In this document: piece after piece, positions 1 to 64,000 of the stretch | Layout of the letters: every line of letters begins with the position of its first letter | Numbering within the stretch: position 1 is the first letter of the stretch | DNA from: Roseateles saccharophilus | GTDB taxonomy: Bacteria > Pseudomonadota > Gammaproteobacteria > Burkholderiales > Burkholderiaceae_C | DNA length: 64,000 bases | Assembly (NCBI RefSeq): GCF_004342485.1 | Contig: NZ_SMBU01000021.1 | Location: 1-64,000 of the forward strand | Direction of reading: 5' to 3' | Made by a program: the position numbers and the translations under genes | Notes under the pieces: model-generated | The model's input: the letters and a program-made list of their open reading frames with translations, nothing else | What the model was told of the DNA's origin: nothing | Databases searched by the model: none

Positions 1-98
1 CTCACTGCCCTCGATCACACCCGGCCTGAGCGGGCACTTCGAGCAAAACCGCGTCCTCACCGCCGAATAAGCGCGTTTCCTGACCGCCGTTCACAGCG

Positions 99-437
99 GT
101 GCAGAAACGCCTGGAGAAGCTCCGCATCAGCGACGCCCATAACGTCGAGGGCCTCGCCCACGTCTGGTACGAGCGGGACATCGCACCGAAGTACAAGCGC
201 CCCGAGGCGGTCGAGCGGGCGATTCGACGCCACATCAAGCCGGTGATCGGCAAGTTGCCGATCGAGGTCGTCCGACCGGTGCACATCGACGAGGTGCTGA
301 CCCGGATCGTCGCGGCCGGCGCGCCCACCGTGGCCAACGACGTACGCCGATACCTGCTGCGGATGTTCCACTTCGCGGTCAAGCGCAAGTGGATCGACGC
401 CAATCCAGCGTACGGCTTCGACGTGGCTGGCCGGTAA
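99..437 (+). pseudogene. Tyrosine-recombinase (P4-type) integrase fragment
   Basis: This reading frame of about 112 residues matches the SAM-like core-binding domain of P4/DUF4102-type phage integrases, seen in the run WYERDIAPKYKRP and in a helical stretch ending NPAYGFDVA. The N-terminal DUF4102 part is missing upstream, and the whole C-terminal catalytic domain (Arg-His-Arg-Tyr) is absent. The match stops exactly where the tandem repeats at 428-592 begin, so the gene appears to have been cut by the element that carries those repeats. The GTG at 99 is only the first possible start and need not be used. It is a relic marking an integrated island, and cannot be an active recombinase. Family assignment is from recognition of the domain, not from a search. 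Confidence 0.7.
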
Positions 438-600
438 ACGCCGATCACGCAGTGGCCGGTATATGCCGATCCTGCACTGGCCGGTAAATGCCGATCACGT
501 GCTGGCCGGCAGATGCCGATCCTGGTCGCCGTTGTCTACCGGCTCAGCTGGCCGGTATATGCCGATCCTCGGGTGGCCGGTTTATGCCGATCGCTGACAC
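428..600. repeat. Six 19-bp direct repeats; probable IS21-like transposon end
   Basis: Copies of TGGCCGGTAWATGCCGATC start at 428, 453, 478, 503, 549 and 574. The first four are spaced exactly 25 bp apart, as are the last two; a 46-bp step separates copies four and five. Read on the minus strand from about 600, the block begins TGTCAGCGATCGGCAT, a 5'-TG end followed by repeated binding sites, which is how IS21-family ends are built. All copies point the same way, so this is one transposon end only; no istA or istB lies nearby. The block abuts the broken integrase. Assignment to IS21 is an inference from architecture. Confidence 0.55.
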
Positions 601-681
601 CTTTCGCCCTGAACGCCGACAACAGTCTTGGAACTTGCCGCGCGAACGCGCGGAGCGGTCTGCCTTGCGGAGAAGAAGGCC
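600..681. repeat. Diverged island repeat, copy A
   Basis: About 80 bp beginning CCTTTCGCCCTGAAC and ending GCGGAGAAGAAGGC. By eye it matches a second segment at 3237-3314 at roughly three positions in four, with two or three single-base gaps. Copy A lies directly next to the transposon end and upstream of the toxin-antitoxin pair. The two copies flank the stretch with the toxin-antitoxin and AbiEi-like genes. Function is unknown; it could be a remnant of a shared gene end or a mobile spacer. Confidence 0.5.
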
Positions 682-723
682 CGCGCACCCGGGCCTGCGC
701 AAGGTGCAGCGCTGCGTTGAAGA

Positions 724-760
724 TACTCTGAAGTGCCGGCGGCAAGATGACTTCAGAGTA
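724..760. promoter_or_regulatory. Perfect 11-bp inverted repeat upstream of the HTH/PIN pair
   Basis: TACTCTGAAGT (724-734) is followed after 15 bp by its exact complement ACTTCAGAGTA (750-760). It lies about 70 bp upstream of the antitoxin start at 829. Toxin-antitoxin operons are usually autorepressed through such palindromes, so an operator is the first guess; a terminator is less likely because no T-run follows. Confidence 0.45.
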
Positions 761-828
761 CATTTCGTAGCTTGCTCATCGTTTCGCAAGATTCGAGTAT
801 TTCGAGTGAAGTTGTTAAACTTGGGGCT

Positions 829-1281
829 ATGAAGACCACCCGCAAGTCCGTCGATGTTGCGCCGCGCCAGGCTGCCGTGGCGCTGTCGGTGAACATCGAT
901 ATCGATCCCTTGGTCGAGGTCGTGCGACGCCATGTCAAGCTGACGCCTCAAGCAACTCGGTTGATCAAGGGCGATTTCGCGCGGCTCTTTCAGCACCCGG
1001 CGATCAGCGGCAGCACCCGAATGGCCACGACCGCCAAGCCCGAATCAGCAACGGGCCCGGTGCTGAGCACCCAGGAAGCGGCTGACCTGGTCGGAGTCTC
1101 CCGCCCGTACATCGTGGCCCGCATCGAAGCCGGCGATATCCCTCTGCACCAGAAGGTGGGCAACCAGCGACGTGTCCTCAAGTCCGCTGTCCTGGCCTGG
1201 CGCCGCCAAGAGCAGACCCGGCGCCGCAAGGCCTTGGGCCAGTTGGGCGCCGACCTCGACAGCGAGATCTTCGCGGACTGA
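829..1281 (+). CDS. HTH (excisionase-type) antitoxin
   Basis: The protein has about 150 residues if it starts at ATG 829 (MKTTRKSVD), the start I prefer because the reading frame above it crosses the probable promoter. An earlier ATG at 772 is possible. The C-terminal half is a MerR/excisionase-like helix-turn-helix, LSTQEAADLVGVSRPYIVAR, followed by a wing-like stretch and a basic tail. The N-terminal half contains a helical segment with LVEVVRRHV. The gene ends five bases before the GTG of a PIN-domain gene, the standard layout of a type II toxin-antitoxin module in which the DNA-binding protein neutralises the nuclease and represses the operon. A perfect inverted repeat lies upstream. Role is inferred from domains and pairing. 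Confidence 0.75.
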   Translation: MKTTRKSVDVAPRQAAVALSVNIDIDPLVEVVRRHVKLTPQATRLIKGDFARLFQHPAISGSTRMATTAKPESATGPVLSTQEAADLVGVSRPYIVARIEAGDIPLHQKVGNQRRVLKSAVLAWRRQEQTRRRKALGQLGADLDSEIFAD

Positions 1282-1286
1282 TATCC

Positions 1287-1898
1287 GTGATCCCTGTCGT
1301 CACCGACGCCGATACCCTGTTTGGCGCGACCACCCGCGGCCTGTTGATCCATCTCGACTACCTGGGACTCATCCGCCTGCACTGGAGCCCGCTGATCCTC
1401 GACGAGCTGAGCCGTGCGCTCGTCGACACTGGCCGCAAGCCGGATGCCGAATCGGCGCGCCGCCACGAACAACTCATGCGGGCGGCATTGCCACAGGCGG
1501 AGATCCCGACGCAACAGGTTCAAGCACAGTTCGCCAGCGTTGCGCCGGCGATGCGGTCCACCAAGGACACCCACGTCGCCGCCTGCGCTCGGGCCATCTT
1601 GGCGTGTGACTACTATCCCAACACCCAAGTTGTTAGTCTCGTCACAAAGAACATCCGCGACTTTGGCGTCCGCAAACTCGCGGCCCTGGGCATCGAAGTG
1701 CTGCGTCCCGATGCCTTCTTGCTGGATCGATTCCAGCAAGATCCCGAAGCCGTCGCTTCGGCATTCGCCGCCTTGCGGTCCACGCTGCGCTCGGGACCCG
1801 CACCGGAGCGGTTGCTGGAACGCCTGGCAGCCGACGGCCAGGCCCTGACGGCGGCCGCCATGCTCGACGCCTGGCAACAAGGCGCAGCGAGCCTATGA
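1287..1898 (+). CDS. PIN-domain toxin
   Basis: A protein of 203 residues starting at GTG 1287, five bases after the antitoxin stop. The N-terminus VVTDADTLFGATTRG carries the first PIN-domain acidic residues. A glutamate follows in LDELSRAL, then an aspartate in TKDTHVAACA and another in VTKNIRDFG, matching the usual acidic metal-binding set of PIN ribonucleases. PIN toxins cleave RNA and are held inactive by the upstream partner. The C-terminal 60 residues are helical and extend beyond a minimal VapC (about 130 residues), so this belongs to the longer PIN families. Target RNA cannot be told from sequence. Confidence 0.75.
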   Translation: MIPVVTDADTLFGATTRGLLIHLDYLGLIRLHWSPLILDELSRALVDTGRKPDAESARRHEQLMRAALPQAEIPTQQVQAQFASVAPAMRSTKDTHVAACARAILACDYYPNTQVVSLVTKNIRDFGVRKLAALGIEVLRPDAFLLDRFQQDPEAVASAFAALRSTLRSGPAPERLLERLAADGQALTAAAMLDAWQQGAASL

Positions 1899-2304
1899 GC
1901 TAGAGTCGCAGCATGCACCCTCAACCGTCATGCCGCCGGATCGCAGCATGAATTACTTGTGGGGTTCGCTGTGGGGCTTCCGGTACCGAACGAGAAAGAA
2001 CTTCTTTCACGACAGTCACTTAGCATCGACATCGACGTTCAGGTGCAAAACATTGAATGAACGTCCCACGGCGTCTCACGCCGTCCCGTAGTTCGATGTT
2101 TGGCACAAACCTGCAACGGCAGTCAATATCACGGCGTCCCAGGTCGTCTCAATGAAGCGCACGCGTTCTGTGGGATGAACTGCCGGTAGCATGCCCAGGC
2201 GCAAGGCCCCTCACGCGGCTCTCGACAACCATGCCTAGTGGCGGTGCTCTGGTTCCGCTGATCGCGTTACGCTGGGCTGGTCGGCGGCTTTGATTGGGAG
2301 AACT

Positions 2305-2347
2305 GCAAGATTTGCTGCACAGCAAATCTTGCAAGCCCGTCGGGCTT
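2305..2347. repeat. Two back-to-back perfect hairpins
   Basis: The first is a 13-bp perfect inverted repeat, GCAAGATTTGCTG and CAGCAAATCTTGC, with a two-base loop (2305-2332). Directly after it comes AAGCCCG-T-CGGGCTT (2333-2347). There is no run of T on either side, so they do not look like simple terminators. Possible roles are a recombination or replication site, or a structured RNA; none can be chosen from sequence. Confidence 0.5.
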
Positions 2348-2403
2348 CCGCGCCCAAGAGCCTATTGACGTGGGCCTGCGCACCGAGCCGTGTGCTACGT
2401 ACG

Positions 2404-2429
2404 TTCGTCAAATATTCGTATATGACGAA
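2404..2429. promoter_or_regulatory. 26-bp near-palindrome, possible operator
   Basis: TTCGTCAAATA (2404-2414) and TATATGACGAA (2419-2429) are complementary except for one base and enclose TTCG. The local sequence is AT-rich compared with its surroundings. It lies about 210 bp upstream of the AbiEi-like gene, whose family binds inverted repeats to autorepress. The distance weakens that link. Confidence 0.35.
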
Positions 2430-2641
2430 ATAACGGAACATCCTGAAGGACTTCTGAAGCCGTTCTTATGACGCGTTGGAACGGTTTAGTCGATCTCGTA
2501 CGCCCGCCGCTGCGGCACCACGCCCGCCGATGGCCGGCTGAAGCAGTGCTTGGCTGGCAGCTCTGACTGAGCTCAACCCTGCAGGAACCGCTGGAGGCGC
2601 AGAATGTCAGAAACTGTGCGACGTTTCTCACCGGGGTTCCC

Positions 2642-3235
2642 ATGAGGCTGCCCGAATCGATCGTCCTCCATGCCAAGTCCCTGCCCGAGGGTGGCGTGCT
2701 CTCGCCGAAGGAGTTCCTGCACCTCGGGAGTCGGGCGGCCGTGGACCAGGCTTTCTCCCGCCTGACCAAGGAAGGGATGCTGCTGCGCATCGCGCGCGGG
2801 AGCTACGCGACGCCAGTGTCGAGCCGCTTCGGCACGCGGGCGCCAGCACCTGCAAAGGTGATCGAATCGCTGGTGGCCCGAAGCGGAGAAACCGTGGTCC
2901 CCCATGGTGCCGCAGCGGCCAACGCGCTGGGACTGACTCAACAGGTCCCGATCCGGGAGGCCTATGTGACGTCGGGACGGACTCGACGGCTGAAGCTCGG
3001 CCGGTTGGAAGTGACGATCAAGCACGCGCCACGCTGGATGCTTGCCCTGGGGACAGGTCCCGCAGGGGCTGCAGTCCGGGCCCTGGCTTGGATGGGAGAG
3101 CGCCACGTCCGCGAGTCGCTGGCGACGCTGCGCCGGACCCTTCCGGAGGCAGAGTGGCGGAAACTGACCGCCAATCGAGCGGCCCTCCCCTCGTGGATGG
3201 CCAAGGCCATCGGCGAAGTAGCAGTTCGCGACTGA
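2642..3235 (+). CDS. AbiEi-type (type IV) antitoxin / transcriptional regulator, orphan
   Basis: A protein of 197 residues. Residues about 18-58 form a winged helix (LSPKEFLHLGSRAAVDQAFS, then a stretch ending RIARGSYATP). The middle, with GETVVPHGAAAANALGL, is typical of the AbiEi/DUF6088 antitoxin family. In AbiE systems the antitoxin represses the operon and counters the nucleotidyltransferase toxin AbiEii, encoded immediately downstream. Here no such gene follows; instead a diverged repeat (3237-3314) begins right after the stop. The antitoxin is therefore either solitary, acting as a regulator, or the survivor of a broken module. ATG 2642 has GGGG seven bases upstream. Confidence 0.65.
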   Translation: MRLPESIVLHAKSLPEGGVLSPKEFLHLGSRAAVDQAFSRLTKEGMLLRIARGSYATPVSSRFGTRAPAPAKVIESLVARSGETVVPHGAAAANALGLTQQVPIREAYVTSGRTRRLKLGRLEVTIKHAPRWMLALGTGPAGAAVRALAWMGERHVRESLATLRRTLPEAEWRKLTANRAALPSWMAKAIGEVAVRD

Positions 3236-3236
3236 A

Positions 3237-3314
3237 CCTTCGCGCTGAGCACCGACGACAGTCTCGGACTTGCCCGCGAGCGCGCCGGGCGGCATCCCTG
3301 TGGAGAAGGAGGCC
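3237..3314. repeat. Diverged island repeat, copy B
   Basis: This is the partner of the segment at 600-681. It begins directly after the stop codon of the AbiEi-like gene and, read in that gene's frame, stays open past the stop for over 30 codons (FALSTDDSLGLARERAG). That might mean the antitoxin once extended further, or that both copies derive from a conserved gene end. Confidence 0.45.
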
Positions 3315-3335
3315 TGGGTACACCAGAAAAGAAAT

Positions 3336-3418
3336 GGGTGTAAACGGGTCAAATAATGCGCCAAGCCTCAGCTCAGGGCGACAAATTATTGGGTGTTAAT
3401 GGGCGTATTATTGGCGCC
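3336..3418 (+). promoter_or_regulatory. Two imperfect 27-bp direct repeats before the Fic gene
   Basis: A segment with GGGTGTAAACGGGTCAAA and AATGCGCC at its end (3336-3362) recurs as GGGTGTTAATGGGCG and TATTGGCGCC (3391-3418). The second copy ends in the perfect 12-bp palindrome ATTGGCGCCAAT (3410-3421). They lie just upstream of, and across, the possible start codons of the Fic gene. The Fic protein has its own winged helix, so autoregulation through these repeats is a reasonable guess. Confidence 0.4.
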
Positions 3419-3419
3419 A

Positions 3420-4505
3420 ATGATCCGATCCCAAGCCGTCCAGATCACCCCGGAGATCCTGAGCCTCATCGCGGGCATCGATGAGTTCAAGGGGGCCTGG
3501 CGCGCGCTCGGCACGCTGGCGCCGGATCGCCTGTCCGCACTGCGTCGAGTCGCCACCATCGAGAGCATCGGCTCGTCCACTCGGATCGAAGGCAGCAAGC
3601 TGTCGGACCGCGAAGTCGAGCGCTTGCTGTCCAACCTGCAGATCAAGTCGTTCACGACGCGTGACGAGCAAGAGGTCGCAGGCTATGCCGAGGTCATGGA
3701 ACTCGTGTCTTCGTCGTGGCAGGACATCGTCCTGACCGAGAACCACATCAAGCAGCTGCACCGCGACCTACTGACCTACAGCGAGAAGGACACGTGGCAC
3801 CGCGGCAACTACAAGACCTCCACGAACAGCGTGGTCGCCTTCGACGAGGACGGCAAACAACTCGGCGTGGTGTTCGAAACCGCGACGCCCTTCGACACGC
3901 CGCGCCTGATGACCGAACTCGTGACTTGGTTCAACGAGGAGCAGGCGGCTCGGGGCGCAGGGGCACAACTTCATCCGCTGTTGCTGATCGGCATTTGGAT
4001 CGTAGTCTTCCTGGAGATTCACCCCTTCCAGGACGGCAACGGCAGACTGAGCCGCGTGCTGACCACCTTGTTGCTGCTGCAGGCCGGCTATGCCTATGTG
4101 CCGTACAGCTCGCTCGAAAGCGTGGTCGAGCACAGCAAGGAGGCCTACTACTTCGCGTTGCGGCAAACGCAGGGAACGATCCGCACCGAAACGCCGAATT
4201 GGCAGCCCTGGTTGCTCTTCTTCCTGCGCGCGCTGGCTGAACAGGTGCGCCGTCTCAACCGCAAGGTCGAGCGCGAGAAGCTGGTGCTGGCAGCCCTGCC
4301 CGAGCTGTCGCTGCACATCGTCGAGTTCGCGCGCGAGCACGGGCGCATCACGATGGGCGATGCGATCCGGCTGACCGGCGGCAACCGCAACACGCTCAAG
4401 CAGCATTTCCGGGCGCTGGTCGAGCGTGGTCATCTGGGCCAGCATGGCGCCGGCCGGGGCGTTTGGTATGAACTCGCCTTGCCTCCAGGTACCGAAAAGG
4501 CATAG
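3420..4505 (+). CDS. Fic/Fido protein adenylyltransferase with C-terminal winged helix
   Basis: Fic enzymes transfer AMP (or another nucleotide moiety) to hydroxyl groups of target proteins. The catalytic motif HPFQDGNGRLSR is complete (encoded at about 4020-4055), with the catalytic histidine. The N-terminal inhibitory helix is present as SSTRIEGSK, the S-x3-E-G motif of class II Fic proteins, whose glutamate blocks ATP binding. The C-terminal 70 residues (ITMGDAIRLTGGNRNTLKQH) look like a winged helix. I choose ATG 3420 (MIRSQAVQITPE); GTG 3393 and ATG 3399 are alternative starts inside the repeat region. The length of 361 residues is usual for Fic_N-Fic-HTH proteins. Targets are unknown; such genes are common on islands. 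Confidence 0.85.
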   Translation: MIRSQAVQITPEILSLIAGIDEFKGAWRALGTLAPDRLSALRRVATIESIGSSTRIEGSKLSDREVERLLSNLQIKSFTTRDEQEVAGYAEVMELVSSSWQDIVLTENHIKQLHRDLLTYSEKDTWHRGNYKTSTNSVVAFDEDGKQLGVVFETATPFDTPRLMTELVTWFNEEQAARGAGAQLHPLLLIGIWIVVFLEIHPFQDGNGRLSRVLTTLLLLQAGYAYVPYSSLESVVEHSKEAYYFALRQTQGTIRTETPNWQPWLLFFLRALAEQVRRLNRKVEREKLVLAALPELSLHIVEFAREHGRITMGDAIRLTGGNRNTLKQHFRALVERGHLGQHGAGRGVWYELALPPGTEKA

Positions 4506-4510
4506 CCGTC

Positions 4511-4876
4511 GTGGCACAGAACCCGTTCGCCGGCCGCTGGCGCATCGTCTGGATGTCCGGCTGGGATCAAGACTACGTGGACATGGACGTGCCCGGCCAC
4601 ATCACCTTCGGCGCAGGCAGCTCCGGCAGCTTTCAGTTCGGACTGGTGCAGGCACAGACGGACTGCAAGCTCGACGCTCAGCAGAGCAAGCGCATCCAGT
4701 TCACCTGGCACGGCTTCGACGAAGGCGACGAAATGACCGGTCGGGGGCACGCGGAGATCGTGGGCGATGAACTGCAGAGTCATCTCTACATTCACCTCGG
4801 CGACGATTCCGCATTCTGTGCCGTCAGGCCGGCAACTGCCGCGCGCAAGCCGACGCGCCAGCGCAGGCCAGACTGA
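4511..4876 (+). CDS. Small hypothetical protein, predicted beta-rich
   Basis: A protein of 121 residues starting five bases after the Fic stop, so probably co-transcribed. It starts MAQNPFAGRWRIVWMSGWDQ and has alternating short hydrophobic strands (HITFGAGSSGSFQFGLV, and later a segment ending in IHLGDDSAFCAV) that suggest a small beta-barrel. Similar proteins of unknown function occur widely in proteobacteria; I cannot name a function. No signal peptide or membrane segment is visible, and the C-terminus is short and basic. A link with Fic is suggested only by spacing. Confidence 0.6.
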   Translation: MAQNPFAGRWRIVWMSGWDQDYVDMDVPGHITFGAGSSGSFQFGLVQAQTDCKLDAQQSKRIQFTWHGFDEGDEMTGRGHAEIVGDELQSHLYIHLGDDSAFCAVRPATAARKPTRQRRPD

Positions 4877-4912
4877 ACCTCGCTGATCCGGCCGCCATGA
4901 GCGAGTAGGGTT

Positions 4913-6181
4913 TCAGGGCTGCGCCGCGTACATGGACGAGTACTTGGCACCGAAGTACAGGATGAAGGCGTAGCAGGCCGCGGGCAGCAGGAAGGACGCC
5001 TGAACGCCCATCGAATCCGCCAGCGCGCCTTGCGCGAAAGGCACCAACGCCCCGCCGACGATGGCCATGCACAGGATGCCCGAGCCCTGCCCGGTGTACC
5101 GGCCCAGGCCGTGCAGCGCCATGCTGAAAATGGTCGGGAACATGATCGAGTTGCACAGGCCCACCGCCAGGATGGCCCACATCGCGACATGGCCCTGGCC
5201 GAACACCGCCGCCAGCACCAGCGCAATGGCCACCAGCGAGTTGAAGGCCAGTGTCTTGCCCGGGCTGACGACGCGCATCACGACGAAGCCGACGAAGCGG
5301 CCGACCATGGCGCCGCCCCAGTAGATGCTGACGTACCGGGCCGCGTCGGCATGCGACAGACCGGCAATGTGCGACTCGCCGAGGAAGTTGATCAGGAAGC
5401 TGCCGATGCTGACTTCCGCACCCACGTACAGGAAGATGCCGATGGCACCCAGCACCAGATGGCGGTGCGCCCAGGCCGAGCCATGGCCCTCCCCTGCCAG
5501 CGACACATCCTCGCTTTCGGCGATCTGCGGGAGTCTGGCGGCGAAGAACAGCACGGCCAGCAGCGCCAGCGCGCCGGCCAGCGCCAGGTAGGGGCCACGC
5601 ACGGTCGCAGCATCAGCCACGGCGCCGGCCGCCGCACCCACGCTGGACAAAATCAGCAGGCCGCCAATGGCCGGGCCGATCACGGTGCCCAGGGAGTTGA
5701 AGGCCTGGGTCAGCGTCAGGCGGCTGGAAGCCGTGCGCGGCAGGCCGAGCACCGTCACATAGGGGTTGGCCGCCACCTGCAGGATGGTGATGCCCGAGGC
5801 CAGCACGAAGAACGCGAACAGGAACAGGCCGTAGCCGCTGAACGAAGCGGGGTAGAACAGCGCGCATCCACCGCCCGCGATCAAGAGGCCGGCCACGGCC
5901 CCCTTCTGGAAGCCGATGCGGCGGATCAATGCACCCGCCGGCAGCGACACGATGAAGTAGGCCCCGAAGAAGCAGAACGGCACCAGCATCGCCTGCACAT
6001 AGGTCAGCGTGTAGATGGACTTCAGGTGGGGGATCAGGACGTCGTTCAGCGAGGTGATCAGGCCCCACATGAAGAACAGCAGGGTGACGATGACGAGCGC
6101 ACCGGTGTTGCTGCCGTTGCGCGTGCCGCCCGCCGCCGCCTGCTGCGCGGGGAGCGCCGTGTTGTGTGCCATGTTTGCCAT
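4913..6181 (-). CDS. FHS-family sugar:H+ symporter (major facilitator)
   Basis: The protein has 422 residues and about 12 hydrophobic segments, with the FHS-family signatures [19 protein letters not shown] in helix 1 and [14 protein letters not shown] in helix 4. This family (FucP, GluP) imports L-fucose, glucose, galactose or mannose with protons across the inner membrane. It lies downstream of a GH92 alpha-mannosidase on the same strand, so mannose freed by that enzyme is the likely substrate. Its start codon and ribosome site (GGAGACAAG before ATG) lie within a 150-bp tandem duplication, and a second copy of the start sits upstream at 6331. Substrate is inferred. Confidence 0.85.
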
Positions 6182-6461
6182 CTTGTCTCCTTGTGTCTAT
6201 GTTCGCTGGGCTTGCCGGGCGCCCGCTATGGGGCGATCCCGGCCGGCGCTTGGGGCAGATCACGGCCATGCGTGCCCCAACCCTTGGCGTCCGGCTGCGC
6301 CGTGAGCTTGATTGTGTGCCATGTTTGCCATCTTGTCTCCTTGTGTCTATGTTCGCTGGGCTTGCCGGGCGCCCGCTATGGGGCGATCCCGGCCGGCGCT
6401 TGGGGCAGATCACGGCCATGCGTGCCCCAACCCTTGGCGTCCGGCTGCGCCGTGAGCTTGA
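6162..6461. repeat. Exact 150-bp tandem duplication (6162-6311 and 6312-6461)
   Basis: Both copies read identically. Each unit contains, on the minus strand, the last 86 bases of the GH92 gene including its stop, the short intergenic region, and the ribosome site and first codons of the FHS transporter. Without the duplication the gap between the two genes would be 44 bp; it is now 194 bp. The perfect identity suggests a recent event or an assembly error. Confidence 0.9.
6260..6331 (-). other. 23-codon open frame created by the duplicated transporter start
   Basis: The upstream copy of the transporter start (ATG 6331, with the same ribosome site) reads MANMAHN, then crosses the duplication join into sequence copied from the GH92 end and stops at TGA 6260-6262. 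It would be a decoy translation start between the two genes. Whether it is translated is unknown. Confidence 0.35.
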
Positions 6462-8826
6462 AAGCGAGGGTGCCGGCGGCCTGCAGTTGCTCCCAGTCCA
6501 GCCACACGCGCTCCAGCGGCCGGCCGCCCCAATTGACCGACTGCACGAAGCGTCGCTCGCCGGGCCTGGCCTCGGGCGCCTCGATGCGCAGCGTGCGGCC
6601 CGAGGCCAGGTCGATCTCGGCGCGCGCAAAGCGCGGCGCATGCAGCAGGAAGCGGCCGCTGCCCGGCATGTCCGGGTAAAGGCCCAGCGCGCTGAAGAGG
6701 TACCAGGCCGACATCGTGCCGAGGTCGTCGTTGCCGGTGACGCCGTTGGGGCCGTTGCCGAACAGCGTCTCCGCCGCGCGCAGCACGGTCGTCGTCTTCC
6801 AGGGCTGGCCGATCAGCGTGTACACCCAGGGGGCGTGCAGGTCGGGCTCGTTGTTCGGGTTGTAGCGGAACTGGCTGTAGTAGCTGTAGGGCCCGACGAC
6901 CCAGGACTTGCGCACCGCCGCGGCCGGGTCGGCCAGCAGCGCGTCATGGTCGAAGAACAGGTCCAGGCGTTGTGCAGCCTTCTCCTGGCCACCCATCGCG
7001 GCGACGAGGCCGGGGATGTCCTGGCGCACCAGCCACTGGTACTGCCAGGCCGTGCCTTCGTGGAAGCCACGCTCGCCGCGCGGGTCGTACTTGCCTTCCA
7101 GATCGGTGAACCAGCTGCCGTCGAGCAGCCGCGCGCGCGGGAAGCCCTTCAGGCCGGTGGGAGCGTCCATCGCGCTCGCGTCCCAAAGCTTGCGCCAGTT
7201 GAGCGCGCGCTGGTCGAGCAGTTCGGCGTCCTTCTTCTGGCCCAACGACCTGGCCATCACCGACAACGCGCCGTCGGCCAGCGAATACTCCAGCGTGGCC
7301 GACGCGCCGTGGTGCGGGTCGATGTCCATGCCTTTGGCGACGAAGCCGCGGTCGTACTGCACGAAGCCCTGGCTCAGGTAGCTGGGGTTGCCGGCGCGGC
7401 CCTCGGCGCGGATGCGCTGGGGCGGCACGCCGAAGGCGTTCTCGCGCAGCGCGGCGTAGGCCTCCTTCTCGCGGCCCTTGAGCGCGCCAAAGCGCCACAG
7501 GTCGACGAGGAAGGGCGTGACCGGGTCGCCCGTCATCACATTGCTGTCGAAGTTGGCGTAACCCCACTTCACCAGCCAGCCGCCCTCCTCGCGGGTCTTG
7601 AGCACCGAGTTCGCGATGTCGCGCGCGCGCTGCGGGCGCAGCAGGGCCAGCATCTGGTTCTGCGCGCGGTAGGTGTCCCACAGCGAGAAGAACTCGTAGT
7701 AGGTCCAGCCCTTGGCGGTGTGGATGGCGTCGTCGTAGCCGCGGTAGCGGCCGTCGGCGTCGCTGCCGGTCAGGGGCTGCAGCAGCACGTGGTAGAGCGC
7801 CGTGTAGAAGACCGTGCGGTCGTCTTGGCTGCCGCCTTCGATGCGCACGCTGGAGAGCTCGCGTTGCCAGGCCGTCTGCGCCTGCTCGCGCATCGCGTCG
7901 AAGCTGACCGGCTTGTTGCCGGTCATGCCCTCGGCGCGCAGGTTGACGCGGGCGCCCTCGGCGTCGACATGCGAGATGGCGCTGATGGCGGTGACAGCCA
8001 GGTTGTTCTTCAGGTCGAAGCTCAACCAGACTCCGTGAGGCCGCTGGTCGCCCGCCTGGCTGGGGCCGTTCGCGCCGGCGTGGCCACCCTGATCGTCCCA
8101 GATGCCGTGGGCGACGAAGGGCTGGTCGAAGACCATGCGGAACCAGGTCGTGTACTGCGCGCCGCCGCAGAAGCTCTTGGTGACGATCTTGCCCTCGACG
8201 CTGCGGTCGTCGAGCACGCGCACCTCGCTGCCGACGACGTTGTGGCGCTCGTTGGCCTGGCCGAGGTTGAGCAGCAGATGGCCCGTGGGCGTGCCGGTCG
8301 CAAACGTGTAGCGCTCGGCCGCGGCGCGGGTCAGTGCGGTCGTCTCGGCCGTGATGCCGCCATAGCTCGTGAGCTGAACCTTGTAGTAGCCCGCCTGGCC
8401 GACCTCGCCCTCGTGCCTGTACTCGGCGGCATAGCTCTTGGCGTCGAAGCTCCTGTCGTCTTCGCTCTTGGGGTCGATGGTCTGGGGCTTGGCGGTGTCG
8501 AAGTCGCCGCCCGGGCCGATGCGGCCCGTGACCGGCAGCACGGGCAACTGCCCGCCCTGCTCCCAGCAGCCCGCCCCCGACAGGTAGAAGTGGCCGAAGC
8601 CGCGGATGCGCTTGTCGCTGTAGCGGTAGCCGGCGTAGTGGTCGGTCGTCGGGCTGACCTGGATCATGCCGAACGGGGCCGACGCGCCGGGGAAGGTGTT
8701 GCCTTCGTCCTGCGTGCCGATGAAGGTGTTGACCGGCATCGGGTCAGGCGCGCCGGCCGCATGGGCGACGGTCGCGAGCAACGCCAGCAGGCCGACCCAG
8801 CGGGAGCGAATGGTGAGAGCGGGCAT
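6376..8826 (-). CDS. Secreted GH92 exo-alpha-mannosidase
   Basis: A protein of 816 residues with a signal peptide ending near VAHAAG. GH92 enzymes are calcium-dependent exo-alpha-mannosidases that trim mannose from high-mannose N-glycans or yeast mannan. Family marks are visible: NTFIGTQDEGNTFPGASAPF near the mature N-terminus, the catalytic acid region FHEGTAWQYQW, and GNDDLGTMSAWYLFSALG, which holds the acidic base residues. Length is normal for the family. It is 22 bp downstream of the GH47 remnant and upstream of an FHS sugar importer. The last 29 codons lie inside the 150-bp tandem duplication, but the reading frame is intact. Linkage specificity cannot be read from sequence. Confidence 0.92.
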   Translation of the reverse strand: MPALTIRSRWVGLLALLATVAHAAGAPDPMPVNTFIGTQDEGNTFPGASAPFGMIQVSPTTDHYAGYRYSDKRIRGFGHFYLSGAGCWEQGGQLPVLPVTGRIGPGGDFDTAKPQTIDPKSEDDRSFDAKSYAAEYRHEGEVGQAGYYKVQLTSYGGITAETTALTRAAAERYTFATGTPTGHLLLNLGQANERHNVVGSEVRVLDDRSVEGKIVTKSFCGGAQYTTWFRMVFDQPFVAHGIWDDQGGHAGANGPSQAGDQRPHGVWLSFDLKNNLAVTAISAISHVDAEGARVNLRAEGMTGNKPVSFDAMREQAQTAWQRELSSVRIEGGSQDDRTVFYTALYHVLLQPLTGSDADGRYRGYDDAIHTAKGWTYYEFFSLWDTYRAQNQMLALLRPQRARDIANSVLKTREEGGWLVKWGYANFDSNVMTGDPVTPFLVDLWRFGALKGREKEAYAALRENAFGVPPQRIRAEGRAGNPSYLSQGFVQYDRGFVAKGMDIDPHHGASATLEYSLADGALSVMARSLGQKKDAELLDQRALNWRKLWDASAMDAPTGLKGFPRARLLDGSWFTDLEGKYDPRGERGFHEGTAWQYQWLVRQDIPGLVAAMGGQEKAAQRLDLFFDHDALLADPAAAVRKSWVVGPYSYYSQFRYNPNNEPDLHAPWVYTLIGQPWKTTTVLRAAETLFGNGPNGVTGNDDLGTMSAWYLFSALGLYPDMPGSGRFLLHAPRFARAEIDLASGRTLRIEAPEARPGERRFVQSVNWGGRPLERVWLDWEQLQAAGTLAFKLTAQPDAKGWGTHGRDLPQAPAGIAP

Positions 8827-8848
8827 GGGGTGTCTCCGTCTGTTCGGC

Positions 8849-9680
8849 TCAACGCGCCGGCAGGCGCAGCGGATGGGCTTCGGTATTGAAGGTCACCGCG
8901 TCGAAGTCCAGCGCCTCCTTGGGCGCGAACAGCAGGTAGAAGTACTTGAAGGTCTCGGCGAAGACGAAGCTCTCCATGGAGTCTTCCTGGGTCTTGCTGC
9001 GCACATCCTTCAGCGCGGCATAGCCGGCCTCGGTGCGGCACCAGCGCACGAAGGCCTCGAAGAACTCCCGGCCCATCGCACGGTAGCGCGGGTCGCCCGT
9101 GTAGTGGTTCAGGTAGTAGGCGGACTCGATGATCTCGGGCCGCAGCGCGTATGCGGGCGACAGCACCTTCATGCGCCGGTAGTCCAGCGCCTCGGGCTCG
9201 ATGCCGTGCAGCCGCCACATGCGCAGCCCCGACTCCTGCAGCCGGCGCGCGCGCGGCACGTCCCCGCCGACGGCCAGCAGCGCCGGCATGAAGGCGTCCA
9301 GCGCGCCGTACTGTGGCTTGATGCGCTTGCCGGTATTCATGTCGGCATGGCCGTACCAGAAGCCGCCCTTCACCTCTTCGCCCAGCACCTGGTTCACACC
9401 GGCGATGCTGTGGTCCCACATGGCCTTGCACTCGGCGTCGCCGAACAGGCGCCAGCACTTGTAGAGGTACTCGTAGTAGGAGTCGATGCCGCCGCCGATG
9501 TGGGCCTCGGTGTTCTCCCACTTGCCGGTCTCGACGTTGATGGCCGAGCCCACCAGGCCCTGCGGCGACGCGCGGCGGTAGGTTTCGACCAGCGCGCGCT
9601 TGGCCTTTTCGAAGTAGACCGGGTTACCGGTGAGCTTGCTCAGCAGGCCGAACGTTCGAGTAGCCGCTGATCTGCGCCGG
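8849..9680 (-). pseudogene. GH47 alpha-mannosidase, 5' part lost
   Basis: The C-terminal two thirds of a class I (GH47) alpha-1,2-mannosidase are clear: TGKWENTEAHIGGGIDSYYE, LRPEIIESAYYLNHYTGD with the catalytic acidic region, MESFVFAETFKYFYLLF, and FNTEAHPLR with the calcium-binding threonine. The match begins only at about TFGLLSKLTGNPVYF, so some 150-200 N-terminal residues, including catalytic acids, are missing. Upstream, in another frame, lies the start of an unrelated solute-binding protein gene. The ORF could formally start at 9712, but without a signal peptide and the first barrel helices it should not be functional. It would have completed the mannosidase set of this locus. Confidence 0.75.
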
Positions 9681-9866
9681 GTCGAAGCCCGTCTCCGCGA
9701 CCGGGAATGCATAGCGCAGCACCTTCTGGCCGGGCGCGGCCGGCGGCACGGTCGCGGGAACGCCCTCGATCGCCGGCGCCCCGGCGGCGCCGGCCACGCC
9801 CATGAGCTGGATGGCCGCTACGGCCAGCAGGCGCAACAAGATGCCTCGCCGATTCATGCTGCTCAA
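9645..9866 (-). pseudogene. N-terminal fragment of a family-5 (peptide-type) solute-binding protein
   Basis: This frame gives a signal peptide (MSSMNRRGILLRLLAVAA) followed by APGQKVLRYAFPVAETGFDP, the typical mature start of SBP_bac_5 peptide/nickel ABC binding proteins in Burkholderiales. After about 70 residues (around QISGYSNV) the match ends and the frame soon stops at 9624. The sequence then continues as GH47 in another frame. It is therefore the broken 5' end of a different gene, joined to the GH47 remnant near 9650-9680. The true joint could be a deletion or a misassembly. Confidence 0.65.
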
Positions 9867-10056
9867 GTTCCTCGTGTTCGCGGGTCAGGGGGCGCGAAGT
9901 CTAGGGCGCGTGGTGCCTGGCGCAGCGGTGGCTAACCCGAAAGAATCGAATGTCGCTTTCAGGCGCCAAGCGCATTTACTAAATCCCGCTAAACCACGCC
10001 CTAAACCCGAGAGTTTGTTGAACCGCCAATGGCACGCTGCTCAAATCCTCGCGGCT

Positions 10057-11379
10057 ATGAATTGGCGCTTGAAGAAGCTGGCGGCATGGTCCGCGTTGTC
10101 GATGGCCGTGCTGGGTAACCTCGCGCTGGCCGATGTGAAGAACTTCGACGGAAATGCATGCCCCGCGGGCTACGCGGCCGTCACGCCCGTGGAGGCGACG
10201 CACAACAGGCTGGGGTACTGCAGCTATCTGCCTCCCAAGGCCTTGGCTCGACTGGCCGGCAACGCCTCAATGTCCGGTTCGGCCGGCAGATGCACGGTGA
10301 GACGGAACGACCGCCGCAGCACGGGCACCGTCATGTGCAAGGCCGCGTCTTCGCCGACAGGCAACGGCCTCGATGTCGTCCTCGGCTCGACCTGCCCGGG
10401 CAATTCGGTGGCGGCCACCTACAGCGATGCCGCGGCGGACCCCGCCGCCGTCTGTGCCGCAATGGGCCGCTGGGACATTGCGCGCCTGGTGAATCAAGGG
10501 CAGCAGGCCTCCATCAGCGGGTCGGGCTATGGCTGCAAGGTCGCTGCCAGCGATACGCGCAGCCTCGCAAGCAGCGTCTGCAAGCCGGTGCAGAACACGG
10601 CCTATGTGGAGATCAACGACTCCGACCTGGCCAACGTCGGCTGCTTCAGGAAGGGCAATGGCGACCCGGTTTTCCAGGTCGCGATGATCTTCGCGGCCAA
10701 CATCGATGCCGATGCCGCCGGGAACGCCGTGGTGCATCTGAACGAACAGGTCGGCCATCTGCTGAACGACGACATCCAGAAGGTCCGCGCCCTGCAGGCC
10801 CAGGGCGTCAAGGTGGTGATCACGCTGCTCAACAACCATCAGGACGCCGGTTGGTCCTGTTTTGCCGACGACGCCTCCGCCGACGCATTCGCCGACACCG
10901 TCAAGCGCTTTCTGGACCACTACGGACTGGATGGCGTGGACATCGACGACGAATACGACGCCTGCGTCCACCACTACCCCGACTCGCTGGTCAGGGTCGG
11001 CACCGCCCTGCGCAGCGCGCTCGGCAGCAAGATCATCTCCAAGGCGCTATGGAACGACGCCGCGCACTTCGCGCCGGTCCACCTCGGCCAGAAGCTGGGC
11101 GACCAGCTCAGCTACGGACTCGAAATGACCTATGACGCCCCTGGCAGCTGCATGGATCGGGTCCAGGCCTATCTGGCCCAGGGCATCGAACGGGGCAAGC
11201 TGGGGGTCGGTGCCTCCACCGTCTACACCTCGGCCAGCAACGCTGCCACGTTGAACAGCTGTATCGCCGACAACAAGTTGGGCGGCGGCATGATGGTCTT
11301 CAACGTGCAGAACAAGTCGCAAGACTTTGTGCAAGCGGTCTGGCCCGGCATAACGGTGGCGCCGAACTGCCTGCACTGA
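10057..11379 (+). CDS. Secreted GH18 endo-beta-N-acetylglucosaminidase (Endo H-like)
   Basis: A protein of 440 residues from ATG 10057, chosen because a clean signal peptide follows it (MNWRLKK, then a hydrophobic stretch ending in ALA). Residues 30-170 contain six or more cysteines and no recognised domain. The C-terminal 270 residues match GH18: VKVVITLLNNHQDAGWSCF, then LDHYGLDGVDIDDEYDAC, which is the DGxDxDxE catalytic motif, and later LSYGLEMTYDAPGSC. The DGVDIDDEY form resembles Endo H, which cuts between the two GlcNAc residues of N-glycans. It is divergent from the mannosidase/FHS genes, supporting glycan release followed by trimming and uptake. A chitinase role is less likely. Confidence 0.8.
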   Translation: MNWRLKKLAAWSALSMAVLGNLALADVKNFDGNACPAGYAAVTPVEATHNRLGYCSYLPPKALARLAGNASMSGSAGRCTVRRNDRRSTGTVMCKAASSPTGNGLDVVLGSTCPGNSVAATYSDAAADPAAVCAAMGRWDIARLVNQGQQASISGSGYGCKVAASDTRSLASSVCKPVQNTAYVEINDSDLANVGCFRKGNGDPVFQVAMIFAANIDADAAGNAVVHLNEQVGHLLNDDIQKVRALQAQGVKVVITLLNNHQDAGWSCFADDASADAFADTVKRFLDHYGLDGVDIDDEYDACVHHYPDSLVRVGTALRSALGSKIISKALWNDAAHFAPVHLGQKLGDQLSYGLEMTYDAPGSCMDRVQAYLAQGIERGKLGVGASTVYTSASNAATLNSCIADNKLGGGMMVFNVQNKSQDFVQAVWPGITVAPNCLH

Positions 11380-11403
11380 AGTGCCAAAGCGGCCTCAGCC
11401 ACC

Positions 11404-14400
11404 TCAGCCGCCTCGATCACCCAACGGCCGCAGCAACTCGGCCAGATCGTCCTCGGTGAACAGCGGCTGCTCGCGCGCGACGGCGCCTTCCAGCAGGCCC
11501 TGGGCGAGCGCGGCCTTGCGGGCTTGCAGGGCCAGCATGCGCTCTTCGATGGTGCCTTCGGCCACCAACCGGTAGACCAGCACCTGCCGCGTCTGGCCGA
11601 TGCGGTGGGCGCGCCCCGTGGCCTGTGCCTCCACGGCCGGGTTCCACCAGGGGTCGTAGTGGATGACGACGTCGGCCTGCGGCAGGTTCAGCCCGGTGCC
11701 GCCGGCCTTCAGGCTGATCAGGAACAGCGGCACGGCACCGCTGGTGAAGCGTTCGATGACAGTGTCGCGCTTTTGCGTCTGGCCGGTGAGCTTGGTCCAG
11801 CTCAGGCCGGCCGCAGCCAGTTCCGCCTCGATCAGCGTCAGCATGCTGGTGAACTGCGAGAACACCAGCACGCGCCGCCCCTCGGCGAGCAACTCGGCCA
11901 GCAGCTCCATCAGCAGCACCAGCTTGGCCGAGGCCCGGGCCTTGGCGGCGGCCGGCACGCCCTTCACGAGCCGCGGGTCGCAGCAGGCCTGGCGCAGCTT
12001 CAGCAGCGCGTCCAGCACCTGGATCTGCGAGCGCGCAAGGCCCCGCGCGGCGAGCGCCTCGCGCACCGTCTTCTCGGTGGCCAGGCGGATGGTCTCGTAG
12101 AGGTCGGCCTGAGCGCCCTCCAGCGTGACGGGCAGCGTGCTTTCGATGCGCGGCGGCAGCTCGGCAGCGACGGCCTCGCGGGTGCGGCGCAGCATGAAGG
12201 GCGTGACACGCCGGCCGAGCCGCTGCAGCGGCTCGGCCTGGCCCTGCTTCTCGATGGGCGTGCGGAACAGCGTCTTGAAGCGCGCCTGGCTGCCCAGGAA
12301 GCCCGGCATCAGGAAGTGAAACAGGCTCCACAGCTCGCCCAGGTGGTTCTCCAGCGGCGTGCCGGACAGCGCGATGCGCTGGCGAGCCTGCAGCGCCGAC
12401 GCGACCTGGGCCGCCTGCGTGCTGGCGTTTTTGACGTGCTGGGCCTCGTCCAGCACCACCACATGCCAACGCTGCGCCAGCCAGCGCTCGCGGTCGCGCT
12501 GCAGCAACGAATAGGGCGCGATGAGCAAGTCGCAATCCTCGGCGAAGCCGCCGTCGTGGCGGCCGCCGCCATGCCAGACGCGGGTGCGCAGCGCCGGCGC
12601 GAAGCGCGCGGCCTCGCGCCGCCAGTTGCCCAGCAGGCTGACCGGCGCGACGACGAGGCAGGGGGCATCCAACCGCCCGGCCTGCTGCTCGCACAGCAGA
12701 TGGGCCAGGGTCTGCAGCGTCTTGCCCAGGCCCATGTCGTCGGCCAGCACGCCGCCCAGGCCCTGAGCGCGCAGGAACTGCAGCCAGTCCAGGCCGCGGC
12801 GCTGGTAGGGACGCAGTTCGGCCGCCAGTCCTGCGGGCGGCGCGATCTGCGGCAACTCGCCACCGGCCAGCTCGCCCAGCAGCGACCGCAGACGCTCGGC
12901 CCCGTCCCAGCGGGCGCCCTCCCCCAGCGACGCGCCCAGGCGCAGCGCCTCGATGTGGGACAGGCGCAGTGAGTCTGCGTCCAGCTTGTGCTCGCCGACC
13001 AGTTCCAGCAGCGCCGCCAGCCAGGGCCGCAGCGGCGCCGACGGCAGGCGCAGCCAGCGGCCGTCGGGCAGCTCTGTCCACAGCCATTCGGGCAGCGTCG
13101 GGCCGTCGGCGCCGGGCTGCAACTGCGCGAGCAGGCCCGGCAGCCAGGGCAGCACGTTGTGGCGCACACCGTCGATCTCCAGGCCCAGCGACAGATCGAA
13201 CCACGACGGCGCCGCGCCGTCATCGTCGACGCCCTGCTCATCGAGGCGGATGACGACCTGCCCGGCCGTGTGCATCAGCTCGTCCGGCGCGGGCGCGGCC
13301 TCGATCTCGAAGCCGGCCTCGCGCAGCGGACGCCAGTCCTGTTCGGCCCAGTCCAGCCATTGCCGCGTGCCGGCCCGATAGGCGGGCGCCGGCTCCGGGC
13401 TCAGCCCCAGCCCGGCCAGCGCCGCATGGGCGGCGGCTTCGGCGGCCAGGTCGCGGCTCAGCAGCACGCGCCGGCCCTCGTGGGCGACCAGCTTGACGAC
13501 CTCCGCATCCGGCCAGTGGCCGCACGGGCCGCCGTAGTCGAAGGACAGCCGCGCCACCAGCAGGCCGCGCGACTCGCGCTCTGGGCGGGGCCGCAACGAC
13601 AGCGCCAGCCGGGGCGCAGGCCGGGTTGCCGGCCAGTTCGACGGCGCCTCGATGGACGGCGGCAGCGGCAGGCCCGCCAGGCGCGTCAGCAAGCGCGGCC
13701 CGGCATCCACGAAGGCCGCGGCCGGCACCGGCGGCATCTCGAACAGTGCCGCGAGGCGCTGCGGCTCGATGCCCGGCGCCAGCAACGGGCCGCACTCGCC
13801 GGCCTGCGGGTCGACGTAGAGGGCCGGCGGCCCGGCATAGGCCTGCGCGGCGGACTCCGGCAGCCTCGGCTGCAAGGCCCAGAGCCCCGCGCCCGCCGGC
13901 TGCCACTGCCAACCCAGCGTGCGGGCAGCGCCCCAGCGCAGCGCGTCGCCGGTGATCGCGCCACGGCCGTCGGCCATGAAGAGCCGGCCGGTACCGGCGC
14001 ACAGCTGCAGGGCGAGCGGGCCCGCCCGGCCCGACAGCGCACCGCCTGCCGCCGACGCATAGCCATAGGGCGCCCGGCCAAGCGCCCGGATCAGTTGCAC
14101 GCACTCCAGGTCATCGCCCGCCGCGCCGGCCTGCAGCGAGGCCAGACGGTATTCCGCGCCATAGCCGGGCACCCTGGGCTTCGCCCAGCCGCCCAGCTTC
14201 AGCGGCCGCGACACCGCCCAGCTCAACTGCAGCCAAGCGGCCGCATCGGCCTGGCGCGGCGCCTCGCTCAGCAGATAGACCGGCAGATCGCTCGAGGCCA
14301 GCGCCACGCCGGCCCCGGCGTCGCAGCGATCCAGCCAGCGCGCCAGCCGGGCCGCCGCGACGGACTGGGGCGCCGTGCGTTCGCCCAGATGCTGCTGAGC

Positions 14401-14691
14401 CAGCTGCAGCGTCAGCGCGACGGCATGCTTGCAGTCCAGCCCTACCGGGCAGCTGCAGTCGCCCTCGAAGCGCAGGATGGCGCCGTCGGCCGCTGTCTCG
14501 ACCAGGGCGCCGGTCTCATAAGGCTGCGACATGCTGCCCTGCACTTCGCCGAACAGATGCCAGCGCCGCTCGCCCAGCGGCTCGATGCCGGGGCCGGACA
14601 CGCAGCCGGTGCGCCACAGCGCCTGGCCGCGCTGGAAGGTGATCGCCGGGACATGGCGGCGCAGCGTGTCGGCGTTGATCGAGGGCGGCAT
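11404..14691 (-). CDS. SNF2-family DEAD/DEAH-box ATPase with SWIM zinc finger
   Basis: A protein of 1095 residues. A SWIM zinc finger lies at residues about 75-95 (CSCPVGLDCKHAVAL), then a long middle region of low recognisability. The SNF2 ATPase core starts near residue 640: ADDMGLGKTLQTLAHL is Walker A, LDEAQHVKN the DEAQ box and SGTPLENHLGELWSLFHF motif III. The helicase C-lobe follows, with FSQFTSML and ATGRAHRIGQTRQVLVYRL. Such proteins use ATP to move along double-stranded DNA and remodel bound proteins. The gene is convergent with the Endo H-like gene (24 bp apart) and divergent from gmk. Its cellular job is not known in most bacteria. Confidence 0.9.
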   Translation of the reverse strand: MPPSINADTLRRHVPAITFQRGQALWRTGCVSGPGIEPLGERRWHLFGEVQGSMSQPYETGALVETAADGAILRFEGDCSCPVGLDCKHAVALTLQLAQQHLGERTAPQSVAAARLARWLDRCDAGAGVALASSDLPVYLLSEAPRQADAAAWLQLSWAVSRPLKLGGWAKPRVPGYGAEYRLASLQAGAAGDDLECVQLIRALGRAPYGYASAAGGALSGRAGPLALQLCAGTGRLFMADGRGAITGDALRWGAARTLGWQWQPAGAGLWALQPRLPESAAQAYAGPPALYVDPQAGECGPLLAPGIEPQRLAALFEMPPVPAAAFVDAGPRLLTRLAGLPLPPSIEAPSNWPATRPAPRLALSLRPRPERESRGLLVARLSFDYGGPCGHWPDAEVVKLVAHEGRRVLLSRDLAAEAAAHAALAGLGLSPEPAPAYRAGTRQWLDWAEQDWRPLREAGFEIEAAPAPDELMHTAGQVVIRLDEQGVDDDGAAPSWFDLSLGLEIDGVRHNVLPWLPGLLAQLQPGADGPTLPEWLWTELPDGRWLRLPSAPLRPWLAALLELVGEHKLDADSLRLSHIEALRLGASLGEGARWDGAERLRSLLGELAGGELPQIAPPAGLAAELRPYQRRGLDWLQFLRAQGLGGVLADDMGLGKTLQTLAHLLCEQQAGRLDAPCLVVAPVSLLGNWRREAARFAPALRTRVWHGGGRHDGGFAEDCDLLIAPYSLLQRDRERWLAQRWHVVVLDEAQHVKNASTQAAQVASALQARQRIALSGTPLENHLGELWSLFHFLMPGFLGSQARFKTLFRTPIEKQGQAEPLQRLGRRVTPFMLRRTREAVAAELPPRIESTLPVTLEGAQADLYETIRLATEKTVREALAARGLARSQIQVLDALLKLRQACCDPRLVKGVPAAAKARASAKLVLLMELLAELLAEGRRVLVFSQFTSMLTLIEAELAAAGLSWTKLTGQTQKRDTVIERFTSGAVPLFLISLKAGGTGLNLPQADVVIHYDPWWNPAVEAQATGRAHRIGQTRQVLVYRLVAEGTIEERMLALQARKAALAQGLLEGAVAREQPLFTEDDLAELLRPLGDRGG

Positions 14692-14795
14692 CGGCAGCGG
14701 GCGTCAGGGCATGAATCGGGGCGGCATTGTCGACCGGGGCCCGCTGCTAGAATTAGGCCCCCGCGCCGGCGTCGTGGGGCAACCCCAGAACCGAC

Positions 14796-15416
14796 ATGGA
14801 ATACCCCGGCAATCTCTTCGTCGTCGCGGCGCCCAGTGGCGCCGGCAAGTCCAGCCTCGTCAAGGCCTTGCTAGAGCTGGACTCCAGGCTCGCCGTGTCC
14901 ATCTCCCACACCTCGCGCGCACCGCGCGGCCAGGAGCAGCATGGCCGCGAATACTGGTTCATCTCGCCGGACGAATTCCGCGCGATGGCCGCACGCGGCG
15001 AATTCTTCGAATGGGCCGAGGTACACGGCAACCTCTACGGCACCTCGCGCAGCGGCATCGAGGACAGGCTGCAGCACGGCGAGGACGTGGTGCTGGAGAT
15101 CGACTACCAGGGCGCGCTGCAGATCAAGCAGCTCTTCCCCTATGCCGTGCTGATCTTCATCCTGCCGCCGAGCTGGGATGAGTTGCGCCTGCGCCTGAAC
15201 CGCCGTGGCGACACCGAACCCGAGGTCATCGCCAGGCGCATGGTCGCGGCCCGCATCGAGGTGGCCCAGGCCCAGCACTTCGATTTCGTCGTCGTGAACG
15301 CGGTGTTCGACACGGCCGTCTTCGACCTGAAAACCATCGTCCACGCGCAGCGGCTAAAATACGCGGCTCAGCGCCGAAACCGCTCGGCCGTCTTTCAGGC
15401 GCTCGATCTGCCCTGA
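14796..15416 (+). CDS. gmk: Guanylate kinase
   Basis: A protein of 206 residues catalysing ATP + GMP to ADP + GDP. The P-loop [11 protein letters not shown] is at residues 12-22, followed by the GMP-binding region [20 protein letters not shown] and the lid [11 protein letters not shown]. Length and order fit bacterial Gmk. It begins the block gmk-rpoZ-spoT, whose members are linked through guanine nucleotide and ppGpp metabolism. Confidence 0.97.
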
Positions 15417-15441
15417 TCGCGCTCAAACTTCTAGGAATACC

Positions 15442-15645
15442 ATGGCCCGCATCACCGTCGAAGACTGCCTGACCAAGATCCCCAACCGCTTCCAGCTCGT
15501 GCTGGCCGCCACCTACCGTGCCCGCATGCTGAGCCAGGGCCACAGCGCCCGTATCGAAAGCAAGAACAAGCCCGGCGTGACCGCGCTGCGCGAGATCGCC
15601 GCCGGCGAAGTCGGCATCGAGATGCTGCGCAAGGTGCCGGTCTAA
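15442..15645 (+). CDS. rpoZ: RNA polymerase omega subunit
   Basis: A protein of 67 residues with the omega signature [19 protein letters not shown], then the helix [20 protein letters not shown]. Omega helps assemble RNA polymerase and forms one of the ppGpp sites. It lies 25 bp after gmk, and a strong hairpin follows it. Confidence 0.97.
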
Positions 15646-15666
15646 GACCTCCCGCACTGCTTGCAA

Positions 15667-15688
15667 ACGGGCGCCCTCGGGCGCCCGT
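15667..15688 (+). terminator. Hairpin after rpoZ
   Basis: ACGGGCGCCC and GGGCGCCCGT form a perfect 10-bp stem with a two-base loop, followed by CGTGTTT. It lies 21 bp after rpoZ and 31 bp before the spoT start. It probably reduces, rather than fully stops, transcription into spoT because the T-run is short. Confidence 0.6.
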
Positions 15689-15719
15689 CGTGTTTCCAGC
15701 ATCGGATAAATTCGGGCGC

Positions 15720-17990
15720 ATGGCCCAACGCTCCCTCACCGCCTGGTTCACGCTGCCCGGTCTGCGCCAGCCGGCTCCGCCAACGCCCGCGGAGGCGGCG
15801 TCCTTCGACGCGCTCGCCCCCAAGCTCGGCTACCTCAGCAAGGCCGAGGTCAAGCGCGTGCGCGAGGCCTACAAGTTCGCCGACGAGGCCCACCTGGGCC
15901 AGAAGCGCGCCACCGGCGAGCCCTATATCACCCACCCCATCGCCGTCGCCGGCATTTGCGCCGAATGGCGGCTGGACGCCCAGGCTCTGATGGCCGCGCT
16001 GATGCACGACGTCGTCGAGGACTGCGGCGTCTCCAAGACCGAGCTGATCGAGAAGTTCGACGCGACCACCGCCGACCTCGTCGACGGCCTGACCAAGCTG
16101 GACAAGCTGCAGTTCTCCACCAAGGAGGAGTCGCAGGCCGAGTCCTTCCGCAAGATGCTGCTGGCGATGGCGCGCGACCTGCGCGTCATCCTCGTCAAGC
16201 TGGCCGACCGCCTGCACAACATGCGCACGATGGGCGCGATGGCGCCGCACAAGGCCCGCCGCATCGCGCGCGAGACCTTCGACATTTACGCCCCGATCGC
16301 GCATCGCCTGGGCCTGAACCAGACCTTCCGCGAGCTGCAGGACCTGTCCTTCCAGTACTTCCACCCCTGGCGCTATGCGGCGCTCTCCAAGGCCGTGGCC
16401 AAGGCGCGCGGTAACCGGCGCGACCTGGTCTCGCGCATCGAGGGCGAGATCCGCGCAGCCTTCGCCAAGGCCAGCCTGCGCGTCGACGTGCAGGGGCGTG
16501 AGAAGACGGTCTACTCCATTTACAAGAAGATGCGCGAGAAGGGCCTGCTGAGCTTCGCCCAGGTCAGCGACATCTTCGGCTTCCGCATCCTGACCGAGGA
16601 GCCGCTGCAGTGCTACACGGCCCTCGGCGTGCTGCACCAGCTCTACAAGCCGCAGGCCGGGCGCTTCAAGGACTACATCGCCAACCCCAAGGACAACGGC
16701 TACCAGTCCCTGCACACGACGCTGATGGGGCCGCTGGGCACGCCGCTGGAGTTCCAGCTGCGCACCGAGGGCATGCACCAGATCGCCGAGCAGGGCGTGG
16801 CCGCACACTGGATCTACAAGAGCCGCAGCAAGCAGGCGTCGGCCCTGATCGCCCAGCAGGCCAATGCGCGCTGGCTGCAGAGCCTGATCGACATCCAGGA
16901 CGAGACGCGCGACGCCAACGAGTTCCTCGAGCACGTCAAGATCGACCTCTTCCCCGATTCGATCTACGTCTTCACGCCCAAGTCCAAGATCATGGCCCTG
17001 CCCAAGGGCGCGACGCCGGTGGACTTCGCCTACGCCATCCACTCCGACGTCGGCGACCACTGCGTCGCGGCCCAGGTCAACGGCGAGCCCGTGCCGCTGC
17101 GCGCCGAGCTGAAGAGCGGCGACATCGTCGAGATCATCACGGCGCCGGGCGCCAGTCCCAACCCCGCCTGGCTGAGCTTCGTGCGCACCGGGCGCGCGCG
17201 CTCCAAGATCCGCCACTACCTGAAGGACCTCGAGCAGGAGGAGTCGCGCGAGCTGGGCGAGAAGATGCTGGCCCAGGCGATGCGCGGCGAGGGCCTGGCC
17301 CTGCCCAGCCTGGAGCTGGACGACCCGGCCGCGCCGATCTGGCGCGACCTGGCCGCCTGGGCCGGCAGCTCGGGCACCGAACAGCTGCTGATCGACATTG
17401 GCGCCGGCCGCAAGATCGCCGCCATCATCGCCAAGAAGCTCGCGCGCATGATGGCCGAGCACGGCCAGCGCCCCGATGCGCTGGCCCTGACGCTGGGCCG
17501 CTTCGCCGAGGCCTCGCCCGAGCAGGGCAGCATCACGGTGGACGGCAGCGAGGGCGCCTCCGTGCAACTGGCCAGTTGCTGCCGCCCCATCCCCGGCGAC
17601 GAGGTGCGCGGCTACCTGGGCCGCGGCGAGGGCCTGGTCGTGCACACCTGCGAATGTGCCGTGGGCCGGCGGCTGTTCCAGCGCGACAGCGAGCACTGGA
17701 TCCAGGTCGAATGGGCCGAGGAGCTCACGCGCAGCTTCGAGGCCGGCATCGCGCTGCTGCTGAACAACGGCAAGGGCGTGCTGGCCCAGGTGGCCCAGGC
17801 GGTGGCCCAGGCCGAGGCCGACATCACCCATATCTCGATGAGCGACGACGCGCCGCTGCGCGAAACCGCCGAGATGACGCTGCTGATCGCCGTGCGCGAC
17901 CGCCTGCACCTGGCCGACGTGCTGCGCGTGCTGCGCCGCACGGCGCCGGTGCAGCGCGTCTGGCGCGTCAAGCCGGCTGTGGGTAGCTGA
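15720..17990 (+). CDS. spoT: Bifunctional (p)ppGpp synthetase/hydrolase
   Basis: The protein has 756 residues from ATG 15720 (MAQRSLTAWF); an in-frame ATG at 15690 falls next to the terminator and is less likely. The hydrolase HD domain is intact (EPYITHPIAVAGI, ALMHDVVEDCGV), as are the synthetase segment (EKTVYSIYKKMREKGLL, DIFGFRIL), the TGS domain (LFPDSIYVFTPKSK) and a C-terminal ACT domain. It makes ppGpp from GTP and ATP and also degrades it, setting the stringent response. The hydrolase motifs favour SpoT/Rsh over RelA. Its last 23 bases overlap the 3' end of greB on the other strand. Confidence 0.95.
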   Translation: MAQRSLTAWFTLPGLRQPAPPTPAEAASFDALAPKLGYLSKAEVKRVREAYKFADEAHLGQKRATGEPYITHPIAVAGICAEWRLDAQALMAALMHDVVEDCGVSKTELIEKFDATTADLVDGLTKLDKLQFSTKEESQAESFRKMLLAMARDLRVILVKLADRLHNMRTMGAMAPHKARRIARETFDIYAPIAHRLGLNQTFRELQDLSFQYFHPWRYAALSKAVAKARGNRRDLVSRIEGEIRAAFAKASLRVDVQGREKTVYSIYKKMREKGLLSFAQVSDIFGFRILTEEPLQCYTALGVLHQLYKPQAGRFKDYIANPKDNGYQSLHTTLMGPLGTPLEFQLRTEGMHQIAEQGVAAHWIYKSRSKQASALIAQQANARWLQSLIDIQDETRDANEFLEHVKIDLFPDSIYVFTPKSKIMALPKGATPVDFAYAIHSDVGDHCVAAQVNGEPVPLRAELKSGDIVEIITAPGASPNPAWLSFVRTGRARSKIRHYLKDLEQEESRELGEKMLAQAMRGEGLALPSLELDDPAAPIWRDLAAWAGSSGTEQLLIDIGAGRKIAAIIAKKLARMMAEHGQRPDALALTLGRFAEASPEQGSITVDGSEGASVQLASCCRPIPGDEVRGYLGRGEGLVVHTCECAVGRRLFQRDSEHWIQVEWAEELTRSFEAGIALLLNNGKGVLAQVAQAVAQAEADITHISMSDDAPLRETAEMTLLIAVRDRLHLADVLRVLRRTAPVQRVWRVKPAVGS

Positions 17991-18528
17991 CCTCGACGAC
18001 CTCGATCTTCTCCACGCCCACCGGCGTCACCAGGTTGAGCTCGTCGCCGACGCGCGCCTTCAGCAGCGTGCGCGCCACCGGCGAGATCCAGCTCACCTCA
18101 CCGGCCAGGCTGTCGGACTCGTCGATGCCCTTGATCGTCACGGTGCGCTCCTCGCCCCTGGCGTTGGCATAGGTCACCGTCGCGCCGAAGAAGACCTGAT
18201 CGCTGCCGTGATGAGCGCTCGGGTCGACAACCTCGGCGATGTCCAGGCGTTTGGTCAGGAAGCGCAGCCGGCGGTCGATCTCGCGCAGGCGCTTCTTGCC
18301 GTAGAGGTAGTCGCCATTCTCCGAGCGGTCGCCGTTCTTGGCGGCCCAGGACACGGTCTCGACCATCTTCGGCCGCTCCACGTCGATGAGCTGCATGAAC
18401 TCGGCCCGCAGCCGCGCATAGCCGGCCGGCGTCATGTAGTTGCGAGTGCCGGCAGGCAGGGCCGGCAGCGAGGGGCCGTCGTCATCGTCGTCGACCGCGT
18501 CGGATTCCTTGGTGAAGGCCTTGTTCAA
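17968..18528 (-). CDS. greB: Transcription elongation factor GreB
   Basis: The protein rescues backtracked RNA polymerase by stimulating transcript cleavage. The coiled-coil N-domain is visible (NYMTPAGYARLRAEFMQL, then a segment with the acidic tip, NGDRSENGDYLYGKKRLREI), and the C-terminal FKBP-like domain ends ISPVARTLLKARVGD. I place the start at TTG 18528 (LNKAFTKESD) because GGAG lies nine bases upstream and GreB proteins commonly start MNKAF; an ATG at 18591 would add a poor 21-residue leader. The gene is convergent with spoT, overlapping it by 23 bp, and divergent from the CoA-transferase gene. Confidence 0.92.
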   Translation of the reverse strand: MNKAFTKESDAVDDDDDGPSLPALPAGTRNYMTPAGYARLRAEFMQLIDVERPKMVETVSWAAKNGDRSENGDYLYGKKRLREIDRRLRFLTKRLDIAEVVDPSAHHGSDQVFFGATVTYANARGEERTVTIKGIDESDSLAGEVSWISPVARTLLKARVGDELNLVTPVGVEKIEVVEVSYPQPA

Positions 18529-18605
18529 TTGAGATATCTCCGTGCTTCGCACTCCGAGGCGAGCGCCTTCGGGCGGCCGGGCGCCGCTCATGCGAGCATT
18601 GTCCG

Positions 18606-19643
18606 ATGCAAGCCCCCTCCTCCGCCGGCCCGCTCAGCGGCCTCAAGGTCATCGAAATGGCCGGCATCGGCCCCTGCCCGCTCGCGGGCATGCTGCTGGC
18701 CGACCACGGCGCCGACGTTCTCGTCATCGACCGCCCCGGCGGCCAGGTGCTGGACACCGGCACCGCACTGGACCGCGGCAAGCGGCGCGTCTGCCTGGAC
18801 CTGAAGACGGCCGTCGGCCTGGCCGAGGCGCGCGCGCTGATCGAGGGCGCGGACGCGCTGATCGAGGGCTTCCGGCCCGGCGTCATGGAGCGCCTCGGCC
18901 TCGGGCCCGAGGCCTTCGCGGCCAGCCACCCGCGCCTCGTCTACGGCCGCGTGACCGGCTGGGGTCAGACCGGCCCGCTGGCCCAGGCGGCCGGCCACGA
19001 CATCAACTATGTCGCGCTGACCGGCGTGCTGTCGGTCGCGACGCGGGCCGGCACCGCGCCCAGCATCCCGGCCACGCTGATCGGCGACATGGGCGGCGGC
19101 GCGATGTTCCTCGCCTTCGGCCTGATGGCCGCGCTGTGGGAGGCGCAGCGCAGCGGCCGCGGCCAGGTCGTTGACGCGGCCATGGTCGACGGCGTCGGCC
19201 TGCTGTCCAGCCTGCTGCACTCCATGCGCGCCGCCGGCCGCTGGAGCGACGCGCCGGCGCAGAACTTCTTCCTGCACAGCTCGCCCTTCTACGACTGCTT
19301 CGAATGCGCCGACGGCCGCTTCGTGTCCTTGGGCGCGCTGGAGCCGCAGTTCTACGCCGAACTGCTGCAGCGCCTGGGCTTGGACGACGTCGACCCGACC
19401 GCGCAGCACGACCAGCGCCAGTGGCCCGCGCTGCGCGAACGCGTCGCCGCGCGGCTGCGCCAGAAGACACGCGACGAATGGGCCGCGCTGCTGGAGGGCA
19501 CGAACGTCTGCTTCGCCCCGGTGCTGACGCTGGCCGAGGCGCCGCTGCATGCGCATGCCCAGGCGCGAGGGAGCTTTCTCAGCGACGCGAACGGCTACCT
19601 GCAACCTGCCGCGGCCCCCCGCTTCTCGCGCGGCGGCCGCTGA
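18606..19643 (+). CDS. Alpha-methylacyl-CoA racemase / CaiB-BaiF (family III CoA-transferase)
   Basis: A protein of 345 residues. LKVIEMAGIGPCPLAGMLLA is the typical N-terminus of AMACR-like proteins, followed by DLKTAVGLAEARALIEGAD and the conserved RPGVMERLGLGPE. GHDINYVALTGVLS carries the aspartate used as catalytic base, and DAAMVDGVGLLSSL follows. Racemases of this kind interconvert 2R and 2S methyl-branched acyl-CoAs so that they can enter beta-oxidation. It is slightly short at the C-terminus compared with the usual 360-380 residues but looks complete. A CoA-transferase function cannot be excluded. A terminator hairpin follows. Confidence 0.85.
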   Translation: MQAPSSAGPLSGLKVIEMAGIGPCPLAGMLLADHGADVLVIDRPGGQVLDTGTALDRGKRRVCLDLKTAVGLAEARALIEGADALIEGFRPGVMERLGLGPEAFAASHPRLVYGRVTGWGQTGPLAQAAGHDINYVALTGVLSVATRAGTAPSIPATLIGDMGGGAMFLAFGLMAALWEAQRSGRGQVVDAAMVDGVGLLSSLLHSMRAAGRWSDAPAQNFFLHSSPFYDCFECADGRFVSLGALEPQFYAELLQRLGLDDVDPTAQHDQRQWPALRERVAARLRQKTRDEWAALLEGTNVCFAPVLTLAEAPLHAHAQARGSFLSDANGYLQPAAAPRFSRGGR

Positions 19644-19651
19644 AAAGAAAA

Positions 19652-19675
19652 CGCCTCGGGGCAAGCCCCGAGGCG
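19652..19675. terminator. Bidirectional terminator between convergent genes
   Basis: CGCCTCGGGGC and GCCCCGAGGCG form a perfect 11-bp stem with loop AA. It is preceded by AAAAGAAAA, which gives the minus strand a T-rich tail. It separates the CoA-transferase gene from the subtilisin gene. Confidence 0.75.
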
Positions 19676-19700
19676 CCTCGGCAGCATAGTCCCGCCGAGC

Positions 19701-22700
19701 TTATTGCAAGGGAAGCAACGCGGCCTGGGCTGCGCCCGGCACGTTGTCCCGCAGGAGCAGCATGACGCCGAGCGCCGGCGTGTTGGCGATCTCTGCATTC
19801 ACGGCAAAGCTCGACGTACCCGTGCCATTCGGCGCCACCACCGGCGACGCACCGAAGGTGACGGCCGGCGTGAACGCGTTGTAGCTGCCGACGCCGGGCA
19901 TCTGCGCGCCACTGCCGTCGGTACCGTAGTAGTTGACGACGTACTTGATGCGCGGACTGGCCGAGCTCAGCCCCAAGGCGGCGAGCGTGACCGGCAATTG
20001 CAGCGTGGAGTTGTCGGTCGGCTGAGTCACCGTGAACAGGATGGTGCCACTGCCATTGATGTTGCAGTTCGCGTCGGTCGGGAACACCGCGGTGGCATAG
20101 GTCGACTTGGCCAGTGAGGAACTGAACCGGGAGCCATTGAGGCCGATCAGGATCTTGTTCGGCGTGAAGCCAGGCCCACCGCTCGTGTCGATGCAGATGT
20201 CGACTTCCTGGTTGGCCAGCGTTGTCGACATCCGGTTGTGGGTGTTGAGGCCGAAGATCAGGTTGGTGCCCGACGACCTCACGCCCACCGCGCGCACGTC
20301 CAGCTGCTGGACGCCCAGAGGCGTCGGCTGGTACTGGCCCAGCACGAAGGGCACCGGCTGGCTGGAAATCGCGCCGCCCGCGTTGCCGTAGGTCAGCGTG
20401 CCGCCGGATGCACTGACGGCCATGTTGGACCGGCTGTGCGCCACCATGTAGAACGGCACCGACAGCTTGACGTTGGCGTTCAAGCGCGAATTGGACGGCG
20501 TCAACTGCAGATAGCCGCCGACGTCCTGGAAGCCCGTGCCGCCGCCGACGGAGGCCGCCGGAACATCCAGGCGCACCGGGAAGGTCGCATCGCTGTTGGC
20601 ATTCACGATCACGTACCCAGGCGCGCTGACGGTCGCCGCCGCCGGGCCGGTCGTCTTGACCGCCGCGATGTTGAACTGCACCGCCTTCGTCGCCGCGTTG
20701 TGCACGGTGACCGTCTTGGTGCCGCTGAAGTCGCTCAGCAGATCCTGGAAGCCGAAGGAGATGCTCTCATCGGGCATGCGCACGACGGCCTGGGTCGCGA
20801 CGGCTGCCTGCGCCTGGACCAGGCCGCCGCCTTCGGCACGCTGCGCCAGGTCCTTCATCATGCTGGGCGAGGCCGTCTGCACGATGGCGGCACGCAGGTC
20901 GGGCTGGGACCAGCCGGGGTGGGCCTGCTTGGCCAGCACAGCGACGCCGGCGACGGCGGGCGTGGCCATCGAGGTGCCGGACAGGATCTGGAAGCCGTTG
21001 CCGGTGCCCGAGGCCGTCGACACGACCGACACGCCCGGCGCGGTGACGCTGGGGCGCATCGCGCTGTCGCCGATGCGCGGCCCCTGCGACGAGAAGCTGG
21101 CGATCTTCTCGAAGCCCGCGTTCGGGCTGATGCCGGTGTTCGTCGCCTGCGCGGTGGCCGCCGCGGGCCCGCCGGTCGGCCCGCTGATCGTGGCGCCGTC
21201 GGCCAGCGCGATGCCGAAGAACGGGATCGTCACCGGCTCGTAGATGTTGCCGCTGGTCGGGCTGGTGGCCCCGCCGGGAATGGGCCCTTCATAGGGCGGC
21301 AGGCCGGCAGCGTTGTTGATCATCGCGGCCGCCGCCGCGCCGAAGTGCTGGGCCGCACCGGCGCGGAAGACGCGGGCGCAGCTGCCGCGCTGGGTCACGA
21401 CGACCTTGCCGGCCAGGCTGACGCCGGTCACCGCGGGGTCGTACTCGTTCGGGTCGCAGCCCAGCGACACGGTGCCGTCCGCATTGCGCAGCACGCGGAC
21501 GGGAAAGGTGGTGCCGCTGGCGTAGGCCCCGCCGTTGGCATTCAGCACGTTGACGCTGGCGCCGCCGGCCAGCGCCAGCGACGCGGTCGGCACACCGGGC
21601 AGTGCGTCGGTCGCGGCCACCGAGATGGCGCCCTCGTAGACGCCCGGCGCGCTGGTGATATAGGGCGTGGAACCGGAGTTGCCGGAGGCGGCGACGACGA
21701 CGATGCCCGCCGCCGTCGCATCGGCCACGGCCTGGGCCTCGGCCAGGCTGCCGCCGTCGCCATTGCCGACATTGCCGAAGTCGGCGCCCAGCGACATGCT
21801 GATCACATCCACGCCCTGGGCCACCGCCCAGTCGATGGCCTCGGCCACCACATTGGTGCTGCCGCTGCAACCGAACACGCGCGCGACGTAGAGATCGGCT
21901 TTGGGCGCCACGCCGGGGCCGATGCGGAAGCTGTTGGTCGAGTAGGCGGAGGCCGTGTACGGGCCGCTGTAGGTGGCGCCGCTGGTCAGCACGCCCAGGC
22001 CGGTAGCCGTGCCGGCGACGTGGCTGCCATGGCCGCTGAAGCCGGCGGTGACGGAGCAATCCAGCGGGTTCGCATCGGGCACCGGCGTGTTGCTGCCAGT
22101 GTAGGCGTCGCCCACCAGGTCGATGCCGCCCTTGACCTTGGGCGCGGAGGGGCCGACCAGCAGCGGCGACGGCGGCGCCGTGCTGGTCGCGGCGGCCGCG
22201 TTGTAGGCCGCCACGGTGCCGGGCCCGCCGAAGTTGGCATGCGTGTAGTCGATGCCGGTGTCGAGGATCGCGATCTTGACGCCCTGGCCCTGGAAGGCCC
22301 CCAGCGTCGACTGCCAGGCCTGCGGCGCACCGATCAGCTGCACCTCGTTCGTGTTCAGGCGGTTGTAGTTGCCGACCGCCTTCACGTCGACGACGCCCGG
22401 GAGATGCCGCAGCGAGTTGATGCGGTTGCGCGGGATCTGGACCTTGATGCCGTTCAGGGCGTGCTGCAGGCGGGCAAGCACCTTGCCGCCCAGCCGCTCG
22501 ATATGCGGCCTGACCGTGTCCTGCTCGGCGCGGCGGGCGCTGGCGACGGACTCGCGCTCGCTGCGCTCCAGGCGCCGGCCGAAGCGCTTCTCCATCTTGA
22601 CGACCGAGTCGCCGGACAGCATGACCATCACCGTGGTCGGCTGCGTGTCATTGCCCCGCTGGACGAAGGGCTGGTCAAGGCTCACGTCGCTGCCGACGGG

Positions 22701-22799
22701 CTGGAAGGCCTCCTGGGCCATCGACGCGGCGCCGATGGCAGAACCCAGCAAGGCAATGGCGGCGCTGATGGCCGACCTGCGAACAACGCTTCTGGACAT
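19701..22799 (-). CDS. Secreted subtilisin-like (S8) protease with PA domain
   Basis: The protein has 1032 residues from ATG 22799, which has AGGAG eight bases upstream and starts a signal peptide (MSRSVVRRSAISAAIALLGS). An inhibitor-like propeptide follows. The catalytic triad is visible: Asp in AILDTGIDYTHANF, His in GHGSHVAGTATG and Ser in SGTSMATPAVAG. A PA (protease-associated) insert lies between His and Ser (CARVFRAGAAQHFGAAAAAM). The C-terminal 300 residues look like fibronectin- or bacterial-Ig-like beta domains. It is an extracellular endopeptidase of the lactocepin/vegetable-subtilase type. There is no obvious C-terminal anchor. Confidence 0.9.
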   Translation of the reverse strand: MSRSVVRRSAISAAIALLGSAIGAASMAQEAFQPVGSDVSLDQPFVQRGNDTQPTTVMVMLSGDSVVKMEKRFGRRLERSERESVASARRAEQDTVRPHIERLGGKVLARLQHALNGIKVQIPRNRINSLRHLPGVVDVKAVGNYNRLNTNEVQLIGAPQAWQSTLGAFQGQGVKIAILDTGIDYTHANFGGPGTVAAYNAAAATSTAPPSPLLVGPSAPKVKGGIDLVGDAYTGSNTPVPDANPLDCSVTAGFSGHGSHVAGTATGLGVLTSGATYSGPYTASAYSTNSFRIGPGVAPKADLYVARVFGCSGSTNVVAEAIDWAVAQGVDVISMSLGADFGNVGNGDGGSLAEAQAVADATAAGIVVVAASGNSGSTPYITSAPGVYEGAISVAATDALPGVPTASLALAGGASVNVLNANGGAYASGTTFPVRVLRNADGTVSLGCDPNEYDPAVTGVSLAGKVVVTQRGSCARVFRAGAAQHFGAAAAAMINNAAGLPPYEGPIPGGATSPTSGNIYEPVTIPFFGIALADGATISGPTGGPAAATAQATNTGISPNAGFEKIASFSSQGPRIGDSAMRPSVTAPGVSVVSTASGTGNGFQILSGTSMATPAVAGVAVLAKQAHPGWSQPDLRAAIVQTASPSMMKDLAQRAEGGGLVQAQAAVATQAVVRMPDESISFGFQDLLSDFSGTKTVTVHNAATKAVQFNIAAVKTTGPAAATVSAPGYVIVNANSDATFPVRLDVPAASVGGGTGFQDVGGYLQLTPSNSRLNANVKLSVPFYMVAHSRSNMAVSASGGTLTYGNAGGAISSQPVPFVLGQYQPTPLGVQQLDVRAVGVRSSGTNLIFGLNTHNRMSTTLANQEVDICIDTSGGPGFTPNKILIGLNGSRFSSSLAKSTYATAVFPTDANCNINGSGTILFTVTQPTDNSTLQLPVTLAALGLSSASPRIKYVVNYYGTDGSGAQMPGVGSYNAFTPAVTFGASPVVAPNGTGTSSFAVNAEIANTPALGVMLLLRDNVPGAAQAALLPLQ

Positions 22800-22910
22800 T
22801 TCTCGCTCCTGTTTCGGCCGTGGCGATGCCACGGGCTTCCTGATCACCGAGCAGCTGGCTGCTGCAGCCTGCCGCGACTCCGCTGGCGGTGTGGCGGCAT
22901 CCAAGGCAAA

Positions 22911-22929
22911 GCCGGGCGCGAGGCCCGGC
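22911..22929 (-). terminator. Hairpin after the PEP-CTERM gene
   Basis: GCCGGGC, a five-base loop and GCCCGGC form a 7-bp stem, followed on the minus strand by TTTGCCTTGG. It lies 18 bp after the stop of the PEP-CTERM gene. Confidence 0.5.
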
Positions 22930-22946
22930 GACAGTCCTTCAATCCT

Positions 22947-23534
22947 TCAGGCCGAGGTGCCCGCAGTCTTGCGACGCCGCGTGGCCACCGCCCCGCCCAG
23001 GCCGGCCGCAACCAGCAGCGCGATGCTGCCCGGCTCGGGGAGCTTGACCTGGATGGAATCGATATCCCAAAAAGCCGGCCCTTCGCTGAAGTTGAAGGTC
23101 AGGTCGGTGGAGGCGCTGGACGCGATGAAGGTGGCCTCGAACGGGGTGTAGCCAAACGCCGAGGCATTGACCAGGCTGGTCCCGGTGGCCCCGCCGAAAT
23201 CGAAACTGAAGGCGTTGGGCTGGTCAGCACCGGTCACGTCGGCCTCCAGCTGGAGCCAGAACGAGACCACATAGTTCGCGCCCGCGACGGTGGCGATGGT
23301 CTGGCTGATGGAGCTCTTGGCGCCGCCGAAGCTGGCGCCATAGAGACCGGCCTGAGGCACCGGCGCAACGCCGGTGACGGAGTCATACAGCGGATCGAGC
23401 ACGGTGATCCAACCGGAGAAATCCCCGGTTTCGAAATCGCCGTTGGTCACCAGATTGGCGTGCGCGGAGCCACTGGCGAACAGCGCCGCAGCAATCAGGC
23501 TGCAGGCAAGTGGCTTTGTCATTCGAGACGGCAT
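22947..23534 (-). CDS. PEP-CTERM sorting-domain surface protein
   Basis: A protein of 195 residues. The signal peptide ends near GSAHA, and the mature part begins NLVTNGDFETGDFSGW, a start typical of jelly-roll (carbohydrate-binding-like) secreted proteins. The C-terminus is a full PEP-CTERM signal: PEPGSIALLVAAGLGG, then an arginine-rich tail. Such proteins are processed by an exosortase (EpsH-type) and associated with exopolysaccharide. No exosortase is in the window. ATG 23534 is preceded by GGGAAAGG; an in-frame ATG at 23522 is an alternative. Confidence 0.88.
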   Translation of the reverse strand: MPSRMTKPLACSLIAAALFASGSAHANLVTNGDFETGDFSGWITVLDPLYDSVTGVAPVPQAGLYGASFGGAKSSISQTIATVAGANYVVSFWLQLEADVTGADQPNAFSFDFGGATGTSLVNASAFGYTPFEATFIASSASTDLTFNFSEGPAFWDIDSIQVKLPEPGSIALLVAAGLGGAVATRRRKTAGTSA

Positions 23535-23952
23535 GATCGACCTTTCCCAAAATTGTTCGACTTGAGCTCAGCGTGCCCGCGCAGTGCGGGACGCTCTACG
23601 GATTTCTCGGGACGCCATGCCCCGATGGGCCGTTCAAGCAAAAGTCAAGCCACGGCGTGAATAACTTCGTAAATCAATAGCTTGCAGCAAGCTGTCGAGC
23701 GGCGACACCCAGCCATGTAAGCGGCGTCGACAGGGGGTTTACGCGATGTCCCGGTGCTGGCTGCGCAATTCCAGACAGCGCGCCTGCCGGCATGAAGAAG
23801 GTCGGCGGGGCGATTCAAGCCCATCCAAGCCGGGCAAACCGCGCTGCCTCGCCATCACCCGGCCACCGTGCACGGGCTGTTCGGGCACGGGCATGCCGCC
23901 GGCCCGAGAGTTCGGCGGCCACGGCGGGCCGAACCGTCCCGCCGCGCCAAGC
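23535..23952. other. 418-bp intergenic stretch
   Basis: This contains the promoter side of the PEP-CTERM gene (AT-richer around 23640-23680) and the downstream end of the next minus-strand gene. I see no coding region that is not an antisense shadow, no repeat and no strong hairpin. Confidence 0.5.
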
Positions 23953-24732
23953 TCAATGCGTGAACTGCAGCCCAAGATAGACAAGCGTCTGGCGACGCTC
24001 GTCGGAACGGGTGCCACGCTCTGCTCCTGCCGCGAAGAGCAGGGCCAGCGAATCGTCGAGCTTGTGATGGACGCCGAGATTGAGGAGGGTTGCATGCTGG
24101 CCTTCGCCGTGCCGGCCACGCACCTCGAACATGCACTCGTTGTTGTCGCCACAAGGGTGCGACGCGATCACCCCGGCAATCCATTGGCCCTTCTGCCCCT
24201 GAACGAAGTTCTTGCCGACCTCGCCGACCAAGCCCACGCCGGCGACCTCGCCCGCCGCTTCGATGGGCAACAGGAACTCGTGCCCTGGCGAGGCCGTCCC
24301 CCGCGCGACCGAAGCATCGGTCAACGCGTGCATGTACTGCGGATAGGTCGATATGGTCAGCCCCGAATCCTCGTCGTCGTAGAAGCGCCACTTCACGCCG
24401 ACCTCGGTATCGCCGGGCCCGCTGCGAGCGCGCAGGTCCGGCGCGGAGACCCGGACCCAGGGCAGGTCCAGCTTCAGCTGGATGCGGTCGCCCAGCCCGT
24501 AGTTGATGTCGACGTCCGGGATCGCCAGTTCGCGCCGCCCGGTGGTTCGGCTCGCGACGGCCGCGACATTGATTTCCCATCGACCATTGCCAGGCGTCTC
24601 CGGGTCGTCGGTCACCATCGGCGGCCCGCCCGCGGCCAGGGCGGTGGCTGCGCTCCAGCCGAGCGTGAGCGCGACCAGGACTCGACCAGCAAGGTTTTTC
24701 GATATTGCGATGCGGTGACCGGTAAGGTTCAT
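23953..24732 (-). CDS. Predicted outer-membrane transporter-like beta-barrel protein
   Basis: The protein has 259 residues from ATG 24732 (MNLTGHRIAISKNLAGRV), chosen for the signal peptide that follows. The mature part starts GGPPMVTDDPETPGNGRWEI, the hallmark of a family annotated as transporter or phenol-degradation MetA-like outer-membrane protein, and continues with alternating strands (DVDINYGLGDRIQLKLDLPW) ending LVYLGLQFTH, a barrel-like C-terminus. No ligand is known. It is divergent from a two-component system, and one candidate site (TTAAG-N6-TTCAG on the minus strand, 24816-24831) lies about 85 bp upstream, suggesting control by that regulator. Confidence 0.65.
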   Translation of the reverse strand: MNLTGHRIAISKNLAGRVLVALTLGWSAATALAAGGPPMVTDDPETPGNGRWEINVAAVASRTTGRRELAIPDVDINYGLGDRIQLKLDLPWVRVSAPDLRARSGPGDTEVGVKWRFYDDEDSGLTISTYPQYMHALTDASVARGTASPGHEFLLPIEAAGEVAGVGLVGEVGKNFVQGQKGQWIAGVIASHPCGDNNECMFEVRGRHGEGQHATLLNLGVHHKLDDSLALLFAAGAERGTRSDERRQTLVYLGLQFTH

Positions 24733-24815
24733 GTCGATAGTTGGCTGTTGGGAAGACGGTTGTGCAGGCTTAACACCATTCTTTTGGAGGCACCTGTACA
24801 GCGCCTGAGTGCAAC

Positions 24816-24831
24816 CTGAACCTCTTCTTAA
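24816..24831 (-). promoter_or_regulatory. Candidate TTAAG-type response-regulator site
   Basis: Read on the minus strand, TTAAG and TTCAG half-sites are separated by six bases (11-bp step). The site faces the outer-membrane barrel gene. No convincing -10 stands at the distance seen in the other boxes, so confidence is modest. Confidence 0.4.
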
Positions 24832-24939
24832 GGCCGGGGCTCGCCCCATGGGCGCCCCCACCAACCGCCGCCATCGCGCCGGCCGGTTCATCGCACTTAC
24901 GATGGCCCCGTGGCGCGGTGCCTCGAGCCCGGACCGCGA

Positions 24940-24955
24940 CTTAAGCCTCCCTTAA
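24940..24955 (+). promoter_or_regulatory. CTTAA-N6-CTTAA box before the two-component operon
   Basis: Two identical CTTAA half-sites start at 24940 and 24951, one helical turn apart, 70 bp upstream of the regulator start. GATGAT at 24968 could be the -10. The layout matches sites known for PmrA/QseB-type regulators, so autoregulation of the operon is likely. Confidence 0.6.
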
Positions 24956-25024
24956 TGACCGGCCGGCGATGATTCGCCCTGCCCATCCTGCACGGGCCAC
25001 GCCGCCAATGCCAGACAACGAAAC

Positions 25025-25684
25025 ATGCGACTGCTTGTGATCGAGGACGATCCGATGATCGGTCGGGCAGTCCGGGCCGGCCTGCTGCAGGCCGGCTTCG
25101 CGGTGGACTGGGTCACCGACGGCCGTGATGCGGAGCTGTCGCTGGCCAATGATGTCTACGACCTCGCCGTGCTCGATCTGGGCCTGCCGCGCGGCGACGG
25201 CATGCAGCTGCTGGCGAAACTGCGGGCGGCTCGCAACGAGCTGCCCGTGCTGATCGCATCGGCCCGGGACACGGTGCAGGATCGCATCGCGGGATTGGAG
25301 GCCGGTGCCGACGACTACGTCCTCAAGCCGTTCGACCTCGACGAACTGATCGCCCGGGTCCGCGCCCTGCTGAGGCGCCGCGCCGGCAGCGGATCGCCTC
25401 AGCTCCGCCAGGGCGACCTCGTGCTCGACCCGGCCAGCAAGGAGGTCAGCAAGGCCGGCGCGAAGGTCGACCTGTCGCCACGCGAGTTCTCCGTGCTCGA
25501 GGCGCTGATGCACAAGCCCGGCGAAGTGCTGTCGCGCGAACGCCTGGAGGAGGCCGTCTACGGATGGGGCCAGGAGGTCGCGAGCAATGCGATCGAGGTC
25601 CATGTGCACAACCTGCGCCGCAAGCTCGGTGCGGCGGTCATCAAGAACGTGCGTGGCGTGGGCTACCGATTGGCCAACCCCTGA
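25025..25684 (+). CDS. OmpR-family response regulator (QseB/PmrA-like)
   Basis: A protein of 219 residues. The receiver domain has the acidic pair in RLLVIEDDPMIG, the phosphoacceptor aspartate in AVLDLGLPRGDG and the lysine in DDYVLKPFDLDEL. The C-terminal winged helix contains LSPREFSVLEALMHKPGEVL and ends NVRGVGYRLANP. It controls genes when phosphorylated by the kinase encoded directly downstream (stop and start overlap as TGATG). A CTTAA-N6-CTTAA box upstream suggests autoregulation. The naming as QseB or PmrA is by general likeness only. Confidence 0.92.
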   Translation: MRLLVIEDDPMIGRAVRAGLLQAGFAVDWVTDGRDAELSLANDVYDLAVLDLGLPRGDGMQLLAKLRAARNELPVLIASARDTVQDRIAGLEAGADDYVLKPFDLDELIARVRALLRRRAGSGSPQLRQGDLVLDPASKEVSKAGAKVDLSPREFSVLEALMHKPGEVLSRERLEEAVYGWGQEVASNAIEVHVHNLRRKLGAAVIKNVRGVGYRLANP

Positions 25685-27033
25685 TGCTTTCGATCGAGCG
25701 GACGCTCCTGCGGCTGGTGATGGCCGCCTTGCTCATCGGCGCGGTGTCGGTGTCCGGCACGGTCTACTTCGCGACCCTCGAAGAATTCAACGAGGCCCTG
25801 GATGCCGAACTCAAGCATGTCGCGACAAGCCTCGCCAGGTATCGCGACCTCAGCGACGCCAGCTCGGCGCAGCGGCCGGCGGGCACGGGCCGAGTCGCCG
25901 AGCCCGAACTCGAGGATTCCGAGATCGAGACCTTCACCCGGGACGCCGCGGGCAAGCTGCTCTACGCGTCCGACGAGAAGGTGCGAATGCCCTTCATCGA
26001 CAGTGAAGGCCTGACGCGGGTCAGCGTCGGCGGGGAGAGCTGGATCGTCTACACCGCGCGTCACCGCGTGGGCTATGCACAGGCGGCGCAGCGCGTCGAC
26101 TCCCGACGTGCGATAGCCCGCGAGTCGGCGACGCGGATCCTGCCGCCCATGCTGCTGCTGGCCATGGGCATAGGCGGGCTGCTGATCTACGGCTTGCGCC
26201 TCGGGCTGCGGCCGCTGGACGCGGCAGCCCGCGATGTCGCCGGTCGCAGTGCGCGGTCGTTGGCGCCGATCGACTGCACCCGCCTGCCGGCGGAGATCAC
26301 ACCCATGGTGCAGGCCATCAACGGGCTGATGGCCAGGCTCGACGATTCGATGACGGCGCAGCGCCGCTTCCTGGCGGACGCCGCTCACGAACTGCGCAGC
26401 CCGATCACCGCGCTGCGGCTGCAGCTCCAGTTGCTGGACCGCAGTTCGGACGGCGCCGCCAACGCCGCAGCCAGGGCGGACCTGCAACAGGGCGTGGATC
26501 GTGCCCAGCGGCTGGTCGAACAACTCCTGCAGGTGGCCCGCACCGAGCCCGAGGCCCAGATTGCGCCGATGCTGCCGCTGGACCTGGGCAGCATCGTGCG
26601 CGAGGTCGTCGAGGCCGCGAGCGCGAAGGCGGAGGCCTGGCAGCTGGACCTCGGCGCCACGCTGGCGGAGGAAGTCCCCGTGCTGGGAGACCGGTCGCAG
26701 CTGTTGATCCTGCTGAACAACCTGGTCGAGAACGCGCTGCGCCACACCCCGTCCGGCGGCGTCATCGACGTCGGCGCGGAGATGCGTGACGGGCGACCCG
26801 TGCTCTTCGTGCTCGACACCGGGCCGGGGATTCCCAAGGCCGAGCGCGAGCGGGTGTTCGACCGCTTCTACCGCGGCGGGCAACCGGCCCGCTCCGGGCG
26901 TGCCGCGCTGGGAAGCGGGCTGGGCCTGGCCATCGTCAAGGCCATCGCCGGGCAGCACGGTGCCGTCGTCGAGTTGCTGGACAGGGTTGGCGAGCCCGGC
27001 CTCGAAGTGCGCGTGTCCTTTCCGCGCCGCTGA
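25684..27033 (+). CDS. Sensor histidine kinase (QseC-like)
   Basis: A protein of 449 residues whose ATG overlaps the regulator stop. Transmembrane segments lie at about residues 10-29 and 155-175, enclosing a periplasmic sensor domain of some 125 residues. HAMP, the H-box FLADAAHELRSPITALRLQL and the ATP-binding boxes NNLVENALRHTP, VLDTGPGIP and GSGLGLAIVKAIAG follow. It autophosphorylates on histidine and passes phosphate to the upstream regulator. The signal is unknown; the neighbours are a COG4705 membrane protein and a small secreted protein. Confidence 0.92.
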   Translation: MLSIERTLLRLVMAALLIGAVSVSGTVYFATLEEFNEALDAELKHVATSLARYRDLSDASSAQRPAGTGRVAEPELEDSEIETFTRDAAGKLLYASDEKVRMPFIDSEGLTRVSVGGESWIVYTARHRVGYAQAAQRVDSRRAIARESATRILPPMLLLAMGIGGLLIYGLRLGLRPLDAAARDVAGRSARSLAPIDCTRLPAEITPMVQAINGLMARLDDSMTAQRRFLADAAHELRSPITALRLQLQLLDRSSDGAANAAARADLQQGVDRAQRLVEQLLQVARTEPEAQIAPMLPLDLGSIVREVVEAASAKAEAWQLDLGATLAEEVPVLGDRSQLLILLNNLVENALRHTPSGGVIDVGAEMRDGRPVLFVLDTGPGIPKAERERVFDRFYRGGQPARSGRAALGSGLGLAIVKAIAGQHGAVVELLDRVGEPGLEVRVSFPRR

Positions 27034-27065
27034 CCGCGAGTTCTGCCGCGGGCACGACCGCGATC

Positions 27066-27082
27066 CTTAAGTCAGGGATAAG
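27066..27082 (+). promoter_or_regulatory. TTAAG-type box before the COG4705 gene
   Basis: CTTAAG is followed after one helical turn by GATAAG (half-sites TTAAG at 27067 and ATAAG at 27078). It lies between the kinase gene and the COG4705 gene, suggesting a second promoter under the same regulator. No clear -10 is visible. Confidence 0.4.
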
Positions 27083-27204
27083 GGGCGCCGTCACACACTG
27101 CGCGCCATGGTGGCAGATCCCGGCAAGGACAGCGCCATGCACGGCAAAGACCGAGCTGCGCCCCCGGGCCCACATTGCCACCGAGCTTTCCTCAAGGAGT
27201 CTTC

Positions 27205-27987
27205 ATGCTCGAACCGCATCCATCAACCTCGATCGACTGGCGCAACAAGGTGCCGGCGATCGCCCTCTCCTTCTGGGTCATCAAGGTGCTCTCCACGACC
27301 GTGGGCGAGACCGGCGCCGACTTCCTCGCCGTGCAGGTCGGCTGGGGCCAGGGCCCCACCAGCCTGGCCATGGCCGCAATGCTCGTGGCCGCGCTCATCG
27401 TGCAGCTGCGTGCGAAGACCTATGTGCCCTGGATCTACTGGCTCAGCGTCGTGCTGGTCAGCGTGGTCGGGACGCAGATCACCGATCTGCTGACCGATGG
27501 GCTCGGCATCAGCCTCTATGCCAGCAGCGTGGCCTTCGCCATCGCGCTCGCAGCAATCTTCGCGCGCTGGCATGGGGTCGAGAAGACGCTTTCGATACAG
27601 ACGATCGTCACGCGCCGACGCGAGCTCTTCTACTGGGCCGCCATCCTCTGCACCTTCGCACTCGGAACGGCCGTGGGTGACCTGGCCACGGAGGCCCTGG
27701 GCCTGGGCTTCGCGCTGGGCTCGGTCGTCTTCGGCGCGCTGCTGTGCGCCACCTATGCCGCCTGGCTGATGGGCGCCAACGCCGTGCTCAGCTTCTGGGT
27801 CGCCTACATCCTGACGCGCCCCTTCGGTGCCGCGATCGGCGACCTGCTGACGCAGGACAGGACCTACGGCGGCATGGGCATAGGCCCCATGTGGACCAGC
27901 GCCATCTTCCTGAGCTTCATCGTCTCGCTCGTCGCACTGGCACAGGTTCAGGCGCTCAGGCAGCACCGCCCTTCCGCCCTCCACTAG
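27205..27987 (+). CDS. COG4705-type integral membrane protein (paralogue 1)
   Basis: A protein of 260 residues from ATG 27205, preceded by AAGGAG at good spacing. It has about seven hydrophobic segments in an internal repeat: [20 protein letters not shown] near the start and [20 protein letters not shown] in the second half share the pattern of a helix followed by T-x-G-[ED]-x-x-x-D. The family, called uncharacterised membrane-anchored protein, has no known function. It sits with a two-component system, and a close paralogue is encoded at 34964-35737, so it belongs functionally to this region. Confidence 0.8.
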
Positions 27988-28018
27988 CCCCTCCACCCCG
28001 ACCTTCACGGCACATCCC

Positions 28019-28432
28019 ATGAAAACCATGCACACCCTGTCCCGCACCCTCTTCGCCGCCTCGAGCGTGCTTTTCCTCGCACTCGGCGCGCCCGTCGCAA
28101 GCATCGCCAATGCCGCGCCGCCGGCATCCGCCAACGCTCAGAGCAAGCTGGGCGATCTGAGCGCCTTTCGCAAGATCGCGGCGGACGTCGACGCCATCGT
28201 CCAGTCCGGCGACCTCGCCAAGGCCAAGGCGCGGATCAAGGATCTGGAGGTGAGCTGGGACGCCGCCGAAGCCGGCCTCAAGCCTCGTGCGGCCGCCGAC
28301 TGGCATGTCGTCGACAAGGCGATCGACCACGCGCTCGCCGCCCTGCGCGCGGACAAGCCCAATGCCGGCGATTGCAAGAAGGCGATGGCCGAGCTGCTGT
28401 CCACGTTCGACGCCATGAAGGGCAAGGCCTGA
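28019..28432 (+). CDS. Small secreted helical protein, unknown function
   Basis: A protein of 137 residues with a signal peptide ending about NAAPPASA. The mature part is helical, with [20 protein letters not shown], then [20 protein letters not shown], and a C-terminal [21 protein letters not shown] recognise relatives next to COG4705 genes but no function. It lies 31 bp after the COG4705 gene and ends in a good terminator, so it closes the unit begun by the first two-component system. Confidence 0.7.
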
Positions 28433-28461
28433 AGCGCCGAAGCGCCGCTTTGCCTCGCTCC

Positions 28462-28498
28462 CGCCCCCGCCGGCCGATGCCGCCCGGGGGCGCTTTTT
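28462..28498 (+). terminator. Rho-independent terminator
   Basis: CGCCCCCG and CGGGGGCG form an 8-bp stem around a 15-base loop, followed by CTTTTT. It ends the unit of the small secreted protein and separates it from the TTCAG-box locus. Confidence 0.65.
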
Positions 28499-28531
28499 CA
28501 TCGGCGTATCAGTGAAGCTACCTAGTCCCAC

Positions 28532-28585
28532 CTGAACATGATTTCAGGATCGCTTCAGGGAAAGTTCAGCCCCCGTCGATAGCGT
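28532..28585 (+). promoter_or_regulatory. TTCAG-box promoter 1 (PBP unit)
   Basis: CTGAA at 28532, then TTCAG at 28543, 28554 and 28565, each exactly 11 bp apart. The -10-like TAGCGT starts at 28580, 15 bp after the start of the last half-site. All four half-sites are perfect. This is the best copy of the six and drives the leader ORF and two PstS-like genes. Confidence 0.8.
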
Positions 28586-28638
28586 CCCGGTCAACGAATG
28601 CGGCGCCCATGCAGGCACCGCGTGATGCCGGAGACAAC

Positions 28639-28737
28639 ATGGTTGAACTGCGTTCTTCACGAGACGTGCATCGCACGCCGGCCTGGCCCCGGGTCGTTCC
28701 GGCGGCCACCCCTGCCTGCTGCAGCTGCCTGCCATGA
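28639..28737 (+). CDS. 32-residue leader peptide coupled to the first PBP gene
   Basis: ATG 28639 is preceded by GGAGACAAC, the same ribosome site used by the TonB receptor at 30942. The frame runs 32 codons and ends TPACCSCLP. Its TGA overlaps the ATG of the next gene (ATGA at 28734), the standard sign of translational coupling. Three cysteines close together could bind a metal ion. Leader peptides of this kind can control downstream translation; that role is inferred. Confidence 0.5.
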   Translation: MVELRSSRDVHRTPAWPRVVPAATPACCSCLP

Positions 28738-29792
28738 GGCCACTGCTTCATGGCCATCCGTCCCGGCGCACCTGCCTCGCGCTTGCCGGCGCCGGCCTGC
28801 TGCCCTGGCCTGCGCTCGCGGCCGGCACAGGCCATCCGCCCTATCGGCCGCAGGCCCCGGTCGAGGGCCTGATCCGCATCTGGGGGCATGGCAGCCGCGA
28901 GCGCTCGCCGGCCGGCGCACTGGTGGCCGCCTGGATCAAGGGCTTCCAGCACTTCCACCCGGCGATGCGATTCGAAGTCACGCTGCGCGGCGACTCGACC
29001 GCCATCGGCGGCCTTTACACCGGCGCGGCCGACATCGCGCTGATGGAGCGCCCGCCGATCGCCATCGAGCTCGACGGCTACCGCCCGATCTTCGGCCACG
29101 ATCCCTTCGGCGTCATCGTCGCCTCGGGCAGCCTCGACCACGCCGACCATGCGCCGGCGCCCGTCGTCTTCGTCCACCGGAGCAACCCGCTGACGCGGCT
29201 GAGCTTGCAGCAGCTAGACGCCGCAATCGGCGCGGACCACCGCCGCGGACACCCGCCGGTGAACACCTGGAAGGATCTCGGCGTCGACGGGCCGCTGCGC
29301 GATCGGCCGCTGGAGGTACTGACCTATGACATCGCCGGCGATCTGCCCCAGTTCATGCAGCAGGCGGTGATGGGCGGCAGCCAGAAATGGACCGGCCGCC
29401 TGCGCGAGTTCGGTACCCCGTCGACAACGGCGGATGAAGGTCGGGAGGCCGCCCGGCGCCTGATGCAGGCGCTGCAGCAGACACCCCATGCGCTGGCGCT
29501 GGCGACCTGGCCGGACCGGCTGCCTCAGGCCAGGGCGGTCGCGTTGTCGGCTGCCCTGCCCGCCCCCTTCCTGCTCCCGACGCGCGCGACCGTCTCCCAG
29601 CGCCGCTACCCGCTGGTGCGGGACCTGCAGGTCTTCGTCGAGCGCGCACCGGGCGGACCGCTGCAGGCGCCCGTGCGCGAATTCCTCGCCTATCTGCTGA
29701 GTGCGCCAGGCCAGCAGGCGATCGCCTCGGACGGCGGCTATTTCGCGCTGCCGGGCCAGGAAGCGGCCCGCATCAAGGAGACCCTCGCATGA
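28734..29792 (+). CDS. PstS-like periplasmic binding protein (PBP 1)
   Basis: A protein of 352 residues with an N-terminal export signal, possibly Tat-type (SRRTCLALAGAGLLPWPALA). The mature part starts VEGLIRIWGHGSRERSPAG and contains the family pattern of a long helix, HPAMRFEVTLRGDSTAIGGL, then VVFVHRSNPLTRLSLQQLDA and a C-terminal REFLAYLLSAPGQQAIASDG. It is the most divergent of the set: the usual WGxLGLxGEW segment reads WKDLGVDGPLRDRP. Members of this fold bind phosphate or other oxyanions, but here no pst transporter is present and the ligand is unknown. It is translationally coupled to a leader ORF and overlaps the next gene by four bases. Confidence 0.8.
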   Translation: MRPLLHGHPSRRTCLALAGAGLLPWPALAAGTGHPPYRPQAPVEGLIRIWGHGSRERSPAGALVAAWIKGFQHFHPAMRFEVTLRGDSTAIGGLYTGAADIALMERPPIAIELDGYRPIFGHDPFGVIVASGSLDHADHAPAPVVFVHRSNPLTRLSLQQLDAAIGADHRRGHPPVNTWKDLGVDGPLRDRPLEVLTYDIAGDLPQFMQQAVMGGSQKWTGRLREFGTPSTTADEGREAARRLMQALQQTPHALALATWPDRLPQARAVALSAALPAPFLLPTRATVSQRRYPLVRDLQVFVERAPGGPLQAPVREFLAYLLSAPGQQAIASDGGYFALPGQEAARIKETLA

Positions 29793-30832
29793 CTCAACAC
29801 GCGATGCGCTGCGTCGCAGCGCTGCTCGCCGGCTTCGCCCTGTCGACCGCCAGGGCGGGCGACGAGCCGGATTACCTGAGGGATCTGCAGCCCTATCGGG
29901 CCCAGGCTGCCGTCGCCGGCACGATCCGCGTCTGGGGCAACCCCTATATCCCGGAGCTGGTCCAGGCCTGGGAGGACGGCTTTCGCAAGCATCACCCCGG
30001 CATCGGCTTCGTGACGCGGCTCAAGGGCACCGAGGCCGCCATGGCCGGGCTGTATGCGGACATCGCGGACGTCGTCTTCATCGGCCGCGAGCCCTACCGG
30101 CCGGAGCTGCGCGCCTTCGAGGACTGGTTCGGCTACCCGGCCACCGGCATCAAGATCACGTCGGGCAGCTATGCGACGCAGCACAAGACCTTCGCGCTGA
30201 TGGTCTATGTACACAAGGACAACCCGCTGGCCGGCATGACGCTGGCACAGCTCGACGCGATCTACGGCGCCGAGCGCCGGCGCGGCGCACCGGGGCCCAT
30301 CCGCACCTGGGGCCAGCTCGGCCTGAAGGGCGACTGGGCCGACCGCCCCATCCATGTCTATGGCTACAACTTCGACACCGGCATGGCCGGCTTCTTCCGC
30401 CTCGCGGTCATGCGGGACAGCGACCGCTGGAACCCCGAACTGAAAGACTTCGACAACGGGCACAGGCCGACGGGCGAGGTCATCAACGCCGGCACCTACA
30501 TCCTCGATGCCGTGGCTCATGACCCGGCGGGCATCGGCTTCGCCAACGTGCTGTTCGAGAACCCCGGCGTGCGCCGCATCGGCCTGGCCGAGAGCGAGGG
30601 TCAGCCCTGGGTCGAGCCCACGAAGCAAAACGCCTGGCTCAGGCGTTGGCCGCTGACCCGCTACAGCACGGCCTTCATCAACCGCCGTCCCGGGCAGCCG
30701 GTCGACCCCAAGGTGCGCGAATTCCTGCGCTACATCCTGAGCCGCGACGGCATGCATGCCATCGTCGAAGACGCCGCCTTTCTGCCGCTCGACGCAACGA
30801 CGCTGCTGCAGCAACTGCAGCAGCTCGATTGA
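29789..30832 (+). CDS. PstS-like periplasmic binding protein (PBP 2)
   Basis: A protein of 347 residues with a signal peptide ending about STARAGDE. IRVWGNPYIPELVQAWEDGF opens the fold, followed by LKGTEAAMAGLYADIADVVF, VYVHKDNPLAGMTLAQLD, the segment RTWGQLGLKGDWADRPI and the C-terminal VREFLRYILSRDGMHAIVED. It overlaps PBP 1 by ATGA, so the two are one operon. The tandem of two such proteins in one unit suggests either two related ligands or a donor-acceptor relay. Ligand unknown. Confidence 0.85.
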   Translation: MTQHAMRCVAALLAGFALSTARAGDEPDYLRDLQPYRAQAAVAGTIRVWGNPYIPELVQAWEDGFRKHHPGIGFVTRLKGTEAAMAGLYADIADVVFIGREPYRPELRAFEDWFGYPATGIKITSGSYATQHKTFALMVYVHKDNPLAGMTLAQLDAIYGAERRRGAPGPIRTWGQLGLKGDWADRPIHVYGYNFDTGMAGFFRLAVMRDSDRWNPELKDFDNGHRPTGEVINAGTYILDAVAHDPAGIGFANVLFENPGVRRIGLAESEGQPWVEPTKQNAWLRRWPLTRYSTAFINRRPGQPVDPKVREFLRYILSRDGMHAIVEDAAFLPLDATTLLQQLQQLD

Positions 30833-30842
30833 GCGATGCGGC

Positions 30843-30896
30843 CTGAATGCTCATTAATCTGCAGTTCACTCCCGGTTTAGGGTGGGCGCCTAGTCT
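30843..30896 (+). promoter_or_regulatory. TTCAG-box promoter 2 (TonB receptor unit)
   Basis: CTGAA at 30843 is followed at 11-bp steps by TTAAT (30854), TTCAC (30865) and TTTAG (30876); TAGTCT starts at 30891, again 15 bp after the start of the last half-site. The half-sites are weaker than at site 1 but the spacing is exact. The receptor start is 46 bp downstream. Confidence 0.65.
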
Positions 30897-30941
30897 CGAA
30901 CTGCTACCTGGCTTCATTTCATATTCAACAACGGAGACAAC

Positions 30942-33833
30942 ATGAAGCAACGCAGAACACAAAGTGCGATCGCCGCCAGCCTTCTCATGTCCGGGCTCGG
31001 TGCCCTGCTGGCGGCCCCTGCCGGTGCCGCCGAAAACGACGACAAGAGCAAGCTGGACACGGTCGTCGTCACCGGGTCAGCCGTCCCGATGACCACCAAG
31101 GATGCGGCGGCCGTCTCGGTCACCGAGATGAACCGCGAGACCATCGAGAAGGCGGGCGTCAGCACCGACGTGCTGGAGGTGCTGCGCAAGGGCGTGCCGA
31201 CGCTGCAAGGCCGCGGCAACGCCGGTGCCTCCAACGCCAACAACCTGAACCAGCGCACCGGCGGCGGCTCGCAGCTGCAGTTGCGCAACCTCGACACCCT
31301 GGTCCTGGTGAACGGCCGGCGCGTCGCCATCAGCGGCATCGCGGCGGTCGGTGGCAAGGCCTTCGTGAACTCGTCGCAGATCCCGCCCTCGGCCATCGAG
31401 CGCATCGAAGTGTTGTCCGACGGTTCCTCCGCCATCTACGGCTCCGACGCGATCGGCGGCGTCGTCAACATCATCCTGAAGTCAGACGCCAAGGGCTTCG
31501 ACGGCGGCGTGCGCTACGGCAGCGCCGACAACTACAACGAGTACGGCGCCTACATGACCTATGGCGCGAGGTTAGACGGCGCCCGCTTCACGGCATCGGT
31601 CAACGCCTCGCACACCGACCCGCTCTACCAGAACGAGCGCTCGTTCTCGACACCCATCACCGGCCGCGTCAGCATCGTGCCGGGCAGCATTGGCGGCGCC
31701 AGCCCGGCCCTCCTCGCCAGCGGCCAGGTGTCGCCGAGCAAGAACAATCCCACCGGCGCCGCGGCCACGGCGCCCTCGTTGGCGGCGCTCATCACCAACG
31801 GCACCTATCTGGCGTCGAGCACGGCGGCCAATGCCGCCACCTACGACCTGTCGCAGTTCCAGACGCTGATGCAGCAGCAGGACCAGGTCGCGATCAGCCT
31901 CAACGCCGTCGCCGACCTGATCGGCCGCAAGCTGAGCGCCTTTGGCGACCTGCAGCTGTCCGACAACCGCAGTTCCACGCGCATGCTGCCGGTCGCCACG
32001 ACGCTGACCGTGCCCAAGGGCGCTGCCTACGACCCGATCACGGCCAGCTTCGCCGGGGTCAACTTCGCCGACTGGGACCGCCCCCTCGAGCATCATTACG
32101 ACCAGGGCGCCGCGCGCGTGACTGCCGGCCTGCGCGGCAAGCTCGACAACGGCTTCGGCTGGGAAGCCGCCATCGTCCACAGCCAGAACGACCTGAAGTG
32201 GGCCATGGCCAACGTGCTGTTCAAGCCGAACATCCCGCTGGCCGTGCTGGGCGGCTACGACGCCAACGGCAATGCGGTGGCCGGCGGCAAGTTCAGCCGC
32301 GTCTACGCCAACTATTCGACGTCCGGCGCCCTCAGCCTCCAGCCCGCGCTCGACCCCTTCGCGCGCGCGGCCGGGCTCGATCCCGCTTCGCTGGCGAACC
32401 TGTACGGCACCGAGCGCGTCGACATGTCCAGCAGGCTCGACTCCTTCGATGCCTCGTTGAACGGCACGCTCGGCTCGCTGCCCGGTGGCAAGCCCGGCTT
32501 TGCGATCGGCGTGAGCACGCGGCGCGAAGCCCTTGCGGCCCACACCGACGACAACGCGCACAACACCGGCCCCGGCGCGCAGAGCTGGCTGGGCGGCCAG
32601 TTCTACGACGCGTTCTCGAAGAGCCGCCGCATCGACGCCGTGTTCGCCGAGGTGCGCGTGCCCATCACCGGGGAGTCCTGGAAGCTGCCCGGCTTCTCGG
32701 CGCTGGATCTCATCGCCGCCGCACGCTCCGAGAAATACAGCGACGCCGGCAGCTCGGTGTCGCCCAAGCTCGGCCTGCGCTGGCAGCCCGTCGACCAGAG
32801 CCTGACGGTCCGGGCCAGCGTCTCGAAATCCTTCACCGCGCCGACCCTCTATGCGGAATACGGCCCGACAGCCACGCGCCTGGTCGGTAACGGCGTCATC
32901 CTGAGCACCTTCGGCCTGAACAACCCGGGCCTGCAGGGCATGGACGGCAACAACCCCAACCTGCAGCCCAGCAAGGCGGACACCAAGTCGCTCAACCTGA
33001 CCTTCAGGCCGGATGCCGTGCCGGGCCTGTCGCTGTCGGCCGAGTACTCGAATGTCTCGCAGAAGGGCTACCCGGGCGGCATCGGTTTCGCCAACATCCT
33101 GCAGAGCGTGAACGCGCTGGGCAGTGCGTCGCCCTTTGCCGCCAATGTGGCCAAGGGTGCCTTCCCCGGTCAGCCGAGTGCGACGCCGTTCGCGAACCCG
33201 GGTGACCTGCTGGCCTATCTGCAGGCCGACCCCAACAACTCCCTGAATGTCTACGCGATCGACCAGTTCAGGAACCTGGGCGGCGTGAAGCTGAAGGCAT
33301 TCACGCTCAACGCGGAGTACGAATGGGAGACCGCGGCCGCCGGCACCTTCACGCTCGGCACGACCGGAACGATCTTCGATTCCTACAAGTTCCAGGCACT
33401 GCCCTCCCAGAAGTTCTACGAATATGCCGGCACGGTGACCAACGGTGGCACCGGCGTGCAGGGCACGTTGCCCAAGTACCGCTTCTACACAACGCTGGAC
33501 TGGCGCCAAGGGCCGTGGCTCGCGACCCTGGGCAACACCTATGTGTCGTCGGTGACCGACCTCGGGCCCGGCGGCATCGTCTACGAGACCAGCAAGACCT
33601 TGAAGCCCCTGCCCGTCAGCGCCTACATGAGCTGGGACCTGCGGCTGGCCTACAGCGGCGGCCGTGCCGGTTTCCTCGGCGTCAAGAGCTACACGCTGGC
33701 CCTGGGCGTCAACAACATCGGCAACCGGATGCCCCCGCTGGCCCCACAGGCCTACACGGACAACAACGCCGACATCTCCTCCTACTCGCCCCTCGGCCGC
33801 ATGGTCTACGTGACCGCGCAGGCCAAGTTCTGA
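30942..33833 (+). CDS. TonB-dependent outer-membrane receptor 1
   Basis: A protein of 963 residues with a signal peptide ending near GAAEN and a TonB-box-like start of the mature part (KLDTVVVTG). The plug domain shows LQLRNLDTLVLVNGRRVAIS, IPPSAIERIEVLSDGSSAIY and GSDAIGGVVNIILK, all classic. The C-terminus is a 22-strand-type barrel ending with phenylalanine (VTAQAKF). Such receptors import bulky ligands (metal chelates, sugars, vitamins) using TonB energy. It heads a unit with PBP 3, a COG4705 protein and cytochrome b561. The plug form is of the carbohydrate/unknown type rather than a clear siderophore type. Confidence 0.9.
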   Translation: MKQRRTQSAIAASLLMSGLGALLAAPAGAAENDDKSKLDTVVVTGSAVPMTTKDAAAVSVTEMNRETIEKAGVSTDVLEVLRKGVPTLQGRGNAGASNANNLNQRTGGGSQLQLRNLDTLVLVNGRRVAISGIAAVGGKAFVNSSQIPPSAIERIEVLSDGSSAIYGSDAIGGVVNIILKSDAKGFDGGVRYGSADNYNEYGAYMTYGARLDGARFTASVNASHTDPLYQNERSFSTPITGRVSIVPGSIGGASPALLASGQVSPSKNNPTGAAATAPSLAALITNGTYLASSTAANAATYDLSQFQTLMQQQDQVAISLNAVADLIGRKLSAFGDLQLSDNRSSTRMLPVATTLTVPKGAAYDPITASFAGVNFADWDRPLEHHYDQGAARVTAGLRGKLDNGFGWEAAIVHSQNDLKWAMANVLFKPNIPLAVLGGYDANGNAVAGGKFSRVYANYSTSGALSLQPALDPFARAAGLDPASLANLYGTERVDMSSRLDSFDASLNGTLGSLPGGKPGFAIGVSTRREALAAHTDDNAHNTGPGAQSWLGGQFYDAFSKSRRIDAVFAEVRVPITGESWKLPGFSALDLIAAARSEKYSDAGSSVSPKLGLRWQPVDQSLTVRASVSKSFTAPTLYAEYGPTATRLVGNGVILSTFGLNNPGLQGMDGNNPNLQPSKADTKSLNLTFRPDAVPGLSLSAEYSNVSQKGYPGGIGFANILQSVNALGSASPFAANVAKGAFPGQPSATPFANPGDLLAYLQADPNNSLNVYAIDQFRNLGGVKLKAFTLNAEYEWETAAAGTFTLGTTGTIFDSYKFQALPSQKFYEYAGTVTNGGTGVQGTLPKYRFYTTLDWRQGPWLATLGNTYVSSVTDLGPGGIVYETSKTLKPLPVSAYMSWDLRLAYSGGRAGFLGVKSYTLALGVNNIGNRMPPLAPQAYTDNNADISSYSPLGRMVYVTAQAKF

Positions 33834-33847
33834 GCGGCCGGTTCTCG

Positions 33848-34960
33848 ATGCCGATGAATCACCGACCGAAGCCCGGTCCCGCCACGATCGCAGCCGGCGC
33901 GGGGGCTCTCGCCCTGGGCCTGTGCAGCTTCGCGTGGGCCACCCCCACGCCACTGCCCCAGTACACGCCCGAGGCCAAGGTCTCGGGCGTCATCCGCAAC
34001 CACGGCTTCGGGCTGGGCGGTGTGCTCAAGGAATGGGAGCAGGCCTTCCAGAAGCACCACCCCGGCGTGACGTTCGAGGACAAGCTGCCGACCAGCGATG
34101 CCGCCATCCCCGCGCTCGTCACGGGAGTGACCGACCTTGCGCCCGATGGCGGGGAAGCCACGCTGACCGAGAACCTGGCCTTCTTCGAGGTCTACGGCTA
34201 CCCGCCGACCGAGATCACCGTGGCCTCGGGCGCCTTCGACGTGGACGGCAAGTCCAACGGGCCGGTCATCTTCGTGCACAAGGACAACCCCATCGCGTCC
34301 CTGAGCCTCAAGCAGCTCGACGGCATCTTCGGTGCCGCGCGCAGCGCCGGCATGCGCGGGTTCAAGTGGACGCCGTCCGACGGCCGCGGCGCCGAGCTGG
34401 ACATTCGCACCTGGGGGCAGCTGGGCCTGAAGGGCGAATGGGCCGACAAGCCCATCCAGACCTATGGGCACGCGCCGTCCGGGACCACACGCTTCTTCCA
34501 GTGGAAGGTGCTGGGCAACGGCGACAAGTGGAACCCCAACTACCGCGAGTACGTCGAGACCGGAAGCAAGATGATCGCCGACGAGGATCGCACCGAGCAG
34601 CGGCTGGGACTGCAGTCGATGTTGCGCAAGGAGCTGTCCCACGACCGCTACGGCATCGCCTGGACCGTGATGCCGCAGGCCAAGGGCGTCGCGGGCGTCA
34701 AGGCCATCGCGCTTTCGCCCTCGGAGGGCGCGGCGCCGGTGGCTCCCAGCAAGGAGAGCTTTCAGGAGCGCCGCTATCCGCTGGTGCGCAGCATCTACAT
34801 CTTCCTGAACCGCAAGCCCGGAACGCCCCTCGAACCCAGGCTGCGCGAGTTCCTGCGCTTCGTCCTGAGCCGGGAGGGCCAGCAGATCGTCGAGCGCAAC
34901 GGCAGCTACCTGCCATTGCCGGCCGAGATGGTGCAACAACAAAGACAGAAGCTGGATTGA
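33848..34960 (+). CDS. PstS-like periplasmic binding protein (PBP 3)
   Basis: A protein of 370 residues (ATG 33848; ATG 33854 is an alternative). The signal peptide ends about SFAWATP. Family segments: IRNHGFGLGGVLKEWEQAF, HHPGVTFEDKLPTSDAAIPA, VIFVHKDNPIASLSLKQLD, RTWGQLGLKGEWADKPI, APSGTTRFFQWKVLG (close to the SGTT ligand loop of PstS) and LREFLRFVLSREGQQIVERN. It lies 14 bp after the TonB receptor, so it is likely the periplasmic partner of that receptor. Ligand unknown. Confidence 0.85.
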   Translation: MPMNHRPKPGPATIAAGAGALALGLCSFAWATPTPLPQYTPEAKVSGVIRNHGFGLGGVLKEWEQAFQKHHPGVTFEDKLPTSDAAIPALVTGVTDLAPDGGEATLTENLAFFEVYGYPPTEITVASGAFDVDGKSNGPVIFVHKDNPIASLSLKQLDGIFGAARSAGMRGFKWTPSDGRGAELDIRTWGQLGLKGEWADKPIQTYGHAPSGTTRFFQWKVLGNGDKWNPNYREYVETGSKMIADEDRTEQRLGLQSMLRKELSHDRYGIAWTVMPQAKGVAGVKAIALSPSEGAAPVAPSKESFQERRYPLVRSIYIFLNRKPGTPLEPRLREFLRFVLSREGQQIVERNGSYLPLPAEMVQQQRQKLD

Positions 34961-34963
34961 GCG

Positions 34964-35737
34964 GTGCAGAACCAGGACATGCCGAGCCGGCTCAACAAGG
35001 TTCCCGACGTCGCCCTGGGCTTCTGGATCATCAAGATCATGTCGACCACGGTGGGGGAAACGGTCGCCGACTATCTGGCCGTCGAGGCGGGGCTCGGGCA
35101 GGGCATCACCGCCGGCATCATGGGGACCCTGCTGGCCGTCGCGCTCTGCATGCAATTGCAGGCCCGCAGCCATGTGCCCTGGATGTACTGGCTGACCGTG
35201 GTGCTGGTCAGCGTGGTGGGCACGCAGATCACCGACGTGCTGACCGACCGCCTGGAGGTCAGCCTCTATGCCAGCACGGCGGTGTTTGCCGCGGCCCTGA
35301 TCGCGATCTTCTCGATCTGGTTCAGGAGCGAACGGACCCTTTCGATCAGCGCCATCGACACCCGCCCCCGGGAGCTCTTCTACTGGGGCGCCATCCTGTG
35401 CACCTTTGCCCTCGGCACGGCCGCCGGCGACCTGGCGACCGAAGCCCTGGGCCTGGGCTTCCAATGGGGCGTCATCGCCGGCTGCGCGCTGATCGCACTC
35501 ACAGCACTGGCCTACTTTCTCGGGGCGGACATCGTGCTGAGCTTCTGGATCGCCTACATCCTGACGCGCCCCCTGGGCGCGGCGCTGGGGGATCTGCTGT
35601 CGCAGTCACCGGCATACGGCGGCTTCGGCCTTGGCGCGAAGGCGACCAGCATCGCCTTCCTGATGGTCATCGTCAGCCTGGTCGCGCTCGAGCAACGCGG
35701 GCGGCGACAGGCCTTGGCCAGCCCCGCGTCGCCCTGA
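34964..35737 (+). CDS. COG4705-type integral membrane protein (paralogue 2)
   Basis: A protein of 257 residues with GTG 34964 three bases after the PBP 3 stop; ATG 34979 (MPSRLNKVPDVALG) is an alternative. It shares long blocks with the protein at 27205-27987: [51 protein letters not shown] and SFWIAYILTRPLGAALGDLL. It has about seven membrane segments and an internal repeat. No function is known. One paralogue is placed with the first regulatory system and one with the second, so the two systems probably respond to related signals. Confidence 0.8.
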   Translation: MQNQDMPSRLNKVPDVALGFWIIKIMSTTVGETVADYLAVEAGLGQGITAGIMGTLLAVALCMQLQARSHVPWMYWLTVVLVSVVGTQITDVLTDRLEVSLYASTAVFAAALIAIFSIWFRSERTLSISAIDTRPRELFYWGAILCTFALGTAAGDLATEALGLGFQWGVIAGCALIALTALAYFLGADIVLSFWIAYILTRPLGAALGDLLSQSPAYGGFGLGAKATSIAFLMVIVSLVALEQRGRRQALASPASP

Positions 35738-35783
35738 ATCGGCCACGCCCGTTCCGCCCAATCCGCATCCAAAGGAGAACGCC

Positions 35784-36353
35784 TTGCAACCCATGGGGCC
35801 CGCCCACCCGTCCCTGCAGCCCAGCACCCGCTACACCACCACCGCCATCGTGCTGCACTGGCTGGTCGCCCTGGGCCTCGTGGCGGCGTTCTGCATCGGC
35901 ATCTACATGGGCGACCTGCCCCGCTCGCCCACCAAGCTGCAGATCTACGGCTGGCACCGGACGGCCGGCATCACGGTGCTGGCGCTGGTGCTTGCCCGGC
36001 TGTTCTGGCGCGCCACCCACCACCCTCCCGCGGACCTGCCCATGCCGGCCTGGCAGGCCACCGCGGCCCATGCCCTGCACGGCCTGATGTACGCGCTGAT
36101 GCTCACCGTCCCGCTGGCCGGCTGGGCCATGAGCTCGGCCAAGGGCCAGCCGGTGGTCTGGTTCGACGTGCTGACGCTGCCCGGCCTGCTGCCTGCCGAC
36201 AGGCCGCTCGCGCATCAGCTCGAAAAACTGCACAGCCTGCTGTCCTGGGTCCTGCTGGCCTCGGTGGCCCTGCACCTGGCCGCCGCGCTCAAGCACCATG
36301 TCATCGACAAGGACGGCCTGCTCGACCGCATGCGGCCGGGCAAGGCCGCATGA
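35784..36353 (+). CDS. Cytochrome b561 family membrane protein
   Basis: A protein of 189 residues. TTG 35784 has AAGGAG six bases upstream, so it is a likely start; ATG 35793 is possible. Four hydrophobic helices carry histidines usual for two b-type haems: TAIVLHWLVALGLVAAFCI, IYGWHRTAGITVL, LHGLMYALMLTVPLAGWAM and EKLHSLLSWVLLASVALHLA. Members pass electrons across the inner membrane, for example between quinol and periplasmic acceptors. In this unit it may reduce or oxidise a periplasmic ligand such as a metal complex; that is inference. Confidence 0.88.
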   Translation: MQPMGPAHPSLQPSTRYTTTAIVLHWLVALGLVAAFCIGIYMGDLPRSPTKLQIYGWHRTAGITVLALVLARLFWRATHHPPADLPMPAWQATAAHALHGLMYALMLTVPLAGWAMSSAKGQPVVWFDVLTLPGLLPADRPLAHQLEKLHSLLSWVLLASVALHLAAALKHHVIDKDGLLDRMRPGKAA

Positions 36354-36461
36354 GCATCATGCCGATGGCCGCTCTCGGCCGAGGGCGCGGGCGCACTGCC
36401 GCACAATGAGCCATGCCGCACAAGCCCGTCCGAGGCTTGGCCGGCCGAAGGAGACAAGGCG

Positions 36462-37124
36462 ATGAAGATCCTGGTCATTGAAGATCAAGAACGGCTCGGG
36501 CGCTTCCTGCAGCAGGGCCTGTCCGAGTGCTCGTATACCGTGACCTGGGTGCGCAACTGCGCCGATGCCTCGGACGCCCTGGCCGAATCCAGCTACGACG
36601 CGATCGTGCTCGACCTGGGCCTGCCCGACGGCGACGGGCTCGACCTGCTGCGCCGCTGGCGCGCCAGCGGCTTCAAGGAGCCCGTGCTCATCCTCAGTGC
36701 CCGCGACGGCGTGCAGGACCGCGTCAAGGGCCTGGACCTCGGCGCGGACGACTATCTGCCCAAGCCATTCAGCCTGGAGGAACTGCTCGCGCGCGTGCGC
36801 TCCCTGGTGCGCCGCCAGTCCACCGTCAAGCAGGTGGTGTTCGAACATGCCGGCATCCGCCTGGACCTGCTCAGCCACACGGTGCAGATGAACGGCAAGC
36901 CCGTGGACCTGACCAGCCGTGAGTACGCGCTGCTCGAGGTCTTCATGCAGAACCAGGGCCGCATCCTGCCGCGCACGCTGATCTCCGAAAAGATCTGGTC
37001 CTCCCACTACGACGTCGACACCAACCTGCTCGACGTCTACATGAGCCGGCTGCGCGCCAAGCTCGAGGTCCCCGGCAAGCAGCTGTTCAAGACGGTGCGG
37101 GGCGTCGGCTACCAGTTCATCTGA
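36462..37124 (+). CDS. OmpR-family response regulator (CopR/CzcR-like), candidate TTCAG-box regulator
   Basis: A protein of 220 residues preceded by AAGGAGACAAGGCG. The receiver domain has MKILVIEDQERLGRFLQQ, phosphoacceptor aspartate in DAIVLDLGLPDGDG and lysine in DDYLPKPFSLEEL. The winged helix has LTSREYALLEVFMQNQGRIL and VRGVGYQFI. No kinase gene is adjacent; the only unpaired kinase in the window is at 56099-57460, at the far end of the same locus. OmpR-type proteins bind 11-bp-stepped direct repeats, exactly the form of the six TTCAG boxes. The third box begins over this gene's own stop codon. Confidence 0.9.
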   Translation: MKILVIEDQERLGRFLQQGLSECSYTVTWVRNCADASDALAESSYDAIVLDLGLPDGDGLDLLRRWRASGFKEPVLILSARDGVQDRVKGLDLGADDYLPKPFSLEELLARVRSLVRRQSTVKQVVFEHAGIRLDLLSHTVQMNGKPVDLTSREYALLEVFMQNQGRILPRTLISEKIWSSHYDVDTNLLDVYMSRLRAKLEVPGKQLFKTVRGVGYQFI

Positions 37125-37174
37125 AAACCGGTTCAGGTTTGCTAAAGCACGGGTTCAGGTTCCCGCCCTAGCAT
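37121..37174 (+). promoter_or_regulatory. TTCAG-box promoter 3 (RND operon)
   Basis: CTGAA at 37121 (overlapping the regulator stop), TTCAG at 37132, a weak TAAAG at 37143 and TTCAG at 37154; TAGCAT starts at 37169, 15 bp after the start of the last half-site. The adaptor gene starts 37 bp after it. Confidence 0.75.
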
Positions 37175-37210
37175 GGCTTCTCGCGGGGCGCCCGCCCGTT
37201 CGAGAGGCCG

Positions 37211-38323
37211 ATGAAGATCAGAACAAGAGTTTTCGTGGTGGCAGCCGGGGCCGTTGCCGCCGTGTTGGCGGTGGCAGCCGCCGTGACGCTGGGCAAGGCC
37301 GCCGACAAGCCGGCCGCCGCCAAGCCGCCTCCACTCGTCAGCACCGCGCCGGCCGTCGTGCGCGACCTGCCGATCCAGTTCGATGCGCAGGGCCACCTCG
37401 TGCCGCTGCAGCAGGTGGACGTGCGGCCGCAAGCCACCGGCACTATCCGCGCCATCCACTTCAAGGAGGGCGAGGAGGTCAAGGCCGGCCAGCTGATGTT
37501 CACGCTGGACGCCAGCGACGTGGCCGCGCAACTCAGCAAGGCCCGGGCCGCAGCCGCGCAAGTGCAGGCACAGCTCGACGAGGCGCAGCGCGACCTGGCC
37601 CGCTCGCGCCAGCTCGCCCGGGACAATTTCTATTCGGCCAGCGTCGTCGATGCGGCCGAGGGAAAGGTCGAGTCGCTGCGCGCCCAGCTCGACGCGATGC
37701 ATGCCGACATCGACGGCAGCCGCGTGCTGGTGGACCGCACCCGCGTCGTCGCGCCGATGGCGGGCCTGACCGGCGCGCTGTCCGTCCACCCCGGCAGCCT
37801 GGCGCAGCAGGGCGCGACGACGCCGCTGGTCAACGTCGTGCAGATGGACCCCATCGGCGTGGAGTTCACGCTGCCCGAGGCCGAACTGCCGACGCTGCTG
37901 TCGGCACGCGCGACGGGTGCGGTCACGGTGGCGCTGACCGCACCGGATGGCTCGACCGTCGAAGGCCGGCTGGTCTTCATCAACAACAGCGTCGACACGG
38001 CCACCGGCACCATCGGCCTGAAAGCCGCCTTCCCGAACACCCGCCGGCTGTTGTGGCCCGGCTCGTTCGCCAAGCTGCGCGTGACGGCGGGTGTCGACCA
38101 CGGTGCACTGACGCTGGCGCCGCAGAGCGTGCTCGAAGGTCCCGACGGGCGCTTCGTCTATGTGCTCGACGGCGCCGGCGCCAGGGTGGCGGTCAAGCCC
38201 GTCAAGCTGCTGCGCATCCAGGATCAGCTCGCGGTCGTCGCGGGCCTCGCGGGCGGCGAGCGCGTCGTCACCGAAGGCCAGCAGGGCCTGAAGGACGGCA
38301 TGGCGGTGAGGTTGGCGAAATGA
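37211..38323 (+). CDS. RND efflux periplasmic adaptor (membrane fusion protein)
   Basis: A protein of 370 residues with an N-terminal membrane or signal segment (RVFVVAAGAVAAVLAVAAAV). The lipoyl/hairpin halves are visible: GHLVPLQQVDVRPQATGTIR, HFKEGEEVKAGQLMFTLD, then a coiled-coil (AAAQVQAQLDEAQRDLARSR) and RVVAPMAGLTGALSVHPGSL. The type is MdtA/AcrA-like. It links the pump to an outer-membrane channel. The stop overlaps the RND gene start (ATGA). No TolC-like gene is in the window. Confidence 0.92.
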   Translation: MKIRTRVFVVAAGAVAAVLAVAAAVTLGKAADKPAAAKPPPLVSTAPAVVRDLPIQFDAQGHLVPLQQVDVRPQATGTIRAIHFKEGEEVKAGQLMFTLDASDVAAQLSKARAAAAQVQAQLDEAQRDLARSRQLARDNFYSASVVDAAEGKVESLRAQLDAMHADIDGSRVLVDRTRVVAPMAGLTGALSVHPGSLAQQGATTPLVNVVQMDPIGVEFTLPEAELPTLLSARATGAVTVALTAPDGSTVEGRLVFINNSVDTATGTIGLKAAFPNTRRLLWPGSFAKLRVTAGVDHGALTLAPQSVLEGPDGRFVYVLDGAGARVAVKPVKLLRIQDQLAVVAGLAGGERVVTEGQQGLKDGMAVRLAK

Positions 38324-41300
38324 GCCTCTCCGAAGCCTGCCTGCGCCGCCCCGTCGCGACGCTGCTGTTCTGGATCAGCGCCGTCACCGCCGGCTTCATC
38401 GCCTGGCTGAACCTGCCGATCTCGGCGCTGCCGCGCTACGACACGCCCGTCATCCAGGTTACGGCCAACTTGGCCGGCGCCAGCCCCGACAACCTCGCCG
38501 CCTCGGTAGCCACCCCGCTGGAAAAGCAGTTCTCCTCGATCCCCGGGCTGCTCACGACGAGCTCGACCAGCATGCAGGGGCAGACCAAGATCACCCTGGA
38601 GTTCGACGAAAGCCGCAGCATTGACGCCGCCGCGGCCGACGTGCAGGCCGCGCTGTTCCGCGCCGGCCGCCAGCTGCCGGCGGAGATGCGCACGCCGCCC
38701 TCCTACAGCAAGGTGAACCCGGCGGACGCGCCCATCCTGCTCGTGGCCCTGAGCTCGCCGACGCTGGCCTTCTCCGCGCTGAACGCCTTCAGCGACAACC
38801 TCATCGTGCCGGCCCTGTCCACCATCAACGGCGTGGCCCAGGTGCAGGTGTCGGGGCAGAAGCGCTATGCGGTGCGCATCCAGGCCGACCCGGCGCGCCT
38901 GGCCGCGCTGGACCTGACGCTGGACGAGGTGGCCGCCGCGCTGCAGACCGCCAACTCCGCCACGCCCACCGGCCAGCTCGACAACCCACGCCAGACGCTG
39001 ACGGTGCAGATGAGCGGCGACCTGATGAAGGCCGCGGACTTCGCCAAGGTGGCCGTGGCCAGCCGCCAGGGCCGCAGCGTGCGCCTGTCCGATGTGGCCA
39101 GCGTGATGGACAGCATCGAGAACGTCCAGAACATGAGCGACGTCAACGGGCGGCCCTCCATCCTGCTGAGCGTCAGCCGCCAGCCCGGCGCCAACACGGT
39201 GGCCGTGGTCGACGCCATCCGCGCCATGCTGCCGCGCCTGCAGGCGCAGCTGCCGCAGTCCGTGTCAGTGCAGCTGCTGAGCGACCGCTCCGTCTCCATC
39301 CGCAACGCCATCCACGACGTCAACCTGACCATCGTGCTGACCGTGGCGCTGGTGGTGCTGGTGATCCTGCTGTTCCTGCGCCGCGCGGCAGCCACCTTCA
39401 TCCCGTCGCTCAGCGTGCCGATCTCGCTGTTCGCCACCTTCGGCCTGATGTACGGGCTGGATCAGAGCCTGGACAACATCTCGCTGCTGGGCCTGACCAT
39501 CGCCGTCGGCCTCGTCGTGGACGACGCCATCGTCGTGCTCGAGGCCATCATCAGCCACATCGAGCGCGGCGATTCGCCGGTCGCCGCCGCGGTAGCCGGC
39601 GCGCGCGACGTGGGCTTCACGGTGATGTCGATCTCGGTGTCGCTGGTGGCGGTGTTCATCCCGATCTTCTTCATGCCCGGCGTCGTCGGCCGGCTGTTCC
39701 ACGAGTTCGCCGTCGTCGTGTCCATCGCGATCCTGGTGTCGGCGGTCGTGTCGCTCACGCTGATCCCGATGCTGGTGCCGATGCTGATGAGCCCCGAGTC
39801 GCTGCACCGCCCCGAGCCGGGCTGGAGCAAGCTGTTCGAGCGGGCCTTCGAGCGCTCGCTGGCCGCCTATATGCGCGCGCTGGACGTCGCCCTCGCCCAC
39901 CGCAACTTCGTGCTGCTCGTCGGCGCGGCCACCGTGGCGGCCACCGCCTGGCTTTACCTTACGGCGCCCAAGGGATTCTTTCCGCAGGAGGACATCGGGC
40001 AGCTCGTCGCCAACGTCGACACGCCCCAGGACATGTCCTATGCCGGGCGCCTCGTCGTCGTGCGCCGGCTGCAGGCCATCGTGATGGCCGACGCCAGCGT
40101 GGCCGGCGTGGCGACCAAGGTCGACCACGACACCAGCCAGCTCACCATCGACCTGAAGGAGCGCGGCCGGCGCCCCGAGCTGCCGGCCGTGCTCGCGCAA
40201 TTGCGCAAGGCCACGAGCGGCATCCCCGGCATCCGCGTGTTCTTCAGCCCCGTCCAGAACCTGCGTGTGGGCGGGCGCAGCTCCAAGAGCACCTACCAAT
40301 ACACCTTGCAGGCGATCAGCGCGCTGGCGCTGGACCAGTGGGCCGACAAGCTGGTGAACCGGCTGCGTGCGTCCGACGTGCTGATCGGCGTGAACAGCGA
40401 CTACCAGAAGAACAGCCTGGAGGCCCGGGTCGACGTGGACCGCGACAAGGCGGCGCAGTTCGACGTGGACCTGAGCGCCATCCGCACTTCGCTGTACTCG
40501 GCCTTCGGCAGCCGCCAGGTGTCCACCATCCGCGCGCCCGAGGACAGCTACCAGGTCATCCTCGAAGTGGCCGACGAGGCCCGTCGCGACGAGAGCGACA
40601 TCCTCGGCCTCGAAGTGCGCAGCCGGGCAGGCCGGCGCGTGCCGCTGGGCGCCTTCGCGACGGTGACGCGCGGCAAGGGCACCATCGCCGTCAACCACGA
40701 GGCGCAGCTGCCGTCGGTCACGCTGTCCTTCGACCTCGCGCCGGGCAGATCGCTCTCCGACGCCGCCGCGGCCATCCATGCCGCCGAGGCCGAGCTGCAT
40801 CTGCCCATCACCGTGTTCGGCGCCTTCAGCGGCCAGGCGGCGCTCTACCAGCAGTCGCAGACGGCGCAGCTGTGGCTGATCCTCGCCGCCGTCGCCGTCA
40901 TCTACGTCATCCTCGGCATGCTGTACGAAAGCTGGGTGCACCCGCTGACCATCCTGCTGGGCATCCCGTCCGCGGCGGTGGGCGCGCTGCTGGCACTGAG
41001 GCTGATGGGCATGGAGCTGAGCTTCATCGCGATGATCGGCGTGCTGCTGCTGATCGGCATCGTGAAGAAGAACGCCATCATGATGATCGACTACGCCATC
41101 TCGGCGCGGCGCGACGAGGGCCTGCCGGCCGTCGAAGCCATCCGCCAGGCCTGCCGGCAGCGCTTTCGCCCCATCATGATGACGACGCTGTGCGCGCTGA
41201 TGGGCGTGCTGCCCATCGCGCTGGGCCTGGGCGCCGGCGCCGAGCTGCGCCAGCCGCTGGGCGTGGCCATCGTCGGCGGCCTGCTGCTGTCGCAGCTGAT

Positions 41301-41415
41301 CACGCTCTTCATCACGCCGGTGCTCTACCTGCTGTTCGACCGCGCCGGGGCTCAATCCAGCGTCGACAAGCGCCTGAGTTCCTCGGCACGCTCCTGCGCG
41401 TTCAGCGGCAGGTAG
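38320..41415 (+). CDS. RND-family (HAE1-type) efflux pump
   Basis: A protein of 1031 residues starting at ATG 38320. Twelve transmembrane helices; typical segments are RRPVATLLFWISAVTAGFIA, then a periplasmic porter domain, the proton-relay helix LGLTIAVGLVVDDAIVVLEA with the two aspartates, and GVLLLIGIVKKNAIMMIDYA in the second half. It is closest in form to MdtB/MdtC and other drug-type pumps, not the CzcA metal type (no DFGxxVDGAVVMVEN). The last 21 residues after LYLLFDRAG are antisense to the end of the next gene (64-bp convergent overlap), so the native C-terminus may have been altered. Substrate unknown. Confidence 0.92.
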   Translation: MSLSEACLRRPVATLLFWISAVTAGFIAWLNLPISALPRYDTPVIQVTANLAGASPDNLAASVATPLEKQFSSIPGLLTTSSTSMQGQTKITLEFDESRSIDAAAADVQAALFRAGRQLPAEMRTPPSYSKVNPADAPILLVALSSPTLAFSALNAFSDNLIVPALSTINGVAQVQVSGQKRYAVRIQADPARLAALDLTLDEVAAALQTANSATPTGQLDNPRQTLTVQMSGDLMKAADFAKVAVASRQGRSVRLSDVASVMDSIENVQNMSDVNGRPSILLSVSRQPGANTVAVVDAIRAMLPRLQAQLPQSVSVQLLSDRSVSIRNAIHDVNLTIVLTVALVVLVILLFLRRAAATFIPSLSVPISLFATFGLMYGLDQSLDNISLLGLTIAVGLVVDDAIVVLEAIISHIERGDSPVAAAVAGARDVGFTVMSISVSLVAVFIPIFFMPGVVGRLFHEFAVVVSIAILVSAVVSLTLIPMLVPMLMSPESLHRPEPGWSKLFERAFERSLAAYMRALDVALAHRNFVLLVGAATVAATAWLYLTAPKGFFPQEDIGQLVANVDTPQDMSYAGRLVVVRRLQAIVMADASVAGVATKVDHDTSQLTIDLKERGRRPELPAVLAQLRKATSGIPGIRVFFSPVQNLRVGGRSSKSTYQYTLQAISALALDQWADKLVNRLRASDVLIGVNSDYQKNSLEARVDVDRDKAAQFDVDLSAIRTSLYSAFGSRQVSTIRAPEDSYQVILEVADEARRDESDILGLEVRSRAGRRVPLGAFATVTRGKGTIAVNHEAQLPSVTLSFDLAPGRSLSDAAAAIHAAEAELHLPITVFGAFSGQAALYQQSQTAQLWLILAAVAVIYVILGMLYESWVHPLTILLGIPSAAVGALLALRLMGMELSFIAMIGVLLLIGIVKKNAIMMIDYAISARRDEGLPAVEAIRQACRQRFRPIMMTTLCALMGVLPIALGLGAGAELRQPLGVAIVGGLLLSQLITLFITPVLYLLFDRAGAQSSVDKRLSSSARSCAFSGR

Positions 41416-42317
41416 CCGAGCGCCCCATCGGCGATGAGCTGCTGGCCCTCGGAGGACAGCAGCAGGCGCAGCAGTTCGCGCGCCAGCGGGTCGACGCGCC
41501 GCGTGGCCGGGTCGGTGCGCAGGTAGATCAGCAGGTGGCGGTCCAGCGGGTAGCGGCCGGAGACGATGTCCTCGGGCGTGCCGGCGAATGCGGGCCCGCC
41601 GTCCTGCGTCGACAGCGGCACGGGGCGCACGCCCGGCACGCCGCGGTTCAGCGACCCGAAGCCCAGCGCCAATGGGTCGGCCGCGACGCAGGCGACCGCG
41701 TCGCGCGATTGCACGAAGCCGCGCAGGCCCGGCGCGAAGGACGCGAGGCCCAGTCGGCGCAGCATCAGCGCACCCAGCGCCGTCACGGGCGCCATGCCGC
41801 AGAGGTGGATGGGGCGTTTGGCCCACTCCCCTGCAAGGCCGAGCGGGCCCCAGCTCGTCACCTCGCCCGAAAACACCCGCGCCAGCTGCGCCAGGCTCAG
41901 GCTGGCGACCGGGTTGCGCGCATCGACGAAGACGCCCAGGGGCGCGGACAGCGCCGCCGGGTTCAGCGAATCGTGCGCGACTCGAAAAGGCAGCGGCACG
42001 CCGCCGCCGGTCAGCCTCGCGTAATCGGCCAGCTCGGCGGCGGAGAACTCCGCGCCCATCGGCGCGAACAGCGAGATGCCGCGCGCCAGCGCCTGTGGTG
42101 CGGTGCGGGTGCCCTTGAGGACCAGCTCGAAGCGGGCCTCGGGATGCGCGCGCTGGAACAGCGCCGTGATGGCGGCCAGCATGTCCTGCATGTCGTTGTA
42201 GCCGACGATGCGGACCGCACCGTCGGCGTTCAGATAGGGCGCCGGCTCGGCCGCCACGCCCGGGCCACCGGCGAGCAGGGCCAGCGCGGCCACCAGCAAG
42301 CGGCGCCGGCCGTGCAT
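41352..42317 (-). CDS. PstS-like periplasmic binding protein (PBP 4)
   Basis: A protein of 321 residues with a signal peptide (MHGRRRLLVAALALLAGGPG). Family segments: VRIVGYNDMQDMLAAITALF, LKGTRTAPQALARGISLFAP, VFVDARNPVASLSLAQLARV, TSWGPLGLAGEWAKRPIHL and LARELLRLLLSSEGQQLIAD. It starts two bases after the stop of the citrate-lyase-like large subunit and is last in that operon. Its 3' end overlaps the RND pump gene by 64 bp on the opposite strand. Ligand unknown. Confidence 0.82.
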   Translation of the reverse strand: MHGRRRLLVAALALLAGGPGVAAEPAPYLNADGAVRIVGYNDMQDMLAAITALFQRAHPEARFELVLKGTRTAPQALARGISLFAPMGAEFSAAELADYARLTGGGVPLPFRVAHDSLNPAALSAPLGVFVDARNPVASLSLAQLARVFSGEVTSWGPLGLAGEWAKRPIHLCGMAPVTALGALMLRRLGLASFAPGLRGFVQSRDAVACVAADPLALGFGSLNRGVPGVRPVPLSTQDGGPAFAGTPEDIVSGRYPLDRHLLIYLRTDPATRRVDPLARELLRLLLSSEGQQLIADGALGYLPLNAQERAEELRRLSTLD

Positions 42318-42319
42318 GT

Positions 42320-45043
42320 TCAAGCGACGAAGGCGCAGGCCGATGCCGGCGTGCGCGTGTCCATGTTGCGGCCCCGGTTGAGGTGGTCGTCCGCCTCGGT
42401 GGCGCAACCCAGCATGCGCGGGTACAGGAAGATCGTGAATGCGGCCGTTTCCAGCTCGCGTGCGCCGATGCGGCCCTGCGCCAGCGGCTGCCACAGCATC
42501 TTCAGCAGCAGCGCGGCGATCACCGCGTCGATGTTGACGCAGTAGACGTTGCGCGAGACGCCGGCGTCGAACAACTCCTGCACCAGCGCGCGGTAGAACT
42601 GGTGGAACACATTGGCCTCGCCGCGCTGCTCGAACAGCCTGGCGATGAAGACCTCGCGAGGGTCGTGGTTGACGGGCTTGTCCTTGAACACCGGGTGGTT
42701 CACGCCGGGCAGCTTGGCGATGTCCAGGCTGCCCGCGCCCTTCCTGTCGGCCTTGTACTGGGCATACCGGGCCACCGCGCGCCGGGCCATGGCCTGCAGG
42801 TCGAGGCCGTGGTCGACAGCCGCCGGGTCCGCGAGGCCGCTGCCCTCGAACTGCTCGCACAGGAAGGCGATGCCCTCGTAGCCATTGCCGCCATGCGCGT
42901 AGCCGGTGTGGCTCAGGAAGCCCAGCAAAGCCTTGTTGAGCTGCACGCGCCCGGGCTGCTCCGGGCCATCGGCAGAGACCGCACCCTTCGCGCCTTGCGC
43001 CGAGATGGCACCGGGGCCGTTGGTCAGCAGCAGGCCCACCAGCGTCTGGAACGCGAACAGATCGCCCTCGTCCGGCCGCGAGCCCAGCAGCGCGGCGAAG
43101 GCGATCTCGCCCAGGCTCGTGCGGCCCAGCAGCTCGGCGTCGGCGATGCCGCAGAAGGCGCCCGGCTCGTGCCGGCTCGCGTCGGCGGAAGCACCGATCA
43201 GCGTGCCGAACAGCTGCAGCCACCACGGGATGCTCTCGGCCGTGGCGCGCGAGATGCGCTTGCGCGACAGCGGCCCCCAGGCCAGCGTGGCGGAGATCGC
43301 GGCCAGCACGGCCGCTTCGGTCGGGTGGCCGGGCTGGCTGCGCAGCCAGCGCAGAAAGACCGAGCGTGCGCCGTGGGCCTGCACGCCCGCCAGCAGGCGC
43401 TCAGCCTGCGGGTCGGGGCGGTCGCTGCTCAGGCCGGCCAGGCCCCTGGCATCGACCTTGGCGATGTCGAAGCTCTCGGACAGCGACGCACCGAACTCGT
43501 TGCCCAGCCCCGCCGCGTGAAAGCCTTCGATCAGCCCGCGCAGCGCCTCGCGCGCCGCCTGCTGGCGCCTGGGGCCGACGATGGCGGCGGCCGCCGCCAG
43601 CACCGCATTGGGCGCGTTGCCCGCCTCGCGGCTGGCCTGGGCCGCAGCCAGCTCGGGCCTGCCGTGCAGGTTGACGTAGGCCGCGATGACAGGGGCGATC
43701 AGCCTGCGGTCGTTCTCGCCGCCCGCGTCGTGCAGCAGGGCCAGCGCCACGTTGGACTCCAGCGGCAGCGTGGCCGCCATCAGCATGCTGCTGCCGTGCA
43801 GGCTGCTGACCTGCGTCTTCGCGTCCATCTGCGACGCGCCGGAGGCGTCCTTCATGTTCTGGCGCGGCACCACGCCGCCGATCTGCCTGTTCAGCAACGC
43901 GATCTGCTCGCCATAGGGCGAGACGGCCTGCACCACCGGCAGGCGCAGCGCCTCGGGCAGGTCCAGCCCCTCGTCGGAGCCGAACCAGGGCTTGAGCGCC
44001 AGGCTGCCTTCGGGCGCGAAGTCGGGCATCGTCGCGTTGGTGCGCATCACGGCCGTCAACGCGGCGGGGATGTGGGCGATGTTGGTCACCAGCGCGCCCC
44101 TGGCCGAGAACACCGGGTTGTCGGGCGTGAAGATGCCGTCCACGCCGAACTTCTCCATGAACCAGCCTTCCTTGGCCTGGGCGTCGTCGTCGCCGCCGGC
44201 CATCGCGCCGGCGTGGCCCACGGCGCGCGTGAGCCTGCTCTTCCAGCGCCCTACAACGCAGGCCACCACCGGCTTGGTGAAGTGCGCGTCGTGCTCGTAG
44301 TAGCCACCGGGCTCGCAGTACAGCACCGCGGCCTTGCTGCGCGCATCGTTCGCCAGCGCGAACGCGAATTCCGGCGCGGCGTAGTGGATGTAGACATCCT
44401 TGCCGCTGGAGATCACCGTGGTCGTGCCCCAGCCGGCCATGCGCAGGTATTGCGCGATGGTGGTGGAGAAGCCGCCCGAGTTGGAGAAGATGGCGATGCT
44501 GCCGGGCTTGAGCGAATCGCCCGGTCTGTCGCCACCCAGGGCGCCGCCGATGCGCACCTGGTTCCAGGAATCGGCCGCGCCCAGGCCGTTGGCGCCGAAG
44601 ATGTCGATGCCGTGTTGCTGCCCCATCGCACGGATCTCGCGCGCATCGTGCACCGAGATCTTCTCGGTGATGATGAAGATCTTGCGCAGCTCGGGGTTCA
44701 CGCGGATCAGCTCGGCCACGCCGTCGCGCGCCGCGGATGGTGGCAGGTAGACCACGCCGCAGTTGAAGCGGTGCCCGGCGGCCAGCGCGTCGCGCACGTT
44801 GTTGTAGACGGGGATGTCGCCGACCGGGGTTGGCAGCACCGCCCCGCCCTTGCCGGGTGCGGTGCCGCAGACCACGTTGCCGCCCGAGTAGGCGTGGCTC
44901 ACCGGCGTAACCTCGCTGGACTCGCCGCCCAGGATGTTGAGCACGCAGACCCGGTCCTCGCGCGAGGCGACCTGCATCAGCGAGCTGATGCCGACGTGGT
45001 ATTTGAAATCGCCAACGCCCGGGCGTTGCAGGATGCTCTGCAT
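42320..45043 (-). CDS. aclA: ATP-citrate lyase-like large subunit, extended
   Basis: The protein has 907 residues; usual AclA-type subunits have about 610. Residues 1-320 form the CoA-binding and ligase part: IAIFSNSGGFSTTIAQYLRM, and AVGHAGAMAGG with the phosphohistidine. A citrate-synthase-like domain fills the C-terminal third, ending GVNHPVFKDKPVNHDPREVF. In the typical enzyme a DHGP motif lies here; this protein has TNGPGAIS at the matching place. About 250 extra residues lie between the two parts. The reaction would be ATP + CoA + a citrate-like acid to acyl-CoA + ketoacid, but the altered motif and insert make the substrate uncertain. The symbol is given for homology only. Confidence 0.75.
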   Translation of the reverse strand: MQSILQRPGVGDFKYHVGISSLMQVASREDRVCVLNILGGESSEVTPVSHAYSGGNVVCGTAPGKGGAVLPTPVGDIPVYNNVRDALAAGHRFNCGVVYLPPSAARDGVAELIRVNPELRKIFIITEKISVHDAREIRAMGQQHGIDIFGANGLGAADSWNQVRIGGALGGDRPGDSLKPGSIAIFSNSGGFSTTIAQYLRMAGWGTTTVISSGKDVYIHYAAPEFAFALANDARSKAAVLYCEPGGYYEHDAHFTKPVVACVVGRWKSRLTRAVGHAGAMAGGDDDAQAKEGWFMEKFGVDGIFTPDNPVFSARGALVTNIAHIPAALTAVMRTNATMPDFAPEGSLALKPWFGSDEGLDLPEALRLPVVQAVSPYGEQIALLNRQIGGVVPRQNMKDASGASQMDAKTQVSSLHGSSMLMAATLPLESNVALALLHDAGGENDRRLIAPVIAAYVNLHGRPELAAAQASREAGNAPNAVLAAAAAIVGPRRQQAAREALRGLIEGFHAAGLGNEFGASLSESFDIAKVDARGLAGLSSDRPDPQAERLLAGVQAHGARSVFLRWLRSQPGHPTEAAVLAAISATLAWGPLSRKRISRATAESIPWWLQLFGTLIGASADASRHEPGAFCGIADAELLGRTSLGEIAFAALLGSRPDEGDLFAFQTLVGLLLTNGPGAISAQGAKGAVSADGPEQPGRVQLNKALLGFLSHTGYAHGGNGYEGIAFLCEQFEGSGLADPAAVDHGLDLQAMARRAVARYAQYKADRKGAGSLDIAKLPGVNHPVFKDKPVNHDPREVFIARLFEQRGEANVFHQFYRALVQELFDAGVSRNVYCVNIDAVIAALLLKMLWQPLAQGRIGARELETAAFTIFLYPRMLGCATEADDHLNRGRNMDTRTPASACAFVA

Positions 45044-45061
45044 GTCGCTTCTCCTTCGTGG

Positions 45062-46339
45062 TCAGGCGACGTCGAGGCCGAGACGGGTCGCGATCTGCTG
45101 GCGGCCGCCGGCCTGCATCCAGGCATCCACCTGTTTCGCGAACTGGATCACCTCGCTCATGTCGGAGTCGAAGCCGAACAGCCGGTACGGCAGGCCCAGC
45201 GCGTCGCAGGTGTCGCGCAGCGCGCCCATGCCGCGCACCAGGTTCGGCCCGCCGCGGCCCAGCACCACGTACAGCGGCGTGGGGCCGTGCTGGCTGAAGT
45301 GCTCGCGCAGCGCATCCGCCATCGCGCGCAGCGTCTCGAAGATGTCGGTGTTGTTGCTCTTGCCGCCGATGATGAAGAGCACATTGGCCTGCCTCAGCCA
45401 GTGCCTGAAGCAGATGCGCGCCACCTCCTTCATCTTCCCGTAGGGCGGGTTGCCGCCGAAGTCGGAGCTGATGATGGCCGCGTCGCCCAGCATCTCGGTC
45501 ACCAGCGAATTGGCGCCGCCGCCGAAGGTGGGCGCCAGCACCGTGCCCTTGTCGTTGATGACGTAGACGTCGCTCTGGCCCTGGTGGGTGCGCAGCGTGT
45601 TGATCTCCTGCTCGAAGGCCGAGTAGTCGGCCGCGAACAGGTGGGCGGGCAGCTTCAGGCGCAGCCAGCGCGGGTCGTCACGGTCGAAGCCGCACTTGAA
45701 GTCGCAGGCCACGGGCGTGAGGCGGCCCTTGCCGTCGGGCCGCATGCGGATGGGGTTGAGCTCCAGCGTCGTCATGCCGAAGTTGTGGAACAGCTCCCAC
45801 AGCTTGGGCAGGTGCTGCACCAGCGGCGAAATGATCTCCCGGGGCGCGCCGATCTCGGTCAACGCATTCGCCACCACGAAGGACTTCAGGCCCGTCAGCG
45901 GGTCGAACGGCAGCTGGGCCACTTGCCGCTTGTCCAGCTCCTCGATGTCCATGCCGCCCATGTGCGTGAGCGTCATCGTCGGCGCGCGGAAGTGGGTGGA
46001 ATCGCTGATCGAGAAATACACCTCGTGCTCGGCCGGCACGCCGGCCTCGAAGGTCACGCCGTTGGCCTTGGCCCGGTTGTGGCCCACCTGGTGCTCGGCG
46101 AAGTACAGGCGCTCCTTCTCGGCCAGTGCGGTCTGCAGGTCACGCGCCCTGCCGAGCAGGCCGGCCTTGCCCTTCTTGCCGATGCCGCCCTTGAAGACCG
46201 GCTTGACGAACAGCAGGCCGTGCCTGTCGAGCATGGCCTTGATCTCTTCTTCGCTGGCGCCCGGGCCGAGCACCTCGGGCACCGGAAAGCCGACGAATTC
46301 GAGCAGCCGGGCACCGTGCTGCATGCCGGTAATTTGCAT
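45062..46339 (-). CDS. aclB: ATP-citrate lyase-like small (ATP-grasp) subunit
   Basis: A protein of 425 residues, close to the usual 400. The N-terminal ATP-grasp part has LLFVKPVFKGGIGKKGKAGL and FEAGVPAEHEVYFSISDSTH. The metal/ATP region TTLELNPIRM follows, and the C-terminal succinyl-CoA-synthetase-like part has INDKGTVLAPTFGGGANSLV and NVLFIIGGKSNNTDIFETLR, which forms the organic-acid pocket. It lies 18 bp before the large subunit. ATP-citrate lyase in bacteria is best known from the reductive TCA cycle, but no other genes of that cycle are here; the context points to breakdown of an imported organic acid. Confidence 0.8.
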   Translation of the reverse strand: MQITGMQHGARLLEFVGFPVPEVLGPGASEEEIKAMLDRHGLLFVKPVFKGGIGKKGKAGLLGRARDLQTALAEKERLYFAEHQVGHNRAKANGVTFEAGVPAEHEVYFSISDSTHFRAPTMTLTHMGGMDIEELDKRQVAQLPFDPLTGLKSFVVANALTEIGAPREIISPLVQHLPKLWELFHNFGMTTLELNPIRMRPDGKGRLTPVACDFKCGFDRDDPRWLRLKLPAHLFAADYSAFEQEINTLRTHQGQSDVYVINDKGTVLAPTFGGGANSLVTEMLGDAAIISSDFGGNPPYGKMKEVARICFRHWLRQANVLFIIGGKSNNTDIFETLRAMADALREHFSQHGPTPLYVVLGRGGPNLVRGMGALRDTCDALGLPYRLFGFDSDMSEVIQFAKQVDAWMQAGGRQQIATRLGLDVA

Positions 46340-46425
46340 GGGAATGCTCCTCGCCCCTGGGGGGCGCCCCTGCAGGACAGGGAGGCCGGCCCCGCGCCCT
46401 TGCGCGGGGCAAAACGGGCCGCTTG

Positions 46426-47481
46426 TCAGTCCAGCTTCTTCAGCTCTTCCTTGACGACCTCGGGCAGCAGCGGAATGAAGACCCGCTCTTCCGCCACCAC
46501 CTGCTGGCCCTCCTGGCTCAGCACGAGCTTCAGGAATTCCTTGACCTTGGGCTCCAGCGGCTTGCCGGGCACCTTGTTGACGTAGATGTAGACGTAGCGG
46601 CTGAACGGGTACTTGTGCTGGTAGACGTTCTCGGTCGTCGGCGCATAGCAGCTACCACCCTGCTTCGTCGAGAGGTTGAGCACCTTGACGTTGGGCGTCA
46701 CGTTGGCCAGCAGCGCGTAGGTCAGGCCGGCCGGGTGCGTGGCCATCTCCTCGGCAACGACGGTAAAGACGTGCTTGAAGCCCTTGCCCTTCATGAACTG
46801 GATGTTGTCCTTGTACTCGCCGCCGTCCATGGCGACGGCCTTGAAGTACTGTTCGATGCCGTTGACCGGTTTCAGCCCGTACAGGTGAATGGGCTTGGCG
46901 GCCCACGCGCCGGTCGCGCCGACATCGCCCCAGGTGTTGACTTCCCTGTAGCCGAGCTTGCGCGTCTTGGAGTAGATGGCATCGAGCTGAGGCAGGCTCA
47001 GGCAGTCGATCGGGTTGTCCTTGTCGACGAGGATCACGCTCGCGGCCGTCTTGCCCAGCGAGCCGACGCTGCCGGTCGCGACCTTGATCTCCAGCGGCTC
47101 GTAGCCGAACTTGTCGACGAAGGCCTTGCGCTCGGCGGGAAACATCTCACGGCCGACCGGCGCAAGCTGGCCCTTGCCCGACACGAGGCCGGGGCCACCT
47201 GCGCCGGAGGCGCGCAGGTCCAGCGTCAGCGACAGGCGTGGGTACTGCTTGCGGTAGATCTTGGCCCAGCCCAGCACGACTTCATCCATGATGTCCGCGC
47301 CGACGATGGGTAGCTCTTCCTCGGGCTCGCTGGCGACCGGGCCCGGGTTCCAATTCGGGATCGACGGGTCGGCCTTCAGCGAATGTTCCGGGGCCGCGTA
47401 TTTCAGGGCCTGGGCGGGAACGCCCCAGAGCGTGAGGATCGCGGCGGCCAGGCCAGCTTGCAGGGCAAGGGTTTTTTTCAT
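46426..47481 (-). CDS. PstS-like periplasmic binding protein (PBP 5)
   Basis: A protein of 351 residues from ATG 47481 (MKKTLALQAGLAAAILTLWG). Family segments: VGADIMDEVVLGWAKIYRK, PVGREMFPAERKAFVDKFGY, VILVDKDNPIDCLSLPQLD, NTWGDVGATGAWAAKPIHL and VKEFLKLVLSQEGQQVVAEE. It heads a unit that continues into aclB, aclA and PBP 4, and has its own TTCAG-box promoter just upstream. Placement before a citrate-lyase-like enzyme hints at an organic-acid or metal-organic-acid ligand. That is inference. Confidence 0.85.
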   Translation of the reverse strand: MKKTLALQAGLAAAILTLWGVPAQALKYAAPEHSLKADPSIPNWNPGPVASEPEEELPIVGADIMDEVVLGWAKIYRKQYPRLSLTLDLRASGAGGPGLVSGKGQLAPVGREMFPAERKAFVDKFGYEPLEIKVATGSVGSLGKTAASVILVDKDNPIDCLSLPQLDAIYSKTRKLGYREVNTWGDVGATGAWAAKPIHLYGLKPVNGIEQYFKAVAMDGGEYKDNIQFMKGKGFKHVFTVVAEEMATHPAGLTYALLANVTPNVKVLNLSTKQGGSCYAPTTENVYQHKYPFSRYVYIYVNKVPGKPLEPKVKEFLKLVLSQEGQQVVAEERVFIPLLPEVVKEELKKLD

Positions 47482-47519
47482 CGGTTTGTCTCCAAGGTTG
47501 ATGGGGTGGCGATGCCTGG

Positions 47520-47573
47520 AGGTTAGGGATCGCGACTGAAAACGTTCTGAACGGCGTCTGAAAGTGGGTTCAG
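47520..47573 (-). promoter_or_regulatory. TTCAG-box promoter 4 (PBP 5 - citrate-lyase-like unit)
   Basis: Read on the minus strand, CTGAA at 47573-47569 is followed at 11-bp steps by three perfect TTCAG half-sites (47562, 47551, 47540), and TAACCT starts at 47525, 15 bp after the start of the last half-site. The box overlaps the stop codon of the TonB receptor gene upstream. Confidence 0.8.
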
Positions 47574-49633
47574 AAATCGAACTTGCCGCTGAACTTGATG
47601 CTGCGGTCCATGCCGATTCCCAGCGTGCCGGTGCCGATCGAGTTCCAGTACCGACGGTTCGCGACGTTGTCCACCGAGACGTTGAAGGACGCCGGCTTGC
47701 CACCGATTCGCGTCGCATAGCTCGCCCCGAGGTCGTAGAGCGCATATCCCGGCAGATAGCCTTGATCCTGCGCGTTGAGCGGCCGCTTGGAGATCAGCTT
47801 GGCGACCGCGCGCAGCGTCAGGCCCTTCAACTGCGGCATCGCGTACGAGACGCCGACATTGCCGCTCCAGTCCGGCGTGTTCTCCGGCACCTTGCCATCG
47901 ATCAGCGGCTGCTTGGGCGAGTCCTGCCGCGCATGCAGGCGCTGCACGGCGCCCGTGAAGCGCAGGTCGCGTGTGGCGTCGAAGGAGGCCGTCGACTCGA
48001 ATCCCTTGTAAGTGAGGTCGCCGCTGTAGGCAAAGATGTTGGTGACGGGATCCGTCACGGCGTTGCCGCGCACGATGTCGAAGTAGGAGGCGCTGAGGGT
48101 CAGCCCCCAGATGTCGCTGACCCTAACCCCGAGCTCCTTCTGCTTGGACGTCGCCGGCGCCAGCGTGACATTGGCATTGGCCGCGTTGGCCGGCGCCGTG
48201 CCACCCGCCTCGAGGCCCTGCATGACGCTCGCGAACAAGGTCACATGAGGCAGCACGTCATAGAGCGCGCCGTAGGCCGGCGAATGCACCCGGCTGCTGC
48301 TCTCGGTGAGGCCGACCTTCTCGGTGTCATGCACCGCACGAAGGCCCATCAGCAGCTTCAGGGGCCTGGCGACGCTGAGCGTGTCGTAGAAGTAGAGCCC
48401 TTCGTCCGTGCTGATCTGCGCCGGGTTGGCGGTGCCCGGCTTGGTGTAGACCGGAGCGGCCAGCTCGATGGGGTCGAAGATGTTCTGCCGCTGCGGCAGC
48501 GTGAGGTTCTGGACGTCCTTGGCCAGCGAGTACCGCGAGGTGCGAGACATGCCGACCGTCAGGTCGTGCTCGACGGACCAGGTGTCGAAATGCCCGCGCA
48601 GCTCGGCGCGGGTGAAGTGATTCCCGTATTCGTTGGTGACGGGCTGCACCGTGACGACGCCGTTCGCGCCGGTCACGAGGTCGTAGCCACCGATCCGCAC
48701 CGTCGTGCGGTGCCGGGAGGAACTGGAGTAGCCCGACTGGACCAGCAGCTTCCAGTTGTCCGACAGCAGATAGTCCAGCCGCCCCTGGTAGTTGTAGGTC
48801 TCGGGGTTGTACCAATCCCAGCGGCCGGACAACAGCCGGCGCGGGTCGAGCACGCGCGGCAGCGGCACGACGCCGTTGACGGCCGGCTTCAGCGAGATGC
48901 CGGCCTGCTCGGGAATGTGGCGGCTGTAGTACTCGAAGTCGCCCTGGACGGTCAGCCGCGACGTCACGCGAAAGTCCAATCCGAGGCTGGCGAACTCGCC
49001 ACGACCACCCATGTTGCGGATGCCGTTCTCGATGTGCATGGCCGAGGCATTGAAGCGCAGGCCGAACTCGCGGTTCTCTCCGAACCGGCGGCCCAGATCC
49101 ACGTTGGTGCTGTACTGGCCGAAGGCGTTGCCCGCAAAGCCCACCGAGGTCACGTCGCGGTTGCCGGCGCGCTTGGGTATGAAGTTGATGATGCCCGCCG
49201 GGCTCGCGATGCCGAACATCAGTGCATTGGCGCCCTTGAGCGTCTCGACGCGCACCTTGTTCTCGACCGGGTTGGTGATGACGCCGGTCACCGGCAGGCC
49301 GCCATCGAGGCGGTAATTGGCGAACAGGTTGAGCTTGATGCCGCGGATTGCGAACGCATCGTTGGTCGTACCCGCCGAGTTGGTGGCAACGACTCCGGCC
49401 ACGTTCTTGATCGCGTCGGTGTAGCCCTCCTGGGCCTGGCTCAGGGTCGCGCCCGAGGCGACCTCCTTGGTCATGGGCATGCTGGGCGCCTTTTCCAGCT
49501 CCTTCAGCTCCTCCCTCAGCCGCTCGTCCTGCGAAGGACTGGGTGAGGCCGGCTGCCCCTGTTGATCGTCCGCATGGGCAAGCGGGAATGCCGCAAGGAT
49601 TGCCAGTGCCAAGCTGGCCTGGGTTGCTTTCAT
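47570..49633 (-). CDS. TonB-dependent outer-membrane receptor 2 (siderophore-type)
   Basis: A protein of 687 residues from ATG 49633 (MKATQASLALAILAAFPLAH). The plug has GYTDAIKNVAGVVATNSAGT, AFAIRGIKLNLFANYRLDGG and VETLKGANALMFGIASPAG, the last being typical of ferric-siderophore receptors (FhuA/FpvA group). The barrel ends with MDRSIKFSGKFDF. It is last in the ABC-transporter unit, after PBP 6. It likely imports a chelate or related compound; ligand unknown. I see no clear TonB box at the mature N-terminus. Confidence 0.88.
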   Translation of the reverse strand: MKATQASLALAILAAFPLAHADDQQGQPASPSPSQDERLREELKELEKAPSMPMTKEVASGATLSQAQEGYTDAIKNVAGVVATNSAGTTNDAFAIRGIKLNLFANYRLDGGLPVTGVITNPVENKVRVETLKGANALMFGIASPAGIINFIPKRAGNRDVTSVGFAGNAFGQYSTNVDLGRRFGENREFGLRFNASAMHIENGIRNMGGRGEFASLGLDFRVTSRLTVQGDFEYYSRHIPEQAGISLKPAVNGVVPLPRVLDPRRLLSGRWDWYNPETYNYQGRLDYLLSDNWKLLVQSGYSSSSRHRTTVRIGGYDLVTGANGVVTVQPVTNEYGNHFTRAELRGHFDTWSVEHDLTVGMSRTSRYSLAKDVQNLTLPQRQNIFDPIELAAPVYTKPGTANPAQISTDEGLYFYDTLSVARPLKLLMGLRAVHDTEKVGLTESSSRVHSPAYGALYDVLPHVTLFASVMQGLEAGGTAPANAANANVTLAPATSKQKELGVRVSDIWGLTLSASYFDIVRGNAVTDPVTNIFAYSGDLTYKGFESTASFDATRDLRFTGAVQRLHARQDSPKQPLIDGKVPENTPDWSGNVGVSYAMPQLKGLTLRAVAKLISKRPLNAQDQGYLPGYALYDLGASYATRIGGKPASFNVSVDNVANRRYWNSIGTGTLGIGMDRSIKFSGKFDF

Positions 49634-49708
49634 CGTCGTCTCCGTTGTAGTTTTTGAAGCGGGCCTGTTCGTCGGGGAGCAGGCCAGCATCGGCGCGTCG
49701 GCCGTGCC

Positions 49709-50872
49709 TCAGCGAACGAGGGCGCGCGCCGCGTCGGCCTGGTTGGCGCGCAGCGGCACATAGCGCGCGTGGTCGAGCACAACCTGCTGGCCTTCCCGGC
49801 TCAGCACGAACTTGATGAACTCTTCGAGCACGGACGGCAAGGGCTTGCCGGGCGCCTTGTTGAGGTTGAAGTAGGTCAGCCGGCTCAGCGGGTAGGTGGC
49901 CAGCGCGACGTTCTCGTAGGTCGGGGCCTGGGGAACGTCGCCCTCCTTCTCGACCAGCGGCACGAGCTTGACCGGCGCGTCGGTGTAGGCCATGCCGGAG
50001 TAGCCGATGCTGTAGCGATCGCTGGCGACGTCCTTGGCCATCGGGAAGACCAGCTTCTCGAACTTGATGCCGTCGCGCCATTCGCCCCGCTTGCCGTCGG
50101 CGCTCAGCACCCGCTGGCGGATGAATTCCTCGAAGCCGTTCCAGGGCTTGATGCCATACAGGTTGATGGGCTTGTCGGCCCACTCGCCGGTCAGCCCGAG
50201 CTCGCCCCAGGTCGTGATCGCGCTTCCGCCGCGCGCGTGGGTGGACGAGTACAGCTGGTCGAGCTGCTTGAAGGTGATGGCCTCGATCGGGTTGTCCTTG
50301 TTGACAAAGAACGCCACGGTGTCGAGCGCGCCGAAGTGGCGGTAGGAGCCGCCGGAGATCGGCACGCTGAGCGGGTCGTAGCCGAACTTGGCCTTGAACT
50401 TGGAGATGTCGTCGGGCTTGAGCTCGCGCGACACGAAGACGAAGTCCAGGTCGCCCTTGATCAGTTCGATGGCGCCGAGGCTGCCGGCATAGGGCGGCGC
50501 GATCGACAGGTGGGCGTTGGGGTAGTAGCCGTGGAACTTCTCCATCCACTTCTGCGCGAGCACCACCATCACGTCGGACGCGGCGCCCTTGAAAGTGCCG
50601 CTGATCCTGATGTCCTTCCGCGGCTGATAGCTCGGCAGGCGCTGGTCGATCCGGGGCTGCAGGATCTCGGGCTCGGGCAGGTCGCGGCCGTGCTGGCGGC
50701 CCTGCTCGGCCTGCTCCTCGGTCTGCTTGGGGTTGGTGGCCAGCACGGGCGTCACCCAGGTCATCATCGGCGTCGTGGCGCCGCTGCCGGTCTGGGCCTG
50801 CGCCGGGGTGAACGCCGTGAACGCGGTGGCGGCAAGCGCTGCCGCGCCAACCAGGGTCAGCTTCCTATTCAT
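49709..50872 (-). CDS. PstS-like periplasmic binding protein (PBP 6)
   Basis: A protein of 387 residues with a signal peptide (MNRKLTLVGAAALAATAFTA). An unusual 60-residue polar linker (KQTEEQAEQGRQHGRDLPEP) precedes the fold. Family segments: IRISGTFKGAASDVMVVLAQ, FVSRELKPDDISKFKAKFGY, AFFVNKDNPIEAITFKQLD, TTWGELGLTGEWADKPINL and LEEFIKFVLSREGQQVVLDH. It lies between the double PBP 7 and TonB receptor 2. Ligand unknown. Confidence 0.85.
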   Translation of the reverse strand: MNRKLTLVGAAALAATAFTAFTPAQAQTGSGATTPMMTWVTPVLATNPKQTEEQAEQGRQHGRDLPEPEILQPRIDQRLPSYQPRKDIRISGTFKGAASDVMVVLAQKWMEKFHGYYPNAHLSIAPPYAGSLGAIELIKGDLDFVFVSRELKPDDISKFKAKFGYDPLSVPISGGSYRHFGALDTVAFFVNKDNPIEAITFKQLDQLYSSTHARGGSAITTWGELGLTGEWADKPINLYGIKPWNGFEEFIRQRVLSADGKRGEWRDGIKFEKLVFPMAKDVASDRYSIGYSGMAYTDAPVKLVPLVEKEGDVPQAPTYENVALATYPLSRLTYFNLNKAPGKPLPSVLEEFIKFVLSREGQQVVLDHARYVPLRANQADAARALVR

Positions 50873-50901
50873 CGTTTGTCTCCGTTATCGTTGTGGAGGG
50901 G

Positions 50902-52350
50902 TCAATTCAGCTTGGCCAGCTCTTCCCGCACTTCCCGCGCGGTCAGCGGGTAGTAGCCGGAGCAGGGAACGGGTTCCTGGCCCTGGCGGCTCAGCACATA
51001 GCGCAGAAATTCCTTGACCACGGCCGGGATGGGCCGGCCCGGCTGGCGGTCGAAGCGGATGTACATGTAGCGCGTCAGCGGGTACTGGCCGGTTGCGGCG
51101 CTCTCGGGCGTGCCGGCCACGGCGGGGCTGACCGCATCGCGCGCCAGCGGCACGGCCTTCAGGCCAGGCCCGCCATCCTCGAAGCCACCGAAGCCCATTG
51201 CTCCCGCGTCGGCTGCAATGGCCTTGGCGGTGTCCGCGACGGAAGCCTCGTGCACGCTCCCGGCCCAGGGCCCGCCGCGCAGCACCATGATCTGCATCGA
51301 CATCGCGTTGGGCGTCACATGCGGCGGCACATCCAGCGTGATGGGCCTGTCGGCCCATTCGCCGCCGAGGCCGAGCTGGCCCCAGCGCGTGATCGTCGGC
51401 GACTTGCCGAAGATGGCGGCGAGCTGCGCCAGCGTCAGTTGCTGGATCGGGTTGGCCGCGTTGACGAACACCGCCTGCGCGGTGGTGCGCTGCTGGGTGT
51501 CGAAGCCGCCGCGCGCGACGCGGATCTCCAGCGGCGCGCGCCCGCCGCGCAGCGTCGCGAACGCCGCGGCCTCGTCGGGCCAGAGCTCCCGGCCCATGGG
51601 CGCGATGTCCGTCTCGCCGGCCATCAGCGCATGGAAGCCGTTCAGGGTGCCGAGATGCTCCCAGCGATCGCCGGGGCGCACGCCGGGCTGCAGCGCGCGG
51701 AAGTCGCGCAGCCAGCCGTCCATCAGCGACTTCATGCCATCGCTGCCGACGCTGCTCAGCGCGCCGTGCACGCCGGCGTGCGCCCTGTAGACGGGCAGGC
51801 CGGGGTCGAGCGCCGCGCGGTAGCCGGCCAGCTTGGCCAGCTCCGCATCGGCTTCGCCGGCCGGCAGCGGCGCAAAGCCCGGCTGGCTGGCGACCAGCGC
51901 CTGGCCGGCCGGGCTGAGCGCGAAGCGCACGAAGCCGTCGACCGCCAGCGGCACCGGCGTGTCCGGGCGCCTGTTGAATGCCAGGAAGACCGGTTGGCCG
52001 TTCAACAGCGCGACGCGGGCCAGCTCCGGGGACTTCATCATGTCGCCGTGGAACTGGTGGGCGTAGGGCGCCAGCTCGATGGTGAGCGGCATGCGCGTCA
52101 TCGGTGCCACGTCGGCGCGCTCGAACATCAGCGCGCCGATGGCGGCCGCGTCGTCCACGTGCTGCCAGCGCGGGCCGCGAACGAAGCCGCCCTGCCCTTG
52201 CGCGAGGCCCCGCATCCAGGCGTCCATCAGCGGCGCCATCGCACCGGCGCCGATGCTGGAGACGGAGAGCTTCTTCTCGGCAGCAGGCGTTGCCGCCGAC
52301 GCGCCGCCGACCACCAGCGCCGCACAGAGGGGAATCAGCGCGAGCTTCAT
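50902..52350 (-). CDS. Two-domain PstS-like periplasmic binding protein (PBP 7)
   Basis: A protein of 482 residues from ATG 52350 (MKLALIPLCAALVVGGASA). The N-terminal domain (about 25-205) starts LSVSSIGAGAMAPLMDAWM and ends VRFALSPAGQALVASQPGF. The C-terminal domain restarts with LSSVGSDGMKSLMDGWLRDF and includes AVFVNAANPIQQLTLAQLAA, TRWGQLGLGGEWADRPITL and VKEFLRYVLSRQGQEPVPCS. The first domain lacks the WGxLGL segment and is shorter, so it may be a remnant half. The start overlaps the preceding gene by four bases. A natural tandem fusion of this fold is unusual. Confidence 0.82.
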   Translation of the reverse strand: MKLALIPLCAALVVGGASAATPAAEKKLSVSSIGAGAMAPLMDAWMRGLAQGQGGFVRGPRWQHVDDAAAIGALMFERADVAPMTRMPLTIELAPYAHQFHGDMMKSPELARVALLNGQPVFLAFNRRPDTPVPLAVDGFVRFALSPAGQALVASQPGFAPLPAGEADAELAKLAGYRAALDPGLPVYRAHAGVHGALSSVGSDGMKSLMDGWLRDFRALQPGVRPGDRWEHLGTLNGFHALMAGETDIAPMGRELWPDEAAAFATLRGGRAPLEIRVARGGFDTQQRTTAQAVFVNAANPIQQLTLAQLAAIFGKSPTITRWGQLGLGGEWADRPITLDVPPHVTPNAMSMQIMVLRGGPWAGSVHEASVADTAKAIAADAGAMGFGGFEDGGPGLKAVPLARDAVSPAVAGTPESAATGQYPLTRYMYIRFDRQPGRPIPAVVKEFLRYVLSRQGQEPVPCSGYYPLTAREVREELAKLN

Positions 52351-53216
52351 GGGTCGATCTCGTCGAGCGGCTTGGCGGGGTCGATGCGCGCCTGCAGGTC
52401 GTCGCGCAGCGCCATGGCGCGGGCCGTCAGCGCCTTGGTGTCTTCCTTGCCCGAATAGGCATAGCCGACGTTCATCGTGCCGATCGCAGCGCCGCTGCGG
52501 TCGTGCAGCGCCAGGTCGACGCCGAAGCGCTTGCCGCCCGAATAGACGCCGGTGTTGGGCTCCCTGCTGTCCATCACCTTGGCGTCGTCGGCGTCGGCCT
52601 TCTTGCCGTGGCGCCCGAAGGTTGAACCCAGCAGCACCAGCTCGCCATGGCTGCGCGCGCGCAGCGCCAGCACGGTCACGTCGGGGTGGCGCAGCAGCGC
52701 CTCGTCGACCAGCGTCTGCGCGCGGGACTTGGTCGTCACCAGCGGCTCGTAGGGATAGGGTTCCATCAGGTTGGCGACGTTCAGGATGCGGCGCGAGAGC
52801 CCGTCGCGGATCGCCGTCGCATTGCGCTCGAACTCGGCGCGCGAGCCGCCCACCGGCAGCCGCCACACCAGGCCCAGCGCGCCGACGGTGGCGCCGCCAA
52901 CGTCGCGCAGCGGCAGCTCCACCTCGATGCGCTTCTTGCCCTGATCCATCGCGACACGCGTCATGCCGGTGGCAACGACGTCGAGGTCATGCTCGTCCGC
53001 CGGGGCGCCGATGCGCCCGATGCTGGACGCGATGATGATGTTGCCGGCCGCCTTGGGCGACGCGGCATGCACCACCACCGCACGCAGGTCGGGGTACTGG
53101 GCCACGGTGCGATCCACCAGTTCCTGGGCATAGGTCTTCACCGGCGTCGGCTGCTGCGCCTGCGCCGTGAATGCGGCGGCCATCAGGGCCGCGGCCAAGA
53201 GGGATGTCTTGTTCAT
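52347..53216 (-). CDS. Periplasmic protein with two related unknown domains
   Basis: A protein of 289 residues with a signal peptide (MNKTSLLAAALMAAAFTAQA). It has two similar halves. The first starts YAQELVDRTVAQYPDLRAVV and includes ASSIGRIGAPADEHDLDVVA; the second starts RAQTLVDEALLRHPDVTVLA and includes GSTFGRHGKKADADDAKVMD. Both end in a beta segment (TVGALGLVWR, AIGTMNVGYAYSG). The protein at 57592-58116 carries one copy of the same domain. The pattern recalls PAS/Cache-like sensory folds, but I cannot name it. It sits between the ABC permease and PBP 7. Confidence 0.75.
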   Translation of the reverse strand: MNKTSLLAAALMAAAFTAQAQQPTPVKTYAQELVDRTVAQYPDLRAVVVHAASPKAAGNIIIASSIGRIGAPADEHDLDVVATGMTRVAMDQGKKRIEVELPLRDVGGATVGALGLVWRLPVGGSRAEFERNATAIRDGLSRRILNVANLMEPYPYEPLVTTKSRAQTLVDEALLRHPDVTVLALRARSHGELVLLGSTFGRHGKKADADDAKVMDSREPNTGVYSGGKRFGVDLALHDRSGAAIGTMNVGYAYSGKEDTKALTARAMALRDDLQARIDPAKPLDEIDP

Positions 53217-53246
53217 GGGTCTCCTCGCTTGGGTTCGAGTCCGGCT

Positions 53247-54134
53247 CTAGTCGTGCAGCGGCGCGGGGCGCCACTTGGCAAGGCGGTTCTCCACCAGCGT
53301 CATCAGGTACTCGGCCGCGAGGGCGACGACCATGATGATGACGATGGCGGCGTACATGCCGGCCGCGTCGAACGAGCCCTTGGCGATGTTGATCAGCAGG
53401 CCGATGCCATAGCGTGCACCGACGAACTCGCCGACGATGGCGCCGACGATGGCGAAGCCGAAGCTGACGTGCAGCGACGCGAAGATCCAGCTCATCGCCG
53501 ACGGGATGACGACGGAGCGCGTCAGCTGCCAGCCCTTGGCGCCCAGGATCTGCGCGTTGGCCAGCAGGTTGCGGTCGGCTTCGCGCACGCCCTGGAAGGC
53601 GTTCGAGAACACGACGAAGAACACCATCACGAACGACAGCGCCACCTTGGAGGTGAGGCCGAGGCCGAACACCATGATGAAGATCGGGGCCAGCACGACG
53701 CGCGGCACCGAGTTGATCAGCTTGATGTAGACCGAGAACACGTCGGCCAGCATGCGGTTGCGGCCCAGCGCGATGCCGGCGAGGATGCCCGCGATGGACC
53801 CGACGCCGAAGCCGAGCAGGGACTCCTCCATCGTCACCCAGAGGTGATACCAGAGCGAGCCTTCGGCGGTGCCTTCGGTGATCCAGGTCCACAGCCGCGC
53901 CCAGATGTCGGAGGGCTTGGAGAAGAAGAACTCGTCGATGACCTTGGTGGACGACAGGAGCTCCCAGCCGCCGAGGAAGACGACGAGGATGAACCAGCGC
54001 CAGAAGTTCACCGTATAGCGTCGCTTGGTAGCGGCGCGCGCGGCGGCGGCTTCGATCTCGGCCTCGGAGGTGCCGCGTGCGTGCGCGGCGGTAATGGTGG
54101 TTGACATGGTGCTGCTCATGGCGTTGTCGTTCAT
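53247..54134 (-). CDS. ABC transporter permease (NMT1/Tau/Nit type)
   Basis: A protein of 295 residues from ATG 54134, overlapping the ATPase stop as ATGA. Six membrane helices; the EAA loop region NAFQGVREADRNLLANAQIL and ILGAKGWQLTRSVVIPSAM is clear (binding-protein-dependent transport family 1). FILVVFLGGWELLSSTKVID is the first helix. It forms the channel for the binding protein encoded at 54958. Substrates of this family are nitrate, sulfonates, thiamine precursors or aromatic acids; none can be chosen. Confidence 0.9.
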   Translation of the reverse strand: MNDNAMSSTMSTTITAAHARGTSEAEIEAAAARAATKRRYTVNFWRWFILVVFLGGWELLSSTKVIDEFFFSKPSDIWARLWTWITEGTAEGSLWYHLWVTMEESLLGFGVGSIAGILAGIALGRNRMLADVFSVYIKLINSVPRVVLAPIFIMVFGLGLTSKVALSFVMVFFVVFSNAFQGVREADRNLLANAQILGAKGWQLTRSVVIPSAMSWIFASLHVSFGFAIVGAIVGEFVGARYGIGLLINIAKGSFDAAGMYAAIVIIMVVALAAEYLMTLVENRLAKWRPAPLHD

Positions 54135-54955
54135 GCCGCGACCCTGGCCTCGTCGCGCGAGGCACCGCGCAGGACTTCGGCGCGCAGGTCGTTCCAGATG
54201 GTGTGCGAGATGTCGATGAACTTCTGCTCGTAGCGGATCTCGGCGGCGACGCGCGGGCGCGGGATGTCGATGGGGTAGACCGACTTCACGGTGGCCGGGC
54301 CGGAGGTCAGCACGTAGACCTTGTCCGCCAGCGTGATGGCCTCCTCGAGGTCGTGCGTGACGAACACCACCGAGGCCTTGGACTGCGACCACAGGCTCAA
54401 CAGCTCGTCGTGCATCAGCACGCGGGTCTGCACGTCCAGCGCCGAGAAGGGTTCGTCCATCAGCAGGATCTGCGGTCCGTTGATGAAGGTCTGCGCCAGC
54501 GCGACGCGCTTGCGCATGCCGCCGGAGAGCTGGTGCGGGTACTTGGCCTCGTGGCCGGACAGGTTGACCCGCGCCAGCCAGTGACGCGCGCTCTCGTAGG
54601 CCTCGGCCTTGGGAACACCGCGGAACAGCGGGCCGGCCACGACGTTGTCGATGACGCTGCGCCAGGGGAACAGCGCATCGGTCTGGAACGCGAAGCCGAT
54701 GCGCGGGTCGATGCCGTCGACCGGTCCGCCGAACAGGCGCACCTCGCCGGCCGACGGCGCGGCCAGCCCGGTGATCAGGTTCAGCGTGGTCGACTTGCCG
54801 CAGCCGGTCGGCCCGACGACCGCGACGAACTCGCCGCGCTCGACGGTCATCGTGAAATCGCGCAGCGCCGTCATCGACTTTCCGTCCGGCGCCACGAAGC
54901 GCCGCGTCACGTTGATCAGCTCGATGGCCGGGCTGCTGTCTGCGGTGCCGGCCAT
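54131..54955 (-). CDS. ABC transporter ATPase (NMT1/Tau/Nit type)
   Basis: A protein of 274 residues. Walker A is GPTGCGKSTTLNLI, the Q-loop FAFQTDALFPW, the signature LSGGMRKRVALAQTF, Walker B ILLMDEPFSALD and the H-loop FVTHDLEEA. It powers the permease encoded immediately downstream and starts two bases after the binding-protein gene. The family corresponds to TauB/SsuB/NrtD. Confidence 0.93.
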   Translation of the reverse strand: MAGTADSSPAIELINVTRRFVAPDGKSMTALRDFTMTVERGEFVAVVGPTGCGKSTTLNLITGLAAPSAGEVRLFGGPVDGIDPRIGFAFQTDALFPWRSVIDNVVAGPLFRGVPKAEAYESARHWLARVNLSGHEAKYPHQLSGGMRKRVALAQTFINGPQILLMDEPFSALDVQTRVLMHDELLSLWSQSKASVVFVTHDLEEAITLADKVYVLTSGPATVKSVYPIDIPRPRVAAEIRYEQKFIDISHTIWNDLRAEVLRGASRDEARVAA

Positions 54956-54957
54956 GA

Positions 54958-55959
54958 TCACTTCACCTTCGACACGAACTCGGTCGTGTAGGTCTTGGCG
55001 AGGTCGACCTTCTTGCCCTTGAGGTTGGGAGAGAAGGCCGACAGCACCGACAGCACGGTCTCGGGGCCGCCCTGGGGCATCACACCGTTGGCGGTGAACA
55101 TGCCCTTGCCCTGGTCGAGCGCCTTGACGTAGCCGGCCTGGTCGCCCACGTAGAAGTCCTTTGGCATGTTGGCGGCGATCTCGGCGGCGCTGTGGCTGTT
55201 GATGTAGCGCAGCGTCTTGACGAAGGCGTTGGTCAGCTTCTGCACCGTCGGCTTGTTCTTCTCGATCCAATCGTTGCTCATGTAGAGCGACGCGGCCGGA
55301 TAGGTGCCGCCCAGGGCTTCCTTGGTCTTCTCGGCCGTGCGCAGGTCGACCAGCACGCGGGCCTCGCCGGTCTTGAGCAGGCGCGAGATCGTCGGCTCGG
55401 TGGTCATGCCGCCCTGGATCTTGTCCTGCTGCATCGCTGCGATGAAGGTGGTGCCGGCGCCAACGGGCAGCGACGTGAACTCGCCGAGCTTCACGCCCGC
55501 CTTGACCATCAGGAACTGGGTCAGGAAGTTCGTCGACGAGCCCAGGCCCGTGACGCCCAGCGTCTTGCCCTTCATGTCGGCCATGCCCTTGGCCTGCGGG
55601 TACTTGCTGGACACCAGCTCGACCTCGCCCGGCGCATGGCTGAACTGCACGACCGACTGGATGAACTTGCCCTTGGACTGCATGTCGATGCAGTGGTCGT
55701 AGAAGCCGACCACGCCCTGGACCGCGCCGGTGAGCAGCTCGTTCTCGGCATCGACGCCGGAGCCCTCGTTCAGCAGCTCGACGTCCAGGCCCTCTTCCTT
55801 GAAGTAGCCCAGGCGCTCGGCGAGCTTGGCGGGGAGGTAGATGATCTTTTCGTAGCCGCCGACCATCAGCGTGATCTTCTCGGCGTGGGCCGCGGGCGCA
55901 GCGGCCATCAGCGCGCCGACCAGGCTGGCGCACAGCAGGAGTTTGTGTTTGGCGTTCAT
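54958..55959 (-). CDS. NMT1/TauA-like ABC substrate-binding protein
   Basis: The protein has 333 residues from ATG 55959 (MNAKHKLLLCASLVGALMAA), preceded by GGAGACAG. The frame is open to 56013, but that ATG would lie only about a dozen bases after the -10. The fold shows KLAERLGYFKEEGLDVELLN, DHCIDMQSKGKFIQSVVQFS and GKTLGVTGLGSSTNFLTQFL, typical of NrtA/TauA/NMT1 proteins that bind small organic or inorganic anions. It is first in a unit that continues through ATPase, permease, the two-domain protein, PBP 7, PBP 6 and TonB receptor 2. Confidence 0.9.
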   Translation of the reverse strand: MNAKHKLLLCASLVGALMAAAPAAHAEKITLMVGGYEKIIYLPAKLAERLGYFKEEGLDVELLNEGSGVDAENELLTGAVQGVVGFYDHCIDMQSKGKFIQSVVQFSHAPGEVELVSSKYPQAKGMADMKGKTLGVTGLGSSTNFLTQFLMVKAGVKLGEFTSLPVGAGTTFIAAMQQDKIQGGMTTEPTISRLLKTGEARVLVDLRTAEKTKEALGGTYPAASLYMSNDWIEKNKPTVQKLTNAFVKTLRYINSHSAAEIAANMPKDFYVGDQAGYVKALDQGKGMFTANGVMPQGGPETVLSVLSAFSPNLKGKKVDLAKTYTTEFVSKVK

Positions 55960-56024
55960 CGCAGTCTGTCTCCGGTTCGAGGTGTTGCTCGTGCGGCGTC
56001 CAATGCCGGACACGATGACTCGAA

Positions 56025-56078
56025 CCTTAGGAGCGCGACCTGACTGCTGGGTGAACTCTTCCTGAAAGTGCGTTCAGG
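56025..56078 (-). promoter_or_regulatory. TTCAG-box promoter 5 (ABC transporter unit)
   Basis: On the minus strand, CTGAA (56078-56074), then TTCAG (56067), TTCAC (56056) and GTCAG (56045) at exact 11-bp steps, and TAAGGT starting at 56030, 15 bp after the start of the last half-site. The binding-protein start codon is 66 bp downstream. Confidence 0.75.
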
Positions 56079-56098
56079 CGGATGCCGCGGCGCCGGCC

Positions 56099-57460
56099 TC
56101 AACCCGCCGAGGTCGGGATCTCGATGACGACGCGCAGGCCTCGCCCGACGTCGCGGCTGGTCGCCCAGATGCGGCCCTTGTGCATCGTCACGATGCTGCG
56201 CGAGATCGGCAGCCCCAGGCCGCTGCCGCGCGGGTCGGAACTCTCCGCGCCCAGGCGCACGAAGCGATCGAAGATGCGCTCGCAGTCTTCGGCGCTCAGG
56301 CCCGGGCCTTCGTCCACCAGGCTGATGCGCCACAGGCCGTCGGCCAGTGTCGAGGCGAGGCTGACGAGGCTGCCCCGCGGCGACACCTTGAGCGCGTTGG
56401 TCAGCACGTTCAGCAGCACCTGGCGGATGCGCTTGGCGTCGATGTCCACGCTGCCGTCGCCGTGGTGCGACCACTCGAAGCGCTTGCCGTCGTGCTCGGC
56501 GAGCGCGGCGGCGTCCTGCGCAAAGGCGCCCAGCAGTTGTTCGGGCCGCTGGGGCTTCAGGTCGACCAGCACGGCTCCTGCATCCGCGCGCGACAGGAAC
56601 AGCAGCTCGTCGATGATGCGATTGACGCGCCCGATCTCCTCGAGCTGCACGACGATGGACTCCTTCTGGACCGCCGAGAGGCCGTCGTCCACGAGCAGCC
56701 TCTCCATGTGCAGCCTGACGAGCGACAGCGGCGTCTTCAGCTCGTGCGAGGCCTCGGCAGCGAAGTGCCGGATTTCGGAAAACGATCGCTCCAACCGGTC
56801 GAACATCTGGTTCAGGAAACGCGCCAGCTGCGAGAGTTCGTCCTGCACATCGGCCACGGGAATGCGCTCGGCGAGGTTGTCGGAGCGGATGCGCAGCGCG
56901 GTCGCCTGGATCACGCGCACCGGCTTCAGGATGAGCTCGCTGAGCCCGTAGCCGATGACGACGCTCAACACGAGCGCCGTCCCCAGCAGGCCGAAGAAGA
57001 CGCGCCGGTAGCCTCCCATGAGGTCGAGCACGGGCGCCATCGGCGTTGCGATCAGGACGTCGAAGGGCTGCAGGCTGTACTCGCCGACGCGCACCTCGCC
57101 GAGGCCCTCGACCGTGATCGAGTAGGTCTTCTCGCCGATGAGGTCGGGAATGGCCATGCCGTGCAGGTTGTGCGACTTGAAGAAGCGGTTCGTCATCGGC
57201 CCGTGCATGTCCACGTAGAACATCGACGACGCCGATTCGGTCGCCTCGCGGATGCGCTCATCGATGACCTGGGGCGTCAGGCTCGCGTAGTCCCGCCCCA
57301 GCGTGGCCGCTAGGTGCTTGAACTGGGTCTCGGTCAGCTCGTCGAGCTGCTTCACGAGATAGCGCTCGAGCAGGTAGTGGCCCGCGATGAACAGGCAGGC
57401 CAGCGTCGCGGTCAGCGTGATGGCGTACCAGAGCGTGATGCGGCTGCCGATGGACTTCAT
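56099..57460 (-). CDS. Sensor histidine kinase (CusS/IrlS-like), candidate partner of the 36462 regulator
   Basis: A protein of 453 residues from ATG 57460 (MKSIGSRITLWYAITLTATL). Transmembrane helices lie at about 10-30 and 160-185 around a periplasmic domain of 130 residues. The H-box is FAAEASHELKTPLSLVRLHM, followed by NVLTNALKVSPRGS, VDEGPGLSAED and GSGLGLPISRSIV. The N-terminus resembles heavy-metal sensor kinases. No regulator gene is adjacent; the unpaired regulator of the locus is at 36462-37124. It is divergent from the unit at 57592 and is not itself clearly preceded by a TTCAG box. Confidence 0.9.
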   Translation of the reverse strand: MKSIGSRITLWYAITLTATLACLFIAGHYLLERYLVKQLDELTETQFKHLAATLGRDYASLTPQVIDERIREATESASSMFYVDMHGPMTNRFFKSHNLHGMAIPDLIGEKTYSITVEGLGEVRVGEYSLQPFDVLIATPMAPVLDLMGGYRRVFFGLLGTALVLSVVIGYGLSELILKPVRVIQATALRIRSDNLAERIPVADVQDELSQLARFLNQMFDRLERSFSEIRHFAAEASHELKTPLSLVRLHMERLLVDDGLSAVQKESIVVQLEEIGRVNRIIDELLFLSRADAGAVLVDLKPQRPEQLLGAFAQDAAALAEHDGKRFEWSHHGDGSVDIDAKRIRQVLLNVLTNALKVSPRGSLVSLASTLADGLWRISLVDEGPGLSAEDCERIFDRFVRLGAESSDPRGSGLGLPISRSIVTMHKGRIWATSRDVGRGLRVVIEIPTSAG

Positions 57461-57495
57461 GGCCGCGGATGGTAGTGAAACTGCGCTCACGCAGG

Positions 57496-57549
57496 CTGAA
57501 CGGTTTTTCAGAATCGAGACAGGCAGCGTACAGGGTGGGTTCCCAGAAT
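57496..57549 (+). promoter_or_regulatory. TTCAG-box promoter 6 (small protein - propeller unit)
   Basis: CTGAA at 57496, TTCAG at 57507, then weaker GACAG (57518) and TACAG (57529) at exact 11-bp steps; CAGAAT starts at 57544, 15 bp after the start of the last half-site. The first gene starts 43 bp after it. Confidence 0.65.
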
Positions 57550-57591
57550 CCGCCGCGCACACCCCCTCAACGTCCACCCAGGAGACAAAGC

Positions 57592-58116
57592 ATGAAGAAG
57601 CTGTTCGGATGCGCGCTGCTTGCAGCCGCCACCCTTGCCCTCAGCACCGGCGCATGGGCCGCCGACAAGAACTGGACGGCCCCGGCCCACAAGATCTACG
57701 GCCAGAAGCTGTCCGACGAAACGATGGCCAAGCACCCCGAGCTGCTCAGCGTCACGCTGCACGGCAACCCGCCCGGCCTGACCGAGACCTACACGATGTT
57801 CGCCGGCTCCTTCCCCGAGCGCGTCGGCAACCCCGACGACCCGGACGACATCGACGTCATCAAGAAGGGCATCACCATCGTCGATCCGCGCTGGAAGCGC
57901 GTGAAGGACAACCCGAAGAAGGTCGTGATCCTGATGCCGATGCGCGATGCGCAGGGCGAGAACATCGGCCTGGTCGTCTATGCCTTCAAGAACCCGCCGG
58001 CCAACCCGCACACGAGCGAGCAGGAGATCGCCTACCTGAAGAAGGCCACGGTGCTGCGCGACGCGCTGGCCAAGCAGATCCCGTCCTACGACGCGCTGTT
58101 CGACGCCGCCAAGTAA
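57592..58116 (+). CDS. Periplasmic protein with one unknown domain (related to the 52347 protein)
   Basis: A protein of 174 residues, preceded by GGAGACAAAGC, with a signal peptide ending about GAWAAD. The mature part starts YGQKLSDETMAKHPELLSVT, the same pattern as both halves of the 289-residue protein (a helix with KxxDxxxxxHP, then a hydrophobic strand), and ends with MRDAQGENIGLVVYAFKNPP. It may be a small ligand-binding or sensory domain. It is the first gene of a TTCAG-box unit. Confidence 0.75.
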   Translation: MKKLFGCALLAAATLALSTGAWAADKNWTAPAHKIYGQKLSDETMAKHPELLSVTLHGNPPGLTETYTMFAGSFPERVGNPDDPDDIDVIKKGITIVDPRWKRVKDNPKKVVILMPMRDAQGENIGLVVYAFKNPPANPHTSEQEIAYLKKATVLRDALAKQIPSYDALFDAAK

Positions 58117-58138
58117 GGCCACCCGCAGGAGTTCGCAG

Positions 58139-59176
58139 ATGAAGACCTCGATGACCGCGCTCCGCGCCACCGTGCTGGCGGCGCTGGCGGCGCTTCCCTT
58201 CGCGGCCGGCGCCGAACCGGCGCTGCGCCTGCTGGGCCGCACCGACTTGCCGACCTACCAGGGCGACTTCGACCACTTCGGCGCCGACGTGAAGGGCAAC
58301 CGCCTGTTCCTCGCCGGCGAGGACGGCGGCACGCTCGAGGTCTTCGATCTGCGCTCCGGCAAGCACCTCAAGTCCGTGCCCGGCATGGAGACGCCACATG
58401 CGATCCACGTCGAGCCGGAGCGCAATCGCCTCGTCGTCAGCAACAGCGGCGACGGCCTCAGCAAGGTGCTCGATGGCCGCAGCTACGCCGTGGTGGATTC
58501 CGTCAAGCTCACGCCGGGCGCCGACGTGATGGCCTACGACCCGTCTGCCCGCCAGCTCTGGTTCGTCACCGGTGGCAAGAACGCCACCCAGAAAATGCCC
58601 AAGACGGTGCTGTCCCAGGTCGATGCCCGCTCGGGCAAGGTGCTGGGCGAGGTGACGTTCGACACCGATTTCACCGAAGGCGTCGTCGCCGAACAGAAGG
58701 GCTCCCGCGTGTTCGTCAACGTCGCGGGCAAGAGCGAGGTCGCGGTGCTCGACAAGAAGACACGCAAACTGCTGGCCACCTGGCCCGTCACGGAAGGCCA
58801 GAACAACTCGGCCATCGACCTGGACGAGAAGAACCAGCGCCTCTTCATCATCACGCGCAAGCCCTTCAAGCTGGTCGTCAAGTCCACCACCGGCGGCGAG
58901 ACGGTCGCCAGCTTCGACGCCCCGCCGCGAACCAACGGCATGACGTTCGACGAAAAGAATCGCCGCATCTATGCGACCGGCGACGGCCATGTCGCGGTGT
59001 TCCGCCAGATCGACGCCGACCACTACGAGGAACTGGAGAAGGTCCCCTCCGAGTTCGGTGCGAAGACCTCCTTCCTGGTGCCATCGCAGAACCTGCTGTA
59101 CGTGGCCGTCGGCGGCTCAGACAAGAGCAAGGCAGGGCTGCTGCGCTTCGAGGTCGTCGGCGAAGCGAGGAAGTGA
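58139..59176 (+). CDS. Secreted YncE-like beta-propeller protein
   Basis: A protein of 345 residues with a signal peptide ending about AAGAEP. Repeated blade motifs are visible: GNRLFLAGEDGGTLEVFDLR, NRLVVSNSGDGLSKVLDGRS, GSRVFVNVAGKSEVAVLDKK and NRRIYATGDGHVAVFRQID, about 45 residues apart, giving a seven-bladed propeller of the YncE/NHL type. These usually bind a ligand or partner protein rather than act as enzymes. It lies 22 bp after the small periplasmic protein and ends the locus; a strong terminator follows. Confidence 0.85.
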   Translation: MKTSMTALRATVLAALAALPFAAGAEPALRLLGRTDLPTYQGDFDHFGADVKGNRLFLAGEDGGTLEVFDLRSGKHLKSVPGMETPHAIHVEPERNRLVVSNSGDGLSKVLDGRSYAVVDSVKLTPGADVMAYDPSARQLWFVTGGKNATQKMPKTVLSQVDARSGKVLGEVTFDTDFTEGVVAEQKGSRVFVNVAGKSEVAVLDKKTRKLLATWPVTEGQNNSAIDLDEKNQRLFIITRKPFKLVVKSTTGGETVASFDAPPRTNGMTFDEKNRRIYATGDGHVAVFRQIDADHYEELEKVPSEFGAKTSFLVPSQNLLYVAVGGSDKSKAGLLRFEVVGEARK

Positions 59177-59233
59177 TGGGCATGGCATGACACGGAATCG
59201 CTCCGGTTTTCCGCACGACTGCAGTTGAAGCAA

Positions 59234-59270
59234 TGAGCCGCCGGGCAACGCCCCGGCGGCTCATTTTTTT
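59234..59270 (+). terminator. Strong rho-independent terminator
   Basis: TGAGCCGCCGGG and CCCGGCGGCTCA form a perfect 12-bp stem with a six-base loop, followed by seven T. It ends the propeller unit. The remaining 190 bp up to the tRNA block show nothing I can assign. Confidence 0.85.
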
Positions 59271-59464
59271 ACCGACGTAGCGCCGGCCCCTGTCCACATC
59301 ACGGCGGCAAAGCCGTCGGCAGACCAGAGATTCATCACCCCATCAAGGCAGACACGAACGGGAGGTTCGGCAGCCATGCATTGATGACCTGCCGTCAGGG
59401 CTTCGGCAGCATGCGCTGCAGACTTCGCTCCGTGTGGAGAGTTCCCAGAATCTCCCCGCGCAAA

Positions 59465-59602
59465 GGAAAACGGGTTGGATGCTTTCGCATCCAACCCGTT
59501 GATTCTCTTCTTGTTATTGGTGCGGCTGGCAGGATTCGAACCCACGACCCCTTGGTTCGTAGCCAAGTACTCTATCCAACTGAGCTACAGCCGCTGAAGC
59601 CT
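59465..59602. repeat. tRNA-Arg cassette, copy 1
   Basis: A 138-bp segment containing one tRNA-Arg gene and its terminator recurs without difference 204 bp further on (59669-59806), as far as I can read. The terminator on the minus strand is a 14-bp perfect stem (59469-59500) followed by a short T-run. Confidence 0.85.
59518..59594 (-). tRNA. tRNA-Arg (anticodon ACG)
   Basis: On the minus strand it reads from GCGGCTGTAGCTCAGTTGG to the encoded CCA. The anticodon arm is CTTGG-CTACGAA-CCAAG, giving anticodon ACG (arginine, CGU/CGC after deamination to inosine). The T-arm contains GGTTCGAATCC. The acceptor stem GCGGCTG pairs with CAGCCGC. It is 77 bases including CCA. Confidence 0.95.
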
Positions 59603-59668
59603 TACAGCATACCATGGCTTGCCGGGCCCAGCCGGCAAATGCAGAGGCCTTTTGACGCGTCACCCAAC

Positions 59669-59806
59669 GGAAAACGGGTTGGATGCTTTCGCATCCAACC
59701 CGTTGATTCTCTTCTTGTTATTGGTGCGGCTGGCAGGATTCGAACCCACGACCCCTTGGTTCGTAGCCAAGTACTCTATCCAACTGAGCTACAGCCGCTG
59801 AAGCCT
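59669..59806. repeat. tRNA-Arg cassette, copy 2
   Basis: The second copy of the segment at 59465-59602, with its terminator stem at 59673-59704. Past the duplicated part the two flanks differ. Confidence 0.85.
59722..59798 (-). tRNA. tRNA-Arg (anticodon ACG), second copy
   Basis: Identical to the tRNA at 59518-59594, including anticodon ACG and encoded CCA. Each copy carries its own downstream terminator. Confidence 0.95.
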
Positions 59807-59860
59807 CACAGTATAACCAGTTTTTTCGACTTCGCGCAAGTCTTCGGTTTTTAACCCGAT

Positions 59861-61108
59861 TCAACTCACCCGCGCGGCGGCCTCGAAGCAGTTGGCGCGG
59901 CGGGCTTCGTCGCCCTCCTGCTCGGCCAGCGCGGCCAGGGCCAGCCAACTGCGGCGACGCGCGGGGCCGGGCATGCCGGCATCCTCGGCCACCGTCTCGA
60001 GCATCAGCCTGGCCTTGCCCCAGAGCTGGCGCTCGGCCAGCGCATGCCCCAGCGCATAGGCCAGCGCGCGCTCGCGCGGGAAGCGGCCCTGCGCCGACTC
60101 CAGGCGCTGCAGCCAGTCCGGCCCGCAGCCGGCCAGCACCGGCACCAGGGCGGTGGCGATGGCGGCACGATCGTCGGGCTGCAGTTCGGCAAAGTCGTCG
60201 AAGAAGGGGCGCAGCCAGCCACGGCCATCGTCGGGCGCGCCGAGCTGGCCGGCGCATTGCGCGGCCCGCGCGGCGACGAGGGGGTCGCGGCGGTCGGCCG
60301 GATCGAGCTGCTGCCAGGTCGAGCGCAACTGGTCGACGTCGCGGGCCGCATCCAGGGCCTCGAAGGCCAGCGAGCGCAGCAAGCCCTGCGCCGCGACCTT
60401 GGAGAAGGCCTGGTGCTTGGCCAGCAGCCGGGCCGTACGCAGCGCGTCCAGCGGCTGCTGGGCCAGGCGCGAGGCCTGCAGGCGCAGGCGCAGCGCCTGG
60501 GTGCGGCGTGCGACGCCCGGGGCCAGCTCGCTCAGCAGGCCCAGGGCGCGCGCGGCATCGCGGTCGTCCAGCGCCCACTCGGCGGCCATCAGGCGGGCGC
60601 CGTCTTCCTGGGCACGCGCGCCGCCGGCGCGGCGGGCCAGCTCCAGGGCGCGGCTGAGCTGTTCGTCGCGGTGGCGGCGGTCCTGCAGGCGGTGGGCGCT
60701 GGCCGCGGCCAGCAGATGGGCCAGGGCCATGAAGGATTGGTCGGCCGCCAGCTCGGGCGTGGCGGACTGGATGTTCAGCGCCTTCTGCGCCGCCTTCTGC
60801 GCGCGACTGAAGCGGGCCCCGAAGAGCTCGACCAGGGCCTCGCGCAGCGCCAGCTGGGCGCTGCGCTCGCGCTGGGCCAGGCGCCATTCGCGGGCGCGCC
60901 TCGGCAGGGTCGTCAGCGCCTCGAAGGCCTGGATGGCCGTGACAAGGGCGAAGCAGCCAGCCGCCAGCAGCAGCAGGAACAGGTTGAGTGAGATATCCAC
61001 CCGCCAGCCGTTCCAGTAGATGCTGGCGAGACCATCGTTGGCGCCCAGGGTCAGGGCCGCGACGACGGCGACCGCGAACAGCAGCACGAGCCAGATCACG
61101 AGCCGCAT
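59861..61108 (-). CDS. hemY: HemY-like TPR membrane protein
   Basis: A protein of 415 residues. Two N-terminal transmembrane helices (LVIWLVLLFAVAVVAALTLG and NLFLLLLAAGCFALVTAIQA) form the HemY_N domain, followed by helical TPR-like repeats to the C-terminus (FMALAHLLAAASAHRLQDRR; LRLQASRLAQQPLDALRTAR). In proteobacteria this gene follows hemX in the hemCDXY cluster; it is not the oxidase of the same name in Gram-positives. It is thought to help organise late haem synthesis at the membrane. It starts one base after hemX. Confidence 0.9.
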   Translation of the reverse strand: MRLVIWLVLLFAVAVVAALTLGANDGLASIYWNGWRVDISLNLFLLLLAAGCFALVTAIQAFEALTTLPRRAREWRLAQRERSAQLALREALVELFGARFSRAQKAAQKALNIQSATPELAADQSFMALAHLLAAASAHRLQDRRHRDEQLSRALELARRAGGARAQEDGARLMAAEWALDDRDAARALGLLSELAPGVARRTQALRLRLQASRLAQQPLDALRTARLLAKHQAFSKVAAQGLLRSLAFEALDAARDVDQLRSTWQQLDPADRRDPLVAARAAQCAGQLGAPDDGRGWLRPFFDDFAELQPDDRAAIATALVPVLAGCGPDWLQRLESAQGRFPRERALAYALGHALAERQLWGKARLMLETVAEDAGMPGPARRRSWLALAALAEQEGDEARRANCFEAAARVS

Positions 61109-61109
61109 G

Positions 61110-62246
61110 TCAGCGCCCCGCCGCAGCGGCGGTCAATGCGGCCAGCGTGTCGTCCGGCCGCGGCACGCTGACCTGGCGGGCCTGGCCGGCCACCTGGCGC
61201 AGCAGCTCGGCCACGCTGCTCACCTTGCGCGAGCGGGTGTCGAAGTAGCGGTTCAGCATGTCCTGGCTGTCGCGCAGGTCGCTCTGGGCAGTGTCGAACT
61301 GGCGGCTGAGCAGGGCCAGGCGGGCGTTCAGCAGGCGCAGCTTCAGGTTCTCGCGCAGGAAGAAGCTCTGGTCGGGCGAGATCAGCGCGGCCTCCGGGTG
61401 GTCGATGCGGGTCACGCGCAGCAGCGTGCGCGCCTCGCCCCAGACGATGCCGGTCCAGCTCGACAGCTGCTGCGTGGCCTGCCACCACCACAGCGCCAGC
61501 TTGCCGTCGGCCGCGGCGGCGGCCTGTTCGCGCTGCAGCTTCAGCGCGTGCTCGCGCTCCCTGGCCGCGGCGGCACCGCTGTGCTCGTCGCGCGGGTGGG
61601 GCGCCGCTTCGCTGCCCGAGACCAGCGGCAGCTCGTCGGCCATGCGCACGACCTCGTCGAGCTTGATCGTCAGCGTCGACACGTCGACGACGGCGACGGC
61701 CTTGACGCGGTCTAGGTCGCGCGCGACGGCGCGGCGCACGCCCTCCATGCGCGGCTGCTTGTAGCGCAACAGGCGCTCGTCGGCCTGCTTCAGCGTCGCC
61801 ACCAGGGGCTCGGCGCTGCCGGTGATCTGGCTCTGCTGCAGGGCCACGCGGATGGCGGATTCGATGTCGCCGACGACGTTCTCGTCCCGCGAGCGGGACA
61901 TGGACTGGATCAGCTCCTCCAGTTGGCCGCGCTGCAGGGCCACTTCGGCCATGCGGGCATCCAGCAGCGAGACCTTGGCGGCGGTGTCGCGCACCAGCTC
62001 AGCGGACTGCTTGGCGGCCAGCTGCGCCTCGGTCGCCCGGGCCTGGCTGGCTTCCTGGCGGCGCACCAGTTCCTGCTCCAGCGACTGCTGGCGCGACAGG
62101 CTCTGCCAGGACAGCAGCACGCACAGCAGCACGGCGGCGCCCATCAGGGCCAGCAGCCAGGGCAGCCAGGCCGGCAGGGTCGGGTTGGAAGGGGGCGGCG
62201 GGGCCACGGGCGCGGCCGCGGGAACAGCTGAAATCGACTCACTCAC
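61110..62246 (-). CDS. hemX: HemX-like membrane protein (uroporphyrinogen cluster)
   Basis: A protein of 378 residues with a GTG start (62246). A proline-rich N-terminus (PVAPPPPSNPTLPAWLPW) is followed by one transmembrane helix (LLALMGAAVLLCVLLSW) and a long coiled-coil (SLEQELVRRQEASQARATEA). The C-terminal domain has LWWWQATQQLSSWTGIVWGE. Homologues are often annotated as putative uroporphyrinogen-III C-methyltransferase, but no methyltransferase motif is visible. It lies between hemD and hemY. Confidence 0.88.
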   Translation of the reverse strand: MSESISAVPAAAPVAPPPPSNPTLPAWLPWLLALMGAAVLLCVLLSWQSLSRQQSLEQELVRRQEASQARATEAQLAAKQSAELVRDTAAKVSLLDARMAEVALQRGQLEELIQSMSRSRDENVVGDIESAIRVALQQSQITGSAEPLVATLKQADERLLRYKQPRMEGVRRAVARDLDRVKAVAVVDVSTLTIKLDEVVRMADELPLVSGSEAAPHPRDEHSGAAAAREREHALKLQREQAAAAADGKLALWWWQATQQLSSWTGIVWGEARTLLRVTRIDHPEAALISPDQSFFLRENLKLRLLNARLALLSRQFDTAQSDLRDSQDMLNRYFDTRSRKVSSVAELLRQVAGQARQVSVPRPDDTLAALTAAAAGR

Positions 62247-62260
62247 AACGGCCGATTCTG

Positions 62261-63019
62261 TCAGACCCCTTTCAGGGCCCGAGTCACCGCTTCAGGGTCC
62301 GGTCGCGCCAAAACCACAGGCCCGAACCCGGCGGCCCGGGCGGCCTCGGCAATTCGCGGGTGGGTGGCGATGGCGCGCTGGCCTGCCGGCGCCCCGCCCC
62401 AAAGGCCCTGCAGATGGCCGACGGCCTCGGCGCTGCTGAACAGCCAGGCAAAACCCGCCGGATCGGCCTGGGCCGCGCCCAGCAGGGCCTGCTCGGCGGC
62501 GTTCAGGCACGGCCCGGCGCGGTGGTAGACGGCAACGGCCTCGACCCGGGCACCGGCCCCCGCCAGCCGCTCGGCCAGCCATTCGCGCCCGCCGTCGCCG
62601 CGCAGCAGCAGCACGCGGGCGCCGGCCCAGTCGCGCCGGGGTGCGAGCTGCTCCCACAGGTGCTCGGAGTCCAGGCTGGCGGCATCGGCCGCGGGCTGGA
62701 CGATGCTCGCGGCCGGCACGCCCCGGGCCGCCAGCGCCTGGGCACTGCCGGGGCCGACGCAGGCGGCCAGCGTGCGCGGGGGCCAGGTCATGCCGCCGGC
62801 CTGGGCGAAGAAATGCTCGACCGCATTGGGGCTGACGAAGACGGCCAGGTCCACCGCCGGCAGGACCGCCCAGGCGGCGCGCAGCGGGGCGGGGTCGTGC
62901 GCCGGCAGTATCTCGATGAGGGGCAGCGCGGCGGCCTTCACGCCCAGCGCCGCCAGACGCGCCAGCCAGGCCGCGCATTGCGGCCGCGGCCGCGTGACCA
63001 GCAGCGTCGGCGCCGTCAT
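62261..63019 (-). CDS. hemD: Uroporphyrinogen-III synthase
   Basis: A protein of 252 residues starting [20 protein letters not shown], its ATG overlapping the hemC stop. The two-domain fold is seen in [26 protein letters not shown], the segment [15 protein letters not shown] and [10 protein letters not shown], with [16 protein letters not shown] near the end. It closes hydroxymethylbilane with ring inversion to uroporphyrinogen III. The family is poorly conserved, but position and motifs agree. Confidence 0.92.
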
Positions 63020-63942
63020 CCCGGCAGATAGGAGCCGGCGCCGAGGTCGCGCAGCCGTGCGGCGGCCTGCTGGCCGAGCGCACGGGCGGCAGCCACGTCG
63101 ACCACATCGGCGGCGACGCTGCAGCGCAACAGCGGCGAGGCATGGCGCTCGGCATGGCCCAGGGCCGCATCCAGGCAGAGCGTGCCGCCCTGCCAGTGCG
63201 CATGGGCCGCGAGCGGCAGGCTGCAGCTGCCGCCCAGCGCGCGCGACACGGCGCGCTCCGCCTCGCAGGCCAGCAGCGTCGGCGTGTGCGCCAGCTTGGC
63301 GAGCGCCGCGGCCAGTTCGGCGTCGTCGGCGCGAATCTCCAGGCCCAGGGCGCCCTGCCCTGCGCAAGGCAGCATCTGGTCGACCTCGAACAGGCGGCGC
63401 ACGCGGCCCGCCAGGCCCAGGCGCTTGAGGCCGGCCGCGGCCAGCACGATGGCGTGGTAGCCGCCCTCGTCGAGCTTGCGCAGCCGGGTGTCGAGGTTGC
63501 CGCGCAGCGGCTCGACGCGCAGGTCGGGGCGCAGGCTGAGCAGCTGGGTCACGCGGCGCAGGCTGGAACTGCCGACGACGGCACCCTCGGGCAGTTCGGC
63601 CAGCGAGGCGTAGTCGTTGGCGACGAAGGCGTCACGCGGGTCTTCGCGCTCCAGCACGGCGGCGAGCATGAAGCCCTCGGGCAGCTCCATCGGCACGTCT
63701 TTCAGCGAATGCACGGCGAGGTGCGCGCGGCCGTCGTCCAGCGCGGCCTCGAGTTCCTTCACGAACAGGCCCTTGCCGCCGACCTTGGACAGGACGCGGT
63801 CGAGGATCTGGTCGCCGCGCGTCGTCATGCCGAGCAGAGTGGCCGTCAGGCCCAGTTCATGGGCGAGGCGGGCCTGGACATGCTCGGCCTGCCACAAAGC
63901 GAGACGGCTTTCACGCGTTGCGATGGTGATGGAGGTGCTCAT
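63016..63942 (-). CDS. hemC: Hydroxymethylbilane synthase (porphobilinogen deaminase)
   Basis: A protein of 308 residues that joins four porphobilinogen molecules. Typical segments are [52 protein letters not shown] with the catalytic aspartate nearby, [12 protein letters not shown] and [15 protein letters not shown], which carries the cysteine for the dipyrromethane cofactor. It heads the hem cluster on the minus strand. On the opposite strand, at the window edge, AGGAG followed by ATG at 63995 may begin another gene that cannot be judged from two codons. Confidence 0.96.
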
Positions 63943-64000
63943 TGCGCGATTATCGAGGCTGGGCGAGGCAGGACCCGCCCGGCAGGAGAGCTCGATGATC

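Follow-up and report, generated by a model that had tools for sequence, protein, structure and literature searches.

An inverted and direct TTCAG repeat precedes six predicted transcription units at one locus of Roseateles saccharophilus

Six boxes and the genes that follow them

The window analysed here is a stretch of 64,000 nucleotides of R. saccharophilus DNA (positions 1 to 64,000 of contig NZ_SMBU01000021.1). It carries six copies of a box with the consensus CTGAA-N6-TTCAG-N6-TTCAG-N6-TTCAG, which agree with its 20 fixed letters at 20, 20, 18, 18, 17 and 16 positions. An earlier interpretation made from the letters alone (the sequence-only reading) had claimed six such boxes, and all were found; the start of the fifth, given there as 56078, was off by one and lies at 56077.

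The first box (20/20; 28532..28569, forward strand; -10 hexamer TAGCGT at 28580-28585) is located upstream of two PBP_like_2 genes (28734-29792 and 29789-30832). The second (16/20; 30843..30880, forward strand; TAGTCT at 30891-30896) precedes a TonB-dependent receptor gene (30942..33833, forward strand), followed by genes for a PBP (33842, a PBP_like_2 match in Pfam), a DUF347 protein (34964), a cytochrome b561 and the OmpR-family response regulator RR 36462 (36462..37124, forward strand). The third (18/20; 37121..37158, forward strand; TAGCAT at 37169-37174) overlaps the stop codon of the RR 36462 gene and is followed by an HlyD/RND efflux pair. A 20/20 box on the reverse strand (47536..47573; TAACCT at 47525-47520) overlaps the stop codon of a TonB-receptor gene and lies upstream of a PBP gene (46426) and a citryl-CoA-synthetase-like pair. 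The members of this pair, also on the reverse strand, are an ATP-grasp subunit (45062..46339) with a citrate-binding domain match and a succinyl/citryl-CoA-ligase-like protein (42320..45043) with a weak C-terminal citryl-CoA-lyase match. The fifth box (18/20; 56040..56077, reverse strand; TAAGGT at 56029-56024) precedes a unit with an NMT1-type ABC transporter, an exported protein and PBPs, which apparently reaches the TonB receptor at 47570. An exported-looking protein encoded at 52347..53216 on the reverse strand is predicted to have a tandem GAF/PAS-like fold, with weak TM-scores of about 0.3. The sixth box (17/20; 57496..57533, forward strand; CAGAAT at 57544-57549) is upstream of genes for a small exported protein (start at about 57592) and a beta-propeller protein (58139..59176, forward strand). 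It sits between this unit and the divergent histidine kinase gene HK 56099 (56099..57460, reverse strand). Start codons were judged by eye, as were unit boundaries from gene spacing. On that basis one transcription unit lies downstream of each box, as had been claimed, with predicted leaders of 30-142 nt.

The inverted repeat CTGAA-N6-TTCAG is made up of the first two half-sites; it is exact in five of the six boxes and imperfect at 30843. The third and fourth half-sites are direct and in phase at 11-bp steps. Both are perfect at 28532 and 47573, which are indeed the two copies with four perfect half-sites, and one or both are degenerate elsewhere. Among the six boxes the half-sites agree and the spacers differ. 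Positions 1, 2 and 6 are the strongest in the -10 hexamer of sigma70 promoters. In the sequence-only reading a -10 hexamer begins 15 bp from the first letter of the last half-site, and this is true of all six boxes (offset 48 from the box start). TAnnnT occurs at this offset in five boxes and nAnnnT in all six; at the other offsets from 38 to 74, TAnnnT was found in none of the six and nAnnnT never in three or more. The 16/20 box at 30843 is supported by its position before the TonB-receptor start (predicted leader 39 nt) and by its hexamer at the exact offset.

Frequency of the box within and beyond the genome

Simulated windows of 64 kb (Markov-1, n = 400) contained on average 0.015 sites of at least 16/20 and none of at least 17/20, and a separate simulation of 40 windows gave no site of at least 16. 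From the Markov rate, about one 16/20 site per genome is expected by chance. The whole-genome scan was limited to three mismatches from the consensus (at least 17/20), a limit that box 30843 falls under. All five sites detected in the 5.77-Mb genome of R. saccharophilus lay within the locus, the confinement expected by the sequence-only reading, and the backwards control gave none.

When 60 genomes were scanned, seven sites were found in another genome of the genus, G014, six on contig C107 and one on contig C43. The remaining 58 genomes contained 18 sites in total, distributed over 14 genomes, and the background is therefore about 0.3 per genome; the backwards control produced one site across all 60. 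The other 18 of the 20 genus genomes had three single sites, in three genomes.

The response regulator and the histidine kinase

RR 36462 contains a receiver domain (PF00072) and a Trans_reg_C domain (PF00486), as in the OmpR/PhoB family. The nearest family models for the regulator and for HK 56099 are those of heavy-metal response regulators (TIGR01387) and sensors (TIGR01386), and both scores are below cut-off. For RR 36462 the TIGR01387 score, its best in NCBIfam, was 231.4 bits against a cut-off of 279.2, and it passed none of the best 25 of the 96 NCBIfam models matched. In a tree of 23 rows, RR 36462 fell in its own 7-row clade (95/92), and the CusR/HprR group (96/94) excluded it. The predicted structure of HK 56099 has a mean pLDDT of 71.

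TctD was also considered as the regulator and was rejected: its model gave 171.5 bits, below seven other models and below its own cut-off. This candidate had come from the binding proteins together with tricarboxylate signs, and no motif letters were found in the available passages of the TctD paper.

The genes of RR 36462 and HK 56099 lie 19 kb apart. Among the 20 genus genomes (own included), an orthologue of the regulator (93% identity) is present in one other genome, G014, and the orthologue of the kinase (80%) likewise in G014 alone. The same two of the 20 genomes thus hold the regulator, the kinase and clustered boxes. A search of 398 phylum genomes at E 1e-68 returned an orthologue of RR 36462 in one, the own one; at most seven candidates per genome were scored, and misses are possible.

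Related loci in the genus and in distant groups

Of the 22 genes that the window contains between 28734 and 59176, 14 have a relative within 80 kb of G014, at 69-93% identity. At that level the PBPs 28734, 29789 and 33842, both TonB receptors, the DUF347 protein 34964 and the CoA-ligase/ATP-grasp pair were not found. The same 80 kb contains seven boxes of at least 16/20, all with nAnnnT at offset 48. Behind one boxed stretch come genes for an NMT1 protein and for a reductase-like protein (PepSY_TM/NAD-binding). A separate 18/20 box in G014 precedes an operon with an RND permease (ACR_tran), beside a different response regulator, and has TATGCT at 49. Four orthologous pairs were compared. The half-sites are kept at 20, 19, 19 and 17 of 20 positions and the spacers at 17, 10, 15 and 7 of 18; the expected conservation of the boxes is seen, and a clear contrast between half-sites and spacers is seen in just two pairs, since the spacers are nearly as conserved in the other two.

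A scan of genome contigs yielded 80 loci (1.35 Mb), in five of which (L009-L013) the regulator is 61-69% identical to RR 36462. In these five the next gene after the regulator encodes a relative of HK 56099 (37-47% identical; cut by the locus end in L013), which argues that RR 36462 and HK 56099 are a likely pair. The sphingomonad loci L009 and L010 have boxes with TTCAG letters on the reverse strand, at 9926 and 2435 in L009 and at 9916 in L010. The other three, Opitutae among them, have boxes with ATGAA/TTCAT letters (L011 at 2227, L012 at 878, L013 at 3138; 19/20 each). L017, with a regulator 43-44% identical, has a 20/20 box. The TTCAT pattern at 17 or more occurs at six sites over the 80 loci (control 0). 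At up to two mismatches, the six genomes of L009-L013 and L017 (22.9 Mb) contain nine sites (control 0); a site is present at the regulator locus in all six, and three sites lie elsewhere.

The -10 element is less regular in these loci. The hexamers at offset 48 are TAGCCA and TAAAGC in L009, both beginning with TA, GAAAAG in L010, TAGGCT in L011, CACAGT in L012, TAGGCT in L013 and CACAGT in L017. Two of the seven are exact TAnnnT, four have nAnnnT and three have neither.

The layout was also searched without reference to its letters in the region before the regulator, in 34 loci selected from the 80, with 60 shuffles each. The inverted layout beat all 60 shuffles in L009, L010 and L017. In the other 31 loci it never beat all 60, L026 and L037 coming nearest (3/60), and by this test the inverted layout is therefore not general to the regulator family. 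In L011-L013 the box is located elsewhere, ahead of the gene that opens the upstream gene run. A plain direct-repeat layout was rejected: in L009, L010 and L017, 11, 16 and 2 of 60 shuffles, respectively, reached its observed score.

Comparison with known operators

The sequence-only reading had likened the boxes to the direct repeats bound by OmpR/PhoB-type regulators. The OmpR family and the 11-bp step stand, and the inverted first half-site means that the box is not a plain direct repeat. PmrA operators consist of direct half-sites at an 11-bp step. PhoB- and PmrA-type operators thus share the step with the box, but they differ in letters and have no inverted half-site. As had been noted, the half-site is unlike the Pho box: PhoB recognizes two (T)GTCAT boxes with a 5-nt spacer (PMC4513871, in part), and the box has TTCAG with an inverted first copy in place of GTCAT-type direct repeats.

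The box has inverted 5-mers with N6, an adjoining in-phase direct half-site and a -10 element at a fixed distance, and as a predicted operator it is of the CusR/HprR/AgrR layout, in which an inverted repeat and in-phase direct half-sites take the place of the -35 element. The design is a known one with letters, TTCAG, that differ from those of known members. In E. coli MG1655 the cusC promoter (CusR) has ATGAC-N6-GTCAT-N6-GTCAC-N6-ATCAG followed by TAAAGT 49 from the box start, and the hiuH promoter (HprR) has three recognisable half-sites and TATCCT at 49. Like the present box, both have inverted 5-mers with N6 and further in-phase half-sites at 11-bp steps, the third and fourth at cusC and the third at hiuH. 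In contrast, their half-sites are GTCAT or GTAAT, their -10 hexamer lies one base further than 48, and RR 36462 belongs to a clade separate from CusR and HprR. The E. coli CusR regulon is described as very restricted in the part of PMC11195947 available, compared with six promoters here. Passages of a report on AgrR of Cupriavidus (PMC7380067) give its site as ATTACA-4-TGTAAT, with in-phase direct half-sites at some operators. Footprints and mutants described there indicate a role for the inverted as well as the direct half-sites, and mutating either lowers activation; AgrR is termed a type II activator, acting at promoters with no or a poor -35 element. CusR, CopR and CzcR of Pseudomonas share a common palindrome according to the same part of PMC11195947. 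From these excerpts, the operators of AgrR, CopR and PcoR and of the Pseudomonas regulators resemble the box in their inverted repeat, and AgrR also in its direct half-site and type II activation, but they have other letters and belong to silver, copper or zinc regulons. Since RR 36462 scores below the TIGR01387 cut-off and lies in its own clade, the layout seems to be common to more than one clade of regulators. Among the matches listed, titles and abstract openings of the open-licence literature contained neither a TTCAG box of such layout nor such a gene set.

Predicted regulation by one two-component system

As judged by sequence comparison, the six boxes are very probably operators of a single two-component system, HK 56099-57460 with RR 36462-37124. 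HK 56099-57460 is most likely the cognate kinase, rather than the kinase at 25681, and the entire cluster is probably turned on through a single sensor. The idea of one OmpR-family regulator for the entire locus, already put forward in the sequence-only reading, gains good support from the comparison: sites of at least 17/20 are confined to the locus, are clustered in the sole other genome of the 20 in the genus that bears the regulator, and recur beside its orthologues in other groups.

We infer the following course of events. The kinase would phosphorylate RR 36462, which would bind as a symmetric dimer to the inverted pair CTGAA-N6-TTCAG. Further regulator monomers may line up on the in-phase direct half-sites, in 11-bp steps toward the promoter, and the array would end at the usual -35 position. 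There the last subunit could contact the sigma70 RNA polymerase sitting on the TAnnnT -10 element, as in class II activation without a -35 element. The expected outcome is joint induction of the six transcription units, one of which apparently contains the regulator gene itself.

Possible signal or substrate

Several genes hint at a carboxylate. The ATP-grasp/CoA-ligase pair has citryl-CoA synthetase 6hxq as its best match (E 1.5e-30 and 7e-35), and the citrate-binding domain match of the ATP-grasp subunit and a 2HCT carboxylate transporter in both sphingomonad loci favour the same reading. Both of these loci also have relatives of the exported proteins, the beta-propeller protein and the TonB receptor 30942 near the regulator. 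On the other side, a search of the other 19 genus genomes, G014 among them, found no relative of the ATP-grasp subunit 45062 at E 1e-40, and the subunit is therefore not a core member; the lack of a relative of this citrate-binding subunit in G014 makes the citrate reading less likely. It is weakened further by the boxed gene of L011-L013, which resembles YceI (L011 also gives an ABC-type permease match), and by one PstS-like protein examined, which resembles phosphate binders. As the signal or substrate, citrate or a carboxylate related to it, possibly in the form of a metal chelate, is thus a doubtful candidate, and the NMT1 and PepSY_TM/NAD-binding reductase-like proteins in the boxed stretch of G014 would also fit a metal chelate.

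These two proteins, the heavy-metal family models nearest to the regulator and kinase, and the boxes before RND genes, both at the efflux pair of the locus and at the ACR_tran operon of G014, would suit a metal-responsive regulon like CusRS/CopRS, serving efflux or metal-chelate uptake, in which the carboxylate signs are incidental. This explanation is possible, if rather unlikely. Both family scores fall short of their cut-offs, the RND permease of the boxed efflux pair gave 981-992 bits with the multidrug MdtB/MdtC models versus 340 with CusA/CzcA, and the regulon prominently features TonB receptors and binding proteins. Tentatively, and with more doubt than confidence, we suggest that a CusR-like two-component branch departed from classical metal resistance and today controls a seldom-found island for uptake of a carboxylate or metal-carboxylate chelate, its operator layout kept across phyla and the last letter of the half-site changing with the regulator clade.

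Besides TonB receptors and a beta-propeller, the island encodes six PstS-like binding proteins and exported proteins of a predicted GAF/PAS-like fold. A beta-propeller relative at 1e-60 was found in one of 300 order genomes, the own one, with at most seven candidates per genome scored and misses possible.

Other explanations of the boxes

The boxes might instead be bound by the second OmpR-family response regulator of the window, RR 25025 (25025-25684, QseB/PmrA-like), alone or jointly with RR 36462. RR 25025 shares 44-45% identity with RR 36462, G014 also carries an orthologue of it (85%), and its gene adjoins a weaker related site (15/20) at 24831 on the reverse strand. However, a kinase of its own is encoded beside it, and its gene is preceded by a TTAAG-type direct repeat, CTTAAG-N5-CTTAAT at 24940-24956, which we take to be a PmrA/QseB-like site. 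The tree groups it with QseB and BasR, without starred support. Its relatives in two other genomes, G005 (68%) and G010 (61%), occur where no box of at least 17 exists, and its G014 orthologue lies on another contig. A role of RR 25025 at the boxes is therefore improbable.

That the boxes reflect chance or shared ancestry, as promoter sequence duplicated along with paralogous genes and not selected as operators, is highly implausible: several boxed units do have paralogous PBP_like_2 genes and spacers are nearly as conserved as half-sites in two of the four orthologous pairs, but the six boxes agree in half-sites and differ in spacers, unrelated families are found in the boxed units, and the layout recurs beside regulator orthologues of other groups, in some of them with one letter altered (TTCAT).

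If RR 36462 and HK 56099 regulate all six boxes, the locus would be a compact regulon whose six promoters share one exact operator geometry, a good setting in which to study how an inverted dimer and direct repeats of an OmpR-family regulator replace the -35 element. A number of unexplained exported proteins would also be linked to a single signal. In L009 the GAF/PAS-like protein and the beta-propeller form one 642-aa frame. Orthologous regulators with TTCAG in one set and TTCAT in the other allow a natural comparison for a change of specificity; the half-site is TTCAG in four proteobacterial members and TTCAT in three others.

Sites near the response-regulator gene at 25025-25684

The OmpR-family response-regulator gene at 25025-25684 is preceded by a direct repeat, CTTAAG-N5-CTTAAT, at 24940-24956. 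A phased site matching 15 of the 20 fixed letters of the TTCAG box (half-sites TTAAG, TTCAG, CTCAG and TACAG) lies nearby on the minus strand at 24794-24831, and both are likely sites of this QseB/PmrA-like regulator. Two DUF347 membrane proteins (27175-27987 and 34964-35737) are encoded in the region, each near a different one of the two response-regulator genes.

TTCAG boxes in G014

In G014, another genome of the genus, an 18/20 box on the minus strand (contig C43, locus L123, 2646) lies upstream of an operon containing an RND permease and is divergent from another OmpR-family regulator; its -10 element, TATGCT, is at 49 from the box start. The G014 box at 59733 is followed downstream by a gene (locus L103, 2794-4854) for a reductase-like protein with PepSY_TM, NAD-binding and Fer2 domains.

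Binding proteins and exported proteins

A single locus encodes six PBP_like_2 (PstS-like) binding proteins (28734-30832, 33842-34960, 46426-47481, 49709-50872 and 50902-about 51900). The genes examined with Pfam yielded just one NMT1-type ABC transporter set and no phosphate-type permease.

In a sphingomonad MAG, the exported GAF/PAS-like protein (52347-53216, minus strand) and the beta-propeller (58139-59176) have relatives that appear as a single 642-aa open frame (locus L009, 7910-9838), which hints at joint action of the two.
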